This document shows positions 1 to 64,000 of a stretch of DNA of 64,000 nucleotides, one piece after another. The position numbers and the translations under genes are program-made. The notes beneath the pieces were generated by a model. It ran no database searches. It saw only the letters and a list, made by a program, of their open reading frames with translations, and was not told the DNA's origin. The DNA is from a virus. The stretch covers positions 62,001 to 126,000 of the IMG/VR virus record IMGVR_UViG_3300005542_000007; one strand, given 5' to 3'. Within the stretch, counting starts at the first letter, position 1, and every line of letters begins with the position of its first letter.

Positions 1-1
1 T

Positions 2-376
2 CCCCTATCTCTTGATACAAATGGAAATCTTCGCGTAGCTGTTGAAAATACCTCACCGACGCCAACTCCAGTTCTTACTTATTTTACAGATTCTGCTGTG
101 GCAAGCGGCGCTACGACAACGCATTCTGTTGCAGGTCCGGTTACGTTGGATAAGATTGATTTTACAGCATCAGGTGAGATGAAAGGTACCGTTGCTATTG
201 GTGTTACAAGCAGTGAAGTGACATATTGGAATGGTTTTAATAGCGCGTCTCATCAAGATTTTAGTTTTGTTTTGAATTTTCCTTATGTTATTCCTACAGG
301 ATCGTCTGTGAAAGTTACTCTTAAAAATAGAGACACACAAGCACAAGATCTTTACGTTACTTTCTTTACCCATTAA
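2..376 (+). CDS. Virion decoration/fiber protein, 5'-truncated by window edge
   Basis: The reading frame is open from the first bases of the window, so this is the C-terminal part of a longer protein. A GTG at 98 could be mistaken for a start, but the upstream codons continue the frame and encode a PLSLDTNGNLRV segment. That segment matches the PLSLxxxGxLRV module of the two genes at 412 and 3430. The rest is a beta-rich, Ser/Thr/Val-rich domain ending FVLNFPYVIPTG...VTFFTH. I infer a structural surface protein. No enzymatic motif is visible. Confidence 0.75.
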   Translation, partial: PLSLDTNGNLRVAVENTSPTPTPVLTYFTDSAVASGATTTHSVAGPVTLDKIDFTASGEMKGTVAIGVTSSEVTYWNGFNSASHQDFSFVLNFPYVIPTGSSVKVTLKNRDTQAQDLYVTFFTH

Positions 377-411
377 TTAATTTAAGATAAGTTTTAAGCA
401 AAGGATAAGAA

Positions 412-1611
412 ATGGCTGATTTACCTATTACGAGCGATGCGGGTGCAACGCCCATTGTCGTTAATGATCCGACTACGACAGCGAATGTTGCTAATGTAAA
501 AGCAGCTTCCACTGCCGCTGTTGTAGGCGATAATTCGTTAGTAGTAGCTCTTTCTCCAAATTCTCCGGTACCTACTGGAACTAACAATATAGGAGTTACG
601 GGAGTTGCACAAGGGTCAACAACTTCTGGAGAGCATGGGGATTTGATTCAGGGCGCTGTTACGACAGCAGCACCTTCATATTCCACAGGACAAACCAGCC
701 CGCTGTCTTTGACCATTGTTGGTAATCTACGAGTAGATGGAAGTTCAGTTACTCAACCAGTATCTGGAACTGTTACAGCTAATCAAGGAACTGCTAATAC
801 AGCGGCCAATAAGTGGCCAATCGAGATTGTGGATTCGGGTGGCGTTAATATAGCTACGGTCAATGCAACGAATGAGTTGCTTGTTACTGATACTGATTTA
901 ACGTTGACTCAAGGGTCTACTACGTCTGGTCAATTGGGTCCATTAATACAAGGGGCAGTTACAACATCGGCTCCTACGTATGTAACGGCCCAAACTAATC
1001 CCTTATCTTTAACTACATCGGGAGATTTGAGAGTTGTTTCTAAAACCGAAGATGGTTCAGGAACCGCTATTACATCAACGGCACTAGATGCAAAGCAGGG
1101 AATAGATGTAAATTTAATTGCTTCTCCGAGCCAGTCTGCCGCGTCTTCCGGCCAGATTTATGTAACATCATTTGAATTTAATCTTCCAACAAATGGAACA
1201 GAATCTCCGGCAGTATATATTAAAAATCCAAGTGGGTCTGGAAAAACATTAATTTTAAAAATAATATCTGCTTCATGTGAAGATGCGACAAATGGAGCAG
1301 CAGTAATTCGTATATATGGAAATCCAACCACCTCCGCAAATGGAACATCGCAAACAATTTCATCAACAAGTATTGGTGGTGGAGCGGGTGCCTCAGCAAT
1401 GACAGCTTTTTCAGGACCTACAGCCTCCGCCAATGGTACAGTATTATTTGCAGTAAATACAGGATCTGGAAATGTAATTGAACCTGGGCATATGCCAATA
1501 GATTTCGATGGCTTAATTAGGGTAGCAGCAAATAACACTTTGTTAATTACTGGAGAACCACAAACTAATAACATGAACTATTCCTTTACAGTTATGTGGC
1601 AAGAGGTATAA
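412..1611 (+). CDS. Modular beta-rich virion protein with two PLSL modules
   Basis: This 399-residue protein is rich in Ser, Thr, Val, Asn and Gly. Two related modules at about residues 65-110 and 165-210 share the pattern QGSTTSGxxGxLIQGAVTT, then PLSLTxxGxLRV. The C-terminal third has a jelly-roll-like composition and ends SFTVMWQEV, similar to the EWTEE and EWSEE endings of the genes at 2824 and 3430. No signal peptide or enzyme motif is visible. The start ATG follows AAGGATAAGAA. Position among adjacent paralogues suggests a capsid or tail decoration protein, but the exact virion location is unknown. Confidence 0.7.
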   Translation: MADLPITSDAGATPIVVNDPTTTANVANVKAASTAAVVGDNSLVVALSPNSPVPTGTNNIGVTGVAQGSTTSGEHGDLIQGAVTTAAPSYSTGQTSPLSLTIVGNLRVDGSSVTQPVSGTVTANQGTANTAANKWPIEIVDSGGVNIATVNATNELLVTDTDLTLTQGSTTSGQLGPLIQGAVTTSAPTYVTAQTNPLSLTTSGDLRVVSKTEDGSGTAITSTALDAKQGIDVNLIASPSQSAASSGQIYVTSFEFNLPTNGTESPAVYIKNPSGSGKTLILKIISASCEDATNGAAVIRIYGNPTTSANGTSQTISSTSIGGGAGASAMTAFSGPTASANGTVLFAVNTGSGNVIEPGHMPIDFDGLIRVAANNTLLITGEPQTNNMNYSFTVMWQEV

Positions 1612-1612
1612 T

Positions 1613-2152
1613 GTGGCGCAGAATTCATCTGGAATAATTACGGCATTAAATGGAACAATCGTTGTTCCAATAATTGGGGAAGCTTCCATAGTCTTTAATG
1701 TTACTGGAACATGGCAAGCAACATTAGGAGTTAAAGCTACTGTTGACGGCATAAATTGGTTTTCTATTCCAGGATTTATACTAGCTACACAATCCATTGC
1801 TTCGTCATTTTCTTCTAACCAAGCAGTAGCTATTAGTTGTTCTGGATTTTTGCAAGTACAATTGATTGCAACGTCTTTTACTTCTGGTACTATCAACGTA
1901 GCATGGGCAAGCAGTGGCGCAGGAACAAATGTTGTAAGTGTAACGGAAACTCTAAATATAGATGGTTCCCCAACAACCCAAATAGTTGATAATGATGGAA
2001 TTTTATTTAATACAGGTCTAGCTTTACATGTGACAGATTATCTAAATAGACAGATACAAGAACAAATGCTTTTAATGGCAGAGGCTAATTTATTATCCAC
2101 AGAATTAGCACGAGAAAAAACAAGCAGGTATAATTTTAAGGAGATACGCTAA
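1613..2152 (+). CDS. Virion-associated protein, paralogue of the middle of the 3430 gene
   Basis: GTG start one base after the previous stop. The first 100 residues (pattern ITALNGTIVVP, IVFNVTGTWQATLG, DGINWFSIPG) align closely with the central domain of the protein at 3430, so this beta domain exists both alone and fused. The last 40 residues are helical and charged (EQMLLMAEANLLSTELAREK), unlike the beta-rich front, and could be an oligomerisation tail. Function is not recognised. Context indicates a structural role. Confidence 0.65.
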   Translation: MAQNSSGIITALNGTIVVPIIGEASIVFNVTGTWQATLGVKATVDGINWFSIPGFILATQSIASSFSSNQAVAISCSGFLQVQLIATSFTSGTINVAWASSGAGTNVVSVTETLNIDGSPTTQIVDNDGILFNTGLALHVTDYLNRQIQEQMLLMAEANLLSTELAREKTSRYNFKEIR

Positions 2153-2153
2153 A

Positions 2154-2807
2154 ATGCTATCAGAAATTAGAACAGGTGTAATTGTAACATCGAACGGAGC
2201 CGTAAACCCATCAAGAAGTGACAAAACAGGCGCATTGGTTGTGACAGATGGACATGGGCATTGGTCAGAAGCGGCCTCACAGCAAAAATTGTTTACTGCA
2301 ATTCTTTCTCAAGGGACCACCACTGTCGCAGCGGGTAACATTGTAGGCGCAGCGGCAGCAGCTTCTACTCAATTTGCTGTTTGGAATCCTTTGGGGTCTT
2401 CTGTAAACTTAGTGCTTCAAAAGCTAAGAATTCAGCAATACTCGGGAACTCCCACAGCCGGAGGTTTGACACTTTCTTATTTTAATGCTTCTGGTGTTGC
2501 TACATTTTTATCTACTTCTGGAGCCGTTCACAGTAATTACATTAATGGACCTTTGGGGCAAGGTGTATGTTTGGCCTCTGCTGCGGGTGCAGCATTGACT
2601 GGCGGATCAGCACTAACGACACTTTTAAATACAGGTTGGTCATCTTCTGCAACAGCATTAGCGTCTCCTGCTGGTATTGGATATGTGGAAAACTTCGATG
2701 GTGAAGTTGTTGTTCCTCCTGGTTTTGGCGTAGTGCCTACATGGGCAGGAGCAGGAACTACTTATCTCGTTGGTTATAGTTTAACATGGGAAGAAGTTAA
2801 TTTTTAA
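2154..2807 (+). CDS. Beta-rich structural protein, function unknown
   Basis: This 217-residue, Ala/Gly/Ser/Thr-rich protein starts one base after the upstream stop (TAAaATG). It ends YLVGYSLTWEEVNF, again the W-E-E type terminus seen in neighbouring virion proteins, which suggests a common last strand. There are no membrane segments or catalytic motifs. It is probably another member of the decoration/fiber cluster. Confidence 0.6.
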   Translation: MLSEIRTGVIVTSNGAVNPSRSDKTGALVVTDGHGHWSEAASQQKLFTAILSQGTTTVAAGNIVGAAAAASTQFAVWNPLGSSVNLVLQKLRIQQYSGTPTAGGLTLSYFNASGVATFLSTSGAVHSNYINGPLGQGVCLASAAGAALTGGSALTTLLNTGWSSSATALASPAGIGYVENFDGEVVVPPGFGVVPTWAGAGTTYLVGYSLTWEEVNF

Positions 2808-2823
2808 TGGAGGTTAATTTCTA

Positions 2824-3426
2824 ATGGGTGGACCTTTAGATCCTGAATTTTCTGCCATAACAGATAATAATGGAGATGTTTTAAATGTTAACCCTAACGG
2901 GTCCATTTCTAGCTCTCCTCTTGATGGAACTAAAAATACATATTCTTTATGTACCTCCGCCATAAGTCCCCCAACCACTGCTACAGATATTTTTCTAATT
3001 CAGGGGAGTAAAACGAAAGTAATTAGGGTTTTACGAATTGAAGTTACTGGCACACAAACTACGGCAGGACAAGTGCTACTCATATTGATAAAGAGGCTCA
3101 TTGCAAATACTGGAGGTACTGCTTCTACTTATCTTAATTGGCCTGGACACGATAGTGAAAATCCTCCAGCAACTGCTACGGTATTACAATATTCGGCTAA
3201 CCCAGTAATCACTGCTGGCGCTTTTTTGTTTGTAAGACAAAATACAACATTTATTCCAGCAGCACTTTCTGTTGCTGCTACTGTTCCTACGGTATGGACT
3301 TTTGGAGATAGGCCAGGACAAGCTATAGTGCTCCGAGGCGTAAATGAGCAGTTGGCTATAAATTTAAATTCTGTAACTATTACTGGTGGATCATTTCTAG
3401 TTAGTGTTGAATGGACAGAGGAATAA
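2824..3426 (+). CDS. Beta-rich structural protein, paralogue of the 3430 C-terminus
   Basis: 200 residues. After a short N-terminus the protein aligns with the last 190 residues of the next gene. Shared patterns are SPPTTATDIFLIQGSKTKVIRV against TPPSTPTDVAIITGSATKTIRI, then a TxxTAGQ/TxSTAGI block and a final EWTEE/EWSEE. The RBS is GGAGGTTAATTTCTA before the ATG. Duplication followed by fusion is the simplest explanation. A structural role is inferred. Confidence 0.65.
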   Translation: MGGPLDPEFSAITDNNGDVLNVNPNGSISSSPLDGTKNTYSLCTSAISPPTTATDIFLIQGSKTKVIRVLRIEVTGTQTTAGQVLLILIKRLIANTGGTASTYLNWPGHDSENPPATATVLQYSANPVITAGAFLFVRQNTTFIPAALSVAATVPTVWTFGDRPGQAIVLRGVNEQLAINLNSVTITGGSFLVSVEWTEE

Positions 3427-3429
3427 TAT

Positions 3430-4713
3430 ATGAAAGAAGTTGGCGTTGACTATTCAACATTTAAATCTCTAGTAACTAATAAAGGATTATTGACACAATA
3501 TGTTGATAATGGCAATCAATATTTTATTTTTGCCGCAGAAGCTGATATATCGTGGGAAACAGTTGTACAGAAAGATGGTGGAGCGAATCAAACCGATTTT
3601 GAAACTAATTACAAATCTACTGCCAACAAAGCTTTTGGTACGACAAAAAATAATACTGGAACTATAACGTCTTTGAATGGAACAGTCATAGCTCCAGTAC
3701 AGGGCAGTTCCACTATAGTTTTTAATGTTACAGGTACATGGTCTGCGACTCTTGGATTACAAGCAACAACAGATGGTATAAATTGGTTTAGTATATCTGG
3801 CTATGTTCCAACAAGTCAAGCTATTACATCATCGTTTTCGGTAAATCAGCCTGTCATCGTTAATTGTGGTGGATTTTATCAAGTTCAATTAATAGCTACT
3901 GCTTTTACATCTGGAACCATATCTGTTAATTGGGTTGCTAGTTCTGGCGATAATTCTTTACAAGTATATAGTACATCGGCACAGACGTTTATTGTTTGGG
4001 CACAATTGAAAGATGGGGTTGGGAATAATATTACTTCCCAAGTAAATGGAACCAAACAAGCTCTTGATGTAGGCATTGATGTGGCTGGTACGCAGATTGA
4101 TCCAAGATTGGTGGAAGGAGCCGTTACTACAAATCCACCTACCTACGCGACAGCCACCAATCAACCGCTATCTTTAAGTACTACTGGTGCGTTACGTACT
4201 GAACAACTTTTAAGTTCTAAACAATATTATGGAGTAAGTACTGGAGCCTTTACTCCTCCTTCTACCCCAACTGATGTAGCTATTATTACAGGCAGCGCCA
4301 CGAAAACTATTAGAATTACAAGATTGGAATTATCTACTACTCAAAGCACTGCTGGAATAAACACATGGTTCATTGTTGTTCGGTCGTCAGCAAATAGTGG
4401 AGGAACTTCAGCAACTCCAACTATAGTTCCGTTAGATTCTACTAATAATGCAGCAACCGCCGTAGTTAGGAGTTATACAGCAAATCCAAGTTCGCTTGGT
4501 TCGGCTGTTGGTACATTAAGGACCTCTAGGATTTTGTCTGACACTACCACTACTGTTTCCCAGCCAGCATATGTTTTTGATTTTACGAATTCTGGAATTA
4601 GCTCAGGAATTGTACTTCGTGGCACATCCCAGGTATTGGCTTTAAATTTTAATGGAGCGACCTTACCCCTTGGGTTGAGTGTTGCTTGCAATTTTGAATG
4701 GTCCGAAGAATAA
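3430..4713 (+). CDS. Three-module fused virion protein
   Basis: 427 residues that combine modules found separately nearby. The N-terminal 60 residues are unique, with a similar pattern in the small gene at 5109 (both have VDxxxFExNxKSTA). Residues about 70-175 match the gene at 1613. Residues about 205-260 contain the EGAVTT...PLSLSTTGALR module seen at 412. Residues about 265-427 match the gene at 2824. This layout records module shuffling in the cluster. The protein is likely exposed on the virion; no enzyme motif is seen. Confidence 0.7.
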   Translation: MKEVGVDYSTFKSLVTNKGLLTQYVDNGNQYFIFAAEADISWETVVQKDGGANQTDFETNYKSTANKAFGTTKNNTGTITSLNGTVIAPVQGSSTIVFNVTGTWSATLGLQATTDGINWFSISGYVPTSQAITSSFSVNQPVIVNCGGFYQVQLIATAFTSGTISVNWVASSGDNSLQVYSTSAQTFIVWAQLKDGVGNNITSQVNGTKQALDVGIDVAGTQIDPRLVEGAVTTNPPTYATATNQPLSLSTTGALRTEQLLSSKQYYGVSTGAFTPPSTPTDVAIITGSATKTIRITRLELSTTQSTAGINTWFIVVRSSANSGGTSATPTIVPLDSTNNAATAVVRSYTANPSSLGSAVGTLRTSRILSDTTTTVSQPAYVFDFTNSGISSGIVLRGTSQVLALNFNGATLPLGLSVACNFEWSEE

Positions 4714-4736
4714 AATTATATTGAAGGAGAAATATT

Positions 4737-5087
4737 GTGGCCGACCCAACGACTAATTTACATACAGGTACAGAAACTGCAAGTGGAACTAGCATTGCCT
4801 TTGGTCTTCCTACCAACCAAATAGTAGGAGTATTTGTAAATGTCTCTGCTGTTTCTGGTGTTTTACCAACTCTTGCTATTTCTGTAGAGCAGTCTCCCAA
4901 TGGAACTGATTGGTATAATATTCCAAATGCTTCAGGCACTGTTTCTTTTGCGGGTATTAATACTGTTGCACTTTTTAGCGTATTTCCTCCAACTGGTCAA
5001 CCCTGCTGTGATACTATACGATGTGCCTGGACGATTGGTGGAGTAAATCCAAGTTTTACTTTTACCGTGGATATTGTTAACTATTAA
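4737..5087 (+). CDS. Small beta-sandwich-like structural protein
   Basis: GTG start preceded by GAAGGAGAAATATT, a strong RBS. 116 residues with alternating hydrophobic strands and an NGTDWYNIP segment resembling DGINWFSIP in the proteins at 1613 and 3430, so it is probably a distant copy of the same beta domain. It ends with hydrophobic strand FTFTVDIVNY. Specific function unknown. Confidence 0.6.
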   Translation: MADPTTNLHTGTETASGTSIAFGLPTNQIVGVFVNVSAVSGVLPTLAISVEQSPNGTDWYNIPNASGTVSFAGINTVALFSVFPPTGQPCCDTIRCAWTIGGVNPSFTFTVDIVNY

Positions 5088-5108
5088 TTTTATATAGGAT
5101 AAAAAATT

Positions 5109-5360
5109 ATGCAATTACAAATGTTGTCCCTCGCTTACGATCAATGGAAACAAATGCGAACTTTTTTAGCTGTTAATACCTATTACATAAAAGACAATAA
5201 AGAATATCGCCTTTTATTAATAGATTTTGGGCGTGGTTTTATTGCCACTTCTAATATTTCTTCGGCGGTAGACATAGTAGATTTTGAAGCGAATATAAAA
5301 AGTACGGCTATTTCATCGATTTCGGTAGATGCTGCGATAGCGGCTCAAATAATTGGATGA
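5109..5360 (+). CDS. Small protein related to the N-terminus of the 3430 protein
   Basis: 83 residues. LAYDQWKQMRTF and then VDIVDFEANIKSTAISS parallel the start of the 3430 protein (YSTFKSLV, then TDFETNYKSTANK), so the same N-terminal unit occurs alone here. It precedes the hydrolase gene at 5365. No known domain is recognised. Confidence 0.55.
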   Translation: MQLQMLSLAYDQWKQMRTFLAVNTYYIKDNKEYRLLLIDFGRGFIATSNISSAVDIVDFEANIKSTAISSISVDAAIAAQIIG

Positions 5361-5364
5361 GCTA

Positions 5365-5862
5365 ATGGTTACACAAGAAGACCTTCATCCTGGAGATTTA
5401 CTTTTATTTAAAGTGAAATCTTCTTCGTCTTTGGTCTCCAAATTCATCGGATGGGGACAAAAAGTTTTAGGACATGCACCAACAAAGAGCGAGTATTGCC
5501 ACGTTGCTTTAGTAGCTTTTGATCCAACGTATCTTATGGAAGCAAGATGGCCAAAAACAAGAATTTGGAAAATTGATTGGTCGTACCTAAATAAAGAATA
5601 TGATGTTCAATTGTTCAGAGTTAAAAATGTAACTCCAAGACAGCAATTAGATGCGATTCATTGGGCTGAAGATCATTTAGGTGAATGGTATGATTTGCCT
5701 GAATTGTTGGGTGGTTGGATAGCTTTTAAACATGCCCAAATATGCAGTACTTATGTTACCCAAGCAGAAAAGGCGGCGGGAATAATTTTTAAAACAGAAG
5801 AGAATGGGTTTATTACCCCAGATGAAGTAGCAGCAGATCCTCTAATTTGGAGAGTGAAATGA
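5365..5862 (+). CDS. Permuted NlpC/P60-like (YiiX/YycO-type) cysteine hydrolase
   Basis: The frame is open from a TTG at 5353, but that overlaps the previous gene; the ATG at 5365 fits better. The front reads HPGDLLLFK, then SEYCHVALV, the GDlvl...sHvgi pattern of permuted papain-fold enzymes with a catalytic His. Near the C-terminus QICSTYVTQA supplies the cysteine and FITPDEVAADP follows, as in YiiX/YebB-like proteins. The family cleaves amide or isopeptide bonds in cell wall or lipid substrates. Within virion genes it could be a structural-particle hydrolase acting during entry, but the substrate is unknown. Confidence 0.65.
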   Translation: MVTQEDLHPGDLLLFKVKSSSSLVSKFIGWGQKVLGHAPTKSEYCHVALVAFDPTYLMEARWPKTRIWKIDWSYLNKEYDVQLFRVKNVTPRQQLDAIHWAEDHLGEWYDLPELLGGWIAFKHAQICSTYVTQAEKAAGIIFKTEENGFITPDEVAADPLIWRVK

Positions 5863-6107
5863 TTAGAAAAGAACATGAAACAAAGAACGTCGAAGTAATC
5901 AAAGATGTTCTGTGTAATAAATGTGGTGCTAGTTGCAAGGCAATAGATTGTGATAATTTTAATTGTGCAGAACTGAAAGTTCATTGGGGATATGGAAGTA
6001 CCTACCACGATGGAGAAATTCACGAAGCTCATTTGTGCGAACAATGTTGGGAAGGTATTGTTAAAGAATTTAAGATACCAGATTTAGTGGTAGAGAATCA
6101 ATATTAA
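5859..6107 (+). CDS. Small zinc-binding protein
   Basis: ATGA overlap with the hydrolase gene, RBS GGAGAG inside its last codons. About 82 residues with a CNKCG pair, a Cys-rich middle (CKAIDCDNFNC) and a second knuckle HLCEQCWEGIV. This is typical of a small phage zinc ribbon with a treble-clef-like end. Translational coupling suggests co-expression with the hydrolase. Function unknown. Confidence 0.6.
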   Translation: MIRKEHETKNVEVIKDVLCNKCGASCKAIDCDNFNCAELKVHWGYGSTYHDGEIHEAHLCEQCWEGIVKEFKIPDLVVENQY

Positions 6108-6118
6108 AGGAGTAAACA

Positions 6119-6382
6119 ATGGCAAATATTCAGATTTACAATTTAACATGGACCGAATGGGCAGCTAAAGGCGGTACCGCTTATTATATTGATTACGGAA
6201 CTTCCTATCAACTCTATAAGGTTGATAGCACTCTCGCCAATCAAATACTTTGGGCCACGCATATTTTTTATGCTCCACCATTGACTTCTACGCAGCAGAT
6301 TGATTTGACAGCTTTTCTAGCTATTAAAGCCGGGTCTACTCAAGTTGATAGCGTTGACGAGGTTGTGTCAGCGAATTTCTAA
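6119..6382 (+). CDS. Small hypothetical virion-region protein
   Basis: 87 residues, start preceded by AAAGGAGTAAACA. Aromatic-rich beta pattern (WTEWAAKGGTAYYIDYG), then a helical end with DSVDEVVSANF, similar in layout to the 5109 protein that ends VDIVDFEAN. It may be another stand-alone version of that N-terminal unit. No recognised function. Confidence 0.5.
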   Translation: MANIQIYNLTWTEWAAKGGTAYYIDYGTSYQLYKVDSTLANQILWATHIFYAPPLTSTQQIDLTAFLAIKAGSTQVDSVDEVVSANF

Positions 6383-6394
6383 TAAGGATCTAAC

Positions 6395-7207
6395 ATGTCT
6401 TTAAATCTTCCAATAGCTCCTATCATTAGTGGGATTTCTCCAACAACATTTACAGTATCTACTGGAAATGATGGGAATCCTCCTGGGACATTTTATAGCT
6501 TTCGTGTAATCACGAACGGTCTTATTAATTATGTAACTAGTGCTGGCATTTTATCCTCGGCTAATATGTACAACAATCTCCAGACTATCACGGTTGTTAA
6601 CGTTGCACCATCTACACAGTTCATGCTTTCTGCTTCTGCGGCTCAAGATGCCCAGGGAACAAATTCTACGGCGTATGGACCGTTTACTACATTTGTTACT
6701 TTACCTGCCGGAGTAGCAACATCTGGACCTTTTACACCACAGCAGCAAATTATTATTGAACAAAGCAGATTGTTGATGCCGCAGAAGTTTAGTGTTAATT
6801 GTAGTGATGAACGTATTCTTGCATTTGCTGAGGTTGTATTGGCAGATATTAATTTATTTCCGCCTCTTCAAGGATTTACGACAGATACTTTAACCCCGGC
6901 AGCGCTGCCTCTTCTGTATTTTGGGATTAGCTTGATGGCAGAGTTGTTCTTTCAAATGTCGGCCACACTCCAAGACTTTAATTACAATGATAATGGACTT
7001 TCATTGAATATTGACCAAACCGGAAAAATTGCTCAGAGTTACCAAAATATGTTAGAGTTTTACCGCCACATGATTACCAATTTTAAGAAGACACAGATTT
7101 TTGCACAAGGAGCCTTTGGTATTTCAAGCCCCAGGTATCAATCGCAAATTGGGCAGTTTTTGAAAATTTCATTAGGTTCCAGTTTCAATTGGAATTCACC
7201 GTCGTAA
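6395..7207 (+). CDS. Fibronectin-like domain plus helical C-terminus, virion protein
   Basis: 270 residues. Residues 1-105 form an Ig/FN3-like beta domain beginning LPIAPIISGISPTTF, matching the start of the gene at 7785 (VAPTISAITSSGF, then DGNPGGTYY against DGNPPGTFY). From residue about 110 the protein becomes mostly helical (QQQIIIEQSRLLMPQKF, LAEVVLADINLFPP). This suggests an adhesin-like head on a virion-binding base. The catalytic repertoire is empty. Confidence 0.6.
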   Translation: MSLNLPIAPIISGISPTTFTVSTGNDGNPPGTFYSFRVITNGLINYVTSAGILSSANMYNNLQTITVVNVAPSTQFMLSASAAQDAQGTNSTAYGPFTTFVTLPAGVATSGPFTPQQQIIIEQSRLLMPQKFSVNCSDERILAFAEVVLADINLFPPLQGFTTDTLTPAALPLLYFGISLMAELFFQMSATLQDFNYNDNGLSLNIDQTGKIAQSYQNMLEFYRHMITNFKKTQIFAQGAFGISSPRYQSQIGQFLKISLGSSFNWNSPS

Positions 7208-7230
7208 CATCCCAAACCCAGGAGTTGTCT

Positions 7231-7785
7231 ATGAACGATAAACTACCATTCAGTGAGGCCAGCGGCAAAAAGCCGTTACATGGCACTTACAAAGTATCTT
7301 TTACGATTAATATAGATGTGGAAGATAGGATTCTCGCTTCTGATTTTGGGTATTTTATTACCGATGGTTTTGGGGAAAATCTTGTGGAGAAAGTGGCCTC
7401 GCTTGACGTGGAGAAAATTTATAAAGTAGCTAAGGTGGAACTTAAACCTGGGGATTTAGTTTACTTAAGTCGAGATATTTCTGTTACAGCCACAGTTGTA
7501 AAAGATAATGGTGGTATTTATTGTGTGGGATCTGTTGGCCAACCAGTTTGTGAGAAATACACTTTGAACTTGCCTCGTGGTATTGTGGCAGAAGTGAATA
7601 AAGTAGCTGAAGGTCAAGCAGAACTTTTGGGCTTCGACAATGTTATTGAAGCGGCGTTTATCAATCCTGAAACAGATGAGCCTTTTTGGGAGAATGTACG
7701 AATTGATTTAATAGCTGTAGATTTAGATGCGGTAGAGAAGATTGAAAATACTCCGAAGCCTGTGGATGACGGGGAGGTAGCCTAA
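7231..7785 (+). CDS. Hypothetical protein in virion cluster
   Basis: The frame is open from a TTG at 7189 inside the previous gene. I choose ATG 7231 because CAGGAG sits about 7 bases upstream and avoids a long overlap. About 184 residues, acidic, with a beta-rich core (LKPGDLVYLSRDISVTATVV) and a C-terminus rich in Asp and Glu. No family recognised. It sits between the two FN3-like proteins, so a chaperone or connector role is possible but only inferred. Confidence 0.55.
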   Translation: MNDKLPFSEASGKKPLHGTYKVSFTINIDVEDRILASDFGYFITDGFGENLVEKVASLDVEKIYKVAKVELKPGDLVYLSRDISVTATVVKDNGGIYCVGSVGQPVCEKYTLNLPRGIVAEVNKVAEGQAELLGFDNVIEAAFINPETDEPFWENVRIDLIAVDLDAVEKIENTPKPVDDGEVA

Positions 7786-8939
7786 TGCCTTTAAATACTC
7801 CCGTAGCGCCAACAATTTCTGCTATAACCTCGTCTGGTTTTACTGCAACTAGAAATCCAGATGGAAATCCTGGAGGTACCTATTACCTTTGGATGATTTC
7901 ATATAATACTTCCACGTTTTATGCAGATGGAAGTGGAGGATTAAGCAGTACGCCAATTTTTCTCTTGGGGTCGTCCCAAAATGTATCAAGTATTCCTCCA
8001 AACACAACAGCTTCCGTTGCTTTAGAAGCTGCTCTTGATTCAAGTGGAGGAGGGCATACTGGTTTTGGTCCGGCAGTGGGTCCAACTACTTTGGCTACCG
8101 CACCTATAGCACAGCCTTACCAAGCTATTTTTTCAACAACCGTTACAGCCTTTTGGCTACCAAATGGTAATCCCAATGGGACACAATTTGATGTCCAATT
8201 GTCAACAGACCCAAGTTTTTCAATTGGAGTACTTGATTCTGGCTGGATTACAGCACCGACACATGAATTTACAAATCTTCTTCCCAGCACTATTTATTAC
8301 GGTCAGGTAAAAGCTCGAAATTCAATACTTGTAGAAACCTCCTTTACATCTTTAGGGCCAGTTACGACTCTTACTGGGCCCTCCAATGTTAGAGCTTTAC
8401 AAGTAACAAACCTGCTTGATAACAGAGGTTTCTTATTGCAATGGGCTCCAAATATTGAAAACAATATTGTCGCTTACAAAGTATACAGAAGCAGTTCTCC
8501 CACGGACATAAGTAGTTTTTCTTTAATTAATAGCACACCCGCGAATGTCACGTCATATATCGATAACGTTTCATTTACCTTTGGGTTGGTGTATTACTAC
8601 ATTGTAACTGCTTTGGACAACGGAGGAAACGAATCTTCTCTAGACACAGCCAATCCCACTCAGGATATGTCTTTTCATTCGTTCGAGGAACAGCCATTTC
8701 CTACTGTTATACTGTCTTCGGATGTAATTAACAATGAAACGCCAAGTGGGTTAGTGAACGGAGCGAATACTTTATTTACTACAGCATATCCGTACAAAAA
8801 TCAAACGCTTTCGGTTTATCTAAACGGAGTTAAATTAATGCTTACTGTGGATTATATTTTAACTCCTCCTCAGCAGTTTACTCTTTTAGCGGCTCCCCTT
8901 TCTACAGATTTTCTTCGTATTGAATACGTAAGATATTAA
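7785..8939 (+). CDS. Multi-domain fibronectin type III-like virion protein
   Basis: 384 residues, starting with a TAATG overlap. At least three FN3-like domains can be read. The first spans residues 1-105; the second has the pattern FDVQLSTDPSF...FTNLLPSTIYYGQVKARN; the third has WAPNIENNIVAYKVYRS...YYIVTALDNGG. The C-terminal 80 residues are a separate beta unit (TLSVYLNGVKLMLTVDYIL) typical of phage fiber attachment modules. FN3 domains on phage virions are thought to bind cell-surface carbohydrate weakly. Role here inferred. Confidence 0.7.
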   Translation: MPLNTPVAPTISAITSSGFTATRNPDGNPGGTYYLWMISYNTSTFYADGSGGLSSTPIFLLGSSQNVSSIPPNTTASVALEAALDSSGGGHTGFGPAVGPTTLATAPIAQPYQAIFSTTVTAFWLPNGNPNGTQFDVQLSTDPSFSIGVLDSGWITAPTHEFTNLLPSTIYYGQVKARNSILVETSFTSLGPVTTLTGPSNVRALQVTNLLDNRGFLLQWAPNIENNIVAYKVYRSSSPTDISSFSLINSTPANVTSYIDNVSFTFGLVYYYIVTALDNGGNESSLDTANPTQDMSFHSFEEQPFPTVILSSDVINNETPSGLVNGANTLFTTAYPYKNQTLSVYLNGVKLMLTVDYILTPPQQFTLLAAPLSTDFLRIEYVRY

Positions 8940-8948
8940 GAGGTAATT

Positions 8949-9824
8949 ATGACAGCCAATTTTAAACATATTAATGCGGGAGAACAAATATTTGATGGGT
9001 CTATTACAGCATCTCTTTTAGCTCCTAATGCAGCCGTTTTATCTGTGAATGCAGATAGCAATCCTAATTTAACCGGAACCATTCAATTCGTTTCTGGAAC
9101 CCATGTCACTCTTTCTCAAGTGGGGCAAGTTATCACAGTTAATGCAACAGGTGAACTTTCTACAACCCTAACATCTTCTCATATCTTTGTAGGGAATGCT
9201 TCAAATATTGCCACGGATACCGCCTTATCTGGGGATGCTACTCTATCTAATACTGGAGTATTAACGTTAGCCAATACAGCCGTAATCCCTACCTCTTATA
9301 CGAATGCTAATATTACTGTAGATAGTAAAGGTAGAATTACAGCCGCTTCTAATGGTGTATCTAGCGGCATAACACAATTGACCGCAGATGTTACGGCAGG
9401 ACCGGGAAGTGGTTCTCAAGCCGCTACCGTTGTTAGTGTTGGTGGAAGTAGCGCAGTCAATATACATAGTGCTGAGTTGGCCGCAAATGCCGCTACAGCA
9501 TTAAATACGCCTTCAACTATAGTGAAACGTGATGGCAGCGGAAATTTTGCAGCGGGAATTATTACAGCGTCATTAACAGGTCATGCCAGTCTTGATTTAG
9601 CTCTAACAGGCGGTACCTTAACGGGCGCTCTTGGAATTGGTGAGTCACCAATTGCAAGTGCTATTTTAGATGTAGCTTCGACCACACAAGGTTTCCTTCC
9701 TCCAAGAATGACAACAACTCAAAGAACGTCTATTAGTAGTCCTGCTGAGGGTTTACAAGTTTATGATTTGACGGATCATCAATTATATCAGTGGAATGGA
9801 AGTAGCTGGGTTATTTTAGGATAA
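8949..9824 (+). CDS. Tail fiber protein with repetitive shaft and PPRMTTTQR tip
   Basis: 291 residues. N-terminal HINAGEQIFDGSI, then a repetitive shaft (NPNLTGTIQFVSGTHVTLSQVG; ITVDSKGRITAASNG) typical of phage and bacterial fiber proteins. The C-terminal 45 residues (GFLPPRMTTTQRTS...YQWNGSSWVILG) recur almost unchanged at the end of the 28394 protein and in the middle of the 10272 protein. The shared tip is probably a trimerisation or attachment unit. No intramolecular chaperone or enzyme motif seen. Confidence 0.75.
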   Translation: MTANFKHINAGEQIFDGSITASLLAPNAAVLSVNADSNPNLTGTIQFVSGTHVTLSQVGQVITVNATGELSTTLTSSHIFVGNASNIATDTALSGDATLSNTGVLTLANTAVIPTSYTNANITVDSKGRITAASNGVSSGITQLTADVTAGPGSGSQAATVVSVGGSSAVNIHSAELAANAATALNTPSTIVKRDGSGNFAAGIITASLTGHASLDLALTGGTLTGALGIGESPIASAILDVASTTQGFLPPRMTTTQRTSISSPAEGLQVYDLTDHQLYQWNGSSWVILG

Positions 9825-9838
9825 AAATAGAAAGGTAG

Positions 9839-9867
9839 TTGTAATTCTTGATAAGACCTGATATAGT
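9839..9867 (+). promoter_or_regulatory. Sigma70-like promoter for the 9907 gene
   Basis: TTGTAA at 9839-9844 and TATAGT at 9862-9867 are 17 bp apart, in the gap after the fiber gene. The ATG at 9907 follows a roughly 35-base leader with TAGGAGAGAAAA as RBS. Confidence 0.55.
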
Positions 9868-9906
9868 ATGTACAGGCAGTAAAATAACTCTAGGAGAGAA
9901 AAGAAA

Positions 9907-10167
9907 ATGAATGAGAATGACAAAGTACAAGATGCACAAGTAGTGGAGAGGCCCGTTGCTCATAAAGATACACTTGCGTTAGAAGCACTTCGTACCCAGG
10001 TTACAAATGCGCGAGATGATTTCAAGAAGCAATTAGCTAATGTTAAGGACGCAATCGAAACCCGCGAAGAAGAGCTTAAGAATTTAAATATTAAGAAGCT
10101 CAAACTTCAAGGTGCGATTGAAGCTTCAGATATTTATCTAAAGCCAGCCACCCCTGCTTCTAAGTAA
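9907..10167 (+). CDS. Small coiled-coil protein
   Basis: 86 residues, charged and predicted almost entirely helical, with heptad-like spacing (LEALRTQVTNARDDFKKQLA, EEELKNLNIKKLKLQGAI). It has its own promoter and is followed by a strong terminator, so it is an independent transcription unit embedded in the late region. That suggests high or separately timed expression. It could be a scaffold-like or regulatory protein; function is not recognisable. Confidence 0.6.
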   Translation: MNENDKVQDAQVVERPVAHKDTLALEALRTQVTNARDDFKKQLANVKDAIETREEELKNLNIKKLKLQGAIEASDIYLKPATPASK

Positions 10168-10193
10168 TTAATCTTCCATAGAAATTAAGAAAT

Positions 10194-10232
10194 CCTTCGC
10201 TGTTTAAAACAGCGAAAGGTTTCCTTTTGTTT
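10194..10232 (+). terminator. Rho-independent terminator
   Basis: Near-perfect inverted repeat: TTCGCTGTTT pairs with AAACAGCGAA, flanked by CCT/AGG. A T-rich tract (TTTCCTTTTGTTTT) follows. It lies 27 bp after the stop of the coiled-coil gene and closes its unit. Confidence 0.8.
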
Positions 10233-10271
10233 TGTAATACAAACAATACATTAAGTTTTTAGAGGTTTTAA

Positions 10272-12785
10272 ATGCCTTCTCCCACTTGGACATTTACTGG
10301 TTCTTTACCCAACACACCTAGATCGGGATTTGGATACTCTGTTCTACAAAATGGAAAAGTATTGATTGCTGGAGGAGATTCTCCTTTTTCTTCTCCAACC
10401 GCTTTACCCAATGCTACTCTATATGATCCCATGACGGGAATATGGACAGACACCGGATTTTTAAATACGGCTAGACGAGATGTAATGTCAGTTACTTTAC
10501 AAAATGGTAAAGTACTTATTGTGAGTGGAGCAGATACTTCAAATACTCCTTTAACTTCCTGTGAACTATACGATCCTACCGCCGCTACTTGGACATTTAC
10601 TGGTTCATTAAGTGTTCCAAGACAGGGTATTATACCAGTTTTATTGTCCAATGGAAAAGTATTAGTTACTTGTGGAAATGATGGTGGTTCTGTTCTTTCA
10701 ACTGCGGAAATCTACGATCCTGTAGCAGGTACGTGGAGTATTACTACTGGCGCTCCAATTCATTCACGATCAGGGTATAGCGCAGTTGTATTGGGCAATG
10801 GTAAAGTACTTATTGCTGGTGGAGAATCTCCTATAGGCACAAGTCTTTCAACTTGTGAACTATATGATCCAACGACTGATACTTTTTCCACGACGGGAAG
10901 TATGGCATTCCCACATGCAAATTTAGAAGTGGGCGATAACGATTGTTGTTTATTGCAGGATGGTACTGCATTGTGGGCAGGTGGTATTTCATCTGCTGGA
11001 ACTACTGCTGCGAAAACATCAGAAGTGTATGATCCAGTAGCAGGTACATGGGGACATACCGCGCTCATGGCCTCAATGCATGATGGTAGTATTCCTATAG
11101 TTTTGGGAAATGGGTTGGTTTTATTAGCAACTGGACATTCGTATCCACCCGTTTCCACTACAGAGTTGTATGATCCAATTGCAGTATCGTGGTCTATCAC
11201 TACCTCACCAAATACCCCACGAGTGTACGCAGCGTTTATTAGATTATCATCCAATATTGTTTTGATGGCTGCTGGAGATAATGCATTTTCTAGCGATTTA
11301 GTTACAGCCGAGTTATTTAATTATGGAGGAGTTATTATGGGAACACTTTATTCAGTCGATGGAACAACAGGAAATATAGTTACAGCAGGAAGTATAACTG
11401 CTGCTGGTGGAATTACTTCAAATACTACAACATCTGGTTTTCTTCTTCCACGATTAACCACTACGCAAAGAAATGCTATAGTTTCTCCCACTACGGGGTT
11501 AGAGATTTTCAATACAACAACTAATGAAATTGAATTTTATAATGGGACAATTTGGACAGCGGTGGGTGGCGGAACGCCAGGATCTACTAGTGGAGCAGTG
11601 CAATTTAATGCGTCTGGTTCTCTTGGTGGCGATGCAGCTAAGTTTTTCTGGGATGACACAAATTTTAGACTTGGGATTGGTACCAATACTCCAGCAGTAT
11701 CTTTGGATGTGGTCGGGGATATTTCTACTACCACAAAGCTTAATACGAATGAAGTAAAAGGTAAAACTACTGGATCTTTAGCATTACAGCCTTTTGACAA
11801 TTCTTCTTTTGTAAAAGTTCAAACATCAGATGGAACTGTGGATATTATTTCAATAAATTCCTCAGACAGCAATCCAGTAGTAAAACTTAATAGTGTTCCT
11901 TCTGTTACATTGGATGTTCCTGTCATCACTAGTACTGGTGATAACCTTAATATTAATGCGGGGCTTGCACATATATTCATAAAAGATAGTGTAAATAATA
12001 CGGTTATTACTGTTAATGTCGGCGGTTCCCTAGGTTCTCCAGTACCAGTTATTTTTAATACTGCTCTAGATATGAGTACCAGCAATAAAATTATTCATCT
12101 TGCTGATCCTACAGCAGCACAAGATGCCGCCACAAAGAATTATGTTGACACAAATTTCTTGATGCTTACTGGCGGTACACTAACGGGAAATTTAACACTT
12201 GCTAATGAACACGCGGTTTTATTTCAAGATACTGGATCTAATACGGTCACTTTAGAAGCTCCTACTACTATTACTTCCTCATATACTCTTAAATTGCCCA
12301 TTGCTCAAAGCAGTGGATCGCAAGTTCTAACAAATGATGGTTCTGGTAATTTAAGTTGGACAACTAGTGGCGGGAGCAGTTCACTCAATTTAGTTTATGC
12401 TAATGCTACTGGCGAGGTAATTGTTTCGACTGGAACAGATACATTCATTGATCTTCAAGCTACAATTACTCCTTCATCAAACACTAAGAAAGTATTGGTC
12501 CGAGCCGTGGTTATGTGCGCTATTATCGATGCTGGGGCTGTTTACTTCGATTTCAAAATATCGAGAGATGGTGGTGTCACATTTGTGTATGTTGCTGATA
12601 GGATTATTGGTGATGTAGCTTCTACTGGTCAAATCGCAAATACGGCTGTAATTGAATGGCTCGATTCTCCGGCTACATCTTCTCCAGTCACTTACGGTAT
12701 TTATGCTAGGTCAGAGGGTAGTGGCATAAGATTGGATATTAATAGTGGAAATAATGCCAGCAGTATCACATTGATGGAAGTATAA
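10272..12785 (+). CDS. Kelch beta-propeller tail fiber / receptor-binding protein
   Basis: 837 residues. The first 350 hold seven Kelch repeats, each ending in an NGKVLIAGGD-like strand followed by ELYDPxxxTW, so one complete propeller. Next comes the recurring GFLLPRLTTTQRNA...FYNGTIWTAVGGG unit, then a long repetitive fiber shaft (TLTGNLTLANEHAV, YTLKLP). The C-terminal domain of about 130 residues is beta-rich (FKISRDGGVTFVYV, ending ASSITLMEV). The first 17 residues match the start of the 33382 protein, so the propellers are duplicates. Kelch propellers bind glycans or proteins; a host-recognition role is inferred. Confidence 0.8.
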   Translation: MPSPTWTFTGSLPNTPRSGFGYSVLQNGKVLIAGGDSPFSSPTALPNATLYDPMTGIWTDTGFLNTARRDVMSVTLQNGKVLIVSGADTSNTPLTSCELYDPTAATWTFTGSLSVPRQGIIPVLLSNGKVLVTCGNDGGSVLSTAEIYDPVAGTWSITTGAPIHSRSGYSAVVLGNGKVLIAGGESPIGTSLSTCELYDPTTDTFSTTGSMAFPHANLEVGDNDCCLLQDGTALWAGGISSAGTTAAKTSEVYDPVAGTWGHTALMASMHDGSIPIVLGNGLVLLATGHSYPPVSTTELYDPIAVSWSITTSPNTPRVYAAFIRLSSNIVLMAAGDNAFSSDLVTAELFNYGGVIMGTLYSVDGTTGNIVTAGSITAAGGITSNTTTSGFLLPRLTTTQRNAIVSPTTGLEIFNTTTNEIEFYNGTIWTAVGGGTPGSTSGAVQFNASGSLGGDAAKFFWDDTNFRLGIGTNTPAVSLDVVGDISTTTKLNTNEVKGKTTGSLALQPFDNSSFVKVQTSDGTVDIISINSSDSNPVVKLNSVPSVTLDVPVITSTGDNLNINAGLAHIFIKDSVNNTVITVNVGGSLGSPVPVIFNTALDMSTSNKIIHLADPTAAQDAATKNYVDTNFLMLTGGTLTGNLTLANEHAVLFQDTGSNTVTLEAPTTITSSYTLKLPIAQSSGSQVLTNDGSGNLSWTTSGGSSSLNLVYANATGEVIVSTGTDTFIDLQATITPSSNTKKVLVRAVVMCAIIDAGAVYFDFKISRDGGVTFVYVADRIIGDVASTGQIANTAVIEWLDSPATSSPVTYGIYARSEGSGIRLDINSGNNASSITLMEV

Positions 12786-12826
12786 AATAAGTTTATTAAG
12801 AGAGGTATATTCCAATCGGACACATA

Positions 12827-13414
12827 ATGGAAATTTTGCCTGACGTTACTAACAATGGGCCAACCAATTTTGAATATTATTTTACTTCTATTCGAGATAG
12901 GTTGAAATGGTTGAGTGCTGCTGGACACGAAAGAGTATTGCTTTTGAAACGTAGATATGATGGTCAGCTTTGTCCATTTACCTCTACTGTTCGGCATTCC
13001 AGTCAGCAACACGTTCAAGATACTATTTGCTACGGGACAAATTTTATCAATCCAAATGTGAACTTGGCAAATACTCCAGGATTTAATTCTGCCAGTGCTA
13101 CGTCAGTAGCTCTTCCAGATGGCTTGGGTGGGTATTATCATTCCATAGAAATTACTGCAAGTTTGATGGCTGGCGGATACAATAATGTGAATGATAAAGA
13201 TGTAGGTTGGAAACGAGAATACACACCCAGGTCTTGGACACTTTGGGAACCCACATTGGAAAAGGGTGATGTAATTGTTCGTCGAAATGGACAAAGATTT
13301 ATGATTACCCAAGTGGATCAGTGTAGGTGGAGACATTTTGTTACCCACCAAAAGTTTGATATCACGCTTTTAGAAACTAATCATCCAGTTTATCAACTTC
13401 CTTTAGGATTATAA
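12827..13414 (+). CDS. Probable neck/head-tail connector or tail completion protein
   Basis: 195 residues directly upstream of the tail cassette. Mixed alpha/beta composition with LLLKRRYDGQLCPF and a Trp-rich core (WKREYTPRSWTLWEPTLEKGDVIVRRNGQRF). There are no shaft repeats or adhesin features. In myoviruses this position before the sheath is occupied by neck or tail-completion proteins. I do not recognise the family from sequence, so the assignment is positional. The best RBS (AGAGAGG) is rather far upstream of the ATG. Confidence 0.45.
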   Translation: MEILPDVTNNGPTNFEYYFTSIRDRLKWLSAAGHERVLLLKRRYDGQLCPFTSTVRHSSQQHVQDTICYGTNFINPNVNLANTPGFNSASATSVALPDGLGGYYHSIEITASLMAGGYNNVNDKDVGWKREYTPRSWTLWEPTLEKGDVIVRRNGQRFMITQVDQCRWRHFVTHQKFDITLLETNHPVYQLPLGL

Positions 13415-13415
13415 A

Positions 13416-14414
13416 ATGGGATACACGCCCGACTATGTTGTAAGGTCACAGATTATCACGAAGATTCGTGATCAAGTTATTAATAACATTCGTAGGCTTC
13501 TCTCTACGGACCCAAAATATACTTACGTAGAACTTCCTAGTGGAGAGTATGATTTTACCAACACAAAAGTAATTATCTCGGATATTTTTCCCCAGGATCA
13601 TGCATTTTATCCTGCTATTGTTGTTGAAAATATAAGTGGCGCTGAAACTCGTTATTTGGGCCCAGAATCGGAATATATACCAAAAAGCTTGCCTCCTTCA
13701 GCAGAAGATAATACAACGTCCACACCTTTCAATGTCACAGCGGTGATAGATTCCACACATTTAGGTGTTAGTTCGTTGACAGGTCTTAATATTGGCGATG
13801 TTATTATGCAAGGAATAAATACCACAACCATTGCTTTTGTAGGTCTGCCCATTACGATTTCAAGTGTGCCGGATTCCACTCATATAGTTGTTTCTTCTAT
13901 AGCAGGAATTAAAATTGGAGATACAATTGTTCAAGGCGTACATACCACGACCGTTCAAGCCGTAGGAACAAATTCGGGCCCAAATTATGTACAGGTGGCA
14001 AGCTCTTCTGGTTTTGTGGTGGGAACCGCGTATGATACAAATGTTCCTCAGATTACAGTTGGTAGCACATCTGGATGGGCAGTAACAACAACCAATCTAG
14101 CCGGAAATGAATTGTTGTTTTCTAGCATTGTTTCAACCGTAACAATCAATATTTATACAATCGATGATTCGATCCAGAGAGATGAAATTACTGATTTGCT
14201 TTACAACAATTTTAAATACACTACAACGGATTTAGCTAATTTTGGTATAGAAATAATCAAAACGTCATTCCCAACATTCGCTTCTGCGTACAATGAGGGG
14301 AGATGGTTCTTTTCAGGTAAGCTTGTAATGGATGTTTACAGTGAGTGGAATGGTGTGGTAGCACCCGCTGTGAATATAACAGCTAACAATGTTTCTGTAA
14401 GTTTAAGTGAATAA
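13416..14414 (+). CDS. Probable tail terminator/completion protein with inserted STHL modules
   Basis: 332 residues, starting 1 base after the previous stop. The outer parts look like one compact domain: the front has ITKIRDQVINNIRRLL and HAFYPAIVVENISG; the back has ITDLLYNNFKYTT and KLVMDVYSEWNG. This recalls tail-terminator proteins such as the T4 gp15 class, but only by position and size of the core. Residues about 103-225 are a repetitive insert of two or more units (DSTHLGVSS..G..IGDVIMQG..TTTI) that also occurs in the baseplate J-like protein at 26513. Confidence 0.5.
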   Translation: MGYTPDYVVRSQIITKIRDQVINNIRRLLSTDPKYTYVELPSGEYDFTNTKVIISDIFPQDHAFYPAIVVENISGAETRYLGPESEYIPKSLPPSAEDNTTSTPFNVTAVIDSTHLGVSSLTGLNIGDVIMQGINTTTIAFVGLPITISSVPDSTHIVVSSIAGIKIGDTIVQGVHTTTVQAVGTNSGPNYVQVASSSGFVVGTAYDTNVPQITVGSTSGWAVTTTNLAGNELLFSSIVSTVTINIYTIDDSIQRDEITDLLYNNFKYTTTDLANFGIEIIKTSFPTFASAYNEGRWFFSGKLVMDVYSEWNGVVAPAVNITANNVSVSLSE

Positions 14415-14420
14415 AAAACC

Positions 14421-14470
14421 CCTTAAAAATATAATAAATTGTGGTATTATTAGGGAGTACCATACCTACG
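14421..14470 (+). promoter_or_regulatory. Conserved phage promoter element before the sheath gene
   Basis: A 34-bp block (CCTTAAAA, 1 base, TATAATAAA, 1 base, TGTGGTATTATTAGG) matches 32 of 34 bases at 61782-61815. The similarity continues as GTACCATAC. It sits in the 113-bp gap before the sheath gene, the longest gap in this part of the tail cassette. TATAATAAA resembles, but is not identical to, the T4 late -10 TATAAATA. I infer a strong, probably late-class promoter. Confidence 0.7.
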
Positions 14471-14527
14471 TAATTTTACACAGTATTAAACTCGATTTAA
14501 GTAATTTAAGTTAAGGAGATTACCCAA

Positions 14528-17458
14528 ATGCCTTCTATCAATAATCAACCAGTTTTACCCGGAGTATTCACGCAGGTACAACAGCAATTGCTCCCCTCAG
14601 TTACGGGCGGAATTCGTGTAGCCGCTTATATTGGAACTGGGCGTTTAACAAATTTAGTAACAGGTGAAGCCGTTACTCGCGGTAGCGGAAATGACGACGC
14701 TCTTTCTCATACCGCAGTTGCATTAGATGGAACAACCATTACAGATCAAAATTTCGCCACGTATGAATCAGGTGTGGATTATTCCTCAACCCCGGTTTCT
14801 GGTGGAATGGCATGGCTTACTGGTGTTACTTCTTTAACAGGTACCACACATGATCCTTATGCAAGTCTTAGTGGATTAAATTTTCAATTGCGTATTGCTA
14901 ATGGGGCTATTCAAACCATTCCTTTTACCACAGAAACTACAGCAGCGCAAGTCGCGGCAACTTTGAATTCATCTATGACTGGAGCCGTTGCTTCAACCAC
15001 TCCATCTACTCATGCTACTGGAATCGTTACAGTTGTAGATTATACAAAATTATCTTTAGCTTCCGCTAAAGGTACAGCCACAGTCGTAGATTATACAATG
15101 CTTGCTGGGGCTGTTCTTACAATTCATGGCCACGCTCTAACCGAAGGTGTTGAATGGACAGCAGCTACAAGTAATTCAGCTACTGCTACAAGTTTAGCAT
15201 CTGCTATTACTACGGCCACAGCAACAACTCTTTCTACTGGATCTGCTTTAGGAGCCGTAGTTACAATTACGGCCAATACCGCTGGTGCAGTAGGAAATAC
15301 AATTACTTTGACTACATCCGATGCGGTCCATCTTCCAGTTTCTGGAGCAACTTTAACTGGTGGACAAAATAATGCAATTTTAACGGTTAATGGTATTTCT
15401 CTTACCCAAGGAACACAATGGACAGCGGCTACGAATAATAACGCCACTGCTACTTCATTAGCAAATGCTATTACAACTGCTACGGCCACAACTCTTTCTA
15501 CTGGATCTGCTGTTGGCAATGTTATTACAGTAACCGCAAATGCAGCAGGGCCTTCTGGAGATAATATTACTTTAACCACATCTAATTCTACTTATCTTCC
15601 AGTTTCTGGTGTTAGTTCTTCTAATCCATATCTTGCTACATCAGCAACGTATGCCGTTCTAGGAGATACTGCCGTTACAAACACAGGAAACACAGTACTT
15701 ACTGGAGACTTGGGCGTTTCTCCTGGAAGTAGCATTACGGGTTTTCCTCCAGGTACATTTTCTGGTTCTCTTCATCAAGGTGATGCTGCTGCTGCACAAG
15801 CTCATACTGATGCTACTTCTGCTGCAACTACGTTGCAAGCAACAGGTCCAGGAACTGATATTACTTCAACAGACTTAGGTGGTTTTGTTGCAACACCTGG
15901 AACGTATTCAGCAGCCGCAGCAGGAACATGGTCTGCCGGAAACCTTACACTCAATGGTGCAGGTACTTATATATTCTTGTTTGGTACAAGTCTTACAATG
16001 CCAGCCGCCGCAAGTGTAATATTAGAAAATGGTGCCACTGCTAATAACGTTTACTTCGTAACAGGTACAACCTTTACATTTGGTGCCAATGATACCGTTA
16101 ATGGAACTATTCTAGCAGGTACATCCATTACTTTTGCAGCTTCTTCAGTATTGAATGGTAGAGCTTTAGTTTATGGTCCCAGTGGAACAACCGTTACATT
16201 TCCAAGTGCTGGTACTGTTACTGTTCCGGCCAGTTCGACTTTATCAGGTGGAGATAATTCACTTGTAATTACAACAACTGCTTCATTTAATTCTTCTATT
16301 TCAATTGAAAACGGAACGGCAAATTCTATTCTTGGATTTGTTGCGGGTTCATTAGTTTCTACTCCACAACGTCCAGCCCTAGGTGTTGTTTACTTTGTAA
16401 ATTATGAATGGGCTAAGGCTGTAGGTGATGGACAGAATTCTTTTGAGCCACAGTTTTTCTTTCTACAGAATTTTAGTTCAGTTACAAATGCTGTGGGAAC
16501 TGTTGGCGGAGGAGATTCTCAGACAGCTAATATGGGAGGCGCTTGGACTCTTCCAATTGCTGCTCAATTGGCACAAGAAAACGGAGCAAGCATTGTATGT
16601 TTAATGCAAATGAATCCTGTTGATGGTGCCAATGCTTCTCAGGTTCGTGCAGCCCTTACGAAGCTTCTAATTCCAAATATTAATATTGTTGTTTCTTTGG
16701 ATGCAGCAGACAATGCAATGCTAATTCCAGATATTACGAACCACGTCATTACTGCCTCAAGCACAATTAATCGATTAGAGAGAACGGCATTTATTGGTTT
16801 TTCTCGCCTATCAAATCCTAGCGATACAACAATGCTTGGATATGCAACGGCAGCTTCCAGCAATCGTGTTGTTGTTGTGAATCAAACGAATACAACTTAT
16901 TCCATGTTCATTGGGACAAACACAACAGCTTCAACTGTAGATGGTACAATGATGGCTTCTGCACTTGCTGCTCTTCGAACAAATCCAGCATTTGACGTTG
17001 CCCAGCCTCTTACTCGTGAAGTGGTTTCAGGAATTGCAACAACTAATACTTTGGCACAATCTGAAAAAGTTATTCTTTCCAATAACGGCGTACTGATTGT
17101 GGATAATATTTCTGGTTCGCCAAAGGTTGTATTTGGTACAACAACGGCATTTGATACTATTCTAAATCAACTTTATCAGGTGACAGAGATTGCAGATTAT
17201 TGTACTCAAACTATTCGTGGTCTTCTAGATCCTATTTTTATCGGACAGAAATTGCTGGCAAATACACCTTCACAGGTTGAAACTGTGACTTCCGCAATTT
17301 TGTCAGATATTGAATCTAGTAACATCATTGAATCATTTACACAACCAATCGCAACAGTAAACCCACTACAACCAACACAGATTTTGGTGAATGTGGGCGT
17401 ACAGCCCGTATTGGAATTGGATACAATCTTAATCACATTAGGTTTGAATTTAGCCTAA
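14528..17458 (+). CDS. Tail sheath protein with inserted repeats and a DUF3494 domain
   Basis: 976 residues, about twice a typical sheath. The N-terminus (PVLPGVFTQVQQQL) and the C-terminal third are classic contractile sheath: ALTKLLIPNINIVV, then ALRTNPAFDVAQPLTREV, YCTQTIRGLLDPIFIG, and a conserved end ILVNVGVQPVLELD. Residues about 195-365 carry two tandem copies of an 85-residue unit (LTxxGxxLTxGxxWTAATxN). Residues about 364-569 are a DUF3494 ice-binding-like domain. Both insertions should project from the sheath surface. Strong RBS AAGGAG. Preceded by the conserved promoter element; the tube gene follows. Confidence 0.9.
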   Translation: MPSINNQPVLPGVFTQVQQQLLPSVTGGIRVAAYIGTGRLTNLVTGEAVTRGSGNDDALSHTAVALDGTTITDQNFATYESGVDYSSTPVSGGMAWLTGVTSLTGTTHDPYASLSGLNFQLRIANGAIQTIPFTTETTAAQVAATLNSSMTGAVASTTPSTHATGIVTVVDYTKLSLASAKGTATVVDYTMLAGAVLTIHGHALTEGVEWTAATSNSATATSLASAITTATATTLSTGSALGAVVTITANTAGAVGNTITLTTSDAVHLPVSGATLTGGQNNAILTVNGISLTQGTQWTAATNNNATATSLANAITTATATTLSTGSAVGNVITVTANAAGPSGDNITLTTSNSTYLPVSGVSSSNPYLATSATYAVLGDTAVTNTGNTVLTGDLGVSPGSSITGFPPGTFSGSLHQGDAAAAQAHTDATSAATTLQATGPGTDITSTDLGGFVATPGTYSAAAAGTWSAGNLTLNGAGTYIFLFGTSLTMPAAASVILENGATANNVYFVTGTTFTFGANDTVNGTILAGTSITFAASSVLNGRALVYGPSGTTVTFPSAGTVTVPASSTLSGGDNSLVITTTASFNSSISIENGTANSILGFVAGSLVSTPQRPALGVVYFVNYEWAKAVGDGQNSFEPQFFFLQNFSSVTNAVGTVGGGDSQTANMGGAWTLPIAAQLAQENGASIVCLMQMNPVDGANASQVRAALTKLLIPNINIVVSLDAADNAMLIPDITNHVITASSTINRLERTAFIGFSRLSNPSDTTMLGYATAASSNRVVVVNQTNTTYSMFIGTNTTASTVDGTMMASALAALRTNPAFDVAQPLTREVVSGIATTNTLAQSEKVILSNNGVLIVDNISGSPKVVFGTTTAFDTILNQLYQVTEIADYCTQTIRGLLDPIFIGQKLLANTPSQVETVTSAILSDIESSNIIESFTQPIATVNPLQPTQILVNVGVQPVLELDTILITLGLNLA
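15110..15615 (+). repeat. Tandem duplicated 85-residue module in sheath
   Basis: Two consecutive units coding LTIHGHALTEGVEWTAAT and LTVNGISLTQGTQWTAAT. Each continues with TATSLAxAITTATATTLSTGSA, an NTAG/NAAG turn and ITLTTSxxxxLPVSG. The units remain similar in DNA as well as protein. They form an extra beta-rich surface domain of the sheath. Confidence 0.75.
15620..16235 (+). repeat. DUF3494 ice-binding-like domain copy 1 (in sheath)
   Basis: Encodes about 205 residues with the family hallmarks: YAVLGDTAVTNTG, then LTGDLGVSPG, TGFPPGTF, AxAHTDATSA, LTLNGAGTYIF, NNVYFVTGTTFTFG and VLNGRALVYG. 16109-16176 (68 bases) is identical to 30371-30438. Confidence 0.85.
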
Positions 17459-17499
17459 TAATAGATAGAATTTAACAAAGAAATTTAAGGAGAATCACA

Positions 17500-18030
17500 A
17501 TGGCCCAGCTAGGTGATACACAAGCACGATTAAGTACATCAGTTTCACTTTTTCTTTTACCACAGAGTTTAAATGCTACCACATTAAATAATCCTGCGGC
17601 TCTTCTTTCATTGGCGCAGCAATCTACTAAGATTGGTGCTGTGCAATCATTTACCCAAACTCAACGTCGAAATACAGATTTTCGATTTGAGTTGGATTCT
17701 GATCAGCAAGGCAAGCCCGTTGAAAGATTGCCTCGTACAGTGGATGAATACAGCCTTCACGCGGATCGTGTGATGTTGTATTTGTCAGATGCTCTGGAAG
17801 AGTTGGGAATTTCTGGTGACGACATTGTAAACAACAATGCTCCAATTGGTATTTTGAAACAGGAAATTGCACCCGCAGGTTCAACGGCTCCTACAAAGAG
17901 TACGATATTCACTGGTGTTTGGATTCATTCCGTTTCTGCCACATACAACATTGCTGGTGGAGACCTAAGAGTTCTAGAGGGCGTTGATTTCGGATACACT
18001 TCGTCCACAGTCGTTGGAGAGCCAGCCTAA
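17500..18030 (+). CDS. Tail tube protein
   Basis: 176 residues, directly after the sheath as in nearly all myoviruses, with RBS AAGGAGAATCACA. Composition fits a tube fold: a central strand pair FRFELDSDQQGKP and a C-terminal THIFTGVWIHSVSATYNI-like segment that would line the lumen. I cannot point to a diagnostic motif, so the call rests on order (sheath, tube, chaperones, tape measure), size and beta content. Confidence 0.75.
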   Translation: MAQLGDTQARLSTSVSLFLLPQSLNATTLNNPAALLSLAQQSTKIGAVQSFTQTQRRNTDFRFELDSDQQGKPVERLPRTVDEYSLHADRVMLYLSDALEELGISGDDIVNNNAPIGILKQEIAPAGSTAPTKSTIFTGVWIHSVSATYNIAGGDLRVLEGVDFGYTSSTVVGEPA

Positions 18031-18056
18031 GAAGCATCAGCAACAAGAGGATAATA

Positions 18057-18263
18057 ATGTCTAAAGAAATACAGTATTGTTTAAACTGTGATGGATATAC
18101 CCTTCTTGAAGAAGATGATTACGATTTTTGTAAGAAGTGTCAAATTGAGACATTGCAAAATAGAGTGAACATTAATAAACAATTAGCGGATTACCTCATA
18201 CAACAAATTCCAGAATCTAATCGAGAGCAGGTTGCAAAAGCAGCGTGGGCCAGCATTAAGTAA
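18057..18263 (+). CDS. Small zinc ribbon protein
   Basis: 68 residues. CLNCDGYTLLEEDDYDFCKKC gives two CxxC pairs spaced for one zinc, followed by a helical tail ending QVAKAAWASIK. It lies between tube and chaperone genes. RBS AAGAGGATAAT. Function unknown; it does not have the DNLxYIE tail of the zinc family found after 39 kb. Confidence 0.6.
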   Translation: MSKEIQYCLNCDGYTLLEEDDYDFCKKCQIETLQNRVNINKQLADYLIQQIPESNREQVAKAAWASIK

Positions 18264-18292
18264 AAAAGATAAGAGAGTAAAGGAGTCATAAA

Positions 18293-18646
18293 ATGGACTT
18301 GAAAAGTTTCTCAGCATTGAATCGTATTGAGAAAGAATTTGAGATTGTAAAAGACTTGAAAGTATCGATGCATACACTTTCGGTATTGCAACAGCAGCAA
18401 GCATTGTCTGAATTGATTGTTTCTCCAGCCGGACAAGATCCAGCACTTCGCGCTGTGGTTCTTCAGCAAGCTTTACTTGTTTATGCCTTGGATACAATCA
18501 ACGGTGTAAAAGTTACGTTGCAAGAAGCAAAAGACTTTATTCAAAATTTACAAGCTCCAGTTTTCAATGAAATTTATAATTGTTATGATTTGATGGCCCA
18601 AGAACAAGACGCCATCCTAACCGAACTTAAAAAAAAACTTCCCTAA
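18293..18646 (+). CDS. Tail assembly chaperone, short (gpG-like) form
   Basis: 117 residues, mostly helical, between tube and tape measure, the standard location of tail assembly chaperones. RBS AAAGGAGTCATAAA. The gene ends at 18646 shortly after a run of nine A, and the -1 frame is open from there. This is the arrangement of lambda gpG/gpGT and of many contractile phages. The protein should coat the tape measure during tail assembly. Confidence 0.75.
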   Translation: MDLKSFSALNRIEKEFEIVKDLKVSMHTLSVLQQQQALSELIVSPAGQDPALRAVVLQQALLVYALDTINGVKVTLQEAKDFIQNLQAPVFNEIYNCYDLMAQEQDAILTELKKKLP

Positions 18647-19002
18647 CCGAGTCAGTTCCCTTCCGTGAGCTTTGGGTCGTATCCAAAGCTCTGCATGTAT
18701 CTCCCTTCTCTGAAACCATCTCGAATCTCTCTCAAGCCGAATTTATGTGGGTTTTAATGAACCATCTCCGTGATGAAAAGGAAGAATGGGAAAAACAGGA
18801 ACTTCTCTGTACGTTCATCAATCCCCAGGTCGCTTCTGCCTTATTTGGCAAGAAAGACGTGGAAACGACCGTGAGCACCGAAGATGTGATATTTACGCAA
18901 ATTAGCGAGGATTTGAGGGGTAAATACACGCCTGAAGAGCTTGCTGAGATAATGAAGAACCCCAAACACTACAGTGAATTAGATAGAATTGAGAAGGTTT
19001 AA
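18293..19002 (+). CDS. Tail assembly chaperone, -1 frameshift fusion (gpGT-like)
   Basis: If ribosomes slip back one base at A-AAA-AAA (18631-18637), 115 residues of the short form continue into TSLTESVPFRELWVVSKAL and on to the stop at 19002, giving about 236 residues. The -1 frame has a TAA at 18628-18630, just before the A run, and no well-placed start with an RBS before ATG 18745, so the distal part is best expressed by frameshifting. The T segment is helical and acidic (PEELAEIMKNPKH). In characterised phages the fusion is a minor product that recruits tail tube to the tape measure. Confidence 0.8.
18631..18637 (+). promoter_or_regulatory. -1 ribosomal frameshift slippery site
   Basis: Heptamer A AAA AAA in the zero frame (codons AAA AAA AAA CTT), within nine consecutive A at 18629-18637. 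The zero frame stops at 18644-18646. Confidence 0.75.
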
Positions 19003-19034
19003 ATTCGACTCTATTTTTAGAGCAAAAATAGCCC

Positions 19035-19063
19035 TTGACAAACTCCTCCACTTCTGTTACACT
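19035..19063 (+). promoter_or_regulatory. Sigma70-like promoter for the 19089 gene
   Basis: TTGACA 19035-19040 and TACACT 19058-19063 with a 17-bp spacer. AAGGGAGGT follows as RBS for ATG 19089. Confidence 0.75.
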
Positions 19064-19088
19064 AATAATGAAAGGGAGGTATAATCAA

Positions 19089-19244
19089 ATGATCGCGCTA
19101 GTAATTTTAATCGTAGCTTGTGCGTTTGTTTTTGGCAGTATCGGAAGTTTACTTAATTTAGATAGCCGTGATATAAGTACGTTAATGACATGGGGCTCAA
19201 CAATAGTTATTTGCTCTTTACTTATCTATCTTGGTTTTAATTAA
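19089..19244 (+). CDS. Small two-helix membrane protein
   Basis: 51 residues. The start at 19089 is chosen because the promoter lies in the upstream part of the frame and GGGAGG is placed correctly. Two hydrophobic segments, IALVILIVACAFVFGSIG and STIVICSLLIYLG, flank a short polar loop LDSRDIST. A holin or an inner-membrane effector would fit. Its own promoter inside the late cassette suggests separate timing. The sequence alone does not decide between these. Confidence 0.6.
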   Translation: MIALVILIVACAFVFGSIGSLLNLDSRDISTLMTWGSTIVICSLLIYLGFN

Positions 19245-19286
19245 AATAAATAGTAATTTTGTATTGAAGTTTTTATAGCAGCCACT

Positions 19287-19314
19287 TTGTAGTTCCAACC
19301 TAACGTAGTATAAT
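19287..19314 (+). promoter_or_regulatory. Sigma70-like promoter for the tape measure gene
   Basis: TTGTAG 19287-19292 and TATAAT 19309-19314 with a 16-bp spacer, 15 bp before the TTG start at 19330. Confidence 0.5.
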
Positions 19315-19329
19315 TCCGAGGATATTCCA

Positions 19330-21084
19330 TTGGTAGACCCAATATTGGGCCCTTCTGGGCAACCATTACCACCATCTAATCCGCTCCTTTCTCAGCAACC
19401 TGGGAACCTAAGTGCTACGGCAACTGTAAGCACAGGTTCTGCTCAGAGGGCTTTCGCTGAATTGCAGAAGGTTTTAGACAACATTATGAAGTCTTTTAGT
19501 GGGAATTGGGAAAAGGCTTCTAATGATAGTTTGAAAGCCCAGGAAAGATTTTATAGGTACGTTGGGGACAAAGACAATGAAAGAAGGGCCGCTTTAAAAC
19601 GTTATAGTAATGAAGCTATAGCGGCTATAGATGAGGAAACAAAAGCTAAACTAGAAGCTTTAGATTTCGAATTACAGGCTAAAAAGAAAACTCATGAAGA
19701 AGGCGAAAGAGAAAAAACTAAAATAACCACAGAAGCTTCTAGACTCAGGTCCAATATTGAACGAGATGCTCTTCGTAAAGAAGTAGATTCTAAGAAAATT
19801 TTAAATAGAATAGGCGGTGGAATTTCGTCTGTTGGAAGCCAAATAGGAGGTCCAATAGGTGGTCTGGTTTCGGGAGTAGGAAATTTCCTTACCAACCCAG
19901 CAGAGCTTATTCCAGCCGCCATTGCTGGGTCCATTATAGAAATGATGAATACCAGGGCTGCTTTCACAGCAACTGGAGCAAGATTGGCTGGTGCTGGTTT
20001 TGGTGTTGGTGCTGGAGCAGGTGCTGGATTAGATTTTACAACTGGACTTTTTGGCGGTCCCATTAGCCCATTTGGTCGTTCTTTATCGCAGTCGCAGCAA
20101 CGAGATATTATAAGTAATATGGCTGGGTCGCGTACAATGATTGACCAAGCCAGAGCCGCTGGTGGAATGGATGTTCTCAGAGGAAATCTTGGACTTTTTG
20201 CCAACATTCTTCCCGACGCTTCCAAAGAGATGGAGTTGTTTACTGATGCTACGAAGACCTTGGGAATGTCCCAAAAGGATATTTCTGGTACGTTCATGTC
20301 TTCTCGTGTAAATGCAGAAAGATTAAAAATAACACAACTCGATGCAATCTCAACGCAGATAGAAATGCAGAGAGCCCTTCGTAATATTACAAATGATGGG
20401 ACTGTCGCTGCAAGTGTTTTATTTAATGTTGGTGGGTTTTTAAAGGGTATTGGTACTTCTGAAGCAGAACGTCAACGCATAACTCTTGGTATTGCTCAGG
20501 CTGGAGCTAATCTTTCTCTTCCACAAATAGCTGGTATGCTTGCTTTCACCAGAGGAATGAGTCCAACTGGTCAGGGTATGGAACGTGCCATTTTTGGAAC
20601 CAATGGTGCTGGTGGAATGTTGGGCAATAAAGGTACTGGCGTATTTGGGTTGATGGGAGAGTTTTTCAATAAAGTTGGTGGACAAGCAAAAGATCCTATG
20701 CAGCGCTTGTTTATCGCAGATGCCATGAATCGGCAATTTGGGCTCGGACTTCGTACTCAGGATATTCCACAATTTTTCAATCTGTCTGAAAGACTAAGAA
20801 CAGGTGGAATGAATGAAAGGGAATATTCTAAACAGGTAGAATCTTTAACAAAACAAGCCAAAGCGATTACAATTGAAGGTATGGATAAACTGGTAAATGT
20901 TGTTAATCCCATAACACAACTTGAGAATGTATTCACAAATTTTTGGACAAAGATGGATCAACTTCTTTCTAAATATTTTGGAGATGCGACACATCCAAAA
21001 AATTATTTGCACAACGCCCCTAGAAAAAGTACTGATCGTAAACCTACTGCTGGACATGGGTTTGATGTGTATAAGGGGTTCTAA
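19330..21084 (+). CDS. Tape measure protein
   Basis: 584 residues. TTG start with GAGGA 7 bases upstream. Residues 40-165 are a long charged coiled coil (NEAIAAIDEETKAKLEALDF). Residues about 165-260 are Gly/Ala-rich and hydrophobic (GGPIGGLVSGVGNFL, AGAGFGVGAGAGAGL), the membrane-active part common in tape measure proteins. The remainder is helical. Position after the chaperones supports the call. At about 0.15 nm per residue, the rule for known phages, the tail would be close to 90 nm. The lack of a lysozyme-type domain is notable. Confidence 0.85.
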   Translation: MVDPILGPSGQPLPPSNPLLSQQPGNLSATATVSTGSAQRAFAELQKVLDNIMKSFSGNWEKASNDSLKAQERFYRYVGDKDNERRAALKRYSNEAIAAIDEETKAKLEALDFELQAKKKTHEEGEREKTKITTEASRLRSNIERDALRKEVDSKKILNRIGGGISSVGSQIGGPIGGLVSGVGNFLTNPAELIPAAIAGSIIEMMNTRAAFTATGARLAGAGFGVGAGAGAGLDFTTGLFGGPISPFGRSLSQSQQRDIISNMAGSRTMIDQARAAGGMDVLRGNLGLFANILPDASKEMELFTDATKTLGMSQKDISGTFMSSRVNAERLKITQLDAISTQIEMQRALRNITNDGTVAASVLFNVGGFLKGIGTSEAERQRITLGIAQAGANLSLPQIAGMLAFTRGMSPTGQGMERAIFGTNGAGGMLGNKGTGVFGLMGEFFNKVGGQAKDPMQRLFIADAMNRQFGLGLRTQDIPQFFNLSERLRTGGMNEREYSKQVESLTKQAKAITIEGMDKLVNVVNPITQLENVFTNFWTKMDQLLSKYFGDATHPKNYLHNAPRKSTDRKPTAGHGFDVYKGF

Positions 21085-21088
21085 TTAA

Positions 21089-21586
21089 ATGGCACAAATA
21101 TATCCCGTTAGAATCAATAATTTAAATTTCTTTGTAAATCCTCGAAATATGAAGATTACAAAAAATGTTTCGTATGGTACTCTTCCAACTCAGGGTGGAG
21201 TTCAATATCAAATTTGGTACAATACTCCAGAAACACTTGTTATTACTGGAGCCTCCGCTGGACAGACTGCGTATCAGGAACTTTTGTTCCTTAAGCAGCA
21301 ATTTGAGATGAACAATAAACTTTCCACCCTATTTTATAAAACGCAAGTTTATCAGGGTTTTATTACGCTGTTGGATGTGGAAGCTTCTACAGGACATTTG
21401 AATGAGTTTACATATACAATAAATTTTCAGCTTCTCTTTGGGCAACAATTTGCTATTGAAGATTTTTCAATTTCTACAACGAACAACGGATTAATTCAAG
21501 GTGCTATTGGTCGATTACAAACTATCTTAAATATTCCGCTAAATAAGGCTAGTGCGAATATCACGAATTTATTGAATAAATTTTAA
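21089..21586 (+). CDS. Baseplate/hub-associated tail protein
   Basis: 165 residues between tape measure and hub. Beta-rich front (YPVRINNLNFFVNPRNMKI), then ITGASAGQTAYQELLFLKQQ and a strand-rich middle ending FTYTINFQLLFGQ. The C-terminal 35 residues are helical. The layout resembles small proteins between tape measure and hub in myoviruses of the XkdP/T4 gp53-48 region. No family assigned with certainty. Confidence 0.55.
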   Translation: MAQIYPVRINNLNFFVNPRNMKITKNVSYGTLPTQGGVQYQIWYNTPETLVITGASAGQTAYQELLFLKQQFEMNNKLSTLFYKTQVYQGFITLLDVEASTGHLNEFTYTINFQLLFGQQFAIEDFSISTTNNGLIQGAIGRLQTILNIPLNKASANITNLLNKF

Positions 21587-21588
21587 CC

Positions 21589-23889
21589 ATGGCAACAAAC
21601 GATCAGGTAAGCCAAGAGTATTTATTAATAAAGTGCTTTCTCTATAAATATACGCCCCCTTTTTCACAGGTGACGGTGCCTCCATCTGTATCCAGTAATT
21701 TTTCTCTTTCAACTTTTACACCCTATTCTGTACCGCTCGATGACACACAGTATTTTACAAAATATGACATTTCCAGATTTGTTACCGACTATACATTTGA
21801 ACAAAATATAGATGAAACAACTTATTCGTGGTCCGTGGAATTACAAGATTTGGCTTTGAGTTTTGGAACGATTAACAATAGCCTGAAAGTTACCCCAATA
21901 GCTGGAAACACTCTTAAGAATGGGCTTTCCTTTTCCCAAAGTACAGACTCACTTTCTTTGTTATCTGAGTATGAAACTGGGGCCAACACTTTCAATAATA
22001 ACAATCCAGCAACTGGAGAGTTGCCAATTTTAGGAGCAAAATCCAATCGTGGGTTAACTCCAGGACCTTTGACAGTACAAAATACAAACCTTAATTCAGC
22101 ATTATCGACAGTTCATGGATTGCGACTTAGTGATTTGATTCAAGAGTACGATTTTATTTCGGTGTTTCTTTATAAGAATCAAACTCCTATTACAGATATT
22201 TGGGGAGTATTCACTGTTGATGATTCTATAGCAAATAACCCGTTGCAGATTTTTACATACAAAGTTACTTCAAATACGACACCAGCATTTCAAAATTTTC
22301 AGAATCCTGTTGACCCATTTTTGCAGCAGGAATCCGTACTTTTAACAAAGATGCCAAATGGACAAACCCTCTTTTCCAATGAATTAAATGGGTTTGTTAT
22401 TAAAAAAAATGCAACAAGCTCCATCAACCAAGTAGATAGAGTTGTGGTAAGTGGAAATGGTTGGAGCAGATTATTCGGTTCAACCAGACGTGCCATAAAA
22501 ACTTCGTTATTTGCTAACGCTTTGTATCAAGCTGGACAAGTAACTGGTTTGAATGACGTGACTCCATATGAAAATATATATGCGGGTCAACCCATATCGA
22601 ATATTATCCAGGATTTATTTGATACGGTTTATAGGATTGATTTTAATACAACAACCAGCACCGCTGTTTCCGCTGCCGCGACACCCATAAATCCTTTAAA
22701 TTCTACCAATTTGGATACTTCTACGCAGGTACAGACAAACTTTTTTGCAAGTCCATTGGGACCATCGGGAACCACTTCTGCATCTGTATTTTCAGGACCG
22801 TCTCTTCCCCCACTTGGGTCAAGCTTTTATAATATTACGTCCTTGATTGTGGGAAATTCGTACCCAGCAAATTTATTTACTCTGCCTCAATATCTGTTAT
22901 CAACGGCAATGAAGTTCAGGCCGTTTGCTTATATTGAGCCAATCAATGTTCCAGCTTCCGCTTCTTTTATAAGTGGAGCCACATCAGCCGCTTTAAGTTT
23001 GGCTGGCGCTGGTTCTACTGGACAAATTTCACCAGCAATATTTCAGCAAGCGATTCAGAACTTTGATACGAGTGAACAGGTTATAAATTATGGCAGCACA
23101 AGTCCTGTATTTGTAGACCCAACTGTACAGAACCTAAAGGCGTATTTTCAATTTTTAGATACTGTCTTTTTACCTTACAGCCCTGAATTGCAAACACCCT
23201 ACGAGATTTTGGATCAGATTCGAGCTATTACATTTGTCGAAATTTATGAACAGCCCAACGGTCAATTTATTGTTCGTTCTCCTCAGTACAACAATTTTGC
23301 AGCTTCTGTTCCTGGACGATCTGATATAGGACTCATTCGCAGTAGCAATTTAGGTATCGTTTCTACTAATTATATGGAAACCGTAGAGAATTTGGTGAGC
23401 AAGCTTCTTACAGGCTATTCTCCAAATATTACACCCATTGATACATTGCAGCAATTTGGATACTGTGATGGAAAGCTTCTTATTCAAAACGGTTTATTAG
23501 AAATGGAGACAGCAGCAAATCCAAATGCAGCAACCGCCTCTTTATCCAACACGACAACCAATAACAGCAAGACAACTGGGATTTTTGGATGGGCAGAGTA
23601 TTTGATGGAACTATCAAACGCCAAATTGAAAACAGGCGCAATTGTTTGTGATTTGGATAACACAGTTCAGGTAGGACAAACTTTCATTGATGAGACAAAG
23701 TTTAAGTTTGGATATGTTATTGGGATAAGCAAACATGTATCTGTTACTGGTACAGCAACAATGACTCTCTCGTTATCCTATGTTAGAGATGCAGTTCCTG
23801 TATACAACGTTGATAATTCTATTCGAACTATTAATACAGACTTGCTTCCAGTTTTGACAGATATTGAAAATTCGTTTGCGAGTACTTAA
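21589..23889 (+). CDS. Baseplate hub protein (XkdQ/gpD-like)
   Basis: 766 residues. The front has YDISRFVTDYTFEQNIDETT followed by YSWSVELQDLAL, the pattern of hub N-terminal beta domains. The end has a second beta domain with VCDLDNTVQVGQTF, then GYVIGISKHVSVTGTATMTLSLSYVRD, as in XkdQ/gpD proteins whose last strands report on bound ligands. A large middle is Ser/Thr-rich. Located after the tape measure and before the spike, as expected for the hub that holds the tape measure C-terminus. Confidence 0.7.
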   Translation: MATNDQVSQEYLLIKCFLYKYTPPFSQVTVPPSVSSNFSLSTFTPYSVPLDDTQYFTKYDISRFVTDYTFEQNIDETTYSWSVELQDLALSFGTINNSLKVTPIAGNTLKNGLSFSQSTDSLSLLSEYETGANTFNNNNPATGELPILGAKSNRGLTPGPLTVQNTNLNSALSTVHGLRLSDLIQEYDFISVFLYKNQTPITDIWGVFTVDDSIANNPLQIFTYKVTSNTTPAFQNFQNPVDPFLQQESVLLTKMPNGQTLFSNELNGFVIKKNATSSINQVDRVVVSGNGWSRLFGSTRRAIKTSLFANALYQAGQVTGLNDVTPYENIYAGQPISNIIQDLFDTVYRIDFNTTTSTAVSAAATPINPLNSTNLDTSTQVQTNFFASPLGPSGTTSASVFSGPSLPPLGSSFYNITSLIVGNSYPANLFTLPQYLLSTAMKFRPFAYIEPINVPASASFISGATSAALSLAGAGSTGQISPAIFQQAIQNFDTSEQVINYGSTSPVFVDPTVQNLKAYFQFLDTVFLPYSPELQTPYEILDQIRAITFVEIYEQPNGQFIVRSPQYNNFAASVPGRSDIGLIRSSNLGIVSTNYMETVENLVSKLLTGYSPNITPIDTLQQFGYCDGKLLIQNGLLEMETAANPNAATASLSNTTTNNSKTTGIFGWAEYLMELSNAKLKTGAIVCDLDNTVQVGQTFIDETKFKFGYVIGISKHVSVTGTATMTLSLSYVRDAVPVYNVDNSIRTINTDLLPVLTDIENSFAST

Positions 23890-23890
23890 T

Positions 23891-24505
23891 ATGACTAAAA
23901 AATATGCAAAAAAATACAATAGAGAATATTATCAACTACATAAAGAAGAAATTAAAGAAGCTAGAAAAAATTATTATGAATTAAATAAAGATAAAATTAA
24001 AGAGTATCAAGCTGAGAATAAGGAAAAAATTAGAGAATATAAACACGAATATGATATCAAATATAATAAATTACATAAAGAAGAAAATGCTGCTCGTTGC
24101 AAAGAATATCAAGCAATACACAGAGAAGAAATTAGACAGTATAAAAATGAGTATCAAGATAATAGAAGAAAGACAGATCCTCTTTTTAAACTAGCTTGTA
24201 ATTTGAGAAAGAGAATACGTGCAGCGATTAAACAAAATAACAAAACTGGTTCTGCTGTTAAAGATTTAGGTTGTACCATTGAATTTCTAAAGAAATATAT
24301 TGAATCTAAATTCTACGGTGATATGACATGGGATAATTGGGGTACAGTTTGGGAACTAGACCACATAGTTCCGTTATTTAAATTTGATTTGATGGATAAA
24401 AAGCAGTTTAAGAGGGCTGTCAATTACAAAAATCTTCAGCCATTGACCAAAAAGGATCATAGAAAGAAAACGAATAGAGAAGTAAGTGAATGGAGTAATC
24501 ATTAA
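23891..24505 (+). CDS. Free-standing HNH homing endonuclease
   Basis: ATG 23891 starts one base after the hub stop; the open frame upstream lies inside the hub gene. About 204 residues. Residues 1-100 are a very Lys/Glu/Tyr-rich repetitive region (YYQLHKEEIKEARKNYYEL). The C-terminal HNH has KKYIESKFYGDMTW, then WELDHIVPLFKFDL and YKNLQPLTKKDHR. The same HNH layout ends the 61859 protein. It interrupts the hub-spike junction and is more AT-rich than both neighbours, a sign of a mobile intruder. Confidence 0.8.
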   Translation: MTKKYAKKYNREYYQLHKEEIKEARKNYYELNKDKIKEYQAENKEKIREYKHEYDIKYNKLHKEENAARCKEYQAIHREEIRQYKNEYQDNRRKTDPLFKLACNLRKRIRAAIKQNNKTGSAVKDLGCTIEFLKKYIESKFYGDMTWDNWGTVWELDHIVPLFKFDLMDKKQFKRAVNYKNLQPLTKKDHRKKTNREVSEWSNH

Positions 24506-24509
24506 TTAT

Positions 24510-25532
24510 ATGGCAGATTATCGTATATTCCAGGCTCAAATTTTAGCCAAAGACCCAACGACCCCAAGGCAGTATTCGGTTGTTGAGATTCCAAATGGAC
24601 AGAAACTAGTTGGTGTTCAGCTTGGAAATGCCCTTAAAGACCAAAGTGCTCCGTTGCTTGGAAGTATTGTTTTGGTTTTGCAATTGGACGCCTATCGCTC
24701 TTATATTTTGATGGTGTTGCGAGAACCATTTAATTTTCTCACTACCAATACTCAATACCGTGGATTTATTCCAGCTACTGGAAATGTCAGTCAAGATATC
24801 GCAATTGGTGCAAACCCAGTACAAGATGGTGAAATTTTTATGGAAGCAACTGGTCCTGCTTCCCCCACCGGAGAAGGCATTCCAGGATTTGGTGCTCATC
24901 TATACTTGGGTAACAATGGAGTAGCACAGATTGAATCGGGCTCCATGGGAGAAAAGCTTATTATTGGTGGTGAAGGTTCTTCAGATGATCACGAAGTTAT
25001 TCTTTCAGCCGATAATGGGTTTATTGAAGGAAATCCAAACGATATAACTCAGATCCAAAGCACCTTTAATTGGGACAGTTTAAATAATTTGCAGTTTGGG
25101 AATGTGATTGCCAACCCAGTTACTTCCATTACAATTCCCCTAAGTGAATTGATGATGGATGCAATTGGGAACATTACTCTTCGAAATACTACCATAGGAA
25201 CTGGGGTGAGTTTGGCTTCTTTGAATATGGACCCCATTGGAGATATTTCGTTAACGGGAACTACAATTTCATTGAACAATGGTACTGAAGGCGTTGCTCG
25301 ATTGAACGATTTGACCACTTCCAATTTGGCAATCGATCCCCTATACTGGAAATTCGTTACTGCTATTCAGGCATTCTTTACAGCTTTATCTGCATTCCAA
25401 GGCGGTAATCCGGTTCTTCAATCTCAACTTGGAGTATTGGGGTCAACCTTTTTAGCCCAAGTTCCTATAGCACCCACTTCTTTAACGAGCAAGATTTCTA
25501 CGTCATCTATTACTGTAACGGCAGGTAACTAA
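24510..25532 (+). CDS. Baseplate central spike protein (gpV/gp5-C-like)
   Basis: About 340 residues; the start is ATG 24510 (MADYRIFQAQ) rather than the upstream GTG inside the endonuclease gene. The N-terminal half suggests an OB-fold (GVQLGNALKDQSAPLLGSIV). The middle repeats MDAIGNITLRNTTI and MDPIGDISLTGTTISLN, the short beta-helix strands of trimeric spikes. There is no lysozyme domain. The RBS is poorly placed (GGAG about 15 bases upstream), possibly because the endonuclease gene inserted just before it. Confidence 0.65.
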   Translation: MADYRIFQAQILAKDPTTPRQYSVVEIPNGQKLVGVQLGNALKDQSAPLLGSIVLVLQLDAYRSYILMVLREPFNFLTTNTQYRGFIPATGNVSQDIAIGANPVQDGEIFMEATGPASPTGEGIPGFGAHLYLGNNGVAQIESGSMGEKLIIGGEGSSDDHEVILSADNGFIEGNPNDITQIQSTFNWDSLNNLQFGNVIANPVTSITIPLSELMMDAIGNITLRNTTIGTGVSLASLNMDPIGDISLTGTTISLNNGTEGVARLNDLTTSNLAIDPLYWKFVTAIQAFFTALSAFQGGNPVLQSQLGVLGSTFLAQVPIAPTSLTSKISTSSITVTAGN

Positions 25533-25533
25533 A

Positions 25534-26013
25534 ATGCCAAATCCAGCAACAACTCTTGGTCTTTGTGCAGTACAGTTCATTAGGGCTGTACTTTGTGGCA
25601 ACCCAACACTTAAAAGTACATTTAAAACTTTTCTAAATAGCCAGATTTTAGCTGCTGATGCTGAGATAGCAATTTTGGGGGCACAGGTTGCTAGACTTGA
25701 TATTTTAAATGAATTTGCTAATTTAGAAATTCAAACCTTAGCAGCAGTACAGAATAAAATTCAAGCTGATCTTAATGTGGTTCTTGGTCCTATGCAAGGT
25801 TCCGCAGCATGTCCAGTCATTAGTCAATTTATGCAGCAAGCGCAAAGCGGCTCTACTTTGAAAGCTCTTGCTGGAATTCAGAATCTAATTTATTCTTATA
25901 ACAGACGTGCATACGTAGCAAATGCAATTTCTAATCAAGTTAAAAGTTTGCAGAATTTTGTAAATACCGCCCAACAATTTTTAAATTTAATTGATCAAGT
26001 TTGTAGTTCTTAA
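25534..26013 (+). CDS. Hypothetical helical baseplate-region protein
   Basis: 159 residues, almost all helical with long Ala/Gln/Leu-rich stretches (DAEIAILGAQVARLDILN). It ends NLIDQVCSS. It starts one base after the spike stop and is followed by the gp25-like gene. No known domain recognised. Baseplate wedge or chaperone role inferred from position. Confidence 0.55.
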   Translation: MPNPATTLGLCAVQFIRAVLCGNPTLKSTFKTFLNSQILAADAEIAILGAQVARLDILNEFANLEIQTLAAVQNKIQADLNVVLGPMQGSAACPVISQFMQQAQSGSTLKALAGIQNLIYSYNRRAYVANAISNQVKSLQNFVNTAQQFLNLIDQVCSS

Positions 26014-26024
26014 GGAGAAACTAA

Positions 26025-26501
26025 GTGAGCGATTTATTTTTATCGACAGCTAATACACCGGGACAACCACAATATCCACCTCAACAAGGAAGTCCACAAT
26101 TTTACTTTGGAGAACAGACTAATGATCTTCAGATAGGTACAGATAATGATTTTACTTTAGTAAGTGGAGTCGAAGAAACAACACAAGACGTACAGAAAAT
26201 TCTTATTACGGAACAGGGAGATAATACATTGTTTCCATTATATGGAACATTGCTTCAGAGTCTCATTGGAAATAAAATAAATCCAAATACAATTTCTGGT
26301 TCTGTGCAGCAAGAGATTGTGCAAGCTTTACAAGTACTCTTTTTACTTACACAGAATAGATCAAATCCAGCAGAGATTGTACAAACTTTATACTCTCTAC
26401 AAACTACATTACAGAGCGATACTAATATAGCAGCATTGCTTACGGTTATTGCAGCCTCCGGGCAAGAAATTACTACGGGTATTCAAATAGGTAATATCTA
26501 A
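26025..26501 (+). CDS. Baseplate wedge protein, gp25-like
   Basis: 158 residues, GTG start with RBS AAGGAGAAACTA. After a Pro/Gln-rich N-terminus, DNDFTLVSGVEETTQDVQKI then LITEQGDNTLFPLYGTLL follow the gp25/W pattern of a conserved fold that ties sheath to wedge. It is directly upstream of the J-like gene as in most myoviruses. C-terminus helical. Confidence 0.65.
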   Translation: MSDLFLSTANTPGQPQYPPQQGSPQFYFGEQTNDLQIGTDNDFTLVSGVEETTQDVQKILITEQGDNTLFPLYGTLLQSLIGNKINPNTISGSVQQEIVQALQVLFLLTQNRSNPAEIVQTLYSLQTTLQSDTNIAALLTVIAASGQEITTGIQIGNI

Positions 26502-26512
26502 GGATTAAAATT

Positions 26513-28381
26513 ATGGCACTTCCTACATTTTCACAAATCGTTAGTTCGATGCTCTCCTTTTTGCAAGCAGAAAGGCCGGATATTAATACAAATACAGGAA
26601 CCGTAGTAAATGACGTAGTTGTATCTACAGTAGCGAATCAATTATCGGCTGAGAATGGTACATCTCCAAGCGTTTATTCTTCTATACAATATGTCCAAGA
26701 TGTTCAAGCCTTCGTTGATAATGCTGCTATTTTAGTTCCAACAGATTTAGACGCAATAGGTACAAACTATGGATTGGTAAGAAATCCAGGAACTCAAGCT
26801 ACGGGAATTATCACATTCCGTATTCGAAATTATACGCCTTCGAGCCCTATTGTTACTGTTCCATCGGGCACCGTAGTTTCTACATTAGCAACATCTCAAG
26901 CTCCCGCTGTTTCATTTTCTACTACGGCTACGGTAACTTTTACCCCCTCTCTCGCTCCTTCTTATTACAATCCTGTCACTGGTTTTTATGAGCAAAGTAC
27001 CACAATTGTCTGTCAGACAATTGGCACTGTTGGGAATGTTGGGGCTGCAACCATTGTTTCTCTTGTCGGTCCTACTATAGGAATTGATGCTGTAACTAAT
27101 ACAACAGCTACTACTGGAGGCACAAACGTAGAGAGTAATGTAGCCTTTGCAGGACGTATTCAAATTAAATTGGAAGGAAATAATGTTGGTACTCCAAATG
27201 GAATTATCAGTTTGATGGAAACCAACCCAAACGTTATCCAATCTCTTATTGTAGGGCCCAATGATCCTGAGATGATACGGGATCAATTTGGTGGAAGTGT
27301 GGATGTTTATATTAGAGGTCAGATTCCTGTAACGACAACCGATACTCCTACTTATACCACGACAGGATCTCAACAATTTGTCTTAGTTAATCAACCCGCT
27401 TTGTCTGTTGGGTCCGTTACAGGTATTGTTGGTGGTAATCCTTATACATTCGTCCCCAATACTGATTATAGTTTTGTGGAGAACCCAAATATTCTCTTTT
27501 CTGGAAGTATAGATGCAGCTAGTTATATTGTTTTTGGTACCAAAACATTTTTTAATATTGTAACCGTCGGTCTTCCGTTCACAGTAACTTCGGTAACAGA
27601 CGGTACCCATTTGTTGGTGAACAGTGTTACGGGAATGAGTCCCAGTGATACAATTGTTCAAGGAAGTAATACTACTACTATTACGGCAATCAACCCCATA
27701 GGATTTCCACCAAATACAATCGCCGTGGGAAGCACTATTGGTTGGATTGGTGGGGGAACGGCTGCGGCTGACATTTCAGTGTCACAATTAGTTGTTAACA
27801 CGACAAATGGTATGAATCCCGGCGACATAATTGTTCAGGGAGCCTTTTCTACTACGGTTAGTTCAGTTACAAATTCAACTACAGTAGTTGTTGGAAGCGT
27901 GTCTGGTTTTTCAGTAGGAACAGCCCATTTTACTGGGTTTTCACCCGACAATAATACAGTTATTACAATTACCTACACTTATGATAGTTTGATAGCAACA
28001 CTCCAAGCCCTTATTAATAATAACTCCAATCATATTGTTGCTTCCGATGTTTTAGTGCGGGAAGCAATCCAAGCATTGATTAATATAACGGCTGGAATTC
28101 TAATTGTTCCTGGATTTGTTCCATCCACGGTAGTGGCTAATGTAGAAACCGCACTTACCGATAATATCAACGCTCTTGGACTTGGAGCAGTACTTATTCT
28201 AAGTGAAATAGTTGCTATTATACAAGATGTACCAGGAGTGGATGAAGTCGATCTCACTAGTTTAGTTATTCAATCTACAGAAGGCATTGTTACTACCACC
28301 ATTCCCCCAGGGCAGCAAATTTCCGTAGGCAAAAATGCCTATACCGTTACAAACAATTTGACTATAACAGTAGAGTCATAA
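26513..28381 (+). CDS. Baseplate J-like wedge protein (T4 gp6 class)
   Basis: 622 residues. Front: SQIVSSMLSFLQAERPDINT, then GTVVNDVVVS and DLDAIGTNYGLVRNPGTQAT, followed by IRNYTPSSPIVTVPSGTVVS. Middle: VTNTTATTGGTNVESNVAF and the arginine-containing FAGRIQIKLEG. These are the core of the Baseplate_J family, which builds the wedge ring. Residues about 350-480 are a repetitive insertion (DGTHLLVNS..GM..SDTIVQG..TTTI, two to three units) shared with the 13416 protein. The C-terminus returns to baseplate sequence (AVLILSEIVAIIQDVPGVDEVD). Confidence 0.85.
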   Translation: MALPTFSQIVSSMLSFLQAERPDINTNTGTVVNDVVVSTVANQLSAENGTSPSVYSSIQYVQDVQAFVDNAAILVPTDLDAIGTNYGLVRNPGTQATGIITFRIRNYTPSSPIVTVPSGTVVSTLATSQAPAVSFSTTATVTFTPSLAPSYYNPVTGFYEQSTTIVCQTIGTVGNVGAATIVSLVGPTIGIDAVTNTTATTGGTNVESNVAFAGRIQIKLEGNNVGTPNGIISLMETNPNVIQSLIVGPNDPEMIRDQFGGSVDVYIRGQIPVTTTDTPTYTTTGSQQFVLVNQPALSVGSVTGIVGGNPYTFVPNTDYSFVENPNILFSGSIDAASYIVFGTKTFFNIVTVGLPFTVTSVTDGTHLLVNSVTGMSPSDTIVQGSNTTTITAINPIGFPPNTIAVGSTIGWIGGGTAAADISVSQLVVNTTNGMNPGDIIVQGAFSTTVSSVTNSTTVVVGSVSGFSVGTAHFTGFSPDNNTVITITYTYDSLIATLQALINNNSNHIVASDVLVREAIQALINITAGILIVPGFVPSTVVANVETALTDNINALGLGAVLILSEIVAIIQDVPGVDEVDLTSLVIQSTEGIVTTTIPPGQQISVGKNAYTVTNNLTITVES

Positions 28382-28393
28382 GAGGATAAAAAT

Positions 28394-30808
28394 ATGATAC
28401 CCTATTCCGTAAAAATTAATGAAAGATTAAGTGCCGCCCCAATTTCTGGAGAATCACATATAATTGGTATAGTTGGGGTTGCAACTTATGCTCCTGGATT
28501 AATTCGTTTAGTTGAAGTACCACAAGGTCCGGCACCTGCGGTAACTATTCCTGGGTATATTGAAATCACAAGTGGGTCTCCATCAGGCACACAATTTTTA
28601 GTTAATTATACAACAGGGGTTGTAACTTTTAATACATCACAGGATGGAATCACCATTTCAGTATCCTATAATGGACTTGGATCAGAAATTTCAGCCGAAG
28701 ATATAAATGAACTTCAAGAACCTCTTGGAACTGGCAATGGTGAAATTGCGAATTTATCAATTACCTATAACTGGCCAGCCGCTCCAACTGTTACGTGGTC
28801 TTTAGCTCCAGGCATCGTATCAAATACTAATGTTTCCCCTTCTGCTGCCATTTCTTTGACAAAACTTCAAACATTGAATCCTAATATTGTTCCAGTAACC
28901 AATGGTTCTGGTATATTAGTTTCTTCCGCTACTACAGCAACAGAACTGAGTTTCTTAGATGCTACATCTTCGATTCAAACTCAATTAAACTTAAAACAAA
29001 CATCTGGTAATTTTATTACCGCTTTGACTGGCGATGTTACTACCAGTTTATTTAATCTTCTTAATACAGCATCTACTTATGCAGTTCTAGGCGCTACAAC
29101 GGTTACAAATACGGCAACTCCTACTATGTTAACTGGAGACCTTGGTTTAAATCCAGGTACCTCAATCACAGGGTTTCCTCCTGGGACATTTACTGGTACT
29201 GAACGTATTGCAAATAGTTTTGCAGCCCAAGCTCAGACGGACGCTTCTTCGGCATATACACTTCTAGCTGCTCTTCCCTTTACAACTGATTTAACTGGAC
29301 AAGTTTTAGGTACGGGGGGAGTTGTACCAACACTTACTGCTGGCGTTTACAAATTCTCTTCCTCAGCCCAGTTAACTGGTACCTTAACATTAGATGCTCA
29401 GAATAATCCCAATGCCCAATTCATTTTTCAAATTGGTTCTACATTAACTACTGCATCGGCTTCTTCCGTCATAATAATTAATGGAGGAAATGCTAATAAT
29501 ATTTACTGGTTGTGTGGAACTTCAGCCACGTTGGGCACAACTACAAATTTCCAAGGAACTATTATTGCTTCTGCAAGCATTACAGCTAATACGAGCGCTT
29601 CAGTTAGTGGCCGTTTAATTGCTCTAACAGGCGCGGTAACATTGGACGATAATGCTATTACTGTTACAATTGGTCCTGTTGGATTAGAAATTGCTACACT
29701 TTCCCCTACAGCGGCTGTTTTATCCATACATGCTGATTCTAGTCCCAATCTCACTGGGAATGTACAATTAGTTTCAGGTACTAATGTTACTCTTTCCCAG
29801 GTTGGTCAAGCTATTACAATTAATGCCGCTAGTGGAAGTAGTGGTATTACACAATTAACGGGAGATGTTACTACCAGTCCTCCTAATCCATATCTTGCTA
29901 CAGCAGCAACTTATGCTGTTTTGGGTGATACTGCTGTAACAAATACTGGATTTACAGTCTTAACAGGGGATCTTGGTATTTACCCTGGTACCTCAATTAC
30001 AGGATTCCCTCCAGGTACATTTTCTGGAACTGAACATATTGCAGATGCGGCAGCACATCAAGCTCATAATGATGCTACTTCTGCGGTAGCAACATTAGAT
30101 GCAACTCCTGTTACAATGGATATTACTTCAACAGACTTAGGTGGTTTTGTTGCAACACCTGGGCATTATGATTCCTCTTCGGCAGGAATCTGGTCTGCTG
30201 GAAACCTCACACTCAATGGTGCAGGTACTTATATCTTTACGTTTGATACCTCTCTTACAATGCCAGCAAGTGCAAACGTAGTTCTAACGGGTGGAGCAAT
30301 TGCTGATGATGTTTATTTTATTACTGGAACAACATTCACCTTTGGTGCCAATGATACTGTTAATGGTACAATTCTAGCAGGTACATCCATTACTTTTGCA
30401 GCTTCTTCAGTATTGAATGGTAGAGCTTTAGTTTATGGCCCTAGTGGAACGACAGTTACATTCCCAAGTGCAGGTACTGTTACTGTTCCTCCAGGTTCTG
30501 GTGGTACACAATTTGCTACTATTGCAAATGGTGTAATCACTCCTTCGATGATTACGACTTCGGCAACCGCCGATTTTACATTTCCACGCGATGTTTTTGT
30601 CACTAGAAATCTTGGTGTTGGAACGAGTTCAGTAGTTGCAAGTGCAATTGTAGAAATAGATTCTACAACCAAAGGCTTTCTTCCACCAAGAATGACAACA
30701 ACTCAGCGCAATGCTATTTCTTCTCCTGCTGAGGGGTTAATTGTTTATGATATCACAGATCATCAATGGTATGGATGGAATAATAGTTCTTGGGTTATTT
30801 TAGGCTAA
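28394..30808 (+). CDS. Baseplate/fiber protein with two DUF3494 domains
   Basis: 804 residues. The front (residues 1-110) has YSVKINERLSAAPISGESH and a beta core ending VSYNGLG. Residues about 221-425 and 496-700 are two DUF3494 ice-binding-like domains, the second nearly identical in places to the sheath copy. Between them is a fiber shaft (HADSSPNLTGNVQLVSGTNVTLSQ pattern as in the 8949 fiber). The end is the recurring GFLPPRMTTTQRNAIS...WYGWNNSSWVILG tip. Located between J-like and I-like genes, so it probably radiates from the baseplate as an adhesive fiber. Confidence 0.75.
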   Translation: MIPYSVKINERLSAAPISGESHIIGIVGVATYAPGLIRLVEVPQGPAPAVTIPGYIEITSGSPSGTQFLVNYTTGVVTFNTSQDGITISVSYNGLGSEISAEDINELQEPLGTGNGEIANLSITYNWPAAPTVTWSLAPGIVSNTNVSPSAAISLTKLQTLNPNIVPVTNGSGILVSSATTATELSFLDATSSIQTQLNLKQTSGNFITALTGDVTTSLFNLLNTASTYAVLGATTVTNTATPTMLTGDLGLNPGTSITGFPPGTFTGTERIANSFAAQAQTDASSAYTLLAALPFTTDLTGQVLGTGGVVPTLTAGVYKFSSSAQLTGTLTLDAQNNPNAQFIFQIGSTLTTASASSVIIINGGNANNIYWLCGTSATLGTTTNFQGTIIASASITANTSASVSGRLIALTGAVTLDDNAITVTIGPVGLEIATLSPTAAVLSIHADSSPNLTGNVQLVSGTNVTLSQVGQAITINAASGSSGITQLTGDVTTSPPNPYLATAATYAVLGDTAVTNTGFTVLTGDLGIYPGTSITGFPPGTFSGTEHIADAAAHQAHNDATSAVATLDATPVTMDITSTDLGGFVATPGHYDSSSAGIWSAGNLTLNGAGTYIFTFDTSLTMPASANVVLTGGAIADDVYFITGTTFTFGANDTVNGTILAGTSITFAASSVLNGRALVYGPSGTTVTFPSAGTVTVPPGSGGTQFATIANGVITPSMITTSATADFTFPRDVFVTRNLGVGTSSVVASAIVEIDSTTKGFLPPRMTTTQRNAISSPAEGLIVYDITDHQWYGWNNSSWVILG
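29058..29668 (+). repeat. DUF3494 domain copy 2 (in 28394 protein)
   Basis: Begins YAVLGATTVTNTATPT, LTGDLGLNPG, TGFPPGTF; later LTLDAQNNPNAQFIFQIGS and NNIYWLCGTSATLG. More diverged than the other three copies and has a slightly different pattern in the last third (GTIIASASITANTS). Confidence 0.8.
29881..30495 (+). repeat. DUF3494 domain copy 3 (in 28394 protein)
   Basis: Begins PYLATAATYAVLGDTAVTNT and ends FPSAGTVTVPP. Shares with the sheath copy a 68-base identical run (30371-30438) and a 44-base identical run ending near 30163. Confidence 0.85.
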
Positions 30809-30818
30809 GGTAAAAATT

Positions 30819-32873
30819 ATGGCATTTTATGGTGCTGGCATATTTTATAATTCTGGAGCTTTCTACACAGGAGCGGTAACTTCTCCTGCACAAGGTATTC
30901 CTATTGATCTCCGTTTTTATAGAACGTCTCAGGATGGAATTTATGTTTTCTGGTGGGGGTTTGACCCAGCATTTATTACTCCTGCGTTAGCGTTAGCGGG
31001 TTTCGATTTAGAGTTGGATACTAGTCCTTTATTCGATTCCCCAAATTTGGCTACTTTTACACAGCTTACGGCGATTACTTTTCAAAATGGAAATGTCCGA
31101 AAAGGATTTGCTGTCCCAGTGGCTGCTCGTATTAATGCCACCGTACAGACTTGGTACGCAAGAGTAAGAACGCATACTGTTTCATTCACATCTGATTGGT
31201 CATCTACATTGATATGGACTATTCCTCAATCTGTACAACAATCTACGGCTGAAGCTTTAATGGAATCATTGCCCGATTTTCATGTTTATGGTAAAGGCGA
31301 TTTATTAAAACCAGTAGATCAACGTAAGACAAATTTGTGGCTTGTGGAAGATATGTATGGGAATCAATTTGATCAGATCTACTATGCTGATTTTCTTACT
31401 CAAACGAATAACTATGTAGATTTATGTGTCGATGAGGATTTATTTCAAAATTTTGGTGTGTTGTTTAATTTTCCTAAACCAGCAAATATGCAGTTTGTAG
31501 ATTATCGCTGGATTTTGATGAATTTGTATTTAGCTTCTTTGGTAGGCAGTACAAACGAAGCTATTATTTTAACTATCCAAGCTTTTACCGGGGTCCCTCC
31601 CCAAATTACCAATGTTAGGGATGAAGATGATTTCTTTCTGGTTACGATTCAAGATCCACCAGTTGTTCCTAGCGGGCCGCAAACCGTTTTTCATACATCG
31701 CAACCTTATATTGACTCAACTTTAAGGATAGAAGATATTACAACAGGACTTTTTGTACCAAGTAGTGCTTATACAACAGATGGGGCATTAGGAACTTGGA
31801 CAATGAACGTAGCAACAACAGATACATTACAAGCCATGTTTGATGTTGGAAATCCTAATGATCCTGCTCCAGTAATATTCGATGCTTTGTCCGGCGCTAC
31901 TGCTTTAACTGGACTTGTAACTTTTACAAATGGCAGTAACAATATTGTTGGGAATAATGCTGTTGTTAGCCCCTCTCTCCTTCTTTCAGCATCTACCTTT
32001 GCTGTTCTAGGAGATACAGCAGTTACCAATACAGGATTTACAGTACTTACAGGAGATCTAGGCGTTTCGCCAGGATCTTCAGTCACTGGTTTCCCTCCAG
32101 GTACCTTTACAGGCTCTTTGCATCAAGGAGATGCGGTAGCAGCCCAAGCTCATACTGATGCAACATCTGCTGCTGCTGTTCTATTAGCTCGTACTCCGGT
32201 CACTGATATTTCTTCAACTGACTTAAATGGTGCTACTCTTACAGCAGGTAATTATCACGCTACTTCAACAGGCACATTCACTGCTACTGGAACACTTACT
32301 CTAGATGGTGGCGGAGACCCAAATTCTATATTTGTACTTTCTTTTGGTACAAGCATGACTCTTGGTGCCAATGATAATGTGGTTTTAATTAATGGTGCAA
32401 ACGCCAATAATGTTTATTGGATAACAGGTACAACCTTTACATTTGGTGCCAATGATACTGTTAATGGTACAATTCTAGCAGGTACATCCATTACATTTGC
32501 TTCCAATAGCGTTCTTAATGGAAGGGCTCTTTGTTATGGCCCTTCAGGAACAACCGTTACATTTCCAAGTGCTGGTACTGTTACTGTTCCACCTCCTTCT
32601 ATTATTAGTGGTACATTATTTTTATCTCAATTAAGTGTTGGACAGGAAATTACAGATCCCAATGGTATTTTTATAGGAGAAATAAGTCAAATAACCGACA
32701 ATACTCATGCCACTTTATTAAATCCTTGGGCAGGACCTACTGAAGTTGTTACTGCGTATAGATTACTTTATACAGATTTGCAACTTCCCCCTCCAATTCT
32801 TTGGGATAAATCTACACTAGCTTTTGGAGTCATCATCACTATTTTTAACCCAGGAAATTTTATCCTGAACTAA
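30819..32873 (+). CDS. Tail protein I-like baseplate protein with DUF3494 domain
   Basis: 684 residues. Residues about 145-275 follow the gpI pattern (LMESLPDFHVYGKGDLLKP, then FDQIYYADFLTQTNNYVDL; EDLFQNFGVLFNFPKP; NEAIILTIQAFTGVPPQI). Residues about 384-591 are a DUF3494 domain inserted between this part and a final 90-residue beta segment that ends FGVIITIFNPGNFILN. In other phages gpI plugs the wedge and carries the fibers. The DUF3494 unit is again a surface insertion. Confidence 0.75.
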   Translation: MAFYGAGIFYNSGAFYTGAVTSPAQGIPIDLRFYRTSQDGIYVFWWGFDPAFITPALALAGFDLELDTSPLFDSPNLATFTQLTAITFQNGNVRKGFAVPVAARINATVQTWYARVRTHTVSFTSDWSSTLIWTIPQSVQQSTAEALMESLPDFHVYGKGDLLKPVDQRKTNLWLVEDMYGNQFDQIYYADFLTQTNNYVDLCVDEDLFQNFGVLFNFPKPANMQFVDYRWILMNLYLASLVGSTNEAIILTIQAFTGVPPQITNVRDEDDFFLVTIQDPPVVPSGPQTVFHTSQPYIDSTLRIEDITTGLFVPSSAYTTDGALGTWTMNVATTDTLQAMFDVGNPNDPAPVIFDALSGATALTGLVTFTNGSNNIVGNNAVVSPSLLLSASTFAVLGDTAVTNTGFTVLTGDLGVSPGSSVTGFPPGTFTGSLHQGDAVAAQAHTDATSAAAVLLARTPVTDISSTDLNGATLTAGNYHATSTGTFTATGTLTLDGGGDPNSIFVLSFGTSMTLGANDNVVLINGANANNVYWITGTTFTFGANDTVNGTILAGTSITFASNSVLNGRALCYGPSGTTVTFPSAGTVTVPPPSIISGTLFLSQLSVGQEITDPNGIFIGEISQITDNTHATLLNPWAGPTEVVTAYRLLYTDLQLPPPILWDKSTLAFGVIITIFNPGNFILN
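31969..32595 (+). repeat. DUF3494 domain copy 4 (in 30819 protein)
   Basis: Begins LLLSASTFAVLGDTAVTNTG and ends FPSAGTVTVPPPS. The last 150 bases nearly repeat those of copies 1 and 3, while the middle (LTAGNYHATSTGTFTATGTL) is distinct. Confidence 0.85.
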
Positions 32874-32896
32874 GGAATACTATTAGGAGAACTATT

Positions 32897-33361
32897 ATGT
32901 CAGAATTGAATGAAACGCTTAAATTAAAAGGAACGGTTACATTGAAAATGTACGATGCCGATGGAAAATTAATCCATGAGCAATGTAATCCGAACCTGAT
33001 AGTCACAGTAGGTAAATCTTATTTAGCTACTTGGCTTGCTGCTGCATCGCAAGCTGGTAAATTTATGTCTTATATTGCACTTGGAACTGGGTCAGCATCT
33101 CCTACAGTGGGAGATACCTCGCTTCAAAGTGAGTTTTCAGGTGGTGGATATTCAAGACAACAGGGGACTCTAACAGGCTCTTCAAACGTTTGGCAAAATG
33201 TTGCCACATTTCCCGCTGGAAATGGTACAGGTGCAATTACTGAAGCGGGGTTATTTTCGGCAGTTACTTCTGGTACAATGTTTGCTCGTCAAGTTTTTGC
33301 TGTTGTAAATAAAGCTTCTGGAAATACTGTTATTATAACTTGGCAAGTGTCGTTTTCATAA
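32897..33361 (+). CDS. Small tail/fiber protein
   Basis: 154 residues, start after AGGAGAACTATT. The order VTLKMYDADGKLIHEQCNPN, then YLATWLAAAS, then MSYIALGTGSASPTVGDTSL and a C-terminal strand RQVFAVVNKASGN is a recurrent small phage tail-protein layout, often near fiber genes. The N-terminal Glu/Lys segment may be an attachment tag. Exact role unknown. Confidence 0.6.
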   Translation: MSELNETLKLKGTVTLKMYDADGKLIHEQCNPNLIVTVGKSYLATWLAAASQAGKFMSYIALGTGSASPTVGDTSLQSEFSGGGYSRQQGTLTGSSNVWQNVATFPAGNGTGAITEAGLFSAVTSGTMFARQVFAVVNKASGNTVIITWQVSFS

Positions 33362-33381
33362 AATTACAAAGGATAATTTAG

Positions 33382-35703
33382 ATGCCTTCTCCCTCATGGT
33401 CATTTACTGGATCATTACCTAATACTCCAAGACGTGATATTCCCTGTGTTATTTTACAAAATGGGAAGGCACTCATAGCTGGAGGAGATGGTTCTTCTCC
33501 TACGAATACTGTAAGTACTCTCTATGATCCTGGGACAGGGATTTGGACAGATACCGGATCTTTAAATACCGCGAGATCAAATGCTCCTGCAATCGTTTTG
33601 CAAAATGGGAAAGTTTTAATTGCTGGTGGTGGTGATGCCGTAGGTCCTATTACATCCTGTGAATTATATGATCCAGGTACAGGATTATGGACACCTACTG
33701 GTTCATTAAATACTGCTAGATCTATAGCAATACTCATTTTGTTAAATGATGGAACAGTTTTACTTGCAGGTGGATTTTTTAGTGGAGGAAATGCTACAGC
33801 TACTGCTGAAATATACGATCCTGTAGCCGCAACATGGTCTTTTACTACAGGACCTTTGAATCAATCTAGAGCGTCATATGGGGCGGTTAAATTAAATAAT
33901 GGAAAAGTTCTTTTTGCAGGTGGAGAATCACCTGTTCATAGTCCTCTTAGTAGTAGTGAACTTTATGATCCTGTTACTAAAACATTTTCATTTACAGGAT
34001 CACTTAGTTCTACTCATACAGCAGATGAATCAGTAAATAATTTATGTTGTTTATTGAATGACGGAACTGTATTGTTAGCTAGTGGTAATTCTTCTACAAC
34101 TTCAGAAGTTTATGATCCTGTGGCTGGAACCTGGGGTCATACTGCTACTTTGTCCTCTGTGCATTTTGGAACAACACCACAGGTGTTAAGAGACGGCAAA
34201 GTAATACTTCCTGGAGGTGCTGATATAAGTGGGCTATCAACAACTGTTGTAGATTTATATAATCCTGATACAGTTTCATGGACACCCACGGCCAGTCTTA
34301 ATACGTCTCGTGCTAATTTTGGTATTGCAACATTATCTAATGGAACGGTTATAGTTGTAGGAGGAGTAAATAGCCATGTTCCCGTTGATTTATCTTCCGC
34401 CGAACTATACAATTATCCATTCATCAATGATCATTGGATTGCTACAACTGGGCAACTTAATGTTGCAAGAGGTGGTGGTTCATCTTTAGTTAAGTTGAAT
34501 AATGGAAAGATACTACTTATTGGTGGAGAAAATTCTACATTTACGGATACTTTAACTTCTTGTGAATTATTTGACCCAATTGCCCAAACTTGGTCTGTGA
34601 CTGGAAGTTTAATCCAAAAAAAGAGACTCGCTGGTGCAGTTCTACTGACAATTGGACCTAACGCGGGAAAAGTATTAAGCATTGGTGGATTAGCTGGTAG
34701 TCCTTTATCCGATTGTGAGATCTACGATCCAACCGCAGGAACTTGGTCCAGTACAGGTTCGATGGCCAATCCAAGGTGGGGCTTTGCTTCTTTCACTCTT
34801 CCATCTGGTAAAATTCTTGTAGTATGTGGAGTTGGGGCTACTGGACAATGTGAAATTTATGATCCTGTAGCTGGAACTTGGAGTACTGCTGCGGCATATC
34901 CACAGGGAAACATGTTTACGTTCATGGGCTTCGCAACATTAAACGATGGGCGTCCAATTGTTATAGGCGGCGCATCAGTTATTGGGGGGTCCTTTGCGAA
35001 TGTTAATATTTACAATGAAGGTAGTGATACATGGGCCGCACAAACGTCTTACCCTTTGATAGTCGAAGATCAGGGTATAGCGAATTTTGTTATAACGCTT
35101 TTATCAGGAAAAGTTTTAGTTGTAGGTGGATTTGATGCCACTTCTACATATTATACAGCATGTAATATTTTTGACCCTGTGGCGAATACTTGGAGTGTGG
35201 CTGCATCTTTGCCCTTCACTGCGAAGGTTCCAGGAGCGCTTTATTTGTTGGTGGATGGTACCGTACTTTGTGCTGGGGGATATGATGGAGCTTCTCTTTC
35301 TGATAGCGAGATTTATGATCCAGTTGCTAATACCTGGACTCCTACCGGAAGTTTATTGGAAGCGTCATTTCTTGGAAATTCCAGCCAACCCCAAGGTATT
35401 GTTTTAAATAATCCTAGTTACCCTTTATGGGCGGGTCAGGGTGTATCACCTTTTACTAGATCAGAAGTTTTTCAAACACCAATACTTTCTATATTTTTAT
35501 CTGATTCTATAACGATGTCAGATTCACAAACCGAAGCACTTGCTATTCCTTTGGCAGATTCAATATCTTTAACAGACACATTCCCAAATTCATTTTCAGT
35601 CGAAAGCAATGCCGTAACACCAGTAAATATTCCAATAGTAGAAAATTTAGTAAATCAGCTTGTACCTGCGGATGTAAAGACATATTTTAAAATAGAGGAA
35701 TAA
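33382..35703 (+). CDS. Large Kelch-propeller receptor-binding protein
   Basis: 773 residues. I count 13 Kelch repeats, each with an NGKVLIAGGG/DGTVLLAGGF-type strand, a polar link and ELYDPVxxTW. Thirteen repeats fit two adjacent propellers (for example 6+7). The first residues (MPSPSWSFTGSLPNTPRRD) parallel those of the 10272 protein, so the genes are duplicates. The C-terminal 85 residues differ (ADSISLTDTFPNSFS), perhaps a virion anchor. Kelch units bind glycans or proteins; receptor binding is inferred. Confidence 0.8.
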   Translation: MPSPSWSFTGSLPNTPRRDIPCVILQNGKALIAGGDGSSPTNTVSTLYDPGTGIWTDTGSLNTARSNAPAIVLQNGKVLIAGGGDAVGPITSCELYDPGTGLWTPTGSLNTARSIAILILLNDGTVLLAGGFFSGGNATATAEIYDPVAATWSFTTGPLNQSRASYGAVKLNNGKVLFAGGESPVHSPLSSSELYDPVTKTFSFTGSLSSTHTADESVNNLCCLLNDGTVLLASGNSSTTSEVYDPVAGTWGHTATLSSVHFGTTPQVLRDGKVILPGGADISGLSTTVVDLYNPDTVSWTPTASLNTSRANFGIATLSNGTVIVVGGVNSHVPVDLSSAELYNYPFINDHWIATTGQLNVARGGGSSLVKLNNGKILLIGGENSTFTDTLTSCELFDPIAQTWSVTGSLIQKKRLAGAVLLTIGPNAGKVLSIGGLAGSPLSDCEIYDPTAGTWSSTGSMANPRWGFASFTLPSGKILVVCGVGATGQCEIYDPVAGTWSTAAAYPQGNMFTFMGFATLNDGRPIVIGGASVIGGSFANVNIYNEGSDTWAAQTSYPLIVEDQGIANFVITLLSGKVLVVGGFDATSTYYTACNIFDPVANTWSVAASLPFTAKVPGALYLLVDGTVLCAGGYDGASLSDSEIYDPVANTWTPTGSLLEASFLGNSSQPQGIVLNNPSYPLWAGQGVSPFTRSEVFQTPILSIFLSDSITMSDSQTEALAIPLADSISLTDTFPNSFSVESNAVTPVNIPIVENLVNQLVPADVKTYFKIEE

Positions 35704-35727
35704 GGATAAGATTTAAAGGAGATTCAT

Positions 35728-37584
35728 ATGTCATCAGTTATTTTTAGCAATGCCCAGCGCATAATTGCACAAATTTTTGAATGGTTACAGACAAGTAATC
35801 AAGGTCAAACAACTAATCTAATTACAGATACTTTCTCGGCTGGAATAGACAATGCTACTACCTCGGGAGAAGGATTTCTTGTTGTCCCTGGCACCAATAA
35901 TACTCCAGCTAATCCTTCAGTTAATGTTACATTGGGTGGGATAGCATATGACCCACGAGGGGCGAGAATCTTTATTTCTCCTTCTGATGCTCTCCTCTAC
36001 AACCCAACAAATACTACTGCTACTACAAATGACGGTTTAGGAAATTTTCTCAGCACACCTCAAAGTACTGGAGTTGTAAATATCCCCGTAACTCAATCAT
36101 CACAAAATTATCTTTGGATTAATTATCTTGCTACTATCGATACTACTGCGTTTACTTTAAATGCTGAAACAAATGCTAAAATTTTTTATAAACAAACAGA
36201 TGGGTATAATATTCGAGTAACAGTTACCAATGTTCCTCCTGATGCCAATGCTATTTTCTTAGCAGCAGTGAATATGGTGGGAGGTGGAGCAGTAGCTTCA
36301 TCTAATATTTCACAGGTAGGACGTACATTTTATCACATTCTTCCAAATATTGTTCCTATAACTACACCCTTTAATGATGGATCAAATCGGACACCTTCAT
36401 ACAATCAAAATTCAACATATACGCTTGATGCCCATATAAAAAGTATTGGTACTGGAACAGGTATTAGTCCTTTCAATCCTCATAACATGTCATTGGCAGA
36501 TTTAGGTGTCGCTGCATTGGATACGGTAGTTGGTCGCACTCAAATCGAAGGTAATAATAATGTTATTATTGCAGGAACTCCTGGGAATCCTTTTCCTTCT
36601 ACCTCTGCTATGGCAACCAGTATCAATATTGTAAATCCTGGAAGCGATACAATTAACGTTTTTCAACTCCTCTCCTCTGAATTTGCCATCGTCAATGGTA
36701 CTGCATATAATGTTAATGCAATTTTTGGAGCTTCTCCTACTAACGCTACTGTTATATTTCCCGATGCTTCTGGCACTTATAATGTTTATTGGGATTCTGT
36801 TACCAAATCTTTTGCAGTTACGACAATTAGTATTGCGTCGGATATGACAAAACTTTGGCTTGCTACCGTTACGTATACATTTGTTGGGCACGGCGTTTCG
36901 GATCACAATGCTTTATCGGGTTTAGTGGATCATAGATTCATCGGAGGTACGACTAATTTATTGCAACGTTGGACTACCGCATCCAGACCTACAAATCCAG
37001 TAGTGGGAGAATTTGGTTTTAATGTCACGCTAAATTCATTCGAATTTTGGGATGGAAGTAGTTGGCAACAGACAGTTACTGGGACAGCTAACGGAGCCGT
37101 TCCTACAGGTACCATTCTTGAATTCGCAGGATCTTCCGCACCTACTGGATTCTTAATGGCGAATGGATCTTCTCAATCCACAGCAGCGTTCCCCGCATTG
37201 TTTGCAGTTATTGGATATACTTATGGTGGAGCGGGACCTAGTTTTAATGTTCCAAATAGAATAAACGTTGTAGGTGTTGGAGCGGGAGGAAGTATTGTTC
37301 CTACTCTCGGAAGTACCGCAGGGTCTACTACCCAAACTCCTACTCAAAATCCACACCAACACAAAGAAAATATAGTTGCTGATAGTGGTGTGGGACGTGG
37401 TGTTAATGATGTTGCGGAATTTGGTACTGCTCCAGAATCGGGAACTAGGACGGTGGGTACTTTTGCAAGTGCTAGTCCTCTTACCGCAGCTAGTATTTAT
37501 TTAACATCTGCTGAAACGGCTACAAATAATCCAGTGAGTGTTGTACAGCCTAGCATTGGGTTGAACTACATCATAAAAACATAA
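35728..37584 (+). CDS. Tail fiber with tail-collar domain
   Basis: 618 residues, RBS AAAGGAGATTCAT. Long beta-rich shaft, then a C-terminal phage tail collar domain: GTILEFAGSSAPTGFLMANG, then FPALFAVIGYTYGG, FNVPNRI, and a GxGG turn, followed by HQHKENIV and the end VVQPSIGLNYIIKT. In T4 gp12 this region forms the zinc-stabilised receptor-binding head; here HQH could fill that role. Confidence 0.8.
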   Translation: MSSVIFSNAQRIIAQIFEWLQTSNQGQTTNLITDTFSAGIDNATTSGEGFLVVPGTNNTPANPSVNVTLGGIAYDPRGARIFISPSDALLYNPTNTTATTNDGLGNFLSTPQSTGVVNIPVTQSSQNYLWINYLATIDTTAFTLNAETNAKIFYKQTDGYNIRVTVTNVPPDANAIFLAAVNMVGGGAVASSNISQVGRTFYHILPNIVPITTPFNDGSNRTPSYNQNSTYTLDAHIKSIGTGTGISPFNPHNMSLADLGVAALDTVVGRTQIEGNNNVIIAGTPGNPFPSTSAMATSINIVNPGSDTINVFQLLSSEFAIVNGTAYNVNAIFGASPTNATVIFPDASGTYNVYWDSVTKSFAVTTISIASDMTKLWLATVTYTFVGHGVSDHNALSGLVDHRFIGGTTNLLQRWTTASRPTNPVVGEFGFNVTLNSFEFWDGSSWQQTVTGTANGAVPTGTILEFAGSSAPTGFLMANGSSQSTAAFPALFAVIGYTYGGAGPSFNVPNRINVVGVGAGGSIVPTLGSTAGSTTQTPTQNPHQHKENIVADSGVGRGVNDVAEFGTAPESGTRTVGTFASASPLTAASIYLTSAETATNNPVSVVQPSIGLNYIIKT

Positions 37585-37604
37585 TATCGAAAAAGAGGAA
37601 CAAT

Positions 37605-37862
37605 ATGAGTGATTCTATTACGAGTTGTACGTTACGTAAAAATTCTGATGGCACAATTCAGATATATGATGTTACTTTTTCATTTGATAACATGAATATT
37701 CCACTTGCTTTAAATACTGTAAGCGTTGAAAGTTCACTGTTGTCTAACCCAAATGATTTAAACGAAGTGAAACTTCTAGCTTGTCAGCAAGCAAAAGCAA
37801 TTAAAGAATCCTATTCAAACGTAGTTGTAATTACTGATTTGACTGGTCCTGTAACGCTATAA
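37605..37862 (+). CDS. Small hypothetical protein
   Basis: 85 residues, RBS AAAGAGGAACAAT. Compact alpha/beta composition: SCTLRKNSDGTIQIYDVTFS, then a helix (LNEVKLLACQQAKAIKESYS). It lies between fiber and endolysin and is followed by a promoter. Possibly a fiber chaperone, but unrecognised. Confidence 0.5.
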   Translation: MSDSITSCTLRKNSDGTIQIYDVTFSFDNMNIPLALNTVSVESSLLSNPNDLNEVKLLACQQAKAIKESYSNVVVITDLTGPVTL

Positions 37863-37866
37863 GGAC

Positions 37867-37895
37867 TTGTTGTTTTAAGCAAAACCAGTTATACT
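37867..37895 (+). promoter_or_regulatory. Sigma70-like promoter for the endolysin gene
   Basis: TTGTTG 37867-37872 and TATACT 37890-37895, 17-bp spacer, 16 bp before ATG 37912. Confidence 0.55.
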
Positions 37896-37911
37896 AAAGA
37901 TAAGAAAAGCG

Positions 37912-38502
37912 ATGAATCTATTCTTCGAATTATTTTATAAGCCCTGGGTTTCTATGGCATTTTATCCCATGCCTGTGGAACACTGGGCTTTTTTTAATGA
38001 AGCCCTAGCTTCTTTTCCTACAATTGAACTGCTTCCTGGATACCCTTCATCTTCTCGCCGCACTAAAAAAATTCAACTTGTTGTGCTCCACCATACTGGA
38101 AGCCTTGACGTTTCCAAAGCACTTAAATGGTTTAATAATCCCAACAATTATGCTTCGACGCATTGGCTTGTTGATTTGGATGGACATGTGCAGCAACTTG
38201 TATCTGAAGAGAATGCATCGCTTAATATTCAAAATGCCAAATATAAGAATTCCAGACTCGTTGCAGAAATGAGTTTGGGAATACATTTGGTTGGGAATGG
38301 ATTTACGCCTTTTACAGAAGCTCAATACGAGGCCGTTGCTATGCTTTGCTCTTATATACAAAGAAAGTATGGACTGAAGAATGAGGAGATTTTTAAACAC
38401 GCTGAGGTTGAGACAGTGAATTCAGTTGCTCCTGCCAACGACCCCGCACCATGGGATAAAGAAAAGTTCCAAACATTGCTTGCACAATTTAAAGGAATCT
38501 GA
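37912..38502 (+). CDS. N-acetylmuramoyl-L-alanine amidase, endolysin
   Basis: 196 residues, Amidase_2/PGRP fold. IQLVVLHHTGSLDVSKA gives the first zinc His (His60), the middle WLVDLDGHVQQL and GIHLVGNG are family strands, and the end has IFKHAEVE and NDPAPWDKEKF for the remaining ligands (His and Asp). It cleaves the MurNAc-L-Ala bond of peptidoglycan to release progeny. The N-terminus MNLFFELFYKPWVSMAFY is aromatic and could be a membrane-targeting segment; ATG 37954 is an alternative start. No cell-wall-binding domain is present. Confidence 0.85.
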   Translation: MNLFFELFYKPWVSMAFYPMPVEHWAFFNEALASFPTIELLPGYPSSSRRTKKIQLVVLHHTGSLDVSKALKWFNNPNNYASTHWLVDLDGHVQQLVSEENASLNIQNAKYKNSRLVAEMSLGIHLVGNGFTPFTEAQYEAVAMLCSYIQRKYGLKNEEIFKHAEVETVNSVAPANDPAPWDKEKFQTLLAQFKGI

Positions 38503-38508
38503 TATAAT
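38480..38508 (+). promoter_or_regulatory. Sigma70-like promoter; predicted leaderless start at 38515
   Basis: TTGCAC 38480-38485, 17-bp spacer, TATAAT 38503-38508. Only six bases separate the -10 from ATG 38515, so the transcript should start at or next to the start codon. The promoter lies in the last codons of the amidase gene. Confidence 0.6.
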
Positions 38509-38514
38509 AGTGGT

Positions 38515-39276
38515 ATGACGATTTTCCTTAAAACAGAAGAACATTTGCAACACATAAGAAGGGCAGGTAAGATTGCTTCCACAGTCTTGTCTGCCCTTCC
38601 TCATTTTATAATTCCGGGAGCGACAACCAAATACATTGATGGAGTTGTTGAGCAGATGACACGAGAGCTTGAGGGAATTCCAGCTTGCAAAGGATATAAA
38701 GAATTCCCAGCCGCAACTTGTATTTCGGTTAATGATGAAGCGGTTCATTGTATTCCAAGCGAAAGGGTAATTAAAGAAGGCGACGTAGTAAAGGTGGATT
38801 TTGTGGTGGATGTTAATGGTTGGAAGGCTGATACCGCTCGAACCTACCTCGTGCCGCCTATCAAACCTGAAATCCAAACTTTTGCCGAGACCTGCTACCT
38901 TGCAATGTATGAAGGAATTAAGAAAGCAATTGATGGAAATCGAGTAAGTGATATAAGCAAAGCAATTGAAGAGTTTGTTAAGCCCAGGGGTTATGGAATC
39001 GTAAAAGCGTTCGTCGGCCATGGGATAGGAAAGAGTATTCACGAAGACCCACAAATACCCAATTATTTTGTTAAGGAGAAAGACTCGCTCCTTTGTTCTG
39101 GAATGACAATTTGTATTGAGCCAATTTTAACGCTTAATTCAGACCCTACCGTAGAAATTACAGGATGGAACACAAAAGCCAAATCCGTTGTAGCCCATTT
39201 CGAACATACCCTGTTAATCACCCCCACCAAGCCAGAAATCATTACCCTCCGAAAAGAAGAGTTAAATTTCCTCTAG
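38515..39276 (+). CDS. map: Methionine aminopeptidase, type I
   Basis: 253 residues. All five metal ligands of the M24A family are readable: D95 (VKVDFVV), D106 (WKADTAR), H169 (VGHGIGKSIHE), E202 (CIEPIL) and E230 (AHFEHTLLIT), plus the auxiliary H78 (VHCIP). It removes initiator Met from nascent proteins. Length matches bacterial MetAP without the N-terminal zinc extension. A phage-encoded copy may process virion proteins or substitute for an inactivated host enzyme. No RBS is apparent and the promoter abuts the start codon. Confidence 0.9.
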   Translation: MTIFLKTEEHLQHIRRAGKIASTVLSALPHFIIPGATTKYIDGVVEQMTRELEGIPACKGYKEFPAATCISVNDEAVHCIPSERVIKEGDVVKVDFVVDVNGWKADTARTYLVPPIKPEIQTFAETCYLAMYEGIKKAIDGNRVSDISKAIEEFVKPRGYGIVKAFVGHGIGKSIHEDPQIPNYFVKEKDSLLCSGMTICIEPILTLNSDPTVEITGWNTKAKSVVAHFEHTLLITPTKPEIITLRKEELNFL

Positions 39277-39297
39277 AAATCATATCAAACTTTCCTA

Positions 39298-39326
39298 TTG
39301 ACAAACCCCGGTTTTGGGGCTATACT
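39298..39326 (+). promoter_or_regulatory. Sigma70-like promoter for the SprT-like gene
   Basis: TTGACA 39298-39303, 17-bp spacer, TATACT 39321-39326, then AGGGAGGGA as RBS for ATG 39344. The spacer holds CCCCGGTTTTGGGG, a small inverted repeat that might be an operator. Confidence 0.75.
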
Positions 39327-39343
39327 TAATTAGGGAGGGAATA

Positions 39344-39835
39344 ATGAATCTACCACAAGCTGAATTTCTTGCTACGGAACTTATGCGTCAGCATGGATTG
39401 TGGGAGCAGCGTTGGAGTTTTAAATTTGATCGTTCTGTAAGGCGGCTTGGAAATTGTAATTATGGGAAGAAGATTATTTCTTTAGGGCAACACGCTACTT
39501 TGGTAAACGATGAGGCAACTGTTCGTAATACAATCCTTCATGAAATTGCTCACGCTCTTTGTGGGTATGACGCTGGACATGGACCCATTTGGAGGGCAAA
39601 AGCAGTTGAGATTGGGTGTGATGGGCAGCGTCTTGGAAACATTGCAAAGAAGGCTCCTCACAAATATCAAATGTATTGTATGGATTGCAATCACACTTGG
39701 ATGTATTATCGAAGGCCAAAGCTGGGTCCTTGCTACATTCATAAATGCGAAAAATTGTTAAACAGAATCGGATATACACATGATACACCTTGGGTTCCTG
39801 TTGCTTCTAATTTGAAAGTGGAGGTATTAGCGTGA
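39344..39835 (+). CDS. SprT/Spartan-like zinc metalloprotease
   Basis: 163 residues. The HExxH motif is TILHEIAHALCGYD (H66, E67, H70), with a downstream GHGPIW (H79) as third ligand. A C-terminal zinc ribbon follows (CMDCNHTW...C..HKCEK). This is the SprT arrangement; eukaryotic Spartan enzymes cleave DNA-crosslinked proteins, while bacterial SprT is poorly characterised. Start 39344 is set by promoter and RBS. It opens the metabolic operon and overlaps the next small gene by ATGA-type coupling (GTGA). Confidence 0.8.
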   Translation: MNLPQAEFLATELMRQHGLWEQRWSFKFDRSVRRLGNCNYGKKIISLGQHATLVNDEATVRNTILHEIAHALCGYDAGHGPIWRAKAVEIGCDGQRLGNIAKKAPHKYQMYCMDCNHTWMYYRRPKLGPCYIHKCEKLLNRIGYTHDTPWVPVASNLKVEVLA

Positions 39836-40008
39836 GCTTAAATGAATATCAAAAGAAACCCACACTTACCGCAGACGGTCTTCCATGGGTACAGCAATGT
39901 TTATATTGTGGCACGTCTGTAAATTTTATTAAGGACCCGAAGAGCAGTTGGCTTAGGGTAGGGGAATTTGTTCGCCATAAAAAATGCGATCCTCCCCCAG
40001 CGAAGTGA
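39832..40008 (+). CDS. Small zinc-finger protein
   Basis: 58 residues, GTG start overlapping the SprT stop (GTGA). CLYCGTSVNFI, then a C-terminal FVRHKKCDPP gives CxxC plus HxxxC, a probable zinc knuckle. It lacks the DNLxYIE tail. Its last codons overlap the start of the next gene by 25 bases. Function unknown. Confidence 0.6.
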   Translation: MSLNEYQKKPTLTADGLPWVQQCLYCGTSVNFIKDPKSSWLRVGEFVRHKKCDPPPAK

Positions 40009-40199
40009 AATACAAAGATTCAGATATTTGTGTTTGTGGCCACCGCTTTGACGACCACGATTGTCACACGGATGGATATTGTTTGGAATGTCTATTCTCC
40101 GATGGTATTTATGGAGATGGCGTTGATGAATGTCAAGGTTTTAAGTTGGATAATTTAAAATACGTTGAAGACAAAGCGAAGAAAAGAAAGTTGCTATGA
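39984..40199 (+). CDS. Zinc-tag family protein 1 (upstream of thyX)
   Basis: 71 residues. CVCGHRFDDHDCHTDGYCLEC gives the CxCGH....H and CxxC knuckles. The tail GFKLDNLKYVEDKAKKRKLL is the conserved DNLxYIExxAKxKxLV ending. The stop overlaps thyX as cTATGA (ATG 40196). One of ten such proteins in the last 24 kb of the window; see findings. Function unknown, probably zinc-binding. Confidence 0.75.
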   Translation: MRSSPSEVKYKDSDICVCGHRFDDHDCHTDGYCLECLFSDGIYGDGVDECQGFKLDNLKYVEDKAKKRKLL

Positions 40200-40843
40200 A
40201 ACCAGTTTTGGATAAAGGATTTGTGGAGTTGGTTGATTCAATGGGGTCGGACCTTTCCATTGTCAGAGCCGCCAGAGTATCTTACGGCAAAACTTCTTCA
40301 GATCCTGAGAAGGATAAGAAGCTGATTAAATTCCTTTTGGCTAACGACCATGGCACCCCCTTTGAGCACGTTGCCCTCACGTTCCATGTAAAAGCTCCAA
40401 TCTTTGTTGTTCGACAGTGGATGAGACACAGGATTGGAAATTCCTTCAACGAGATCAGCGGTCGGTATACAGAGATGAAAGAAGAATTTTATATTCCAAA
40501 GCAGCTTCGTACCCAGGTGGGAAAGAATTACCAGTACGAAGCTTTGATGGATAGTGTGAATTCTATTGAGAAGATTGAAGCTCATTACGAAGACACATTC
40601 AAATTATATAAGGAGCTTCTAGAATTGGGTGTGGCCAAAGAGCAAGCTCGTGCTATCCTTCCCTTGGGGCTCTATACAGAATTTTATTGGACTGTGAATG
40701 CCCGTTCTTTGATGCACTTTATATCTTTGCGTCTTGATCCTCATGCCCAGGAAGAGATTAGAGATTACGCTGTCGCTTTGCTCGAATATTTTAAAGAGGT
40801 TCTGCCTTGGACAGCAGAAGCATTTTTGGAGAAGAATAAGTGA
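40196..40843 (+). CDS. thyX: Flavin-dependent thymidylate synthase ThyX
   Basis: 215 residues. The signature RHRIGNSFNEISGRY (residues 77-91) is present, with FEHVALTFHVKAPIFVVRQW before it and ARAILPLGLYTEF, then SLMHFISLRLDPHAQ after it. ThyX makes dTMP from dUMP with methylene-tetrahydrofolate and FAD/NADPH, a common phage supply route for dTTP. There are eight residues between RHR and the following Ser, one more than the textbook RHRx7S. Translationally coupled to genes on both sides. Confidence 0.9.
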   Translation: MKPVLDKGFVELVDSMGSDLSIVRAARVSYGKTSSDPEKDKKLIKFLLANDHGTPFEHVALTFHVKAPIFVVRQWMRHRIGNSFNEISGRYTEMKEEFYIPKQLRTQVGKNYQYEALMDSVNSIEKIEAHYEDTFKLYKELLELGVAKEQARAILPLGLYTEFYWTVNARSLMHFISLRLDPHAQEEIRDYAVALLEYFKEVLPWTAEAFLEKNK

Positions 40844-41070
40844 TGGAACTTCTGTGCAAATGTGGACACAGAGATACAATGCATTCTACATTAGAAGATG
40901 CACTTAAGTACCGCCAGAATATTGGTAGGTTATGCACTGAATATGCAGACTATCCTAATTACGATGCTCCTTATTTACACGCAACAGAAGAAATTTGTAT
41001 ATGTGATAACTTTATAGCAGATAATTTATTGTCGATTGAACGAGAAGTAAAGAAGAGAAATTTGGTATGA
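40843..41070 (+). CDS. Zinc-tag family protein 2
   Basis: 75 residues from ATG 40843 (TGATG overlap with thyX; a GTG at 40840 is in frame). CKCGHRDTMH opens the knuckle, CICDNF closes it after a long linker, and the tail DNLLSIEREVKKRNLV is a diverged copy of the family ending. The stop overlaps ATG 41067 (gtATGA). Confidence 0.7.
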   Translation: MELLCKCGHRDTMHSTLEDALKYRQNIGRLCTEYADYPNYDAPYLHATEEICICDNFIADNLLSIEREVKKRNLV

Positions 41071-41255
41071 TGTGTTGGCGATGTGGGCATCAAAAGAGAG
41101 GACACGAAGCAGAACCAATAACTGAGTATAAGGAAGTATGTTGGGATTGTTGGTTTGATAAAGATACACTTGAAAAACGTTTAAAAGCTTGGTATAAATT
41201 TGAAGATAACTTGAGTTATATAGAACGCAAAGCTAAGGAAAAGAAACTGATTTGA
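41067..41255 (+). CDS. Zinc-tag family protein 3
   Basis: 62 residues. MCWRCGHQKRGH and VCWDCWF are the zinc pairs; the tail is FEDNLSYIERKAKEKKLI. It is the only family member not followed by a coding overlap: the tRNA cluster begins 9 bases later. Confidence 0.75.
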   Translation: MMCWRCGHQKRGHEAEPITEYKEVCWDCWFDKDTLEKRLKAWYKFEDNLSYIERKAKEKKLI

Positions 41256-41264
41256 GATTCATTC

Positions 41265-41336
41265 GCTCTCATGGTGTAACGGTTAGCACGGTACCCTGTC
41301 AAGGTATTAGCACGAGTTCGATTCTCGTTGGGAGCG
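41265..41336 (+). tRNA. tRNA-Asp (GTC)
   Basis: 72 nt cloverleaf. Acceptor GCTCTCA pairs with TGGGAGC; anticodon loop CTGTCAA gives GTC; T-loop TTCGATT. Discriminator G at 41336. CCA is not encoded. Confidence 0.9.
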
Positions 41337-41350
41337 GAAGAATCTTTAGA

Positions 41351-41425
41351 TGCTCCATAGCACAATGGTAGTGCAATCCCCTGTTAAGGGAAAGGTTCTA
41401 GGTTCGAATCCTAGTGGAGCAGCCA
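41351..41425 (+). tRNA. tRNA-Asn (GTT) with encoded CCA
   Basis: Acceptor TGCTCCA pairs with TGGAGCA; anticodon loop CTGTTAA gives GTT; T-loop TTCGAAT. Discriminator G then CCA at 41423-41425 is present in the DNA, unlike the other two tRNAs. Confidence 0.9.
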
Positions 41426-41443
41426 AGGATTTGGAAGATGATA

Positions 41444-41516
41444 GCCCGGATAGCTCAACTGGTAGAGCAACCCCTTTGTAAGGGGAAGGTTGTAGGTTCG
41501 ATTCCTATTCTGGGCT
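41444..41516 (+). tRNA. tRNA-Thr (TGT)
   Basis: Acceptor GCCCGGA pairs with TCTGGGC (one G-U); anticodon loop TTTGTAA gives TGT, reading ACA, a common codon in these Thr-rich AT-biased tail genes. T-loop TTCGATT. CCA not encoded. Confidence 0.9.
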
Positions 41517-41526
41517 GTGATCTTCT

Positions 41527-42921
41527 ATGATTAAAATCAATATCGAAAACGTTAAGTCGAATCTCGAAGGGGATCTTGACCCAAAAGTAATTTCTGCTAT
41601 ATATAATAAATTGGCAGCAGAGGTTCAGGGTTCTTTTTATGCCCGAAAACAAAACCCCTGGTGGGACGGAAAGAAACATTTCTTCACTAAGGTTGGTAAG
41701 GCTTTTATGACAGGTTTGATTTGGATGGTGCGTGAAACTCTAGACAAACACCACGTTCAGTACGAATATAACGACCTTAGAATAAAGCCCAACCCAAAGA
41801 AAGAATTGCCTTTGCACAACGTTACCCTTCGTGCCTACCAGCAATCCATTGTTGATGAGGCAGTAAAGAAAGAGCGAGGTGTGATTCGTGTTTCAACAGG
41901 TGGCGGTAAGACAACCATCATTGCAGCTTTAGTTGGGAAACTTAATTTCACAACCCTCATCCTGATTCATCGCCAGGAAATTATGGCGCAGATTAAAGAG
42001 ACACTTGAACGCATCCTTCAAATTCCCATTGGAACCGTCGGCGCTGGTACAGTCGATATTCAGCGTGTTACAATTGCTATGGTTCAAAGTGCCCATGAGT
42101 TGAAAGAGTTTCTACCCACTGTTGATGTTTTGATTGGAGATGAAGGACACCATGCTCCTGCTGAAACTTATTGGCAGGTTGCAGAAGCTTGTCCAAATGC
42201 GTATTACCGATATCTTTTTACTGGAAGTGACTGGCGGGAAGATAATATGGATATAATGTTGGATGGATTCGCCGCCAAGAAGTTCGTTGATATCAACGCT
42301 TCCAAGTTAATCGATGATGGTTGGTTGGTTCCACCAACAATTTACTTGTATGATTTTCAGCATGAACGTAAGAACCGCAAAGGGGTTCGTTATCCTAAAA
42401 TTTACAATGAAGAGGTGACGAACAATTTAAAAAGGAACCAGCTTGTTGTGGACCTTGCGATGAGGTCGGTGGAGGCTGGTAAGAGTACATTAATTTTAAT
42501 AAATTACATCGAACATGGGGAGAACCTTTTAACCCTTTTAAAAGCGGTTTACCCAGATATCGAGTTCATCCATGGGAGTACGGAAGTTGGAAAGAGACAG
42601 AAGGTGCTCCAGGAGTTCAAGGAAGGCACCAGGAAGCTCCTTTTAGCGTCAAATATCCTTGGAGAGGGTGTGGACATCCCAAAGCTGGAAGTACTCATTA
42701 CAGCAAGGGCTGAAGCCTCTACAATTGCAGCCTACCAAGCATTGGGAAGAACGCTCAGGCCGTCAGAGGGTAAAACCAAAGCAATTATAATTGATCTTTT
42801 CGATTCTGATTGTAAGTATTTAGAAAGTCATGCTTCAGCGCGTTTAAAAATCTACGCTTCGGAACCCAGGTATAAAATTGTTCCAGTGAGTGATTTGAAT
42901 GGGGTAAAATTCGATGCTTGA
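41527..42921 (+). CDS. UvsW-like SF2 DNA helicase
   Basis: 464 residues. Q-like segment and motif I STGGGKTT (residues 123-130), motif II DEGH (205-208), motif III FTGSDWRED, motif V LASNILGEGVDIPKLEVLI and motif VI YQALGRTLRPSEGK. The N-terminal 95 residues match a UvsW-type accessory domain (KQNPWWDGKKHFF). UvsW remodels branched DNA and recombination forks in T4. It starts 10 bp after tRNA-Thr. Confidence 0.85.
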   Translation: MIKINIENVKSNLEGDLDPKVISAIYNKLAAEVQGSFYARKQNPWWDGKKHFFTKVGKAFMTGLIWMVRETLDKHHVQYEYNDLRIKPNPKKELPLHNVTLRAYQQSIVDEAVKKERGVIRVSTGGGKTTIIAALVGKLNFTTLILIHRQEIMAQIKETLERILQIPIGTVGAGTVDIQRVTIAMVQSAHELKEFLPTVDVLIGDEGHHAPAETYWQVAEACPNAYYRYLFTGSDWREDNMDIMLDGFAAKKFVDINASKLIDDGWLVPPTIYLYDFQHERKNRKGVRYPKIYNEEVTNNLKRNQLVVDLAMRSVEAGKSTLILINYIEHGENLLTLLKAVYPDIEFIHGSTEVGKRQKVLQEFKEGTRKLLLASNILGEGVDIPKLEVLITARAEASTIAAYQALGRTLRPSEGKTKAIIIDLFDSDCKYLESHASARLKIYASEPRYKIVPVSDLNGVKFDA

Positions 42922-43273
42922 TCCAAAAGATGTGGAGAGTGTAGTAAATAAATCTGATATGGTTTTGGATGTTTTAAATAAGCGTAGCAAAGTGGTTTTT
43001 AAAGTTCCTCTGGTAAGAATCAGAGTAGCTTTTTTTGGGTACCAATATGTTTGGGGAGAACTGAATCGAGCTAAACTGACATCCGAACTTTTGGATTTGG
43101 GATTCGACAATCTTACCCTTACTTTAATTATTGAAGGTATTATTCATTTAAAAAGAAAAGTAACACAATGGAAGGAAAGTCCCAAACGTATAACCGATCC
43201 TCTTGAATTGGCAAGAATGGAAACACAAGTAAAAAAGCGTGTTCGTTTTAATACCGCTAGAGGTAAATTTTAA
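42914..43273 (+). CDS. Hypothetical protein
   Basis: 119 residues, overlapping the helicase end by 8 bases. Basic, with helix-rich front (DVLNKRSKVVFKVPLVRIRV) and a second half LKRKVTQWKESPKRITDPL. No family recognised. Coupled to the zinc-tag gene that follows (TAATG). Confidence 0.5.
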   Translation: MLDPKDVESVVNKSDMVLDVLNKRSKVVFKVPLVRIRVAFFGYQYVWGELNRAKLTSELLDLGFDNLTLTLIIEGIIHLKRKVTQWKESPKRITDPLELARMETQVKKRVRFNTARGKF

Positions 43274-43458
43274 TGGTTGAGTATTGCACCTGTGGGCATA
43301 CGAAAGAATGCCACGCAATACTTCATGGTCCTCACGGTATTAAGAATTTGGCGTTGTGTTTAAACTGTGTAAATAAAAATGAGATCGCCTCCCATTCTTT
43401 TAAACTTGACAATCTTAAATTAATCGAAGACTTAGCCAAAGAGAAAGGATTAGTATGA
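43273..43458 (+). CDS. Zinc-tag family protein 4 (upstream of phosphoesterase)
   Basis: 61 residues. CTCGHTKECH and CLNCVN form the knuckles; tail SFKLDNLKLIEDLAKEKGLV. The last 18 residues are nearly identical to those of the 59484 protein. The stop overlaps ATG 43455 as gtATGA with AAAGGA as RBS in its own C-terminal codons. Confidence 0.75.
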   Translation: MVEYCTCGHTKECHAILHGPHGIKNLALCLNCVNKNEIASHSFKLDNLKLIEDLAKEKGLV

Positions 43459-44123
43459 TAAAAATAGTGGCTATTTCCGATACCCATCTTTCGCACAACC
43501 AATTAGAAATTCCTGAGTGCGACCTTTTGATCCATTCAGGAGATTTTTCATTTGTAGGAAAAATGGTTGATGTGCTAGACGTGAACCAATGGTTTGGGAA
43601 GTTGAAAGCAAGTGGTAAGGTAAAAGAGATTGTAGCAATCGCTGGCAATCATGATTGGATAGGACAGACAAACCCCAGTTGGACAAAAGAAGCTTTTACC
43701 AATTGTATTTACTTGGATGAAGAACCTTGTGAAGTGTTTGGGTTCAAAGTGTTTGGGTCGGCATGGAGTCCAGAATTTAATAATTGGGCGTTCAATGCAA
43801 AACGAGGAAAAGAGATAGCTCGACACTGGAGTAAGATTCCCGATGATACGGAAATCCTCGTAACGCATGGACCGCCTATGGGAATCTTGGATATTAACAC
43901 AGAAGAGATTTACAGCAAACCTTTGGGCCCGGAACATTTGGGATGTGAGGAGCTTAGGAAGCGAGTGAAGAAATTGAAAGAGTTAAAGCTGCATGTTTTC
44001 GGCCACATACATTCTTCCAATGGAATGGATACGGTCGATGGTGTTCAGTTTGTTAATGCCTCAGTCTTAAACGAATCCTACGAAGTAGTTTACCCACCTA
44101 GAGTAATTCACCTCGAAAAATAG
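43455..44123 (+). CDS. Calcineurin-like metallophosphoesterase
   Basis: 222 residues with every family block: SDTHLSH (D9, H11), HSGDFSF (D30), GNHDW (65-68), VTHGPPMGILD and FGHIHSSNG. Two metals at this site hydrolyse phosphomono- or diesters. Closest layout is the MPPED/239FB branch by the THGPPxGILD block. Substrate (nucleotide, DNA or RNA) not predictable. Confidence 0.85.
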   Translation: MIKIVAISDTHLSHNQLEIPECDLLIHSGDFSFVGKMVDVLDVNQWFGKLKASGKVKEIVAIAGNHDWIGQTNPSWTKEAFTNCIYLDEEPCEVFGFKVFGSAWSPEFNNWAFNAKRGKEIARHWSKIPDDTEILVTHGPPMGILDINTEEIYSKPLGPEHLGCEELRKRVKKLKELKLHVFGHIHSSNGMDTVDGVQFVNASVLNESYEVVYPPRVIHLEK

Positions 44124-44137
44124 CATCAAATTACCTC

Positions 44138-44166
44138 TTGACAAAATACCCTTTTCCTGCTAAACT
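44138..44166 (+). promoter_or_regulatory. Sigma70-like promoter; predicted leaderless start at 44172
   Basis: TTGACA 44138-44143, 17-bp spacer, TAAACT 44161-44166. The GTG start is five bases further, so transcription should begin at the start codon. Confidence 0.7.
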
Positions 44167-44171
44167 AAAGC

Positions 44172-44333
44172 GTGGAAGAAAAGCTCTGCGAATTCTGCAA
44201 GCATAAAGCAAGTGATCACATCCTGGCGAATGCTGGTGCTTGTGGTGATGCAGAATGTTGCGGAAGTGAATACGAATTTTGCTATGAATGTGGAGAACGT
44301 TGCAGTGGCTTTGATTTAAAGTGGAGGTATTGA
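44172..44333 (+). CDS. Cys-rich small protein, divergent zinc-tag relative
   Basis: 53 residues, GTG start. CEFCKHKASDH resembles the family CxCGHxxxxH knuckle; eight Cys in all (CGDAECC, CYECGERC). It ends SGFDLKWRY: the GFxLD part is kept but the NLxYIE...LV tail is missing, perhaps a truncated member. No RBS precedes the GTG, which abuts a strong promoter. Confidence 0.6.
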   Translation: MEEKLCEFCKHKASDHILANAGACGDAECCGSEYEFCYECGERCSGFDLKWRY

Positions 44334-44335
44334 AA

Positions 44336-44509
44336 ATGAATCAGAAAGAAGCTTTGAAAAGAGTTATGGCTTTGGTAGAACACGAGGATCGAAAAGAAGT
44401 ACTCTTTCTTCTAAAAAGATGCCGTAAGCATCTTGTGAAACAATGGGGAGAAGATGATGGATTTATCCAACGGCTTGATACAGCTATCGCGCAAATGGAG
44501 GGAAAATAG
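44336..44509 (+). CDS. Small helical protein
   Basis: 57 residues from ATG 44336, with GTGGAGGT as RBS 8 bases upstream. Two amphipathic helices (EALKRVMALVEHEDRKEVLF, then LKRCRKHLVKQWG). It resembles small phage regulators or inhibitors but has no recognised family. Confidence 0.5.
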   Translation: MNQKEALKRVMALVEHEDRKEVLFLLKRCRKHLVKQWGEDDGFIQRLDTAIAQMEGK

Positions 44510-44510
44510 C

Positions 44511-44717
44511 ATGGAAAGACAATTGACCGAATTCCAAAATGCAATTATAAGCGTAGTTCATACTGAGCCCGATTATAGTTTTGTACAAGTGGAGAGAAAA
44601 GCTATTCTAAGAATGGCTCAACGAGGATTGGTAAAGCTTAAAACAAATTCGAATGGACTTACTGGAGCCACGGTTACAGCCAAAGGTGAAAAGCTTTATG
44701 GTTGGAAAGTGGCATGA
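44511..44717 (+). CDS. Small possible winged-helix protein
   Basis: 68 residues from ATG 44511, RBS GGAGGG. Helix-turn pattern RKAILRMAQRGLVKLKTN, then TGATVTAKGEKLYGW which could be a wing. A DNA-binding regulatory role is plausible but unproven. ATGA overlap with the next gene. Confidence 0.5.
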   Translation: MERQLTEFQNAIISVVHTEPDYSFVQVERKAILRMAQRGLVKLKTNSNGLTGATVTAKGEKLYGWKVA

Positions 44718-44851
44718 ATATTCCTATTATTTCCAAATGGTTGAAGTCTCGTGAGAATAAAAAAGTTGTTGCGGCTTTCCTTAAATTGGAAATGAGAAAA
44801 GCTAGGATCATTGATTATAAAAGAAAATACAATATTAAAGATCCCAAATGA
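44714..44851 (+). CDS. Small basic protein
   Basis: 45 residues, coupled at both ends (ATGA at 44714 and 44848). Lys/Arg-rich helix (KLEMRKARIIDYKRKYNI). Function unknown; the tight double coupling is the main support that it is expressed. Confidence 0.5.
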   Translation: MNIPIISKWLKSRENKKVVAAFLKLEMRKARIIDYKRKYNIKDPK

Positions 44852-45828
44852 ACAAAATCCTCGAAGTTAAATTTGGCAGTCACCTCTATGGAACGGATAC
44901 CCCCGAAAGCGATCTCGATTTTAAAGGTATTTATTTACCAGACGCTCATCAAATTGTTTTGGGCAGAGCCAGTAAGAATGTCAGCACAAGCCGTTCAAAG
45001 CAAGAGTTTGAGAAGAATAGTAAAGATGATGTAGACCGAGAAACTTTCAGTCTCAAGGAATATTTGAAGCTCCTTTGTGAGGGACAAACTGTTGCTCTGG
45101 ACATGCTTTTCTCTCCCGAATCCTTTCATGTATTTAAAGGGGAAAATACTTACGTTTTGTTTCAATACATTTATCAGAATAAAGATAAAATCCTTTCCAA
45201 AGGTATTTTGAGTTTTGTCGGATACGCACAAAAACAAGCTTCGAAATACGGTATTAAAGGTTCTCGTGTTCGAGCAGTGAAAGATACAATTGAGTTTTTG
45301 AATGGCATTAAAGACGAGCAATCGCTGTTGAAAGAGATTCGAGTAGTACTAGATTCTTTTGTTGCCAGGGGCGATGAGTTCATCAAATACGTTGAGATGA
45401 CAGATCCCAACAATGTTCTGGTTACTTATTTTGAAGTGTGTAACCGTAAATTTCAAATGACGAACTCTGTTAAATATGTGTTGTCCATCCTAAATAGAAT
45501 TTACAATGAATATGGACAACGGGCAAAGTTGGCTGAAGTTAACGATGGGATTGATTGGAAGGCGCTGAGTCATGCCGTGCGCGTAAATTTTGAAGGACAG
45601 GAATTGTTAAAGACTGGGTTCATTACTTTTCCCTGCCCGGAGAGAAAGCTCCTTCTGGATATCAAAACAGGCAAGGTACCGTATAAAGAAGTAGAGGTAT
45701 TAATTGAGACTGGATTGCAGGATTTAGAAACAGCACAGAAAGCTTCTAAGCTGCCAGAGAAGCCCGATTTGGAATGGGCTGATAATTTCTTATACGATGT
45801 TTACAGCGATATTGTGAAACGAGGATAA
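44848..45828 (+). CDS. RlaP-like nucleotidyltransferase
   Basis: 326 residues. The polymerase-beta-superfamily signature GSHLYGTDTPESDLDFKG (residues 10-27) supplies the two catalytic Asp (D22, D24) and the GS motif. The rest is helical and matches the layout of RlaP-type enzymes found in phages and bacteria near RNA-repair genes. It transfers nucleotides to an unknown acceptor, possibly tRNA or RNA ends; a tRNA cluster is 3 kb upstream. Confidence 0.7.
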   Translation: MNKILEVKFGSHLYGTDTPESDLDFKGIYLPDAHQIVLGRASKNVSTSRSKQEFEKNSKDDVDRETFSLKEYLKLLCEGQTVALDMLFSPESFHVFKGENTYVLFQYIYQNKDKILSKGILSFVGYAQKQASKYGIKGSRVRAVKDTIEFLNGIKDEQSLLKEIRVVLDSFVARGDEFIKYVEMTDPNNVLVTYFEVCNRKFQMTNSVKYVLSILNRIYNEYGQRAKLAEVNDGIDWKALSHAVRVNFEGQELLKTGFITFPCPERKLLLDIKTGKVPYKEVEVLIETGLQDLETAQKASKLPEKPDLEWADNFLYDVYSDIVKRG

Positions 45829-45831
45829 AGA

Positions 45832-46155
45832 ATGAATACAATAACACGTCAAGAAGCTACAGAAGAGCAACTAGAAGAAATTCATCACCATATTCACGCT
45901 TACATGGATTCTCTCGCAGAGTGTTTAGAGGGCGTTGATGTCGCAGGTATCCCGGTGGCTGACGGCATTAAAATGATCCTGGGAGTGGGGGTGAAGGCAG
46001 GGGCTTTGGGTAAGTTTGAGAACTTAAATATTACGGATTCTGAGGTGTCTTTTGACGCTTGGATCAGAATTGGAATGAACAATCCTGGGCTTTATTACAA
46101 GTTAAAAACAGTCATAAATATAGACGAAAAACGAGCTAGTGTAATTGAGTATTAA
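45832..46155 (+). CDS. Hypothetical protein
   Basis: 107 residues. Acidic helix at the N-terminus (EEQLEEIHHHIHAYMDSLAE), then a beta-rich half (DAWIRIGMNNPGLYYKLKTV). No family recognised. A promoter follows. Confidence 0.5.
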   Translation: MNTITRQEATEEQLEEIHHHIHAYMDSLAECLEGVDVAGIPVADGIKMILGVGVKAGALGKFENLNITDSEVSFDAWIRIGMNNPGLYYKLKTVINIDEKRASVIEY

Positions 46156-46163
46156 AATAACCC

Positions 46164-46192
46164 TTGACAAACGTAAAATTATCTGCTAAACT
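46164..46192 (+). promoter_or_regulatory. Sigma70-like promoter
   Basis: TTGACA 46164-46169, 17-bp spacer, TAAACT 46187-46192. TAGGAGGGA provides an RBS for ATG 46212. Confidence 0.75.
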
Positions 46193-46211
46193 ATACTAGG
46201 AGGGAATGAAA

Positions 46212-46361
46212 ATGGACTACAGAAATCTGAAAATTCTTCTGCTTGGAATATTGCTTGGAGCGATGCTCTTAGCAGGTGGGATGGTATTCAACGCGCTATC
46301 GAATATGTTCCACAATCTTCAAGTTAAATACACTGAACAAGGAGTGCTTTTAAAACTATGA
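46212..46361 (+). CDS. Small single-pass membrane protein
   Basis: 49 residues, too small for a routine ORF cut-off, with its own promoter and RBS. Segment ILLLGILLGAMLLAGGMVF is a clear transmembrane helix with a basic N-terminus, so the C-terminus is probably periplasmic or extracellular. ATGA overlap with the next gene. May be an envelope effector; unknown. Confidence 0.65.
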   Translation: MDYRNLKILLLGILLGAMLLAGGMVFNALSNMFHNLQVKYTEQGVLLKL

Positions 46362-46573
46362 GTTTACTAAAATGTGTGCATTGTAAAGTGTTTTTAATTC
46401 ACAGTCAAGATGAGCTTAAAAGGCATGAAGCTAAATATCACGATTACCAAGTTTCTAATTATGAGCCGCACCATCATCGTCCTTTGAGCAAAGAAGAATT
46501 CAAAGCGATTGTGGTTCGTGGAGAAGAGAAGTTTAAACACGCTATTATTACAACGCCTGATTTAGTAAAGTAG
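46358..46573 (+). CDS. Small C2H2 zinc-finger protein
   Basis: 71 residues. CVHCKVFLIHSQDELKRHEAKYH is a C2H2-type finger (CxxC, x12, HxxxxH). Basic C-terminus follows. Such fingers in phages are usually DNA-binding or adaptor proteins. Coupled to the membrane protein gene. Confidence 0.65.
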   Translation: MSLLKCVHCKVFLIHSQDELKRHEAKYHDYQVSNYEPHHHRPLSKEEFKAIVVRGEEKFKHAIITTPDLVK

Positions 46574-46624
46574 TAGATGTACTGGCTAAGGCCAGCAATG
46601 ACAACACGAAAGGAAGAAATTAAC

Positions 46625-47932
46625 ATGAAGAAGCTACTAGTTACAATCGCTTTGGTTATGAGTGTTGCCACTCTAGGCCGAACAGCGAACGTCACAGATA
46701 CAGGTCCAGGAACAACGGGAGATGTTCTTTACTTCACAGGTCAGGCGGGAAATGATCAAGGAACTTGGAGCAACTTGCCAAGTTTGGTTCAAACTATCAT
46801 CAACAACAACACTGTTGTTCCTGCCACAGTCGGTACGAGCCTTAACAGCAGTGCAGTGAGTACAGTTGGTAACGTTGATATTACTGGTTCAGGAATCACC
46901 CAAACAGTTACAGGTTCTGGAGCAACAGGAACGTCAAGTTATAACTTCAACAACTTGTCAACTACTGAAGGACAGACGAACGCGACCAACATCAGCAATC
47001 TGTCAAGCACTGTTGGTGGAAATACAACTCAAATCAACCAGAATACTTCGGACATCAGCAACATTCAGAACTTGTCCGATAATAGTCTGTTGACGCAGAC
47101 CGTTAATAACCACACGAGCCAAATCAGCACGTTGAATTCAAATGTTGCGTCAATTAACAACATGAGTGATCCAACCACGGTTCTCAATCAAACGGTGAAT
47201 GGCAATACGGCTGGTATTTCTGCTATTAATAACATGTCTGACCCAAGCACGGTCTTGAATCAGACTGTTAATGGAAACACGACGGCAATTGCAAATGAAA
47301 CAACTCGTGCCACTGGCGCGGAAACTACCTTGTCGAATGGTTTGTCAAATGAGGCCGCTACACGAGCTTCTGCTGATACAACCCTTCAAAACAACATTAA
47401 CAATGAAGCTACGACCCGCGCTTCTGCGGATCAGGCGTTGCAGAACCAAATCAACAACGTTAATGCTCAGGCGCAAGACAATACAAACCGCATTGATCGT
47501 TTGGAGCAAACAAAATACCTGTTGGAGCCTACCGTTCGACTTTACGACGATAAGCATTTCCAGGTTCAGGCGTTTGATTCTTACGATGTTCGCCACTCGA
47601 TGAACTTTGCGGCTGGCTTGCGGGTTATGTTCAAGGTTGGTCCTTCCTATGAAGAGAAGCTACTTAAGAAGACCAATCCTGAGATTGCTCGTCTGCTGTC
47701 GGCTAACGTTAATCACGATATTGTGGAACGTGATGAAATTCGCAAACAGCTTGCTGAGGATCGTGCTCTTATCGCAGAACAATCTGCATTGCTTAAGCAA
47801 TTGAGTGCAAAGGGTGACAACGTGGTTCTGAATGCCTCTGCCCCATCGAAGGCTGAAGCTAAGTTTGTGAATGGTGGAGATGATGATCTTCTGAAGGCCA
47901 TGGAAGACCGTAACGAGAAGTTTGGAAAGTAA
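46625..47932 (+). CDS. Secreted stalk protein, YadA-like composition
   Basis: 436 residues from ATG 46625 (RBS GGAAG), with signal peptide KKLLVTIALVMSVATLGRTA. Residues about 120-260 are a repetitive Asn/Ser/Thr stalk (NNMSDPTTVLNQTVNGNTA twice; NETTRATGAETT; NNINNEATTRASADQAL) like trimeric autotransporter stalks. A distal unit (TVRLYDDKHFQVQAFDSYD, then LRVMFKVGPSYEEKLL) recurs in the gene at 48012. Helical tail to the end. It looks more GC-rich than its neighbours. Probably displayed on the infected cell. Confidence 0.65.
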   Translation: MKKLLVTIALVMSVATLGRTANVTDTGPGTTGDVLYFTGQAGNDQGTWSNLPSLVQTIINNNTVVPATVGTSLNSSAVSTVGNVDITGSGITQTVTGSGATGTSSYNFNNLSTTEGQTNATNISNLSSTVGGNTTQINQNTSDISNIQNLSDNSLLTQTVNNHTSQISTLNSNVASINNMSDPTTVLNQTVNGNTAGISAINNMSDPSTVLNQTVNGNTTAIANETTRATGAETTLSNGLSNEAATRASADTTLQNNINNEATTRASADQALQNQINNVNAQAQDNTNRIDRLEQTKYLLEPTVRLYDDKHFQVQAFDSYDVRHSMNFAAGLRVMFKVGPSYEEKLLKKTNPEIARLLSANVNHDIVERDEIRKQLAEDRALIAEQSALLKQLSAKGDNVVLNASAPSKAEAKFVNGGDDDLLKAMEDRNEKFGK

Positions 47933-47949
47933 TTAAAGCTAAACTGTAA

Positions 47950-47972
47950 AGCCCTGAGAAATCGGGGCTTTC
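47950..47972 (+). terminator. Rho-independent terminator
   Basis: AGCCCTGA pairs with TCGGGGCT (one G-U) around a GAAA tetraloop, followed by TTTC. Located 17 bases after the stalk gene stop. Confidence 0.75.
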
Positions 47973-48011
47973 AGTGTAGTTTTAAATAAAGACACGAAAG
48001 GATAAGAATAA

Positions 48012-48524
48012 ATGAACAAGAAAACAGTAATGGCCATTCTGTTTACAAGTTTATTTGTTGCTTCTTTGGCTTCTGCCAATTGCGGCAGCAATGGTAATGG
48101 AAACGGAAACGGTTGTGGTGGTAGTACAGGTTCTGGATCACAAGGTCCCGCAGGTCCTCAAGGACCGCAGGGAAATTCTGGAAGCAACGGAACTAATGGT
48201 GCAAATGGTTTAAACGGAGTGGCTGGAGCAAATGGAACTAACGGAATAAATGGCATTAACGGAGTTGATGCTGTAAATCAATCTCGCCTACTTGGTGAGT
48301 TGGACCTTCGAATCTGGGATACAAAGCGCACGTCTTTCTATGCCTTTGATTCTTATGGGTTCGATGACGCTCCTGGACACGATGTATTATTGGATGGCCG
48401 TAATGCCTTTTATGGCGCTAAGTTTGTTGTTAAGCTTGGCTCCTCATATGAGGAACGAATGTTGGATAAGCAAGCGGCTCAGATTAAGGCGCTTGAAGCA
48501 GCCCTAGAAAAGTTGTCCAAGTAG
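48012..48524 (+). CDS. Secreted collagen-like protein
   Basis: 170 residues with signal peptide VMAILFTSLFVASLASANC and Gly-X-Y and Asn-Gly runs (GPAGPQGPQGNSGSNGTNG). The C-terminal 75 residues match the end of the 46625 protein: FYAFDSYGF, then FVVKLGSSYEERMLDK against FKVGPSYEEKLLKK. So two adjacent secreted proteins share a terminal domain with different stalks. AAAGGATAAGAATAA is the RBS. Confidence 0.7.
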   Translation: MNKKTVMAILFTSLFVASLASANCGSNGNGNGNGCGGSTGSGSQGPAGPQGPQGNSGSNGTNGANGLNGVAGANGTNGINGINGVDAVNQSRLLGELDLRIWDTKRTSFYAFDSYGFDDAPGHDVLLDGRNAFYGAKFVVKLGSSYEERMLDKQAAQIKALEAALEKLSK

Positions 48525-48593
48525 ACTTTCCTCCGTTCCTGGGGTGCTTCCTCCCCGATGGTGGTTAGCATCGAGCGGGAACGGGGATGAAGT
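48525..48593 (+). ncRNA. Predicted three-way-junction structured RNA
   Basis: Outer stem ACTT...CCTCCGTTCC pairs with GGAACGGGG...AAGT. Two internal hairpins are GGGG-TGCTTCCT-CCCC and GATG-GTGGTTAG-CATC. It starts one base after the stop of the 48012 gene and has no U tract, so it is not a standard terminator. It is far more GC-rich than the flanks. Confidence 0.5.
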
Positions 48594-48614
48594 CTTAAAA
48601 TAGAAAGGAATAAA

Positions 48615-48752
48615 ATGGAAATTATAAGAGATTACGAAGAAGTATTGAGTATGGCGATGCCACATCCAATGGAATCAGTTATGGGACGATTGGTTACAAA
48701 AGGAATTGTTCCTGAAGAAGCCGCCCGAAGATTCTTGTTGGAAACGAAATGA
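48615..48752 (+). CDS. Small hypothetical protein
   Basis: 45 residues, RBS AAAGGAATAAA, ATGA overlap with the next gene. Contains SMAMPHPMESVMGRLVTKGI. No known family. Confidence 0.55.
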   Translation: MEIIRDYEEVLSMAMPHPMESVMGRLVTKGIVPEEAARRFLLETK

Positions 48753-49012
48753 AAATCCTTCCCCTCTTGTTCTTGAGTAGTACGGTGCTTGCCTACGACC
48801 AGCCAAGGGTTGAAGATCCACATACCGTACTGTCAAAGCTCGACCACATCATTTCTTTGAAAAACACCAACGTCAGCTTGCGCGGAGTAAATGATGTGAA
48901 CCTAACCCACAAGCTTGTTGGGTCTTCTCGATTGAATTTTGAAGGATACGGCAGGTACAATTTAACACGGCATGATTCTGAAAGTGGCGTACACTTCAAA
49001 TTCAAATGGTAA
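48749..49012 (+). CDS. Small secreted protein
   Basis: 87 residues with signal peptide LPLLFLSSTVLAYDQ. The mature part ends in a strand-rich GYGRYNLTRHDSESGVHFKF segment that looks like outer-membrane-type beta-strands, similar in flavour to the ends of the two secreted proteins upstream. Possibly a third member of a surface cluster. Unknown function. Confidence 0.55.
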   Translation: MKILPLLFLSSTVLAYDQPRVEDPHTVLSKLDHIISLKNTNVSLRGVNDVNLTHKLVGSSRLNFEGYGRYNLTRHDSESGVHFKFKW

Positions 49013-49239
49013 AATTAGCAATACATCGAGGCAGCAAATTTGTAGCCAAAAACACCTTCTTCGAAAATGTCGATCAAGTTGTTATTTTTGAGGGAATACA
49101 AAAGACAGGATTTGCTGATTTTCCAGATTTCCCAATCTACACTCTCACAAGGAAAGTAGATAGTCACCCAGAAGGAAGTACCATCTCTCGCATGGAATTA
49201 AAGAAGTATGGGTACGTTTTGCCAGAAGAGGCTCCTTAG
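49006..49239 (+). CDS. Hypothetical protein
   Basis: 77 residues starting inside the end of the secreted protein gene. Mixed composition (VVIFEGIQKTGFADFPDFPI). Unknown function. Confidence 0.45.
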   Translation: MVKLAIHRGSKFVAKNTFFENVDQVVIFEGIQKTGFADFPDFPIYTLTRKVDSHPEGSTISRMELKKYGYVLPEEAP

Positions 49240-49240
49240 A

Positions 49241-49555
49241 GTGGAACCCAAAATTGTTAATTTGATTTGTCCTAAGTGCCGTCTGACCTGGATGTGCAAA
49301 AATGGTAGTGATAAATTTTACTTTTGTTACGCCTGTTCGTTTATTTTATTCGATAAGCAGGTTGAAGGCGGCTTGACAAACAACAAAGGGTCTGGTATAA
49401 TGAAATGTATGAGAACCAAACTATACAATTTTTTCAATAGCCCTTGGGTTGCCTTCCCATTGATGATCCTTCTTGTGGCCGCACTTTTTGTTGTAGCAAT
49501 AAAATGTCAGTCCTGGCATTTCCTAAAACTTTCATGTTTGGAGAGAGCGTTATGA
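49241..49555 (+). CDS. Zinc ribbon-membrane fusion, or two overlapping genes
   Basis: 104 residues, GTG start just after the previous stop. CPKCRLTWMCKNG and CYAC form a zinc ribbon in the first 45 residues; the last 48 (from ATG 49409) have a transmembrane helix FPLMILLVAALFVVAI. A perfect sigma70 promoter (49373-49401) lies in the middle of the frame with its -10 seven bases before ATG 49409. So the membrane half may be a separately expressed leaderless protein, or this may be one two-domain protein. Confidence 0.5.
   Translation: MEPKIVNLICPKCRLTWMCKNGSDKFYFCYACSFILFDKQVEGGLTNNKGSGIMKCMRTKLYNFFNSPWVAFPLMILLVAALFVVAIKCQSWHFLKLSCLERAL
49373..49401 (+). promoter_or_regulatory. Perfect sigma70 promoter inside the 49241 frame
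   Basis: TTGACA 49373-49378, 17-bp spacer, TATAAT 49396-49401. Confidence 0.75.
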
Positions 49556-49632
49556 AACACGTTAATAAACGAGCTTTGGTTTTGGCGTTGTTAGATTTGA
49601 TTGCAGTTATTCTTTTGCTTTTGGTGAGGTAA
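49552..49632 (+). CDS. Tiny membrane peptide
   Basis: 26 residues (MKHVNKRALVLALLDLIAVI...). GGAGAGAGCGTT before the ATG is a good RBS and the ATGA overlap couples it to the previous gene. Single hydrophobic helix; could be a membrane effector. Kept because the signals are strong despite its size. Confidence 0.45.
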   Translation: MKHVNKRALVLALLDLIAVILLLLVR

Positions 49633-49636
49633 CGGT

Positions 49637-49771
49637 ATGGAAAATAACGGCCACAAATACAAGCACCATTGCAAGGCACAAGCTGGGAATTGTCCTTGGT
49701 GTACCAAATGTGAGAATTGTGGAGAGATTTGGATTAACTGTTCGTATAAAGAATGTTTAAAAAAAGGATAA
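49637..49771 (+). CDS. Small Cys-rich zinc protein
   Basis: 44 residues. CPWCTKCENCGEIWINC gives dense Cys pairs; His-rich start GHKYKHHC. Different from the zinc-tag family: it has no DNLxYIE tail. GAGGTAACGGT precedes the ATG. Confidence 0.5.
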   Translation: MENNGHKYKHHCKAQAGNCPWCTKCENCGEIWINCSYKECLKKG

Positions 49772-49775
49772 TTAA

Positions 49776-50180
49776 ATGGCTTCAAAAGAATATATGCGTA
49801 ATTGGTACTTAAAAAATAGGGAAAGAAATTTGGAGAAGGCCAAAATTTATCGTCAATCTTATCCAGGGGCTCAACGAATGAGAGAAAAACGTTTACGTGG
49901 GCAGACATTTATAAATGAAGCAAAAAATAAACCTTGTATGGATTGTGGTGTTCGTTATGCTTCTTGGATAATGCAGTTTGACCACAGAGATCCAACACAA
50001 AAGAGATTTACAATTTCATCTTCTACTTCCCGTTCCTTTGTAGATTTACAAATTGAAATGGATAAATGCGATGTTGTATGTGCTAATTGTCATGCAGAAA
50101 GAACGCATAAATTAGGTAAATTGTTTAGACCAGGAAGACCAGTCGCGGAACGGAAATATACTAAAAGGAGTCCAAAGTGA
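49776..50180 (+). CDS. HNH homing endonuclease
   Basis: 134 residues. CMDCGVRYASWIMQFDHRDP and CANCHAERTHKLG are the Cys pairs and HNH core. The basic N-terminus (YMRNWYLKNRERNLEKA) resembles the repeat region of the 23891 endonuclease. It sits just before clpP-like and is probably a mobile free-standing nuclease. RBS AAAGGATAATTAA. ATGA-type overlap (GTGA) with the next gene. Confidence 0.75.
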   Translation: MASKEYMRNWYLKNRERNLEKAKIYRQSYPGAQRMREKRLRGQTFINEAKNKPCMDCGVRYASWIMQFDHRDPTQKRFTISSSTSRSFVDLQIEMDKCDVVCANCHAERTHKLGKLFRPGRPVAERKYTKRSPK

Positions 50181-50803
50181 ATATTATCCCCACTGTGGTA
50201 GAAAAAATGACCGGAGCGGGGTCAATGGTTTCCTACGACCTCCTTTCCCGTTTGATGCAAGATAGAATTTTATTCGTAGGTGGCAATCACGGAGCCATAA
50301 GTTTGGACGATGCTAATATCCTAATTTCGCAGCTTCTTTATTTGGATTCGATTGACCCAGGTAAGAAAATTGAAATGTACATCAATTCTCCAGGTGGGGA
50401 GGTTTCAGCGGGCCTTGCTATTCTGGATACAATGAATCACATCCAAAGTCCTATCACGACAATCTGTTTAGGAATGGCAATGTCTTTTGGGGCTGTTCTA
50501 TTGAGTGCTGGGGAACCGGGAAAACGTTTTGCTCTTCCAAATGCCCGTATCATGATTCACCAACCATTGATTTCTGGAGGTGGGATATCGGGTCAGGCGA
50601 CTGACATTGAAATTGAAGCAAAGGAAATGACTCATTGCAAAACATCCCTTACAAAAATCCTCGCAGCCAACTGCAATCAGAAATACGAGAAGGTTTTGAA
50701 GGATTGCGAACGCAATTTTTATATGTCAGCAGAGGAAGCAAAAGAGTATGGGTTGATTGATAACGTGATTGTTCCGCACAGGAAATTGGATAAACACGTT
50801 TAG
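50177..50803 (+). CDS. ClpP-like protease with Asn in place of catalytic Asp
   Basis: 208 residues, GTG start. Clearly ClpP: IPTVVEKM, YINSPGGEVSAGLAI, GMAMSFGAVLLSAG with nucleophile S103, ARIMIHQPL with H128, and a C-terminal YMSAEEAKEYGLIDNV. The residue aligned with the Asp of bacterial ClpP (DRD-F-L) is N180 (CERNFYMSAEEA). Listeria ClpP1 also has Asn there and needs a partner for full activity. It could mix with host ClpP and retune it. No Clp ATPase gene in this window. Confidence 0.85.
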   Translation: MNIIPTVVEKMTGAGSMVSYDLLSRLMQDRILFVGGNHGAISLDDANILISQLLYLDSIDPGKKIEMYINSPGGEVSAGLAILDTMNHIQSPITTICLGMAMSFGAVLLSAGEPGKRFALPNARIMIHQPLISGGGISGQATDIEIEAKEMTHCKTSLTKILAANCNQKYEKVLKDCERNFYMSAEEAKEYGLIDNVIVPHRKLDKHV

Positions 50804-50806
50804 AAA

Positions 50807-50968
50807 ATGAGAAACAAGAAAAAAGCAAAACGGATAAAGAAAGCACCTAGGAAAAAGTTGGCGGTTAAACCAGCGGTAGATTGTGTCTGCCCTGAAAATG
50901 ATTGGGAAACTTCTGATGAACAAAGCTTCTTTGGAAGTGGCGACTTCCTTTACGATGATCTTCTTTAA
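50807..50968 (+). CDS. Small basic/acidic bipartite protein
   Basis: 53 residues, Lys/Arg-rich start (NKKKAKRIKKAPRKK), acidic end (DWETSDEQSFFGSGDFLYDD). TAATG overlap with the next zinc-tag gene. Bipartite charge suggests nucleic-acid contact plus a protein-binding tail; function unknown. Confidence 0.5.
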   Translation: MRNKKKAKRIKKAPRKKLAVKPAVDCVCPENDWETSDEQSFFGSGDFLYDDLL

Positions 50969-51156
50969 TGAAAACGTTGCGTAAACCAGCCATACCTTGC
51001 ATTTGTGGACACAGCCGGACATCTCATAAAGGTTGGGGACATTGGAAAGTATGTATGGACCCGCTTATTGATTTTGAAGAGTGTGAATGCGATAAATATG
51101 TTCCAGACAATCTCTCTTACATAGAGAAGCTTGCAAAAAAGAAAAAGCTAGTATGA
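50968..51156 (+). CDS. Zinc-tag family protein 5 (upstream of PRPP-synthetase-like gene)
   Basis: 62 residues. CICGHSRTSHKGWGHWKVC plus FEECECDKY; tail VPDNLSYIEKLAKKKKLV. Stop overlaps ATG 51153 as gtATGA. Confidence 0.75.
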   Translation: MKTLRKPAIPCICGHSRTSHKGWGHWKVCMDPLIDFEECECDKYVPDNLSYIEKLAKKKKLV

Positions 51157-51929
51157 TAAAATTAAACGGCAGAACAATTACTCCGACCGTATTTCCCGAC
51201 CACTCTTCCCAGGTGTGGAAGGTGCCGGAAGAGTGTTTCCATGTACCAGGGAATGTCATTACTTGGGAATTTGAGAACGAGGCTGAATTTTTACACGTCG
51301 CACAACTCAAGGACCTTATCCACAGCGTGGTGGGATATGGGGAAGTGATTTTGGACCTTCCCTACCTTCCTTACGCAAGACAGGATAAAGAAGTTTCAAA
51401 TAAATCGACCTTTGCACTGCATACGTTTGCAAGGTTGTTAAATTCATTGGAATTTACGAAGGTTGTGGTTTTTGACGCACACAACTACTCTTTGTCGTAT
51501 GAGTTGATTAATTGTCTCGACATTGTTATCCCGGACATCGAACCTCTTGCCAAAGAATTAAATGCTACGGTTGTATACCCAGATTCTGGTGCCGGGACAC
51601 GCTACCAAGATTCTTCAGTTGGGGACGTTATCATTTGTGAGAAAGAAAGAGATCCCTTGACAGGTGAAATCAAAGGTCTTTTAATCAACGATAACATTGA
51701 AGCCGGAACTTATTTGATTGCGGATGACATTTGCGACGGTGGCAGGACGTTCATTGAAGTGGCTAAGAAGCTTTACAAATTCGGAGCTACAGAAGTGCAT
51801 TTGTATGTGTCACATGGGATTTTTTCAAAAGGGCTGCAAGTATTACGAGATGCTGGAATCAAACGAATCTTTACACGAAAAGGAGAAGTACATGAGCAAC
51901 GATTATTTGCCAGCGACACTACTGTGTGA
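51153..51929 (+). CDS. PRPP-synthetase-like enzyme (candidate Adps)
   Basis: 258 residues, shorter than the roughly 310 of bacterial Prs. Core motifs: YLPYARQDKEVSNKSTFAL (ATP/ribose-phosphate loop), VVVFDAHNYSL and the PRT loop LIADDICDGGRTF (residues 188-200). The next gene, overlapping by 38 bases, is NAMPT-like. That pairing is the architecture of the NARP1 pathway, where the Prs-like Adps turns ADP-ribose into ADPR-pyrophosphate. A conventional PRPP supply for NAMPT is the alternative. Confidence 0.75.
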   Translation: MIKLNGRTITPTVFPDHSSQVWKVPEECFHVPGNVITWEFENEAEFLHVAQLKDLIHSVVGYGEVILDLPYLPYARQDKEVSNKSTFALHTFARLLNSLEFTKVVVFDAHNYSLSYELINCLDIVIPDIEPLAKELNATVVYPDSGAGTRYQDSSVGDVIICEKERDPLTGEIKGLLINDNIEAGTYLIADDICDGGRTFIEVAKKLYKFGATEVHLYVSHGIFSKGLQVLRDAGIKRIFTRKGEVHEQRLFASDTTV

Positions 51930-53403
51930 TTTCTACAAGGTCAGCCACCGCGCCCAGTATCCAAAAGGGACGGAAGTGGTGTATTCAACGTGGACGCCAA
52001 GAACATCTCGTTTACTCGACGTTCAGGAAGTGGTTCACTTTGGTGCCCAGGCATTCATCAAAGAATTCCTGATTGAATTCTTCAACAAGAATTTCTTTGA
52101 GCGAGAGCAGGAAGATGTTGTGAACGAATACAAACGAGTGATTCAGTATGCTTTGGGTGATTCTGCTCCCGCCTTTGAGCACATTATTGAATTGCACAAT
52201 TTGGGTTACTTACCGCTTAAAATTAAATCGTTGCCAGAAGGCTCCGTGGTTCCTCTTAGGGTTCCTACATTAACAGTTCAAAATACCCATCCTAAGTTTT
52301 TCTGGCTCACCAACTATATTGAAACTCTCCTTTCTGCCGAGATGTGGCAAGCTTCCACTTCCGCCACAATTGCCAGAGAGTATCGAAGAGTGTTTGAAAA
52401 GTACGCTTTGGAAACGGCTGGCGGTATTGATTTCGTTCAGTTTCAAGGCCACGACTTCTCTATGCGTGGTATGGGAACAGTAGCATCTGCCATAAAGAGC
52501 GGCATGGGACATCTGCTTTCTTTTGCAGGAACGGATACAATTCCAGCAATTCTGGGCTTGGAGCATTACTACAACGCCAACATTGAAAAGGAATTGGTTG
52601 GTACTTCAATCCCTGCTACAGAGCATTCTGTGATGTGTGCTAATGGTCGTGATGAATTCGCCGCTTATAAACGAATTATTACAGAGGTATACCCCAAGGG
52701 ATTTGTATCTATTGTGTCGGATACTTGGGATTTGTGGGAAGTGTTGGATAAAGTAGTTCGTCCTTTGAAGGACACAATCCTTGCTCGTGAAGGCAAAGTA
52801 GTTATTCGTCCAGATAGCGGAGACCCAGTTAAGATTGTTACGGGCGACCCAGAAGGAAAGACAGAGGCAGCACGTAAAGGCGTAATTGAAATCCTGTGGG
52901 ATATTTTTGGCGGCACGTATAACATTGTATGGGACGGTGAGAAAAATGTTGGATACAGGCAACTCGACCCACACATTGGTTGTATTTATGGGGATGCTAT
53001 TACTCGAACTCGTGCTCAGGATATTTGTGAAAGGCTAAAGGCAAAAGGCTTTGCCTCGACCAATATGGTATACGGCATTGGCTCTTATACATACCAGTAT
53101 AATACTCGTGATACTTTTGGGTATGCTATGAAGAGTACCCTTTGTGTTATTAACGGGCAAGAAGTTCAAATCTTCAAAGATCCTGTTACAGATAACGGAG
53201 TAAAAAAGTCACAGAAAGGTGGAGTAAGAGTATTCGAACATAATGGAGAATTAGTATATTTGGATCAATTTTCCTTGGCCGAATCTAATGAAAACACACT
53301 GCTAAGGGATGTATTCGTCGATGGTAAACTATTGGTGGATGAGAAGTTTTCAGATATCAAGGCAAGAGTTCTTCAATCGTTGGAACAAAAAGCTTCTGTA
53401 TGA
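51892..53403 (+). CDS. NAMPT-like nicotinamide transferase (candidate Namat)
   Basis: 503 residues from ATG 51892 (AAGGAG RBS). LLCDFYKVSHRAQYPKGTEV, then MWQASTSATIAREYR, SIPATEHSVMCA with the catalytic-type His, and VIRPDSGDPVKIV are the NAMPT/NadV family blocks. NAMPT joins nicotinamide to PRPP. NARP1 Namat joins nicotinamide to ADPR-pyrophosphate and makes NAD+ directly. Start codon lies within the preceding gene, so the two are translated together. Confidence 0.85.
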   Translation: MSNDYLPATLLCDFYKVSHRAQYPKGTEVVYSTWTPRTSRLLDVQEVVHFGAQAFIKEFLIEFFNKNFFEREQEDVVNEYKRVIQYALGDSAPAFEHIIELHNLGYLPLKIKSLPEGSVVPLRVPTLTVQNTHPKFFWLTNYIETLLSAEMWQASTSATIAREYRRVFEKYALETAGGIDFVQFQGHDFSMRGMGTVASAIKSGMGHLLSFAGTDTIPAILGLEHYYNANIEKELVGTSIPATEHSVMCANGRDEFAAYKRIITEVYPKGFVSIVSDTWDLWEVLDKVVRPLKDTILAREGKVVIRPDSGDPVKIVTGDPEGKTEAARKGVIEILWDIFGGTYNIVWDGEKNVGYRQLDPHIGCIYGDAITRTRAQDICERLKAKGFASTNMVYGIGSYTYQYNTRDTFGYAMKSTLCVINGQEVQIFKDPVTDNGVKKSQKGGVRVFEHNGELVYLDQFSLAESNENTLLRDVFVDGKLLVDEKFSDIKARVLQSLEQKASV

Positions 53404-53416
53404 AAGGGCGAAAAAC

Positions 53417-53596
53417 TTGAGTAATTGTGGTTCTTGTGGAATTGAAGTTCCTGAAGGGCAGCGCCATTGTTCAATGTGTTACGGCGATCCCTACTATGGG
53501 AGTGATGGATATTATTTGGCGTGGTTAGAAGACGCATATCGACAGGAACAAGAGAAGCCGCAATATGAAGAAGGGCCACAGCAGGAGCCCCAATGA
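53417..53596 (+). CDS. Small zinc ribbon protein
   Basis: 59 residues from TTG 53417 (AAAGGG RBS 7 bases upstream). CGSCGIEVPEGQRHCSMC is a classic zinc ribbon, followed by an acidic Gln/Glu tail. Overlaps the next start by ATGA. Confidence 0.55.
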   Translation: MSNCGSCGIEVPEGQRHCSMCYGDPYYGSDGYYLAWLEDAYRQEQEKPQYEEGPQQEPQ

Positions 53597-53790
53597 ACAA
53601 GCGTGTTGCTTACCTCTACATTCTCACAGTATTCTTTGTTGTGGGATTTTATCTGTTTGGTAAGGGTGAAGTATTTGGAATAGAAAGATACAAACACAGC
53701 AAAAATATGTATGGAGCCCTCAAAGCAGCTTATCGAATGGGATACGAAGATGCTAAAGCAGGGCGTTCTATGGACTGGGATGGGGAATAA
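53593..53790 (+). CDS. Small membrane protein
   Basis: 65 residues. AYLYILTVFFVVGFYLFG is a transmembrane helix near the N-terminus; the remaining part (YGALKAAYRMGYEDAKAGR) is helical. Overlaps the next gene start by one base. Confidence 0.55.
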   Translation: MNKRVAYLYILTVFFVVGFYLFGKGEVFGIERYKHSKNMYGALKAAYRMGYEDAKAGRSMDWDGE

Positions 53791-54713
53791 TGAAAGACCT
53801 TATTATGTCGGATGACATTCCTCCCAAACCCATAGGAATTACGAATGGGACTATTACGCTAATGGAAGATGCTTCAGGACTTGCTAGTAAATTGGTTGTT
53901 CAATATCATTACAGCCATAAAACTACTCCCAATCATTTTTTAAGTTTTCTCGTTAATAAGGACCAGGGCGCTTTACAGTTGGGGTATGGTATTCGTCCTG
54001 CTATGAAGCATACCATTTCCAAAGATATTGTAAAGGGTAACTATTGCGAGTTTGATAGGATGTGGTTAAGTGATGTGATGCCAAAGAATAGTGAAAGCCA
54101 AGTTATCGCCTTGTTGTTGAGTTACTTAAAACAAGTACACCCGAGAATTAAATTCGTTATTACTTATGCGGATGAAAGTGTGGGTAATAAAGGTACAATT
54201 TATCAAGCTACCAATGCTATAGAACTTCCCAGTGTTCCAACGGATTTTTACTTGCTTCCTTCTGGTGAACGTATTCATCCTGTAACAATGTGGCATAGGC
54301 ACAAAACCAGAGCAAAAGCTTTTGTAGAGAAACAGTATCCCGGTATTAAACACATTAAAGGAACGTATAAACAACGACGTTATTTATACATTCTTAATAA
54401 CGGTTTGCGGAGAAAGTTTCAAGAGCGAAACGATGTGCTTCCAGCACATAAGGCGAAGTGCGATTCTTCGGCTCCGCTCCAATTTAAGCAAACTAAAAGT
54501 GACGTTATTTTTAAAGAGGTGTTTGATATGAAAAAATTCAATGAAGAATACCCAAAAGTGGTAGAAGGACTGCGGTTATTTTTAGGCGAAATTTACCTTG
54601 CCTTGGAAGAGGGCAAAACCATTTCTAAGGATAATTTTGCCGAGGGTTGCAAAATGCATTTAGGAAACTTAAAACAGTTTATTAGCGACAATGAAACCCA
54701 ACGCCCTAACTAA
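53790..54713 (+). CDS. Mom-like DNA adenine modification protein
   Basis: 307 residues. The Mom family pattern is clear: LVVQYHYSHKTTPNHF, then CEFDRMWLSDVMPKNSESQV, FVITYADESVGNKGTIYQAT and FYLLPSGERIHP. Mom (phage Mu) converts adenines to a modified base that blocks many restriction enzymes. The C-terminal 110 residues are an extra helical part. This is an anti-restriction gene by inference from the family. Confidence 0.75.
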   Translation: MKDLIMSDDIPPKPIGITNGTITLMEDASGLASKLVVQYHYSHKTTPNHFLSFLVNKDQGALQLGYGIRPAMKHTISKDIVKGNYCEFDRMWLSDVMPKNSESQVIALLLSYLKQVHPRIKFVITYADESVGNKGTIYQATNAIELPSVPTDFYLLPSGERIHPVTMWHRHKTRAKAFVEKQYPGIKHIKGTYKQRRYLYILNNGLRRKFQERNDVLPAHKAKCDSSAPLQFKQTKSDVIFKEVFDMKKFNEEYPKVVEGLRLFLGEIYLALEEGKTISKDNFAEGCKMHLGNLKQFISDNETQRPN

Positions 54714-54864
54714 TTGCCAGAGTAAGAAAGCTTTCAAAACTCGCCAGGAAGCTGAGAGTGTAGCTTTGTCCCTTTGGTTTGACCACGAAGTTTACGTGGA
54801 TGTTTATAGCTGTCCAATCTGTGAAAATTACCATTTCACTTCTGGAGATAAAAATGACAGATAA
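54691..54864 (+). CDS. Small Cys-containing protein
   Basis: 57 residues starting inside the mom-like gene. SKKAFKTRQEAESVALSLWF, then VDVYSCPICENYHFTS: a frequent small phage protein layout with one CxxC...H knuckle. Overlaps the next ORF by 11 bases. Confidence 0.55.
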   Translation: MKPNALTNCQSKKAFKTRQEAESVALSLWFDHEVYVDVYSCPICENYHFTSGDKNDR

Positions 54865-55015
54865 CTGTGTTCATCGAATCCTTGTCCACAAATACGATGT
54901 AGACGAGGCAATGCCGCGCATGATAGTTTACGTTTGTATGGATCGTACCTGCAACAAAGAATTTACAATTGTGATTGAAGACGAAACATATTTTGATGTG
55001 CAGGATCAAGTATGA
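54854..55015 (+). CDS. Small hypothetical protein
   Basis: 53 residues from ATG 54854 with TGGAGATAAAA as RBS. CVHRILVHKYDVDE, then YVCMDRTCNKEFTIV with two Cys. ATGA overlap with the next gene. Confidence 0.5.
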   Translation: MTDNCVHRILVHKYDVDEAMPRMIVYVCMDRTCNKEFTIVIEDETYFDVQDQV

Positions 55016-55365
55016 CAGATAAAGAACTTGAGCAGTTGAATGTCAAGATAGCTCGAAAGCTTGGTTGGAGAAAGTTTCGTTTAGAACGAACCCCAGAACC
55101 TATGAAAACCCAACGTATGACTGGAATCTCTTCAGGAAACTTTAGGCACCAATTTGTTCCGGCGTATACAAACAATCTTTCTTACGCTCTTCAAATTGTT
55201 GATTGGGCGAATCGGCATGGGTATGATTTTACATTGGGGAAATGTGCGGCTGGCGGTGCTGTATATATCGCGCATTTCAATAAACAATTCATTCCAAAAA
55301 GATATACAGGAAGAGGCACCCTTCCATCAATGGCAATTTGCATGGCATTTTTAAATATTAAGTGA
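55012..55365 (+). CDS. Phage ABA-sandwich-like protein
   Basis: 117 residues. KELEQLNVKIARKLGW, then YTNNLSYALQIVDWANRHGY and a C-terminal PSMAICMAFLNIK. This order matches the small phage ABA-sandwich domain family, whose function is unknown. The Arg/Lys-rich middle is an insertion relative to most members. GTGA-type overlap with the lipoprotein gene. Confidence 0.55.
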   Translation: MTDKELEQLNVKIARKLGWRKFRLERTPEPMKTQRMTGISSGNFRHQFVPAYTNNLSYALQIVDWANRHGYDFTLGKCAAGGAVYIAHFNKQFIPKRYTGRGTLPSMAICMAFLNIK

Positions 55366-55562
55366 GATATTTTTTAGCTAGTTTGTTCCTCCTATCAGGC
55401 TGTTCTATGTCCAATTTTTATGTATACGGCAACAAGCCGTATTGTTTGGTCCATTATAAAAGTAAATTTGTTGAGTGTTCCTTTGACAGTATGAATGAAT
55501 GCCGGAATAGATATCGAGACCGCGAAGCAACTCTTTGTTATCCATTGAAAAATATTAAATAG
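55362..55562 (+). CDS. Small lipoprotein
   Basis: 66 residues, GTG start. MRYFLASLFLLSGC ends in a lipobox (LSGC) for lipidation and envelope anchoring. The mature part has a CxxxxxxxCR pattern (ECSFDSMNECRNRYRDR). It could act in superinfection exclusion or lysis; its place beside a transporter gene fits envelope remodelling. Confidence 0.6.
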   Translation: MRYFLASLFLLSGCSMSNFYVYGNKPYCLVHYKSKFVECSFDSMNECRNRYRDREATLCYPLKNIK

Positions 55563-55568
55563 GTTCAT

Positions 55569-56741
55569 TTGCGATCCCTCTACCTTTTAGCAATTCTCAT
55601 TTTCTTTAACCAGGGCATTGGCTCTCTTGCTGCCCAACCTCTCTACTACTTCCTTCGGGAAACACTTGGAATTGGCATTCCCACAATTATGATGCTTGGG
55701 GCACTTGCCAATCTTCCCTGGCTGATTAAACCCGTATGGGGATTCCTCAGTGATTCATTCAGCATTTTTGGATATCGTAGGAAGAGTTACATTATTTTGT
55801 TTTCTCTTTTAGGGACGGTTTCTTTTCTTCTTATCGGTCTTTCACCGTTTATTTCCCTTCCCGTTCTTGTCGGTCTGATGATTTTAGGGTCGATTGGAGA
55901 AGCGGGCGGGAATGTAGCCGTAAATGGTATGGGGGTAGAAGAGGGAAACAAGGATGGAACGACAGGTAAGTTTCAGAGTGTTTGTTGGGGAGCATTGGGT
56001 GTGGGTTCCGTTCTTACTGGAGTTACGGGCGGTTACATAGCGGAAAAAGCCTCATACCACCTTGCTTTCGTTATATTGGCTCTTTTCCCTATCCTGATTG
56101 CTGTAATGGCCCTCCGGCATCCAGAGCAGAAAGCAGAAGCTTCACATAAAGCTGTAGGACCCATAATTAAAGACTTTCTAATAAAATTAAAAAATAAGCA
56201 GATTTTCCTTTGCAGCTTGTTTTTATTTTTCCTTTGGTTCAGCCCCTCTTTTGGAACACCCCTTTTGGACAGGATGCGAACAGTGCTCCACATGTCAAAA
56301 GTATGGATTGGCTGGCTTGACACGATTGGGTCTGCTTGCGGAATTGTCGGAGCTATGGTATACTTTAAAGTGAGTAAGAGTATAAACATGAAGCGTTGGT
56401 TGTACTACGGAACGGTCTTAAGTGCTTTGGCTACGTTTGCGTATTTGTACCTGACACCCACCACTTTGTTTTGGTACACAATAGTGTTTGGGGTAGCTTC
56501 ACAGTTCATTCATTTGTTGATGCTGAATCTTATGGCGATGACTTGTCCAGAGGGAACGGAAGCAACCACGTATGCTTTGCTGTGTTCCCTTGTTAATTGT
56601 GCATCTTTCTTTTCTAATTTGGTTGGAGCTAAATGCTTCGCTCTATTTGGGTATAACGGGTTGATTATTATTTCAGGAGTGACAACGCTCATGTGTTTGG
56701 GATTCATTCCGTATCTTGAGGTAAACAAAAATGTCTTGTAA
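55569..56741 (+). CDS. BT1-family MFS transporter (folate/pteridine-like)
   Basis: 390 residues with 11-12 hydrophobic helices. The start is TTG 55569. The N-terminal helix pair with QPLYYFLRETLGIG, then PWLIKPVWGFLSDSF and GYRRKSY, is the BT1 (folate/biopterin) signature. Later helices include FLWFSPSFGTPLLD and TYALLCSLVNCASFF. Function in phage: unknown; supply of a folate-like cofactor for ThyX is possible. Phage-encoded transporters of this family are very unusual. Confidence 0.7.
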   Translation: MRSLYLLAILIFFNQGIGSLAAQPLYYFLRETLGIGIPTIMMLGALANLPWLIKPVWGFLSDSFSIFGYRRKSYIILFSLLGTVSFLLIGLSPFISLPVLVGLMILGSIGEAGGNVAVNGMGVEEGNKDGTTGKFQSVCWGALGVGSVLTGVTGGYIAEKASYHLAFVILALFPILIAVMALRHPEQKAEASHKAVGPIIKDFLIKLKNKQIFLCSLFLFFLWFSPSFGTPLLDRMRTVLHMSKVWIGWLDTIGSACGIVGAMVYFKVSKSINMKRWLYYGTVLSALATFAYLYLTPTTLFWYTIVFGVASQFIHLLMLNLMAMTCPEGTEATTYALLCSLVNCASFFSNLVGAKCFALFGYNGLIIISGVTTLMCLGFIPYLEVNKNVL

Positions 56742-56874
56742 CTGTTACGATTGTCAGTATAAAGAAGAGCTTTATTTATTGAAAGCTTCGCAGGTAGCAC
56801 GACAACAACGGCTTGATATGGTCCTTCAAGAATTAGAAAAGGATCATTGGAGATTTGAAAAATATGCAAAATAG
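56731..56874 (+). CDS. Small Cys-containing protein
   Basis: 47 residues. Starts inside the transporter end (MSCNCYDCQYKEELYLLKA). Ends FEKYAK. Its stop-containing region has ATGCAAAATA, which is the start of the next gene. Confidence 0.5.
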   Translation: MSCNCYDCQYKEELYLLKASQVARQQRLDMVLQELEKDHWRFEKYAK

Positions 56875-57034
56875 AAAGTGTGATTTTCCTCAGACCCCGG
56901 AATTTACACAATGTTCTAAAGGTGAATTGCGTAAGTTGAAAATTCTAGGAAATACCATTGGAGTATTTTGTCAGCTTCACTATCATGTAATGCAATTAAT
57001 CGTATGGCTGAAAATGAAAAAACATGCAAAATAA
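56864..57034 (+). CDS. Small hypothetical protein
   Basis: 56 residues starting at ATGCAAAATA inside the previous gene and ending with the same string, which is the DnaB-like gene start. Contains CDFPQTPEFTQCSKGELRKL. Function unknown. Confidence 0.5.
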   Translation: MQNRKCDFPQTPEFTQCSKGELRKLKILGNTIGVFCQLHYHVMQLIVWLKMKKHAK

Positions 57035-58415
57035 AGAACTCGAATATAATTTTCTGAAGCACGTTCTTACCGATCCCAAATGTGTCCTGAAGGTGCAGGA
57101 ACGTGGAGTTGACGAGAGCTTCTTCGATATACCGACAGTCTCTAAGCTCTTTGGAATCACCATCCGGTATTTCCAAGCTTACAGCGTACTTCCAACCTCT
57201 GCCGATGTTGAGTTGGTCCTTTCTTCCAGCAAATATACAGCAAACTTAGGCGATGATTTTAAAAAACAAATCGCGGTCCTCTTCTCCGAAGTGTCAATCC
57301 TTTCCAATCCTCCAAATTTTGATCTTCTCCTCGACGAGTTGATTCAGTACCACAAAACTAATTTGTTCCAGCAATCCTTGTTTGCTGCTACTGAAGCTCT
57401 CACCAACAACAGTACGGATAAAGCGATTGAAGCGGTTAAGAAGTCGCTTGCCTCCATCGATAAGATTTTTGCTTCCAATTATGATTTGAACGGCAGCATC
57501 GAAGATAATGCGAAACCCCTTTGGGACCAGTTTTTGGATGCAGAGCAACATCCAGAAAAGTACAAGGGAATCAACGTAGGGTTTGATGGATTTGACAAAC
57601 TCACTGGTGGATTGGTTGGTGGGACAGTTACGTTAATTATCGGCGGATGGAAAAGTGCAAAATCCGTTCTCTCAATGAATATGGCGCACAACGTTGCGAC
57701 AAGTGATTTTGCAACTAAGAGGGTTGGCAAGCGAGTGTTGTACCATGTTAACGAGGGGCGGTTCGAGTTGAACCAAGCTCGTCTTGCCTCCTGCGCCACT
57801 GGAATCAATTATACCAGATTGAGCAGAGCTTTGAGGGGCCGCGTTATCTTTACCCAGGCAGAAAGAGATTTGTACGAAAAGTATTTAAAGGGAGATGAAT
57901 TTAAAGAGTTGCGTCACAACCTCATTATCGATTCAGCACCTCCTATCGTTAGTTCCGCTCGTTATGTTGGAGCAAAGATTAAAGAACACAAACCAGAGTT
58001 TGTTATCATCGACTACTTGGGGCTTTTAGGAACGGACCAGAGAGTGAAAGACGATAATGAGAAATTGGGTAAAGTGTCATCTGAAATTGTAGGGTTGGCA
58101 ATTGAACACAACGTACCTATTATCCTGATTGCTCACGTCAATAGGAAAGCGAAACAAGCAGCCGATAAAAATAACGAGGATTATGACAGCGAAGATATGG
58201 GATTGAGTATCGAACCGATTAAGAACGTGGACGCTGTTGTATCCTGGAGGATTGAAGACCCGGAACAATTTAAGCAAACACACAAGGGCATTGGAACGTT
58301 GGCAATTAGAGATGCCAGGAACGTAGAGACAGGAACGTGTCAGCTTTTGGTTGACACAAATTCGATGAGTATAAAGAACATCATTTATGGTGGGATGGGT
58401 GGGCAGCAGCCGTGA
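57024..58415 (+). CDS. DnaB-like replicative helicase
   Basis: 463 residues. N-terminal helical domain about 1-170, then RecA-like core: Walker A GGWKSAKS (207-214), Walker B VIIDYLGLLG, and ILIAHVNRKAK with later DAVVSWRIEDPEQ. This is the replicative helicase fold of DnaB and T4 gp41. The usual G before K(S/T) in Walker A is Ala here. The primase zinc domain is encoded 2 kb downstream. Confidence 0.85.
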   Translation: MQNKELEYNFLKHVLTDPKCVLKVQERGVDESFFDIPTVSKLFGITIRYFQAYSVLPTSADVELVLSSSKYTANLGDDFKKQIAVLFSEVSILSNPPNFDLLLDELIQYHKTNLFQQSLFAATEALTNNSTDKAIEAVKKSLASIDKIFASNYDLNGSIEDNAKPLWDQFLDAEQHPEKYKGINVGFDGFDKLTGGLVGGTVTLIIGGWKSAKSVLSMNMAHNVATSDFATKRVGKRVLYHVNEGRFELNQARLASCATGINYTRLSRALRGRVIFTQAERDLYEKYLKGDEFKELRHNLIIDSAPPIVSSARYVGAKIKEHKPEFVIIDYLGLLGTDQRVKDDNEKLGKVSSEIVGLAIEHNVPIILIAHVNRKAKQAADKNNEDYDSEDMGLSIEPIKNVDAVVSWRIEDPEQFKQTHKGIGTLAIRDARNVETGTCQLLVDTNSMSIKNIIYGGMGGQQP

Positions 58416-58573
58416 GTGATAAAGACAGACCCTGCAAAAACTGTGGAAGACCTGGATATTACCCCGTACATGACATTGTAGGTAGATGCCCAAATCGCAA
58501 TTTTTCATATTACGCACCAAAAGACAATCTCGATTACGTCGAGTGGCTTGCAGAGAAGAGAGGATTGGTATGA
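58412..58573 (+). CDS. Zinc-tag family protein 6
   Basis: 53 residues, GTG start in the DnaB stop (GTGA). CKNCGRPGYYPVH plus RCPN is a variant knuckle; tail PKDNLDYVEWLAEKRGLV. Overlaps ATG 58570 as gtATGA. Clear family member by its tail even though the front differs. Confidence 0.7.
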   Translation: MSDKDRPCKNCGRPGYYPVHDIVGRCPNRNFSYYAPKDNLDYVEWLAEKRGLV

Positions 58574-58686
58574 AGTTTAAATGCCCAAAAGGACATGCAA
58601 GAATGGAGTTGGTTATGGGTGTTGCTGGTGCTTATTGTGGCATCTGTGATAGGATTTACAGTTTTGCACAATTAAAAAAGGATTAA
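58570..58686 (+). CDS. Tiny zinc ribbon
   Basis: 38 residues: CPKGHARMELV, then CGICDRIYSF. AGAGGA (within the preceding gene) is the RBS. Function unknown. Confidence 0.5.
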   Translation: MKFKCPKGHARMELVMGVAGAYCGICDRIYSFAQLKKD

Positions 58687-58690
58687 TAGA

Positions 58691-59482
58691 ATGAGTTTAC
58701 TTAAACACATTTACAATTGGCGTAGGGATCTTCCAGACTGGAGAGATAAACGATACAGGGAGCATCGTTTGCTTGGAGCGTTGCCTCCCCCACCTCCAAT
58801 AGTGGATTTGCGTCAACAATGCAGCCCAGTGGAAGACCAAGGACAATTGGGTTCCTGTACATCCTTTGCTTGGGCAGGAATGCTTGAGTTTCTTGAATTG
58901 CAAGCTTTAAATAATAAAGTTGCTTCTCCTGAAATCCTCACCCCAACTTATACGCCCTTCTCCCATCTTTTCATTTATTACAATGAACGCTTTATTGATG
59001 GGGATGTGAGTCAAGATGGTGGATCACAATTGAGGACAGGAGCACAGGCTGTTGCAACTTATGGAGACTGTAGTGAACCCACTTGGCCGTATCAGATTGA
59101 ACAGGTATTTGTTAAACCCTCTGATGTTGCTTTTGCTGAAGCAGCTAATCACAAAATCAGCGTCTACTCCAGGCTGGAATCGGCTGAGGATTACAAAGCG
59201 TGTTTAGCTGAAGGATTTCCTTTTGTATTTGGTGCGACCTTATACGAGAGTTTTGAAAGTGGAGTTATAGCTTCCACAGGTATTGTTCCAATGCCTTCAA
59301 TGAACGAAAGTGACATTGGTGGACACGCAATCCTTTGTGTTGGGTACGATGAAACAAAGCAGCATTATATTGTGCGTAATTCTTGGGGAACGGGCTGGGG
59401 CGATAAAGGGTATTGTTACTTTCCAATGGAATATATGGAAAACCCAGACCTTTGTTCAGATATGTGGACGGCAAGGAAATAG
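58691..59482 (+). CDS. Papain-family (C1A) cysteine protease
   Basis: 263 residues. The triad is readable: DQGQLGSCTSFAW (Gln50 oxyanion hole, Cys56), GGHAILCVGYD (His212) and VRNSWGTGWGDKG (Asn230). No signal peptide, so it acts in the cytoplasm or on the virion. The N-terminal 40 residues (DLPDWRDKRYREH) are too short for a classic inhibitory prodomain. Such C1A enzymes are rare in phages; target unknown (prohead proteins, host factors or defence proteins). Confidence 0.85.
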   Translation: MSLLKHIYNWRRDLPDWRDKRYREHRLLGALPPPPPIVDLRQQCSPVEDQGQLGSCTSFAWAGMLEFLELQALNNKVASPEILTPTYTPFSHLFIYYNERFIDGDVSQDGGSQLRTGAQAVATYGDCSEPTWPYQIEQVFVKPSDVAFAEAANHKISVYSRLESAEDYKACLAEGFPFVFGATLYESFESGVIASTGIVPMPSMNESDIGGHAILCVGYDETKQHYIVRNSWGTGWGDKGYCYFPMEYMENPDLCSDMWTARK

Positions 59483-59483
59483 A

Positions 59484-59681
59484 ATGGAAGATTGGAAACT
59501 TCCTTGCACTTGTAAGCACAATAAAAATGCCCACCGAGGATTTCGTAGTATATATGGAGAATTTCATCGTACAGGTTGTAGACACAAATATTCTGATTTT
59601 TCAAGTTGCATTTGTTTTGGATTCAAACTCGACAACCTCAAACTAATAGAAGACTTAGCGAAAGAAAAAGGTTTGGTATGA
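59484..59681 (+). CDS. Zinc-tag family protein 7
   Basis: 65 residues from ATG 59484. CTCKHNKNAH, then GCRHKYSDFSSCICF as knuckles; tail GFKLDNLKLIEDLAKEKGLV is almost the same as in the 43273 protein. Overlaps the next start as gtATGA. Confidence 0.75.
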   Translation: MEDWKLPCTCKHNKNAHRGFRSIYGEFHRTGCRHKYSDFSSCICFGFKLDNLKLIEDLAKEKGLV

Positions 59682-59842
59682 CCGATTATTGCATGTGTGG
59701 GCACATGCAGTACAAACATCAAAAAGCTGAACGTTTTAACACAAATGGATTGTTTTATTGTTTTGATTGCGACTGTATGAAGTACAAACTCGACAATCTA
59801 AGATTTATTGAAGACGAAGCGAAAGAACGAGGGCTTGTATGA
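59678..59842 (+). CDS. Zinc-tag family protein 8 (upstream of primase)
   Basis: 54 residues. CMCGHMQYKH and CFDCDC knuckles; tail YKLDNLRFIEDEAKERGLV. Two family genes in tandem here. Stop overlaps ATG 59839 as gtATGA. Confidence 0.75.
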   Translation: MTDYCMCGHMQYKHQKAERFNTNGLFYCFDCDCMKYKLDNLRFIEDEAKERGLV

Positions 59843-60357
59843 AAACCTGCCTTGAAGTAATTGAAGAATATGGAATCGAACTTAAAGATTTGGGAAAAGA
59901 CTTAGCTCGTGGATACTGTAAAATCCATAATGACGTTGCTAGTGGAAAGCCTCAGTTCACCTACTATAAAAATAACGATTCTTGGTTCTGCTTCCGTTGT
60001 GGGATAGGTGGAGATGCAATACGACTTGTTGCCGAGATGGAACACATTTCGTATGCCGAAGCCAAGAAACGATTAGTAGGAACAGAAGCCGAACAATTAG
60101 AAGAGTTGAGGGAGACGCTTGATAGTTTGGATGTTGACATCAGCCAAAGCTACAACCTCCAGCTTAATTTAACTCTCCGTCCTAAGTTCCGTGATCTTCT
60201 TTATAAATACCCAGAGCATCAGCAAGATATTTTAAACGCGATGAAAGCTCTCGATGAAGAGTTGAAGAATAAAATTAATTTTACTAAGATGGGCGAATTA
60301 TTTGAACGATTTAAATTATTCAGTGAGCAGATAGTTGCAGAATCAAGCAGGGTATGA
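59839..60357 (+). CDS. Primase zinc-binding (CHC2-like) domain protein
   Basis: 172 residues. CKIHND...WFCFRCGIGGDAIRLV is the CHC2 zinc domain that recognises template in DnaG-type primases. The TOPRIM polymerase domain is absent, so the catalytic part must be elsewhere or is supplied by another protein. The C-terminal 80 residues are helical and may contact the helicase. Confidence 0.75.
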   Translation: MKTCLEVIEEYGIELKDLGKDLARGYCKIHNDVASGKPQFTYYKNNDSWFCFRCGIGGDAIRLVAEMEHISYAEAKKRLVGTEAEQLEELRETLDSLDVDISQSYNLQLNLTLRPKFRDLLYKYPEHQQDILNAMKALDEELKNKINFTKMGELFERFKLFSEQIVAESSRV

Positions 60358-60363
60358 TATAGT
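60335..60363 (+). promoter_or_regulatory. Sigma70-like promoter; predicted leaderless start at 60370
   Basis: TTGCAG 60335-60340, 17-bp spacer, TATAGT 60358-60363. Six bases to ATG 60370. Lies in the end of the primase gene. Confidence 0.55.
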
Positions 60364-60369
60364 TGGTGT

Positions 60370-60573
60370 ATGGAAGAATTAGGTAGAAGAGATTGGGAAC
60401 TTCCTTGTATTTGTGGGCATATAAATAAAGAGCATCGACATATGAACAGGGAAGCAGATCGATGGAAATATACAACTAAAGTTTGTTGGAGCAAGTATTG
60501 TATTTGCTTTGAATTCAAACTCGATAATCTCGCATATGTCGAGCAGGTAGCCAGAGCTAGAGGATTGGTATGA
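60370..60573 (+). CDS. Zinc-tag family protein 9
   Basis: 67 residues. CICGHINKEHRH and CWSKYCICF; tail FKLDNLAYVEQVARARGLV. Overlaps ATG 60570 as gtATGA. No RBS in front of its own ATG, which abuts a promoter. Confidence 0.75.
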   Translation: MEELGRRDWELPCICGHINKEHRHMNREADRWKYTTKVCWSKYCICFEFKLDNLAYVEQVARARGLV

Positions 60574-60767
60574 AAGAATTTAAGATTCAAAAACGCTACA
60601 ATAAAAGCGTGAAGCTTTCTGACGGCTCCTACCACAGTTTTGGAACAGAGCTTGAAACGACTGTGAATGTATCCAGTGGTGAAGAGCTTTTAGCTGAAAG
60701 CAATAAGCTGTTTGGACAATGCAAGTTTCTTGTTGAAGAAGATATTAAAAATACATTGGGACAATAA
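60570..60767 (+). CDS. Hypothetical protein
   Basis: 65 residues. KSVKLSDGSYHSFGTELETT is beta-rich; a helical Cys-containing tail follows. Small replication-region protein; not recognised. Confidence 0.5.
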   Translation: MKEFKIQKRYNKSVKLSDGSYHSFGTELETTVNVSSGEELLAESNKLFGQCKFLVEEDIKNTLGQ

Positions 60768-61067
60768 ATGTCGAACCTTAAAAAGTGGACACAGAAAGAC
60801 GGTACGAAGATTCGAATCAAAGATATGACGGATAAGCATTTGGTTAACGCCGCGAAGATGCTTTTAAGAATGGCAGAAGCAGAAAAGAATGAAACATTGG
60901 GTTACTATCCATCTTTTAATCCAGATTCAATGGCAGCATATTACTCAGAACAATCATGGGATAATTTAAATGAGATGGATATCCAAGAGTATGCCGAAAT
61001 GGAATACCCAATATTTAACGATTTGCTATGGGAAGTGTATAGGAGAAAATTGGAGAATAAAATATGA
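60768..61067 (+). CDS. Hypothetical helical protein
   Basis: 99 residues starting one base after the previous stop. KHLVNAAKMLLRMAEAEKNE and aromatic-rich EYAEMEYPIFNDLLWEVYR. ATGA overlap with the next gene. Unknown. Confidence 0.5.
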   Translation: MSNLKKWTQKDGTKIRIKDMTDKHLVNAAKMLLRMAEAEKNETLGYYPSFNPDSMAAYYSEQSWDNLNEMDIQEYAEMEYPIFNDLLWEVYRRKLENKI

Positions 61068-61594
61068 AACTTTTAACTGAAGCTGAAATGCAGGAACGTC
61101 TTGGAGAAGTGGCTACGTCCAGGGTTGCCCTTGACCCAGACCCAACAGTTAATGGCGTACTTTCACTCAATAAGAAGCTGGCTGAAATTCAATTGTTTAA
61201 AGACCGTTTAAGCTATTTGATTACGGAAGCGTTGCACAATTCAAATACAGCCGAGGTGTTATTTGAAGAGCTTAAGGGCGAACACGACCGCGCCTTGGAA
61301 GTACTTCTCGCAACTGATTCGACCGTGCAAGCTCAAAAATCTGCCGAGATGCGAAACGCCACCGCGAAGCAAAAGATCGCTGAACAGGTTCTCAGACTTC
61401 ATCACGCTGAAATTGATTTGCTTAAAGCTCAGGGATATTTGAAAGTTCTCCAGTCAATTCATTTGAATCTGGAAAGTTGCAACTCTAATTTGTCAAGGCA
61501 AATTACCGTGATCCAGCTTGCGACTGGAATGGGCGAAATACAAAGATCTGCAAACGGAATACAACCAGCAGGACAGATAACAAAAACGTATTAA
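61064..61594 (+). CDS. Coiled-coil protein
   Basis: 176 residues, mostly long helices (NKKLAEIQLFKDRLSYLITE, SAEMRNATAKQKIAEQVLR). No catalytic motif. In this position between primase and recombination genes it may be an assembly factor, but no family is recognised. Confidence 0.5.
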   Translation: MKLLTEAEMQERLGEVATSRVALDPDPTVNGVLSLNKKLAEIQLFKDRLSYLITEALHNSNTAEVLFEELKGEHDRALEVLLATDSTVQAQKSAEMRNATAKQKIAEQVLRLHHAEIDLLKAQGYLKVLQSIHLNLESCNSNLSRQITVIQLATGMGEIQRSANGIQPAGQITKTY

Positions 61595-61595
61595 G

Positions 61596-61787
61596 ATGCC
61601 AAGGCTAAAAGGTAGCAAAGATAAGAAACCGAGAAAGAGTAGAGGTAAAGATAAGTTGTGCTCAAAAGGACACGATATATCTGTTGTAGGGCGTAACTCA
61701 AGTGGGCATTGTAATGAATGCCATAAGGAATATTACCAGAAACGTTGGGAATTTATTAAGCAGAATTTTAATGAAAAGCAACCTTAA
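61596..61787 (+). CDS. Small Lys-rich zinc-knuckle protein
   Basis: 63 residues. Basic start (KGSKDKKPRKSRGKDK), then CSKGHDIS and HCNECHKEYYQKRW. This resembles the short HNH-associated or DNA-binding Cys/His units found next to phage endonucleases; an endonuclease gene does follow. Its last codons overlap the promoter element. Confidence 0.55.
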   Translation: MPRLKGSKDKKPRKSRGKDKLCSKGHDISVVGRNSSGHCNECHKEYYQKRWEFIKQNFNEKQP

Positions 61788-61831
61788 AAGTATAATAAAA
61801 TGTGGTATTATTAGGACGTACTATACGTCCC
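61782..61831 (+). promoter_or_regulatory. Conserved phage promoter element, second copy
   Basis: Identical in 32 of 34 positions to 14421-14454 (CCTTAAAA, TATAATAAA, TGTGGTATTATTAGG at 61782-61815). It is followed by a perfect 7-bp inverted repeat GGACGTA-CTA-TACGTCC (61814-61830). It drives the endonuclease gene and probably the SSB-like gene after it. Confidence 0.7.
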
Positions 61832-61858
61832 ACTATTATAATTTTAAGGAGAACTAAA

Positions 61859-62701
61859 ATGGGTATGTTATTAAATATGGTTGGACAAAGATACGTTAGA
61901 TTGGCAGTTAAAGCTTTCAGTCATTTGGATGATAATGGCAATTCATACTGGCTTTGCAGGTGTAATTGTGGAACAGAAAAGATTATTCAGCGTAGTAATT
62001 TGTTGGTTGGTAACGCCAAATCCTGTGGGTGTTTAGGCCGAGAAATCCATTCCAAACTTCACAAAGTCCATGGAATGTCTCACACGCCAGAACACAAGGC
62101 TTGGGGTTCTATGATTGAACGTTGTTATGATGTAAATAATCCACGGTATAAGGATTACGGTGGAAGAGGAATTACAATTTGTAAAAAGTGGTTGGAGCCG
62201 CAAGGAATTGGATTTATGAACTTTTACGAAGACATTGGGCCTAAGCCGTCAAAAAGACATAGTTTGGATAGGAAAGATAACGAGGGTAACTACGAACCTG
62301 GGAATGTTAAATGGTCAACTCCAAAACAACAAGCTAGAAATACACGAATGTCTACACAAACCAAAAATAAAGCGGAGCATAAGTATCAGAGAAGTCGTTT
62401 AATGTCGTTTTTAAATAAGTTGGTAAGTGAAAAAGTGTTTCCTCAATTGTTTGAAGAAAACTTTGGAATTTCGGTAAGCGGGTTCAAACAATACATCGAA
62501 TCCAAATTTCAACCAGGAATGACTTGGAAGAATCATGGTAGAGGTGTTGGAAAATGGCAGTTCGATCACATCATCGGTTGTAACAATTTTGATTTGAGCA
62601 AAGAAGAAGATCGTAAGACTTGTTTCAATTATACAAATTTCCAGCCCTTGTGGTGGGAAGAACACAAACATAAAAATAAGAAATTACTTAAAATACAATA
62701 A
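61859..62701 (+). CDS. Compound HNH homing endonuclease
   Basis: 280 residues from ATG 61859 with AAGGAGAACTAAA as RBS. An N-terminal zinc region (CRCNCGTEK, then SCGCL) is followed by a first HNH-like block (YGGRGITICKKW, LDRKDNEGNYEPGNVKWS). A C-terminal HNH follows (KQYIESKFQPGMTW, FDHIIGCNNFDLSKEE, YTNFQPLWWEEHK). The C-terminal block matches the 23891 endonuclease. It lies between the promoter element and the SSB-like gene, so it likely inserted downstream of that promoter. Confidence 0.8.
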   Translation: MGMLLNMVGQRYVRLAVKAFSHLDDNGNSYWLCRCNCGTEKIIQRSNLLVGNAKSCGCLGREIHSKLHKVHGMSHTPEHKAWGSMIERCYDVNNPRYKDYGGRGITICKKWLEPQGIGFMNFYEDIGPKPSKRHSLDRKDNEGNYEPGNVKWSTPKQQARNTRMSTQTKNKAEHKYQRSRLMSFLNKLVSEKVFPQLFEENFGISVSGFKQYIESKFQPGMTWKNHGRGVGKWQFDHIIGCNNFDLSKEEDRKTCFNYTNFQPLWWEEHKHKNKKLLKIQ

Positions 62702-62719
62702 CTAAGGAGAACAACAGTC

Positions 62720-63370
62720 ATGCTTTCAACAATTACAAAAGGTGAGTATAAGAACGATCCAATTCCCGACAATGTTTATTTGGCGAAGCTTTTAAACGTT
62801 AAGGAGAAGCCAGCCCCGGAAGCGCACCCAGATTGGTACCCTTCTTTAAGCTGGACATTCGAAATCCTTCAAGACCCATTCAAGAAACGCCGAGCGTGGG
62901 GCAAAACGCCGACCTCATGGATTGCCGGAAAGAAACTTGACAATTGGTTGGTTACATGTGGAATTAACGTGGCCAAAGGTACAAGCCTTAAGATTGAAGA
63001 TCTGAAAGACATTTACGTGAAGATCTTGGTTAAAAGCAAACCATACGATGATCCACAAACGAAAGAGAAGAAAACGTTCCAATCAGTAATTGAGCTTCTT
63101 CCTTTGGATAGTTTGGATCAGATTAAGATCAGAGAGTTGGCAATGACAGCACCTCCTTCCGCTGTAGGAATGCAGCCAGTTGCTTCACAGCAACCTACTA
63201 TTCCTGTGTCCCAGACCACAACAGGATTTGTGGTTCCAATGACAACCTCTTCCCCCGTATCTAATGTTGTTCCTGGGCCAGTAAGTGCTCCGGCTACTTT
63301 TTCACCACAACCGACATTTACACCAGCGCCCCAGGTTACAGGTACGCCGAGTAGAACGATACCGTTCTAA
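62720..63370 (+). CDS. Candidate single-stranded DNA-binding protein
   Basis: 216 residues. The N-terminal half has a compact core (DNVYLAKLLNVKEKPAP, WYPSLSWTFEILQDPFKKR, then YVKILVKSKPYDDP) compatible with an OB fold. The C-terminal 80 residues are disordered, Pro/Gln/Thr/Val-rich, and end SRTIPF. SSB proteins typically end in DDDIPF; here IPF is kept but the acidic residues are lost. Location before recA and after a strong promoter supports an SSB-like role. The assignment is inference. Confidence 0.5.
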   Translation: MLSTITKGEYKNDPIPDNVYLAKLLNVKEKPAPEAHPDWYPSLSWTFEILQDPFKKRRAWGKTPTSWIAGKKLDNWLVTCGINVAKGTSLKIEDLKDIYVKILVKSKPYDDPQTKEKKTFQSVIELLPLDSLDQIKIRELAMTAPPSAVGMQPVASQQPTIPVSQTTTGFVVPMTTSSPVSNVVPGPVSAPATFSPQPTFTPAPQVTGTPSRTIPF

Positions 63371-63373
63371 CGA

Positions 63374-63541
63374 ATGGAAGAGAAGTGCATTTGTAAGCAT
63401 TTAAGAAGCAGCCATTGGTGGCATTACAAAGAAGACGGTAGAACGAAAAAGCCTTGCTTATCTTGGTGTCCTTGCAAAGGATTTGCTTTAGATAACTTGG
63501 AATATATTGAACGATTAGCCAAGGAGCATAATTTAATATGA
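63374..63541 (+). CDS. Zinc-tag family protein 10 (upstream of recA)
   Basis: 55 residues. [13 protein letters not shown] and CLSWCPC knuckles; tail [19 protein letters not shown]. Ends ATATGA, overlapping ATG 63538 of recA; AAGGAG lies within its own last codons. Confidence 0.75.
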
Positions 63542-64000
63542 GTGAACAAGCCGACCTTAAAAAGTTTTTAGCCGCACTCTCCAAAACCCATGAAATAATT
63601 ATCAGTCAGATCAAGGATATGGAAAGACCCGTTATTGAAGCCCTTCCCAGTGGATCTTTCACAATCGATCACGCTATGGGAATTGGTGGGTATCCTCGTG
63701 GCCGTATTATTGAAATCTTTGGTCAACCTTCTGGCGGGAAGACAACTGTATCGTTGCTGGCGATTGCGGAGACACAGAAGAATGGTGGGACTTGTGCATT
63801 CATTGATGTGGAGCACTCTTTGGACTTGGATTGGGCAGCAAAGCTGGGCGTTGATGTTCCCAAGCTTATTTTTACCCAGCCAGATTCAGGTGAACAAGCC
63901 CTTAATGTGGTAGAAGAGTTGGCAGGTAGCGGGTTGGTTGATTTGATTGTTTTGGACTCCGTAGCGGCCCTTACACCACAATCAGAAATTGATGGAGAGA
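63538..64000 (+). CDS. recA: RecA recombinase, 3'-truncated by window edge
   Basis: 154 residues are visible before the window ends. [20 protein letters not shown], Walker [10 protein letters not shown] (62-70), [18 protein letters not shown] and Walker [20 protein letters not shown] are RecA. Bacterial RecA has GPESSGKTT at Walker A. It promotes homologous strand exchange; phages use it for replication restart and repair with UvsW-like helicase, also encoded here. A frame at 63635-63913 is only a shadow. Confidence 0.9.

Follow-up and report, generated by a model that had tools for sequence, protein, structure and literature searches.

The T4 capsid-targeting sequence is an N-terminal peptide found on virion proteins, from which the prohead protease cleaves it. 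Poxvirus ankyrin-repeat/F-box (PRANC) proteins form lineage-specific sets in which divergent N-terminal target-binding heads are combined with a common short C-terminal docking element, a truncated F-box, that engages one host complex (PMC9414399). The short adaptor-borne XB peptide of SspB suffices to recruit ClpX via the latter's zinc-binding domain, and still does so when joined to other peptides (PMC12373786). In the literature searched, we came across no account of a phage that closes a large fraction of its genes with one transferable peptide. Here we report a lineage of bacterial viruses in which this fraction is at least 12–14% by conservative de novo clustering.

The analyzed window, a stretch of 64,000 nucleotides, covers positions 62001–126000 of a 141.9-kb (141,877-b) phage record. 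An initial sequence-only reading had described ten small proteins in it, and all ten ORFs were recovered at their proposed starts: each lies on the + strand, encodes 53–75 aa and combines a Cys/His knuckle with a DNL..(I/V)E tail. The first (39984..40199, CVCGHRFDDH...C..C) carries the tail LDNLKYVEDKAKKRKLL (40146–40196), and its stop overlaps the thyX-like start at 40196. The second (40840..41070, tail ADNLLSIEREVKKRNLV, 41017–41067) overlaps the start of the third (41067..41255, tail EDNLSYIERKAKEKKLI, 41202–41252), which is followed by three tRNAs and whose ortholog in the related phage G001 (112487–112696) has kept the tail. Two further genes overlap the starts of a phosphoesterase-like gene at 43455 (43273..43458, tail LDNLKLIEDLAKEKGLV, 43405–43455) and a Prs-like gene at 51153 (50968..51156, tail PDNLSYIEKLAKKKKLV, 51103–51153). 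The gene at 58412..58573 begins with a GTG that overlaps the end of a helicase-like gene (tail KDNLDYVEWLAEKRGLV, 58520–58570). Downstream lie 59484..59681 (again LDNLKLIEDLAKEKGLV, 59628–59678), 59678..59842 (LDNLRFIEDEAKERGLV, 59789–59839), which overlaps the gene of a DnaG-type CHC2 zinc ribbon (59839–60357), and 60370..60573 (LDNLAYVEQVARARGLV, 60520–60570). The last, 63374..63541 (tail 63488–63538), overlaps the recA-like start at 63538. As also noted initially, an eleventh gene (44172..44333, + strand) retains the knuckle and has no tail, and the same holds for its G001 counterpart (116950–117132).

The tail spans 17 C-terminal residues, predicted to be helical, with the motif (x)DNLx[YFLH][IV]ExxAxx[KR]. 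At an HMM score of 12 or more, 95 ORFs from two phages carried it: 34 in this record, 20 in an overlapping contig that extends the same phage by 37 kb upstream, and 41 in the relative. Record and extension together thus hold ~54 tails, and further related contigs carry the tail as well. At the DNA level, a degenerate pattern encoding DNL..(I/V)E matched the 141,877-b record 33 times in the forward and once in the reverse orientation, against 0 matches for the reversed-pattern control. De novo clustering of C-termini from crude gene calls returned clusters of 43/323 and 38/266, whereas neither two further large phages nor shuffles gave a cluster of more than 3. The recurrence of the tail is far beyond chance. 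A second C-terminal cluster (n = 10) also appeared in the de novo clustering; three HNH-like ORFs show a matching ending.

All 95 tailed ORFs are on the + strand. In 62 of them the stop codon directly follows the tail and in 15 more it follows within 1–5 residues (77/95 together), whereas 16 tails have 6–22 residues after the motif and two are internal. Conservation is concentrated at D1 (89 of 95), N2 (93), L3 (94), I/V6 (91), E7 (93) and A10 (79); since the conserved N2 and E7 are polar, the tail is more than an amphipathic helix. The C-terminal position, together with endings that are often basic and then hydrophobic (KKKKLV, KERKLI, KRGLV), would fit a degron or half-life tag through which a Clp-type protease, of the host or built on phage ClpP, clears proteins that are no longer needed. 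The phage does encode a full-length ClpP (PF00574, E 5e-69; 97% identical to the G001 copy). We nevertheless regard this explanation as unlikely: conservation peaks at the internal DNLxxIE core rather than at the last residues, 6 or more extra residues follow the motif in 18/95 copies, and a degron has no obvious need for the invariant N2 and E7.

Comparison of orthologous pairs between the two phages (G0–G1) located the level of selection. Residue identity was 328/441 (74%) in tails versus 859/1666 (52%) in heads (p about 3e-18), whereas codon identity at unchanged residues was alike (162/327 versus 412/815, p = 0.79). Protein identity is thus raised in the tail while synonymous codons diverge equally, which places selection on the peptide. 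These data bear on a nucleic-acid explanation, in which the tail would be a DNA or RNA module that supplies a Shine–Dalgarno (SD) sequence and an ATGA start to the next gene and spreads by recombination. Consistent with it, ATGA or GTGA overlaps a possible next start in 51/62 exactly terminal tails versus 67/240 non-tail genes (p about 7e-15), the last codons favor GTA, ATA and GGA, and Asp is encoded by GAC in 53/89 tail versus 74/320 head positions (p = 3e-10). Yet the elevated identity is confined to the protein level, and in one pair, gene 60370..60573 and its G001 ortholog, 17/17 tail residues are identical but only 6/17 codons. Moreover, SD-like matches accompany 34/51 overlapping tails and, at a similar rate, 36/67 overlapping non-tail genes (p = 0.19), and the DNLxxIE core lies ~25–50 nt upstream of the start, outside SD range. 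As a general explanation the module is highly improbable; it is largely ruled out for the core, and we retain it for the terminal GLV-ATGA. The biased wobble positions of the tails are left unexplained by a purely protein-level view.

The tail joins heads of very different kinds. Among the 95 tailed ORFs, ~63 heads are Cys/His-rich and ~32 are not, the latter falling into many mutually unrelated groups; several of the heads are predicted SH3-like barrels. Most heads contain CxCGHxxxxH plus further Cys, a pattern that would be compatible with metal binding. Head and tail are separable, as zinc heads also occur without the tail (gene 44172 and its G001 counterpart). A head outside the zinc type shows homology over its full length to Seuratvirus proteins (phrog_28969, E 1.9e-10), which stop at the point where the tail begins. 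None of the ten window proteins matched a zinc-finger or zinc-ribbon family in Pfam-A, NCBIfam or PHROGs above a curated cut-off or at E ≤ 1e-3. Scans of 54 members gave single-member matches only, none better than E 1e-3, and the best PDB profile match had E 0.028. Membership in a known zinc-finger family was therefore rejected after these empty searches of Pfam, PHROGs, NCBIfam and PDB profiles, and no Pfam, PHROG or NCBIfam family accounts for the tail. The initial framing, in which ten small zinc-finger proteins make up a new family, is too narrow: the record holds ~34 copies, roughly a third of the carriers are not of the zinc type, and zinc heads exist without the tail. Rather than marking a zinc-finger family, the tail is a C-terminal motif that is portable between unrelated heads.

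AlphaFold2 predicted a helical tail in a member of the zinc type and likewise in an SH3-like one. For the zinc-type gene 50968..51156 the helix spans residues 48–58 in a model of low confidence (pLDDT 64, pTM 0.37). A fold search with the SH3-like model ranked barrel folds highest (PWWP, chromo, Tudor, KOW), none of them significant. The predicted helix would present a conserved hydrophobic face (L3, I/V6, A10), through which tails could bind one another and assemble complexes with mixed heads. For a stable canonical coiled coil, however, the tail is short, and invariant N2 and E7 are untypical of zipper positions, so that such homotypic association seems very unlikely.

Tail carriers lie nearly all outside the virion genes: the genes for terminase, capsid, sheath and baseplate sit at 22–101 kb of the record, an interval with a single carrier. 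A single peptide on many unrelated proteins resembles a sorting signal, one that might gather proteins at a replication site, in a compartment, or in the capsid for injection, and T4 offers a precedent in the shared capsid-targeting sequence that puts different internal proteins into its head. The near-absence of carriers from the virion region and the C-terminal placement of the tail would both speak against such sorting, which we consider improbable.

The tail consensus is identical in both phages, bearing out its expected conservation in a related phage and suggesting that both tails address the same partner. Beyond this lineage, a 45-base degenerate tail pattern returned only isolated matches in IMG/VR, none of them C-terminal tails. 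Across 84,980 genomes of bacteria and archaea it had 11 isolated matches, not one of them convincing as a C-terminal tail (for instance, the pattern is internal in PHP-like proteins). A shorter pattern led to the same result. The A4 profile had no match in Bacillus phage G, Tunturi_5, Myrna or E3, phages related through MCP or terminase. A literature search that covered few subscription journals yielded nothing relevant on early phage proteins with a C-terminal motif in common. In the collections searched, the tail is confined to one lineage of uncultured bacterial viruses.

We infer that the tail binds a partner common to all carriers: it is probably a portable docking motif, with the partner putative and the heads acting as target binders. 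The original suggestion, that diversified heads share one partner which binds their tails, remains the best-supported reading and is strengthened here, except that the heads are not all of the zinc type. Under the docking proposal, this lineage would have attached a short C-terminal helix with a nearly invariant D-N-L-(x2)-[IV]-E-(x2)-A to about 50 small non-virion proteins, all of which would plug into one phage-encoded or conserved host protein. The variable, fast-evolving part would be the heads (small, putatively zinc-binding Cys/His folds for the most part, along with SH3-like barrels and others), most likely binding different targets (host factors, defense proteins or nucleic acid) that the tail would carry to the shared hub. 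A protease formed by phage-encoded ClpP and a host Clp ATPase is just one candidate hub; RNA polymerase, the ribosome and Clp, all brought up in the initial reading, are conjectural as partners. Alternatively to docking, the tail could mediate tail–tail association or control protein turnover. For dozens of small phage proteins that otherwise resist classification, the motif at once offers a role that can be tested. Should one partner receive all tails, the hub could be found with a single synthetic peptide, and the ~fifty heads would constitute an existing collection of target binders, possibly directed against host defenses.

Of the systems compared, the zinc heads weakly resemble small CxCGHxxxxH proteins of actinobacteriophages (such as hypothetical proteins of Gordonia phages; tblastn E 1–3), a non-significant match limited to residues 7–50 that excludes the tail. 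The Seuratvirus hypothetical protein CPT_Seurat72 (phrog_28969) shares a homologous head at about 35% identity and differs in having no tail. Like the T4 capsid-targeting sequence, the tail is one short peptide on different phage proteins, but it is C-terminal and the genes of its carriers lie away from the virion region. With the SspB XB/ClpXP adaptors the phage may share a protease connection, as it encodes ClpP, whereas the conserved core of its tail, DNLxxIE, is a different one. Unlike the PRANC proteins, the tailed proteins belong to a bacterial virus, have several unrelated head folds and carry no ankyrin repeats or F-box (no Pfam match to either). The likeness, one of logic and not of membership, is that in each case a common C-terminal element is borne by many proteins whose heads diverge. 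By this analogy with the poxvirus ankyrin/F-box proteins, we tentatively consider it possible that the phage operates a plug-in adaptor system, in which one docking helix would bring ~fifty interchangeable, fast-evolving heads, together with anything bound to them, to a single hub; a Clp protease, the transcription machinery and a scaffold made by the phage are examples of what this hub might be.

All ten ORFs that the sequence-only reading had described as small zinc-finger proteins with a conserved C-terminal tail were found in the window, as was the gene at 44172, which keeps the zinc knuckle and lacks the tail, like its counterpart in a related phage (contig G001). The observation stands, yet the set proved far larger than ten: an HMM built by iteration from the 17-residue tail (core DNLxx[IV]E; + strand, score ≥12, with scores below ~15 less certain) identified 95 tailed ORFs, comprising 34 in G000, the 141,877-base IMG/VR virus record of which the window spans 62001–126000, 20 in an extension of it carried by the overlapping contig G002, and 41 in G001. 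Written as a degenerate DNA pattern, the core had 33 forward-strand matches and a single reverse-strand match in the record (reversed-pattern control: 0), 36 matches in G001 (151 kb), and 40 in G002 (117 kb). G002 appears by sequence to be the same phage as G000. Because the shift between its tail-pattern matches and those of the record is always 37,006 bases, and the two terminases are 100% identical, we infer that its first 37 kb extend the record upstream and that both belong to a single genome. As a chance control, crude gene calls were clustered de novo by their last 28 residues; the largest clusters comprised 43/323 and 38/266 gene calls in these phages, compared with 3/402 for Tunturi_5, 3/224 for Myrna, and no more than 3 after shuffling.

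All 95 tailed ORFs lie on the + strand. The tail ends exactly at the stop codon in 62, 1–5 residues from it in 15, and 6–22 residues from it in 16. In the remaining two (L009:3519-4004, L009 being a DNA stretch with its own coordinates, as are L010 and L013, and G001 12715-13311), DNLTY(I/V)E is internal, 65–66 residues from the end, in a position that the two phages share; this protein may be a carrier or else a differently built binder. Carriers in G000 occupy 4–22 kb and 102–134 kb; apart from one at 60 kb, none falls among the terminase, capsid, sheath, and baseplate genes.

Among reciprocal-best pairs between the two phages, the tail is more constant than the heads, the rest of each protein (identical residues 328/441 vs 859/1666, p ~3e-18), whereas codon identity among unchanged residues is equal (162/327 vs 412/815, p = 0.79). 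In the pair of the window gene at 60370, 17/17 tail residues are identical but only 6/17 codons. Selection therefore acts on the peptide. At the nucleotide level, 51/62 terminal tails end in ATGA or GTGA over a possible next start, compared with 67/240 non-tail genes from crude gene calls (p ~7e-15); SD-like sequences showed no enrichment relative to the remaining overlapping genes (34/51 vs 36/67, p = 0.19). Across G000, G001, and G002, Asp is encoded by GAC in 53/89 tail codons vs 74/320 head codons (p = 3e-10), a wobble bias that selection on the peptide does not account for.

A permissive regular expression for CxCGHxxxxH and its variants classes ~63 heads as Cys/His-rich and leaves out ~32; many unrelated groups remain after BLAST clustering. 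Several non-zinc heads are predicted to begin with an SH3-like barrel, for which a fold search returned PWWP, chromo, Tudor, and KOW domains as best matches, none significant. In L009:13306-13743, the head is matched by phrog_28969 (E 1.9e-10); Seuratvirus proteins of ~121 residues align along its length and stop where the tail starts, so the tail must have been gained or lost as a module.

AlphaFold2 predicted the tail as a helix in the protein of window gene 50968 (residues 48–58, local pLDDT 69–80; whole model pLDDT 64, pTM 0.37) and in an SH3-like member (residues 104–121, local pLDDT ~81–90; whole model pLDDT 70, pTM 0.67). The best explanation for a short helix of this kind, carried by unrelated, fast-evolving heads, conserved at the protein level, and nearly invariant in its Asp, Asn, Leu, and Glu, is a docking motif for one putative partner. 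Since the tail consensus is identical in both phages, this putative partner is probably conserved between them. The main rivals to docking are that the tail acts as a degron, as a sorting signal, or through tail–tail association. A Clp-linked role is worth testing because the phage encodes ClpP; that gene is itself no evidence for such a role.

Within the collections searched, the tail was confined to one lineage, comprising G000/G002, G001, and two fragments (28.5-kb 3300050821_012041 and 5.7-kb 3300006028_000134). These scans used exact degenerate patterns, which diverged tails would escape; they gave no convincing case in 84,980 species genomes. Nor did the tail turn up in named phages whose capsid or terminase genes are related (Bacillus phage G, Tunturi_5, Myrna, and E3); in phage G, the 4+1 occurrences of the degenerate pattern are close to its control (4+2). 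The tail system is considered new because the libraries and papers searched held no match, a status that could fall if an unlisted paper should describe such a tag.

The ClpP-like protease (window 50177-50803; PF00574, E 5e-69; 97% identical in G001) lies outside the virion gene region; by eye, its Ser-His-Asp motif residues seem to be present. Other genes include a BT1/MFS-type membrane transporter (window 55569-56741; PF03092, E 2e-41; 89% identical in G001), a uracil-DNA glycosylase fused to a family A DNA polymerase (L013:13164-15743; PF03167 + PF01612 + PF00476), and a 1479-aa protein with an internal low-molecular-weight phosphotyrosine phosphatase domain (L010:7352-11791; PF01451, E 2e-25). 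Three HNH-like ORFs that all end in YGKIL(E/K)K.GLK (L009:16620-17276, L010:2241-2921, L013:4499-5146) are probably dispersed homing-endonuclease-type genes. Several virion-region proteins (window 14528-17458, 28394-30808, 30819-32873) repeat a ~200-residue module (TYAVLGDTAVTNTG...GTVTVP), which we take to resemble ice-binding-like DUF3494.

In window 51153-53403, read from sequence only, a NAMPT-like gene comes after a Prs-like one, an order that would match NARP1, a phage pathway for NAD+ reconstitution (Adps/Namat; PMC12774641). Among known viruses, the poxvirus ANK/F-box set (PMC9414399) comes closest to the tailed proteins in logic; among bacterial mechanisms, the XB-type ClpX tether (PMC12373786) does. 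The tailed proteins belong to neither.

What the first reader, a model, noticed from the sequence alone, without database searches (positions are those of the whole stretch)
51153..53403. Candidate NAD+ reconstitution (NARP1-like) anti-defence operon
A shortened Prs-like enzyme (258 residues) overlaps by 38 bases a NAMPT-like enzyme. In the described NARP1 pathway a Prs homologue (Adps) converts ADP-ribose to ADPR-pyrophosphate and a NAMPT homologue (Namat) adds nicotinamide to make NAD+, countering defences that deplete NAD+. Gene order, overlap and families fit. A standard PRPP plus NMN route is the alternative; no NMN adenylyltransferase is seen nearby, which favours NARP1.
Basis: partly seen in the sequence, partly recalled or inferred. 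Interest (0 to 1): 0.8.

Follow-up and report, generated by a model that had tools for sequence, protein, structure and literature searches.

The report
Phage NAD+-rebuilding operon (NARP1)
A virus of bacteria carries two neighbouring genes that very probably rebuild the coenzyme NAD+ from its breakdown products, which would let it survive bacterial defences that destroy NAD+; this is a clear new example of a system already described, sitting in a slot that a close relative leaves empty.

Summary
Window 51153-51929 encodes a 258-aa Prs-like protein and 51892-53403 a 503-aa NAMPT-like protein, overlapping by 38 bp, in a 141,877-bp IMG/VR phage record. The NARP1 reading is supported. The second protein scores 704 bits against crystallised SpbetaL1 Namat and about 232 against mammalian NAMPT. 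All 20 NAD+-contact residues are kept (one as F to Y), including R40 and the clamp motif GSYTYQYNTRD, identical to the assayed Paenibacillus foliorum Namat. Trees put it inside Namat, away from NadV/NAMPT (support 100), and put its partner outside bacterial Prs (100/100), among Adps genes that sit beside Namat. 79 of 81 viral Namat loci have adps nearby; the other two are cut off. No NMN adenylyltransferase was found in the record. New here: a collinear relative (L206) lacks adps, namat and the neighbouring Mom gene, so NARP1 is an accessory cassette beside another likely anti-defence gene. The two operon genes also have different histories (the Adps pairs with L101, the Namat does not). The 38-bp overlap is a local oddity, not a hallmark. 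Substrate use and phage rescue remain unassayed. Ordinary but solid: a new member of a known kind.

The parts
51153..51929 (+). adps: ADP-ribose pyrophosphate synthetase homologue (Prs fold, 258 aa); the last 13 codons are an out-of-frame reading of the namat start
   Evidence: phrog_619 E 2e-60; outside the Prs clade; Prs-like AF2 model, mean pLDDT 91.7
51892..53403 (+). namat: nicotinamide ADP-ribose transferase homologue (503 aa) with intact core and adenine clamp (R40; GSYTYQYNTRD at residues 397-407)
   Evidence: 704 bits to SpbetaL1 Namat 9w5x; tree; residue table
51879..51891 (+). Shine-Dalgarno region (AAGGAGA) upstream of namat, inside adps
   Evidence: sequence read directly
50804..53601 (.). 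approximate extent of the accessory insertion that holds NARP1, absent from relative L206 (two small ORFs, adps, namat and a short stretch)
   Evidence: comparison with L206; no adps/namat anywhere in the L206 record
53790..54713 (+). neighbouring Mom-family DNA-modification gene, also absent from L206; not part of NARP1 but in the same hotspot
   Evidence: PF25680 E 2e-40; absent from L206's record

Best explanation
A phage NARP1 operon. When a host defence (TIR, SIR2 or a similar NADase) splits NAD+ into nicotinamide and ADP-ribose, the first enzyme (Adps) would add pyrophosphate from ATP to ADP-ribose, giving ADPR-PP. The second (Namat) would join nicotinamide to ADPR-PP, giving NAD+ directly without an NMN adenylyltransferase. 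Shown here: gene anatomy, family membership, intact catalytic and clamp residues, and presence/absence of the cassette between related phages. Inferred: the two reactions and the rescue of phage growth.
For: 704 bits to SpbetaL1 Namat versus about 232 to mammalian NAMPT. All 20 NAD+-contact residues kept, with the clamp motif identical to the assayed P. foliorum Namat. Namat tree, support 100 against Nampt/NadV. Adps tree, Prs clade 100/100 excluding the window. Prs loop DT(A/G)(G/S)T replaced by DGGRT, as in other Adps. adps within 4 kb of 79 of 81 viral namat loci. No PF01467 family gene in the record, with 14 of 14 controls positive. Collinear relative without the cassette.
Against: No substrate was assayed; Namat can also use PRPP in vitro (PMC12774641). 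P0001 is only 27-38% identical to Adps of named phages, and no Adps structure is solved to check its pocket. The host and its defences are unknown. The Namat tree used the quick method.
Confidence: 0.9

Rival explanations
1. Ordinary NAD+ salvage: a phage Prs makes PRPP and a NadV/NAMPT makes NMN, which the host's NMN adenylyltransferase turns into NAD+.
For: Both proteins belong to the wider Prs and NAMPT superfamilies, and Namat is reported to keep some PRPP activity in vitro (PMC12774641).
Against: Both trees exclude it; the adenine clamp is present and the Prs loop is changed; no NMN adenylyltransferase in the record, whereas two of the phage NadV genes sampled (Kikimora, KP13-7) lie near an annotated one.
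Confidence: 0.06
2. A decayed or repurposed NARP1 in which one enzyme no longer works, for example because of the altered Adps C-terminus.
For: The Adps tail is an out-of-frame extension not found in L101 and is disordered in the model (residues 250-258).
Against: Both frames are fully open, all invariant residues are kept, and the rest of the model is confident.
Confidence: 0.04
3. A three-part NARP1 in which the nearby BT1-family transporter (55569-56741) imports or exports a pathway metabolite.
For: In L101 a transporter of the same family lies 8 bp upstream of adps.
Against: Relative L206 has the transporter (89% identical) but no NARP1; no other NARP1 locus examined has it in its flanks.
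Confidence: 0.02

Closest known systems
NARP1 of Bacillus phage SpbetaL1 (Adps + Namat; PDB 9w5x, 9w5w)
   Same: Gene order, adjacency, Namat 62% identical with all NAD+ contacts kept
   Different: Adps only about 28% identical, with loop DDICDGGRTF instead of DDLSSFGGTF; 38-bp overlap
NARP1 of Paenibacillus foliorum (pfAdps, pfNamat; assayed in PMC12774641)
   Same: Identical clamp motif GSYTYQYNTRD and R40
   Different: Bacterial chromosomal copy; Adps from the Bacillota branch
L101, IMGVR_UViG_3300015360_000046
   Same: Closest Adps relative (65-67%), same operon order
   Different: Namat from the ctKR88 branch (57% to the window); 4-bp overlap
Phage NadV/NAMPT, such as Vibrio phage KVP40
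   Same: NAMPT superfamily with shared catalytic core
   Different: 29% identical, no adenine clamp motif, separate clade

Membership tests
NARP1 | adps and namat genes together | tested here: met
   overlapping ORFs; the same pairing in 79 of 81 viral relatives
NARP1 | Namat clamp helix motif GSX-X-X-TRD with aromatics at motif positions 3 and 7 | tested here: met
   GSYTYQYNTRD, residues 397-407
NARP1 | Namat clamp loop stacking residue (Arg, Lys or Tyr at the third position) | tested here: met
   R40, as in SpbetaL1
NARP1 | Nampt-like catalytic core (F189, D215, R306, catalytic His) | tested here: met
   all present at the same positions, H245 included
NARP1 | Namat phylogeny separate from Nampt | tested here: met
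   support 100
NARP1 | Adps phylogeny separate from Prs | tested here: met
   Prs clade 100/100 excludes the window
NARP1 | NAD+ made from ADP-ribose, ATP and nicotinamide | not testable with these tools
   needs enzyme assay
NARP1 | rescue of phage or cells from NAD+-depleting defence | not testable with these tools
   needs laboratory test
Canonical Prs + NadV salvage | first protein within the Prs clade with loop DT(A/G)(G/S)T | tested here: not met
   loop reads DGGRT; outside the clade
Canonical Prs + NadV salvage | second protein within the NadV/Nampt clade | tested here: not met
Canonical Prs + NadV salvage | NMN adenylyltransferase encoded by the phage | tested here: not met
   no PF01467 hit in the 141.9-kb record; controls 14 of 14; a host enzyme is not excluded

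The most novel reading that the evidence does not exclude
A compact anti-defence hotspot: a NARP1 cassette and a Mom DNA-modification gene, both missing from a collinear relative, in which Adps and Namat partners have been exchanged independently between phages (the window and L101 share the Adps lineage but not the Namat lineage). This would imply that the two NARP1 enzymes need no matched pairing.
Probability: 0.45. Interest if true: 0.4.

Novelty: new member of a known kind. Interest (0 to 1): 0.3.

Why it matters
It extends NARP1 to an uncultured phage with no nucleotide-level match in this region among 50,697 deposited phage records. It gives a natural with/without pair of related phage records, with the cassette at one locus. 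It also suggests that the two genes of the operon can have different histories, which fits the report that Adps and Namat form no stable complex (PMC12774641). The Adps loop difference (DGGRTF or SYGGTF versus Prs DTAGT) is a testable sequence marker for Adps, whose substrate selectivity was still called obscure in that paper's introduction.

Tried and rejected
A BT1 transporter as a third NARP1 component: rejected because L206 has the transporter without NARP1. RyR-domain (RyDEP), NUDIX and macro-domain partners in the record: none found; the RyR search had no positive control, so it shows little. Bacterial NAMPT outgroup by phylum sampling: only the query's own genome matched, so Xcc Nampt and six phage NadV served instead. 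Megablast of 46000-64000 against phages: no match. Host assignment by terminase: only remote matches, best Bacillus phage G at 29%, so the host is unknown. The original NARP1 paper (Osterman et al. 2024, Nature) was not read; its content is taken from citing papers (PMC12774641, PMC11559045, PMC13232231).

Full report
Observation. The two ORFs are exactly where stated. The window is bases 62001-126000 of a 141,877-bp IMG/VR virus record. The namat start at 51892 has AAGGAGAAGTAC directly upstream. The family assignments are strong.

Namat. Against solved structures, P0002 scores 704 bits with SpbetaL1 Namat (9w5x), 502 with 9ke8, and only about 232 with mammalian NAMPT. PMC12774641 lists the residues that touch NAD+ and defines the selectivity clamp. 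Mapping them onto the window shows every contact kept; F392 is Y399, as in the assayed P. foliorum enzyme, whose clamp-helix motif GSYTYQYNTRD is identical. KVP40, Miro, Kikimora and Xcc Nampt have GGG or GGA at the start of that motif. In a 105-row tree the Nampt group (Xcc plus six phage NadV) separates from 98 Namat rows with support 100, and the window lies deep within the latter. That tree used the quick method and flagged some NadV and Namat rows as long branches; the window row was not among them.

Adps. P0001 has a Prs fold (AF2 mean pLDDT 91.7; best PDB matches are PRPP synthetases, TM 0.66-0.74). It lacks the C-terminal part of Prs, as other Adps do (median 269 aa versus 312-345). 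K164, R166, D191 and D192 are invariant across 38 Adps. The loop that in Prs reads DT(A/G)(G/S)T and, by general knowledge of phosphoribosyltransferases, holds the ribose 5-phosphate, reads DGGRT here and DGG(R/M/A)T or S(Y/K/F)GGT in most other Adps. This fits a substrate whose 5-phosphate is joined to AMP; that step is inference. In a 108-row tree, 13 Prs from Namat-bearing bacteria form one clade (100/100, branch 2.35) that excludes the window.

Context across genomes. 79 of 81 viral Namat relatives carry adps within the fetched flanks of about 4 kb, 75 of them upstream; the two exceptions are cut by contig ends. Bacterial genomes (Paenibacillus, Cohnella, Flavobacteriaceae) carry the pair too. 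No NMN adenylyltransferase-type (PF01467) or NUDIX hit occurs in the window's record, whereas two of the NadV phages sampled, Kikimora and KP13-7, have an annotated NMN adenylyltransferase/NUDIX gene nearby.

Accessory cassette. L206 (IMGVR_UViG_3300020123_000589, 151 kb) is collinear with the window (DnaB gene 83% and clpP 82% nucleotide identity). In it, clpP is followed after about 14 bp by sequence homologous to window ORF 53593-53790. Adps and Namat were not found anywhere in that record, nor was the Mom gene that follows in the window. So about 2.8 kb with NARP1, and separately Mom, were gained in one line or lost in the other. Mom proteins modify phage DNA against restriction (general knowledge of phage Mu Mom), so this spot looks like an anti-defence hotspot. 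The caveat is that both records are linear and may be incomplete.

Mixed history. L101 shares its Adps with the window (65-67% identity, sister at 100/99), but its Namat belongs with ctKR88 (69% to ctKR88, 57% to the window). At the junction L101 has ATGA (4-bp overlap), whereas in the window the frame relation differs and Adps reads on into namat. The resulting tail is disordered in the model (residues 250-258). The long overlap is therefore incidental.

Verdict. NARP1 membership is met on every feature that could be tested. Enzyme activity and counter-defence remain to be assayed. This is a new member of a known kind, with modest added interest from the empty-site relative and the likely partner exchange.

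Noticed in passing
window 55569-56741; L101 2719-3993; L206 8001-9167: A BT1-family major-facilitator transporter is encoded by this phage and two relatives, with no match among 50,697 deposited phages; a phage-borne transporter of this family is unusual and its cargo is unknown.
   Followed up: partly
window 53790-54713: Mom-family DNA-modification gene next to NARP1, absent from relative L206.
   Followed up: partly
L207 16344-16856 (L209): Macro-domain protein in the L101 phage, about 5 kb downstream of its NARP1 operon; phage Adele also has a macro-domain gene downstream of NARP1 (PMC12846349).
   Followed up: no
L006 4475-4906: In crAss-like phage cr111_1 the order is namat first, then a small gene with a weak haloacid-dehalogenase match, then adps.
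   Followed up: no
window P0001 and P0002 versus phrog_12872: One PHROG of about 547 positions matches Adps in its first half and Namat in its second, which suggests fused Adps-Namat proteins in some phages.
   Followed up: no
window 44848-45828 and L016 1670-2800: RlaP-type nucleotidyltransferase and a T4-type RNA ligase in the same phage, suggesting an RNA repair capacity.
   Followed up: no
window 58691-59482: Papain-family cysteine protease gene, unusual in a phage.
   Followed up: no
L017 11833-12546: DeoC-family aldolase gene in the same phage record.
   Followed up: no
L004 5580-6506: TerC-family membrane protein shortly after namat in Cronobacter phage A24.
   Followed up: no
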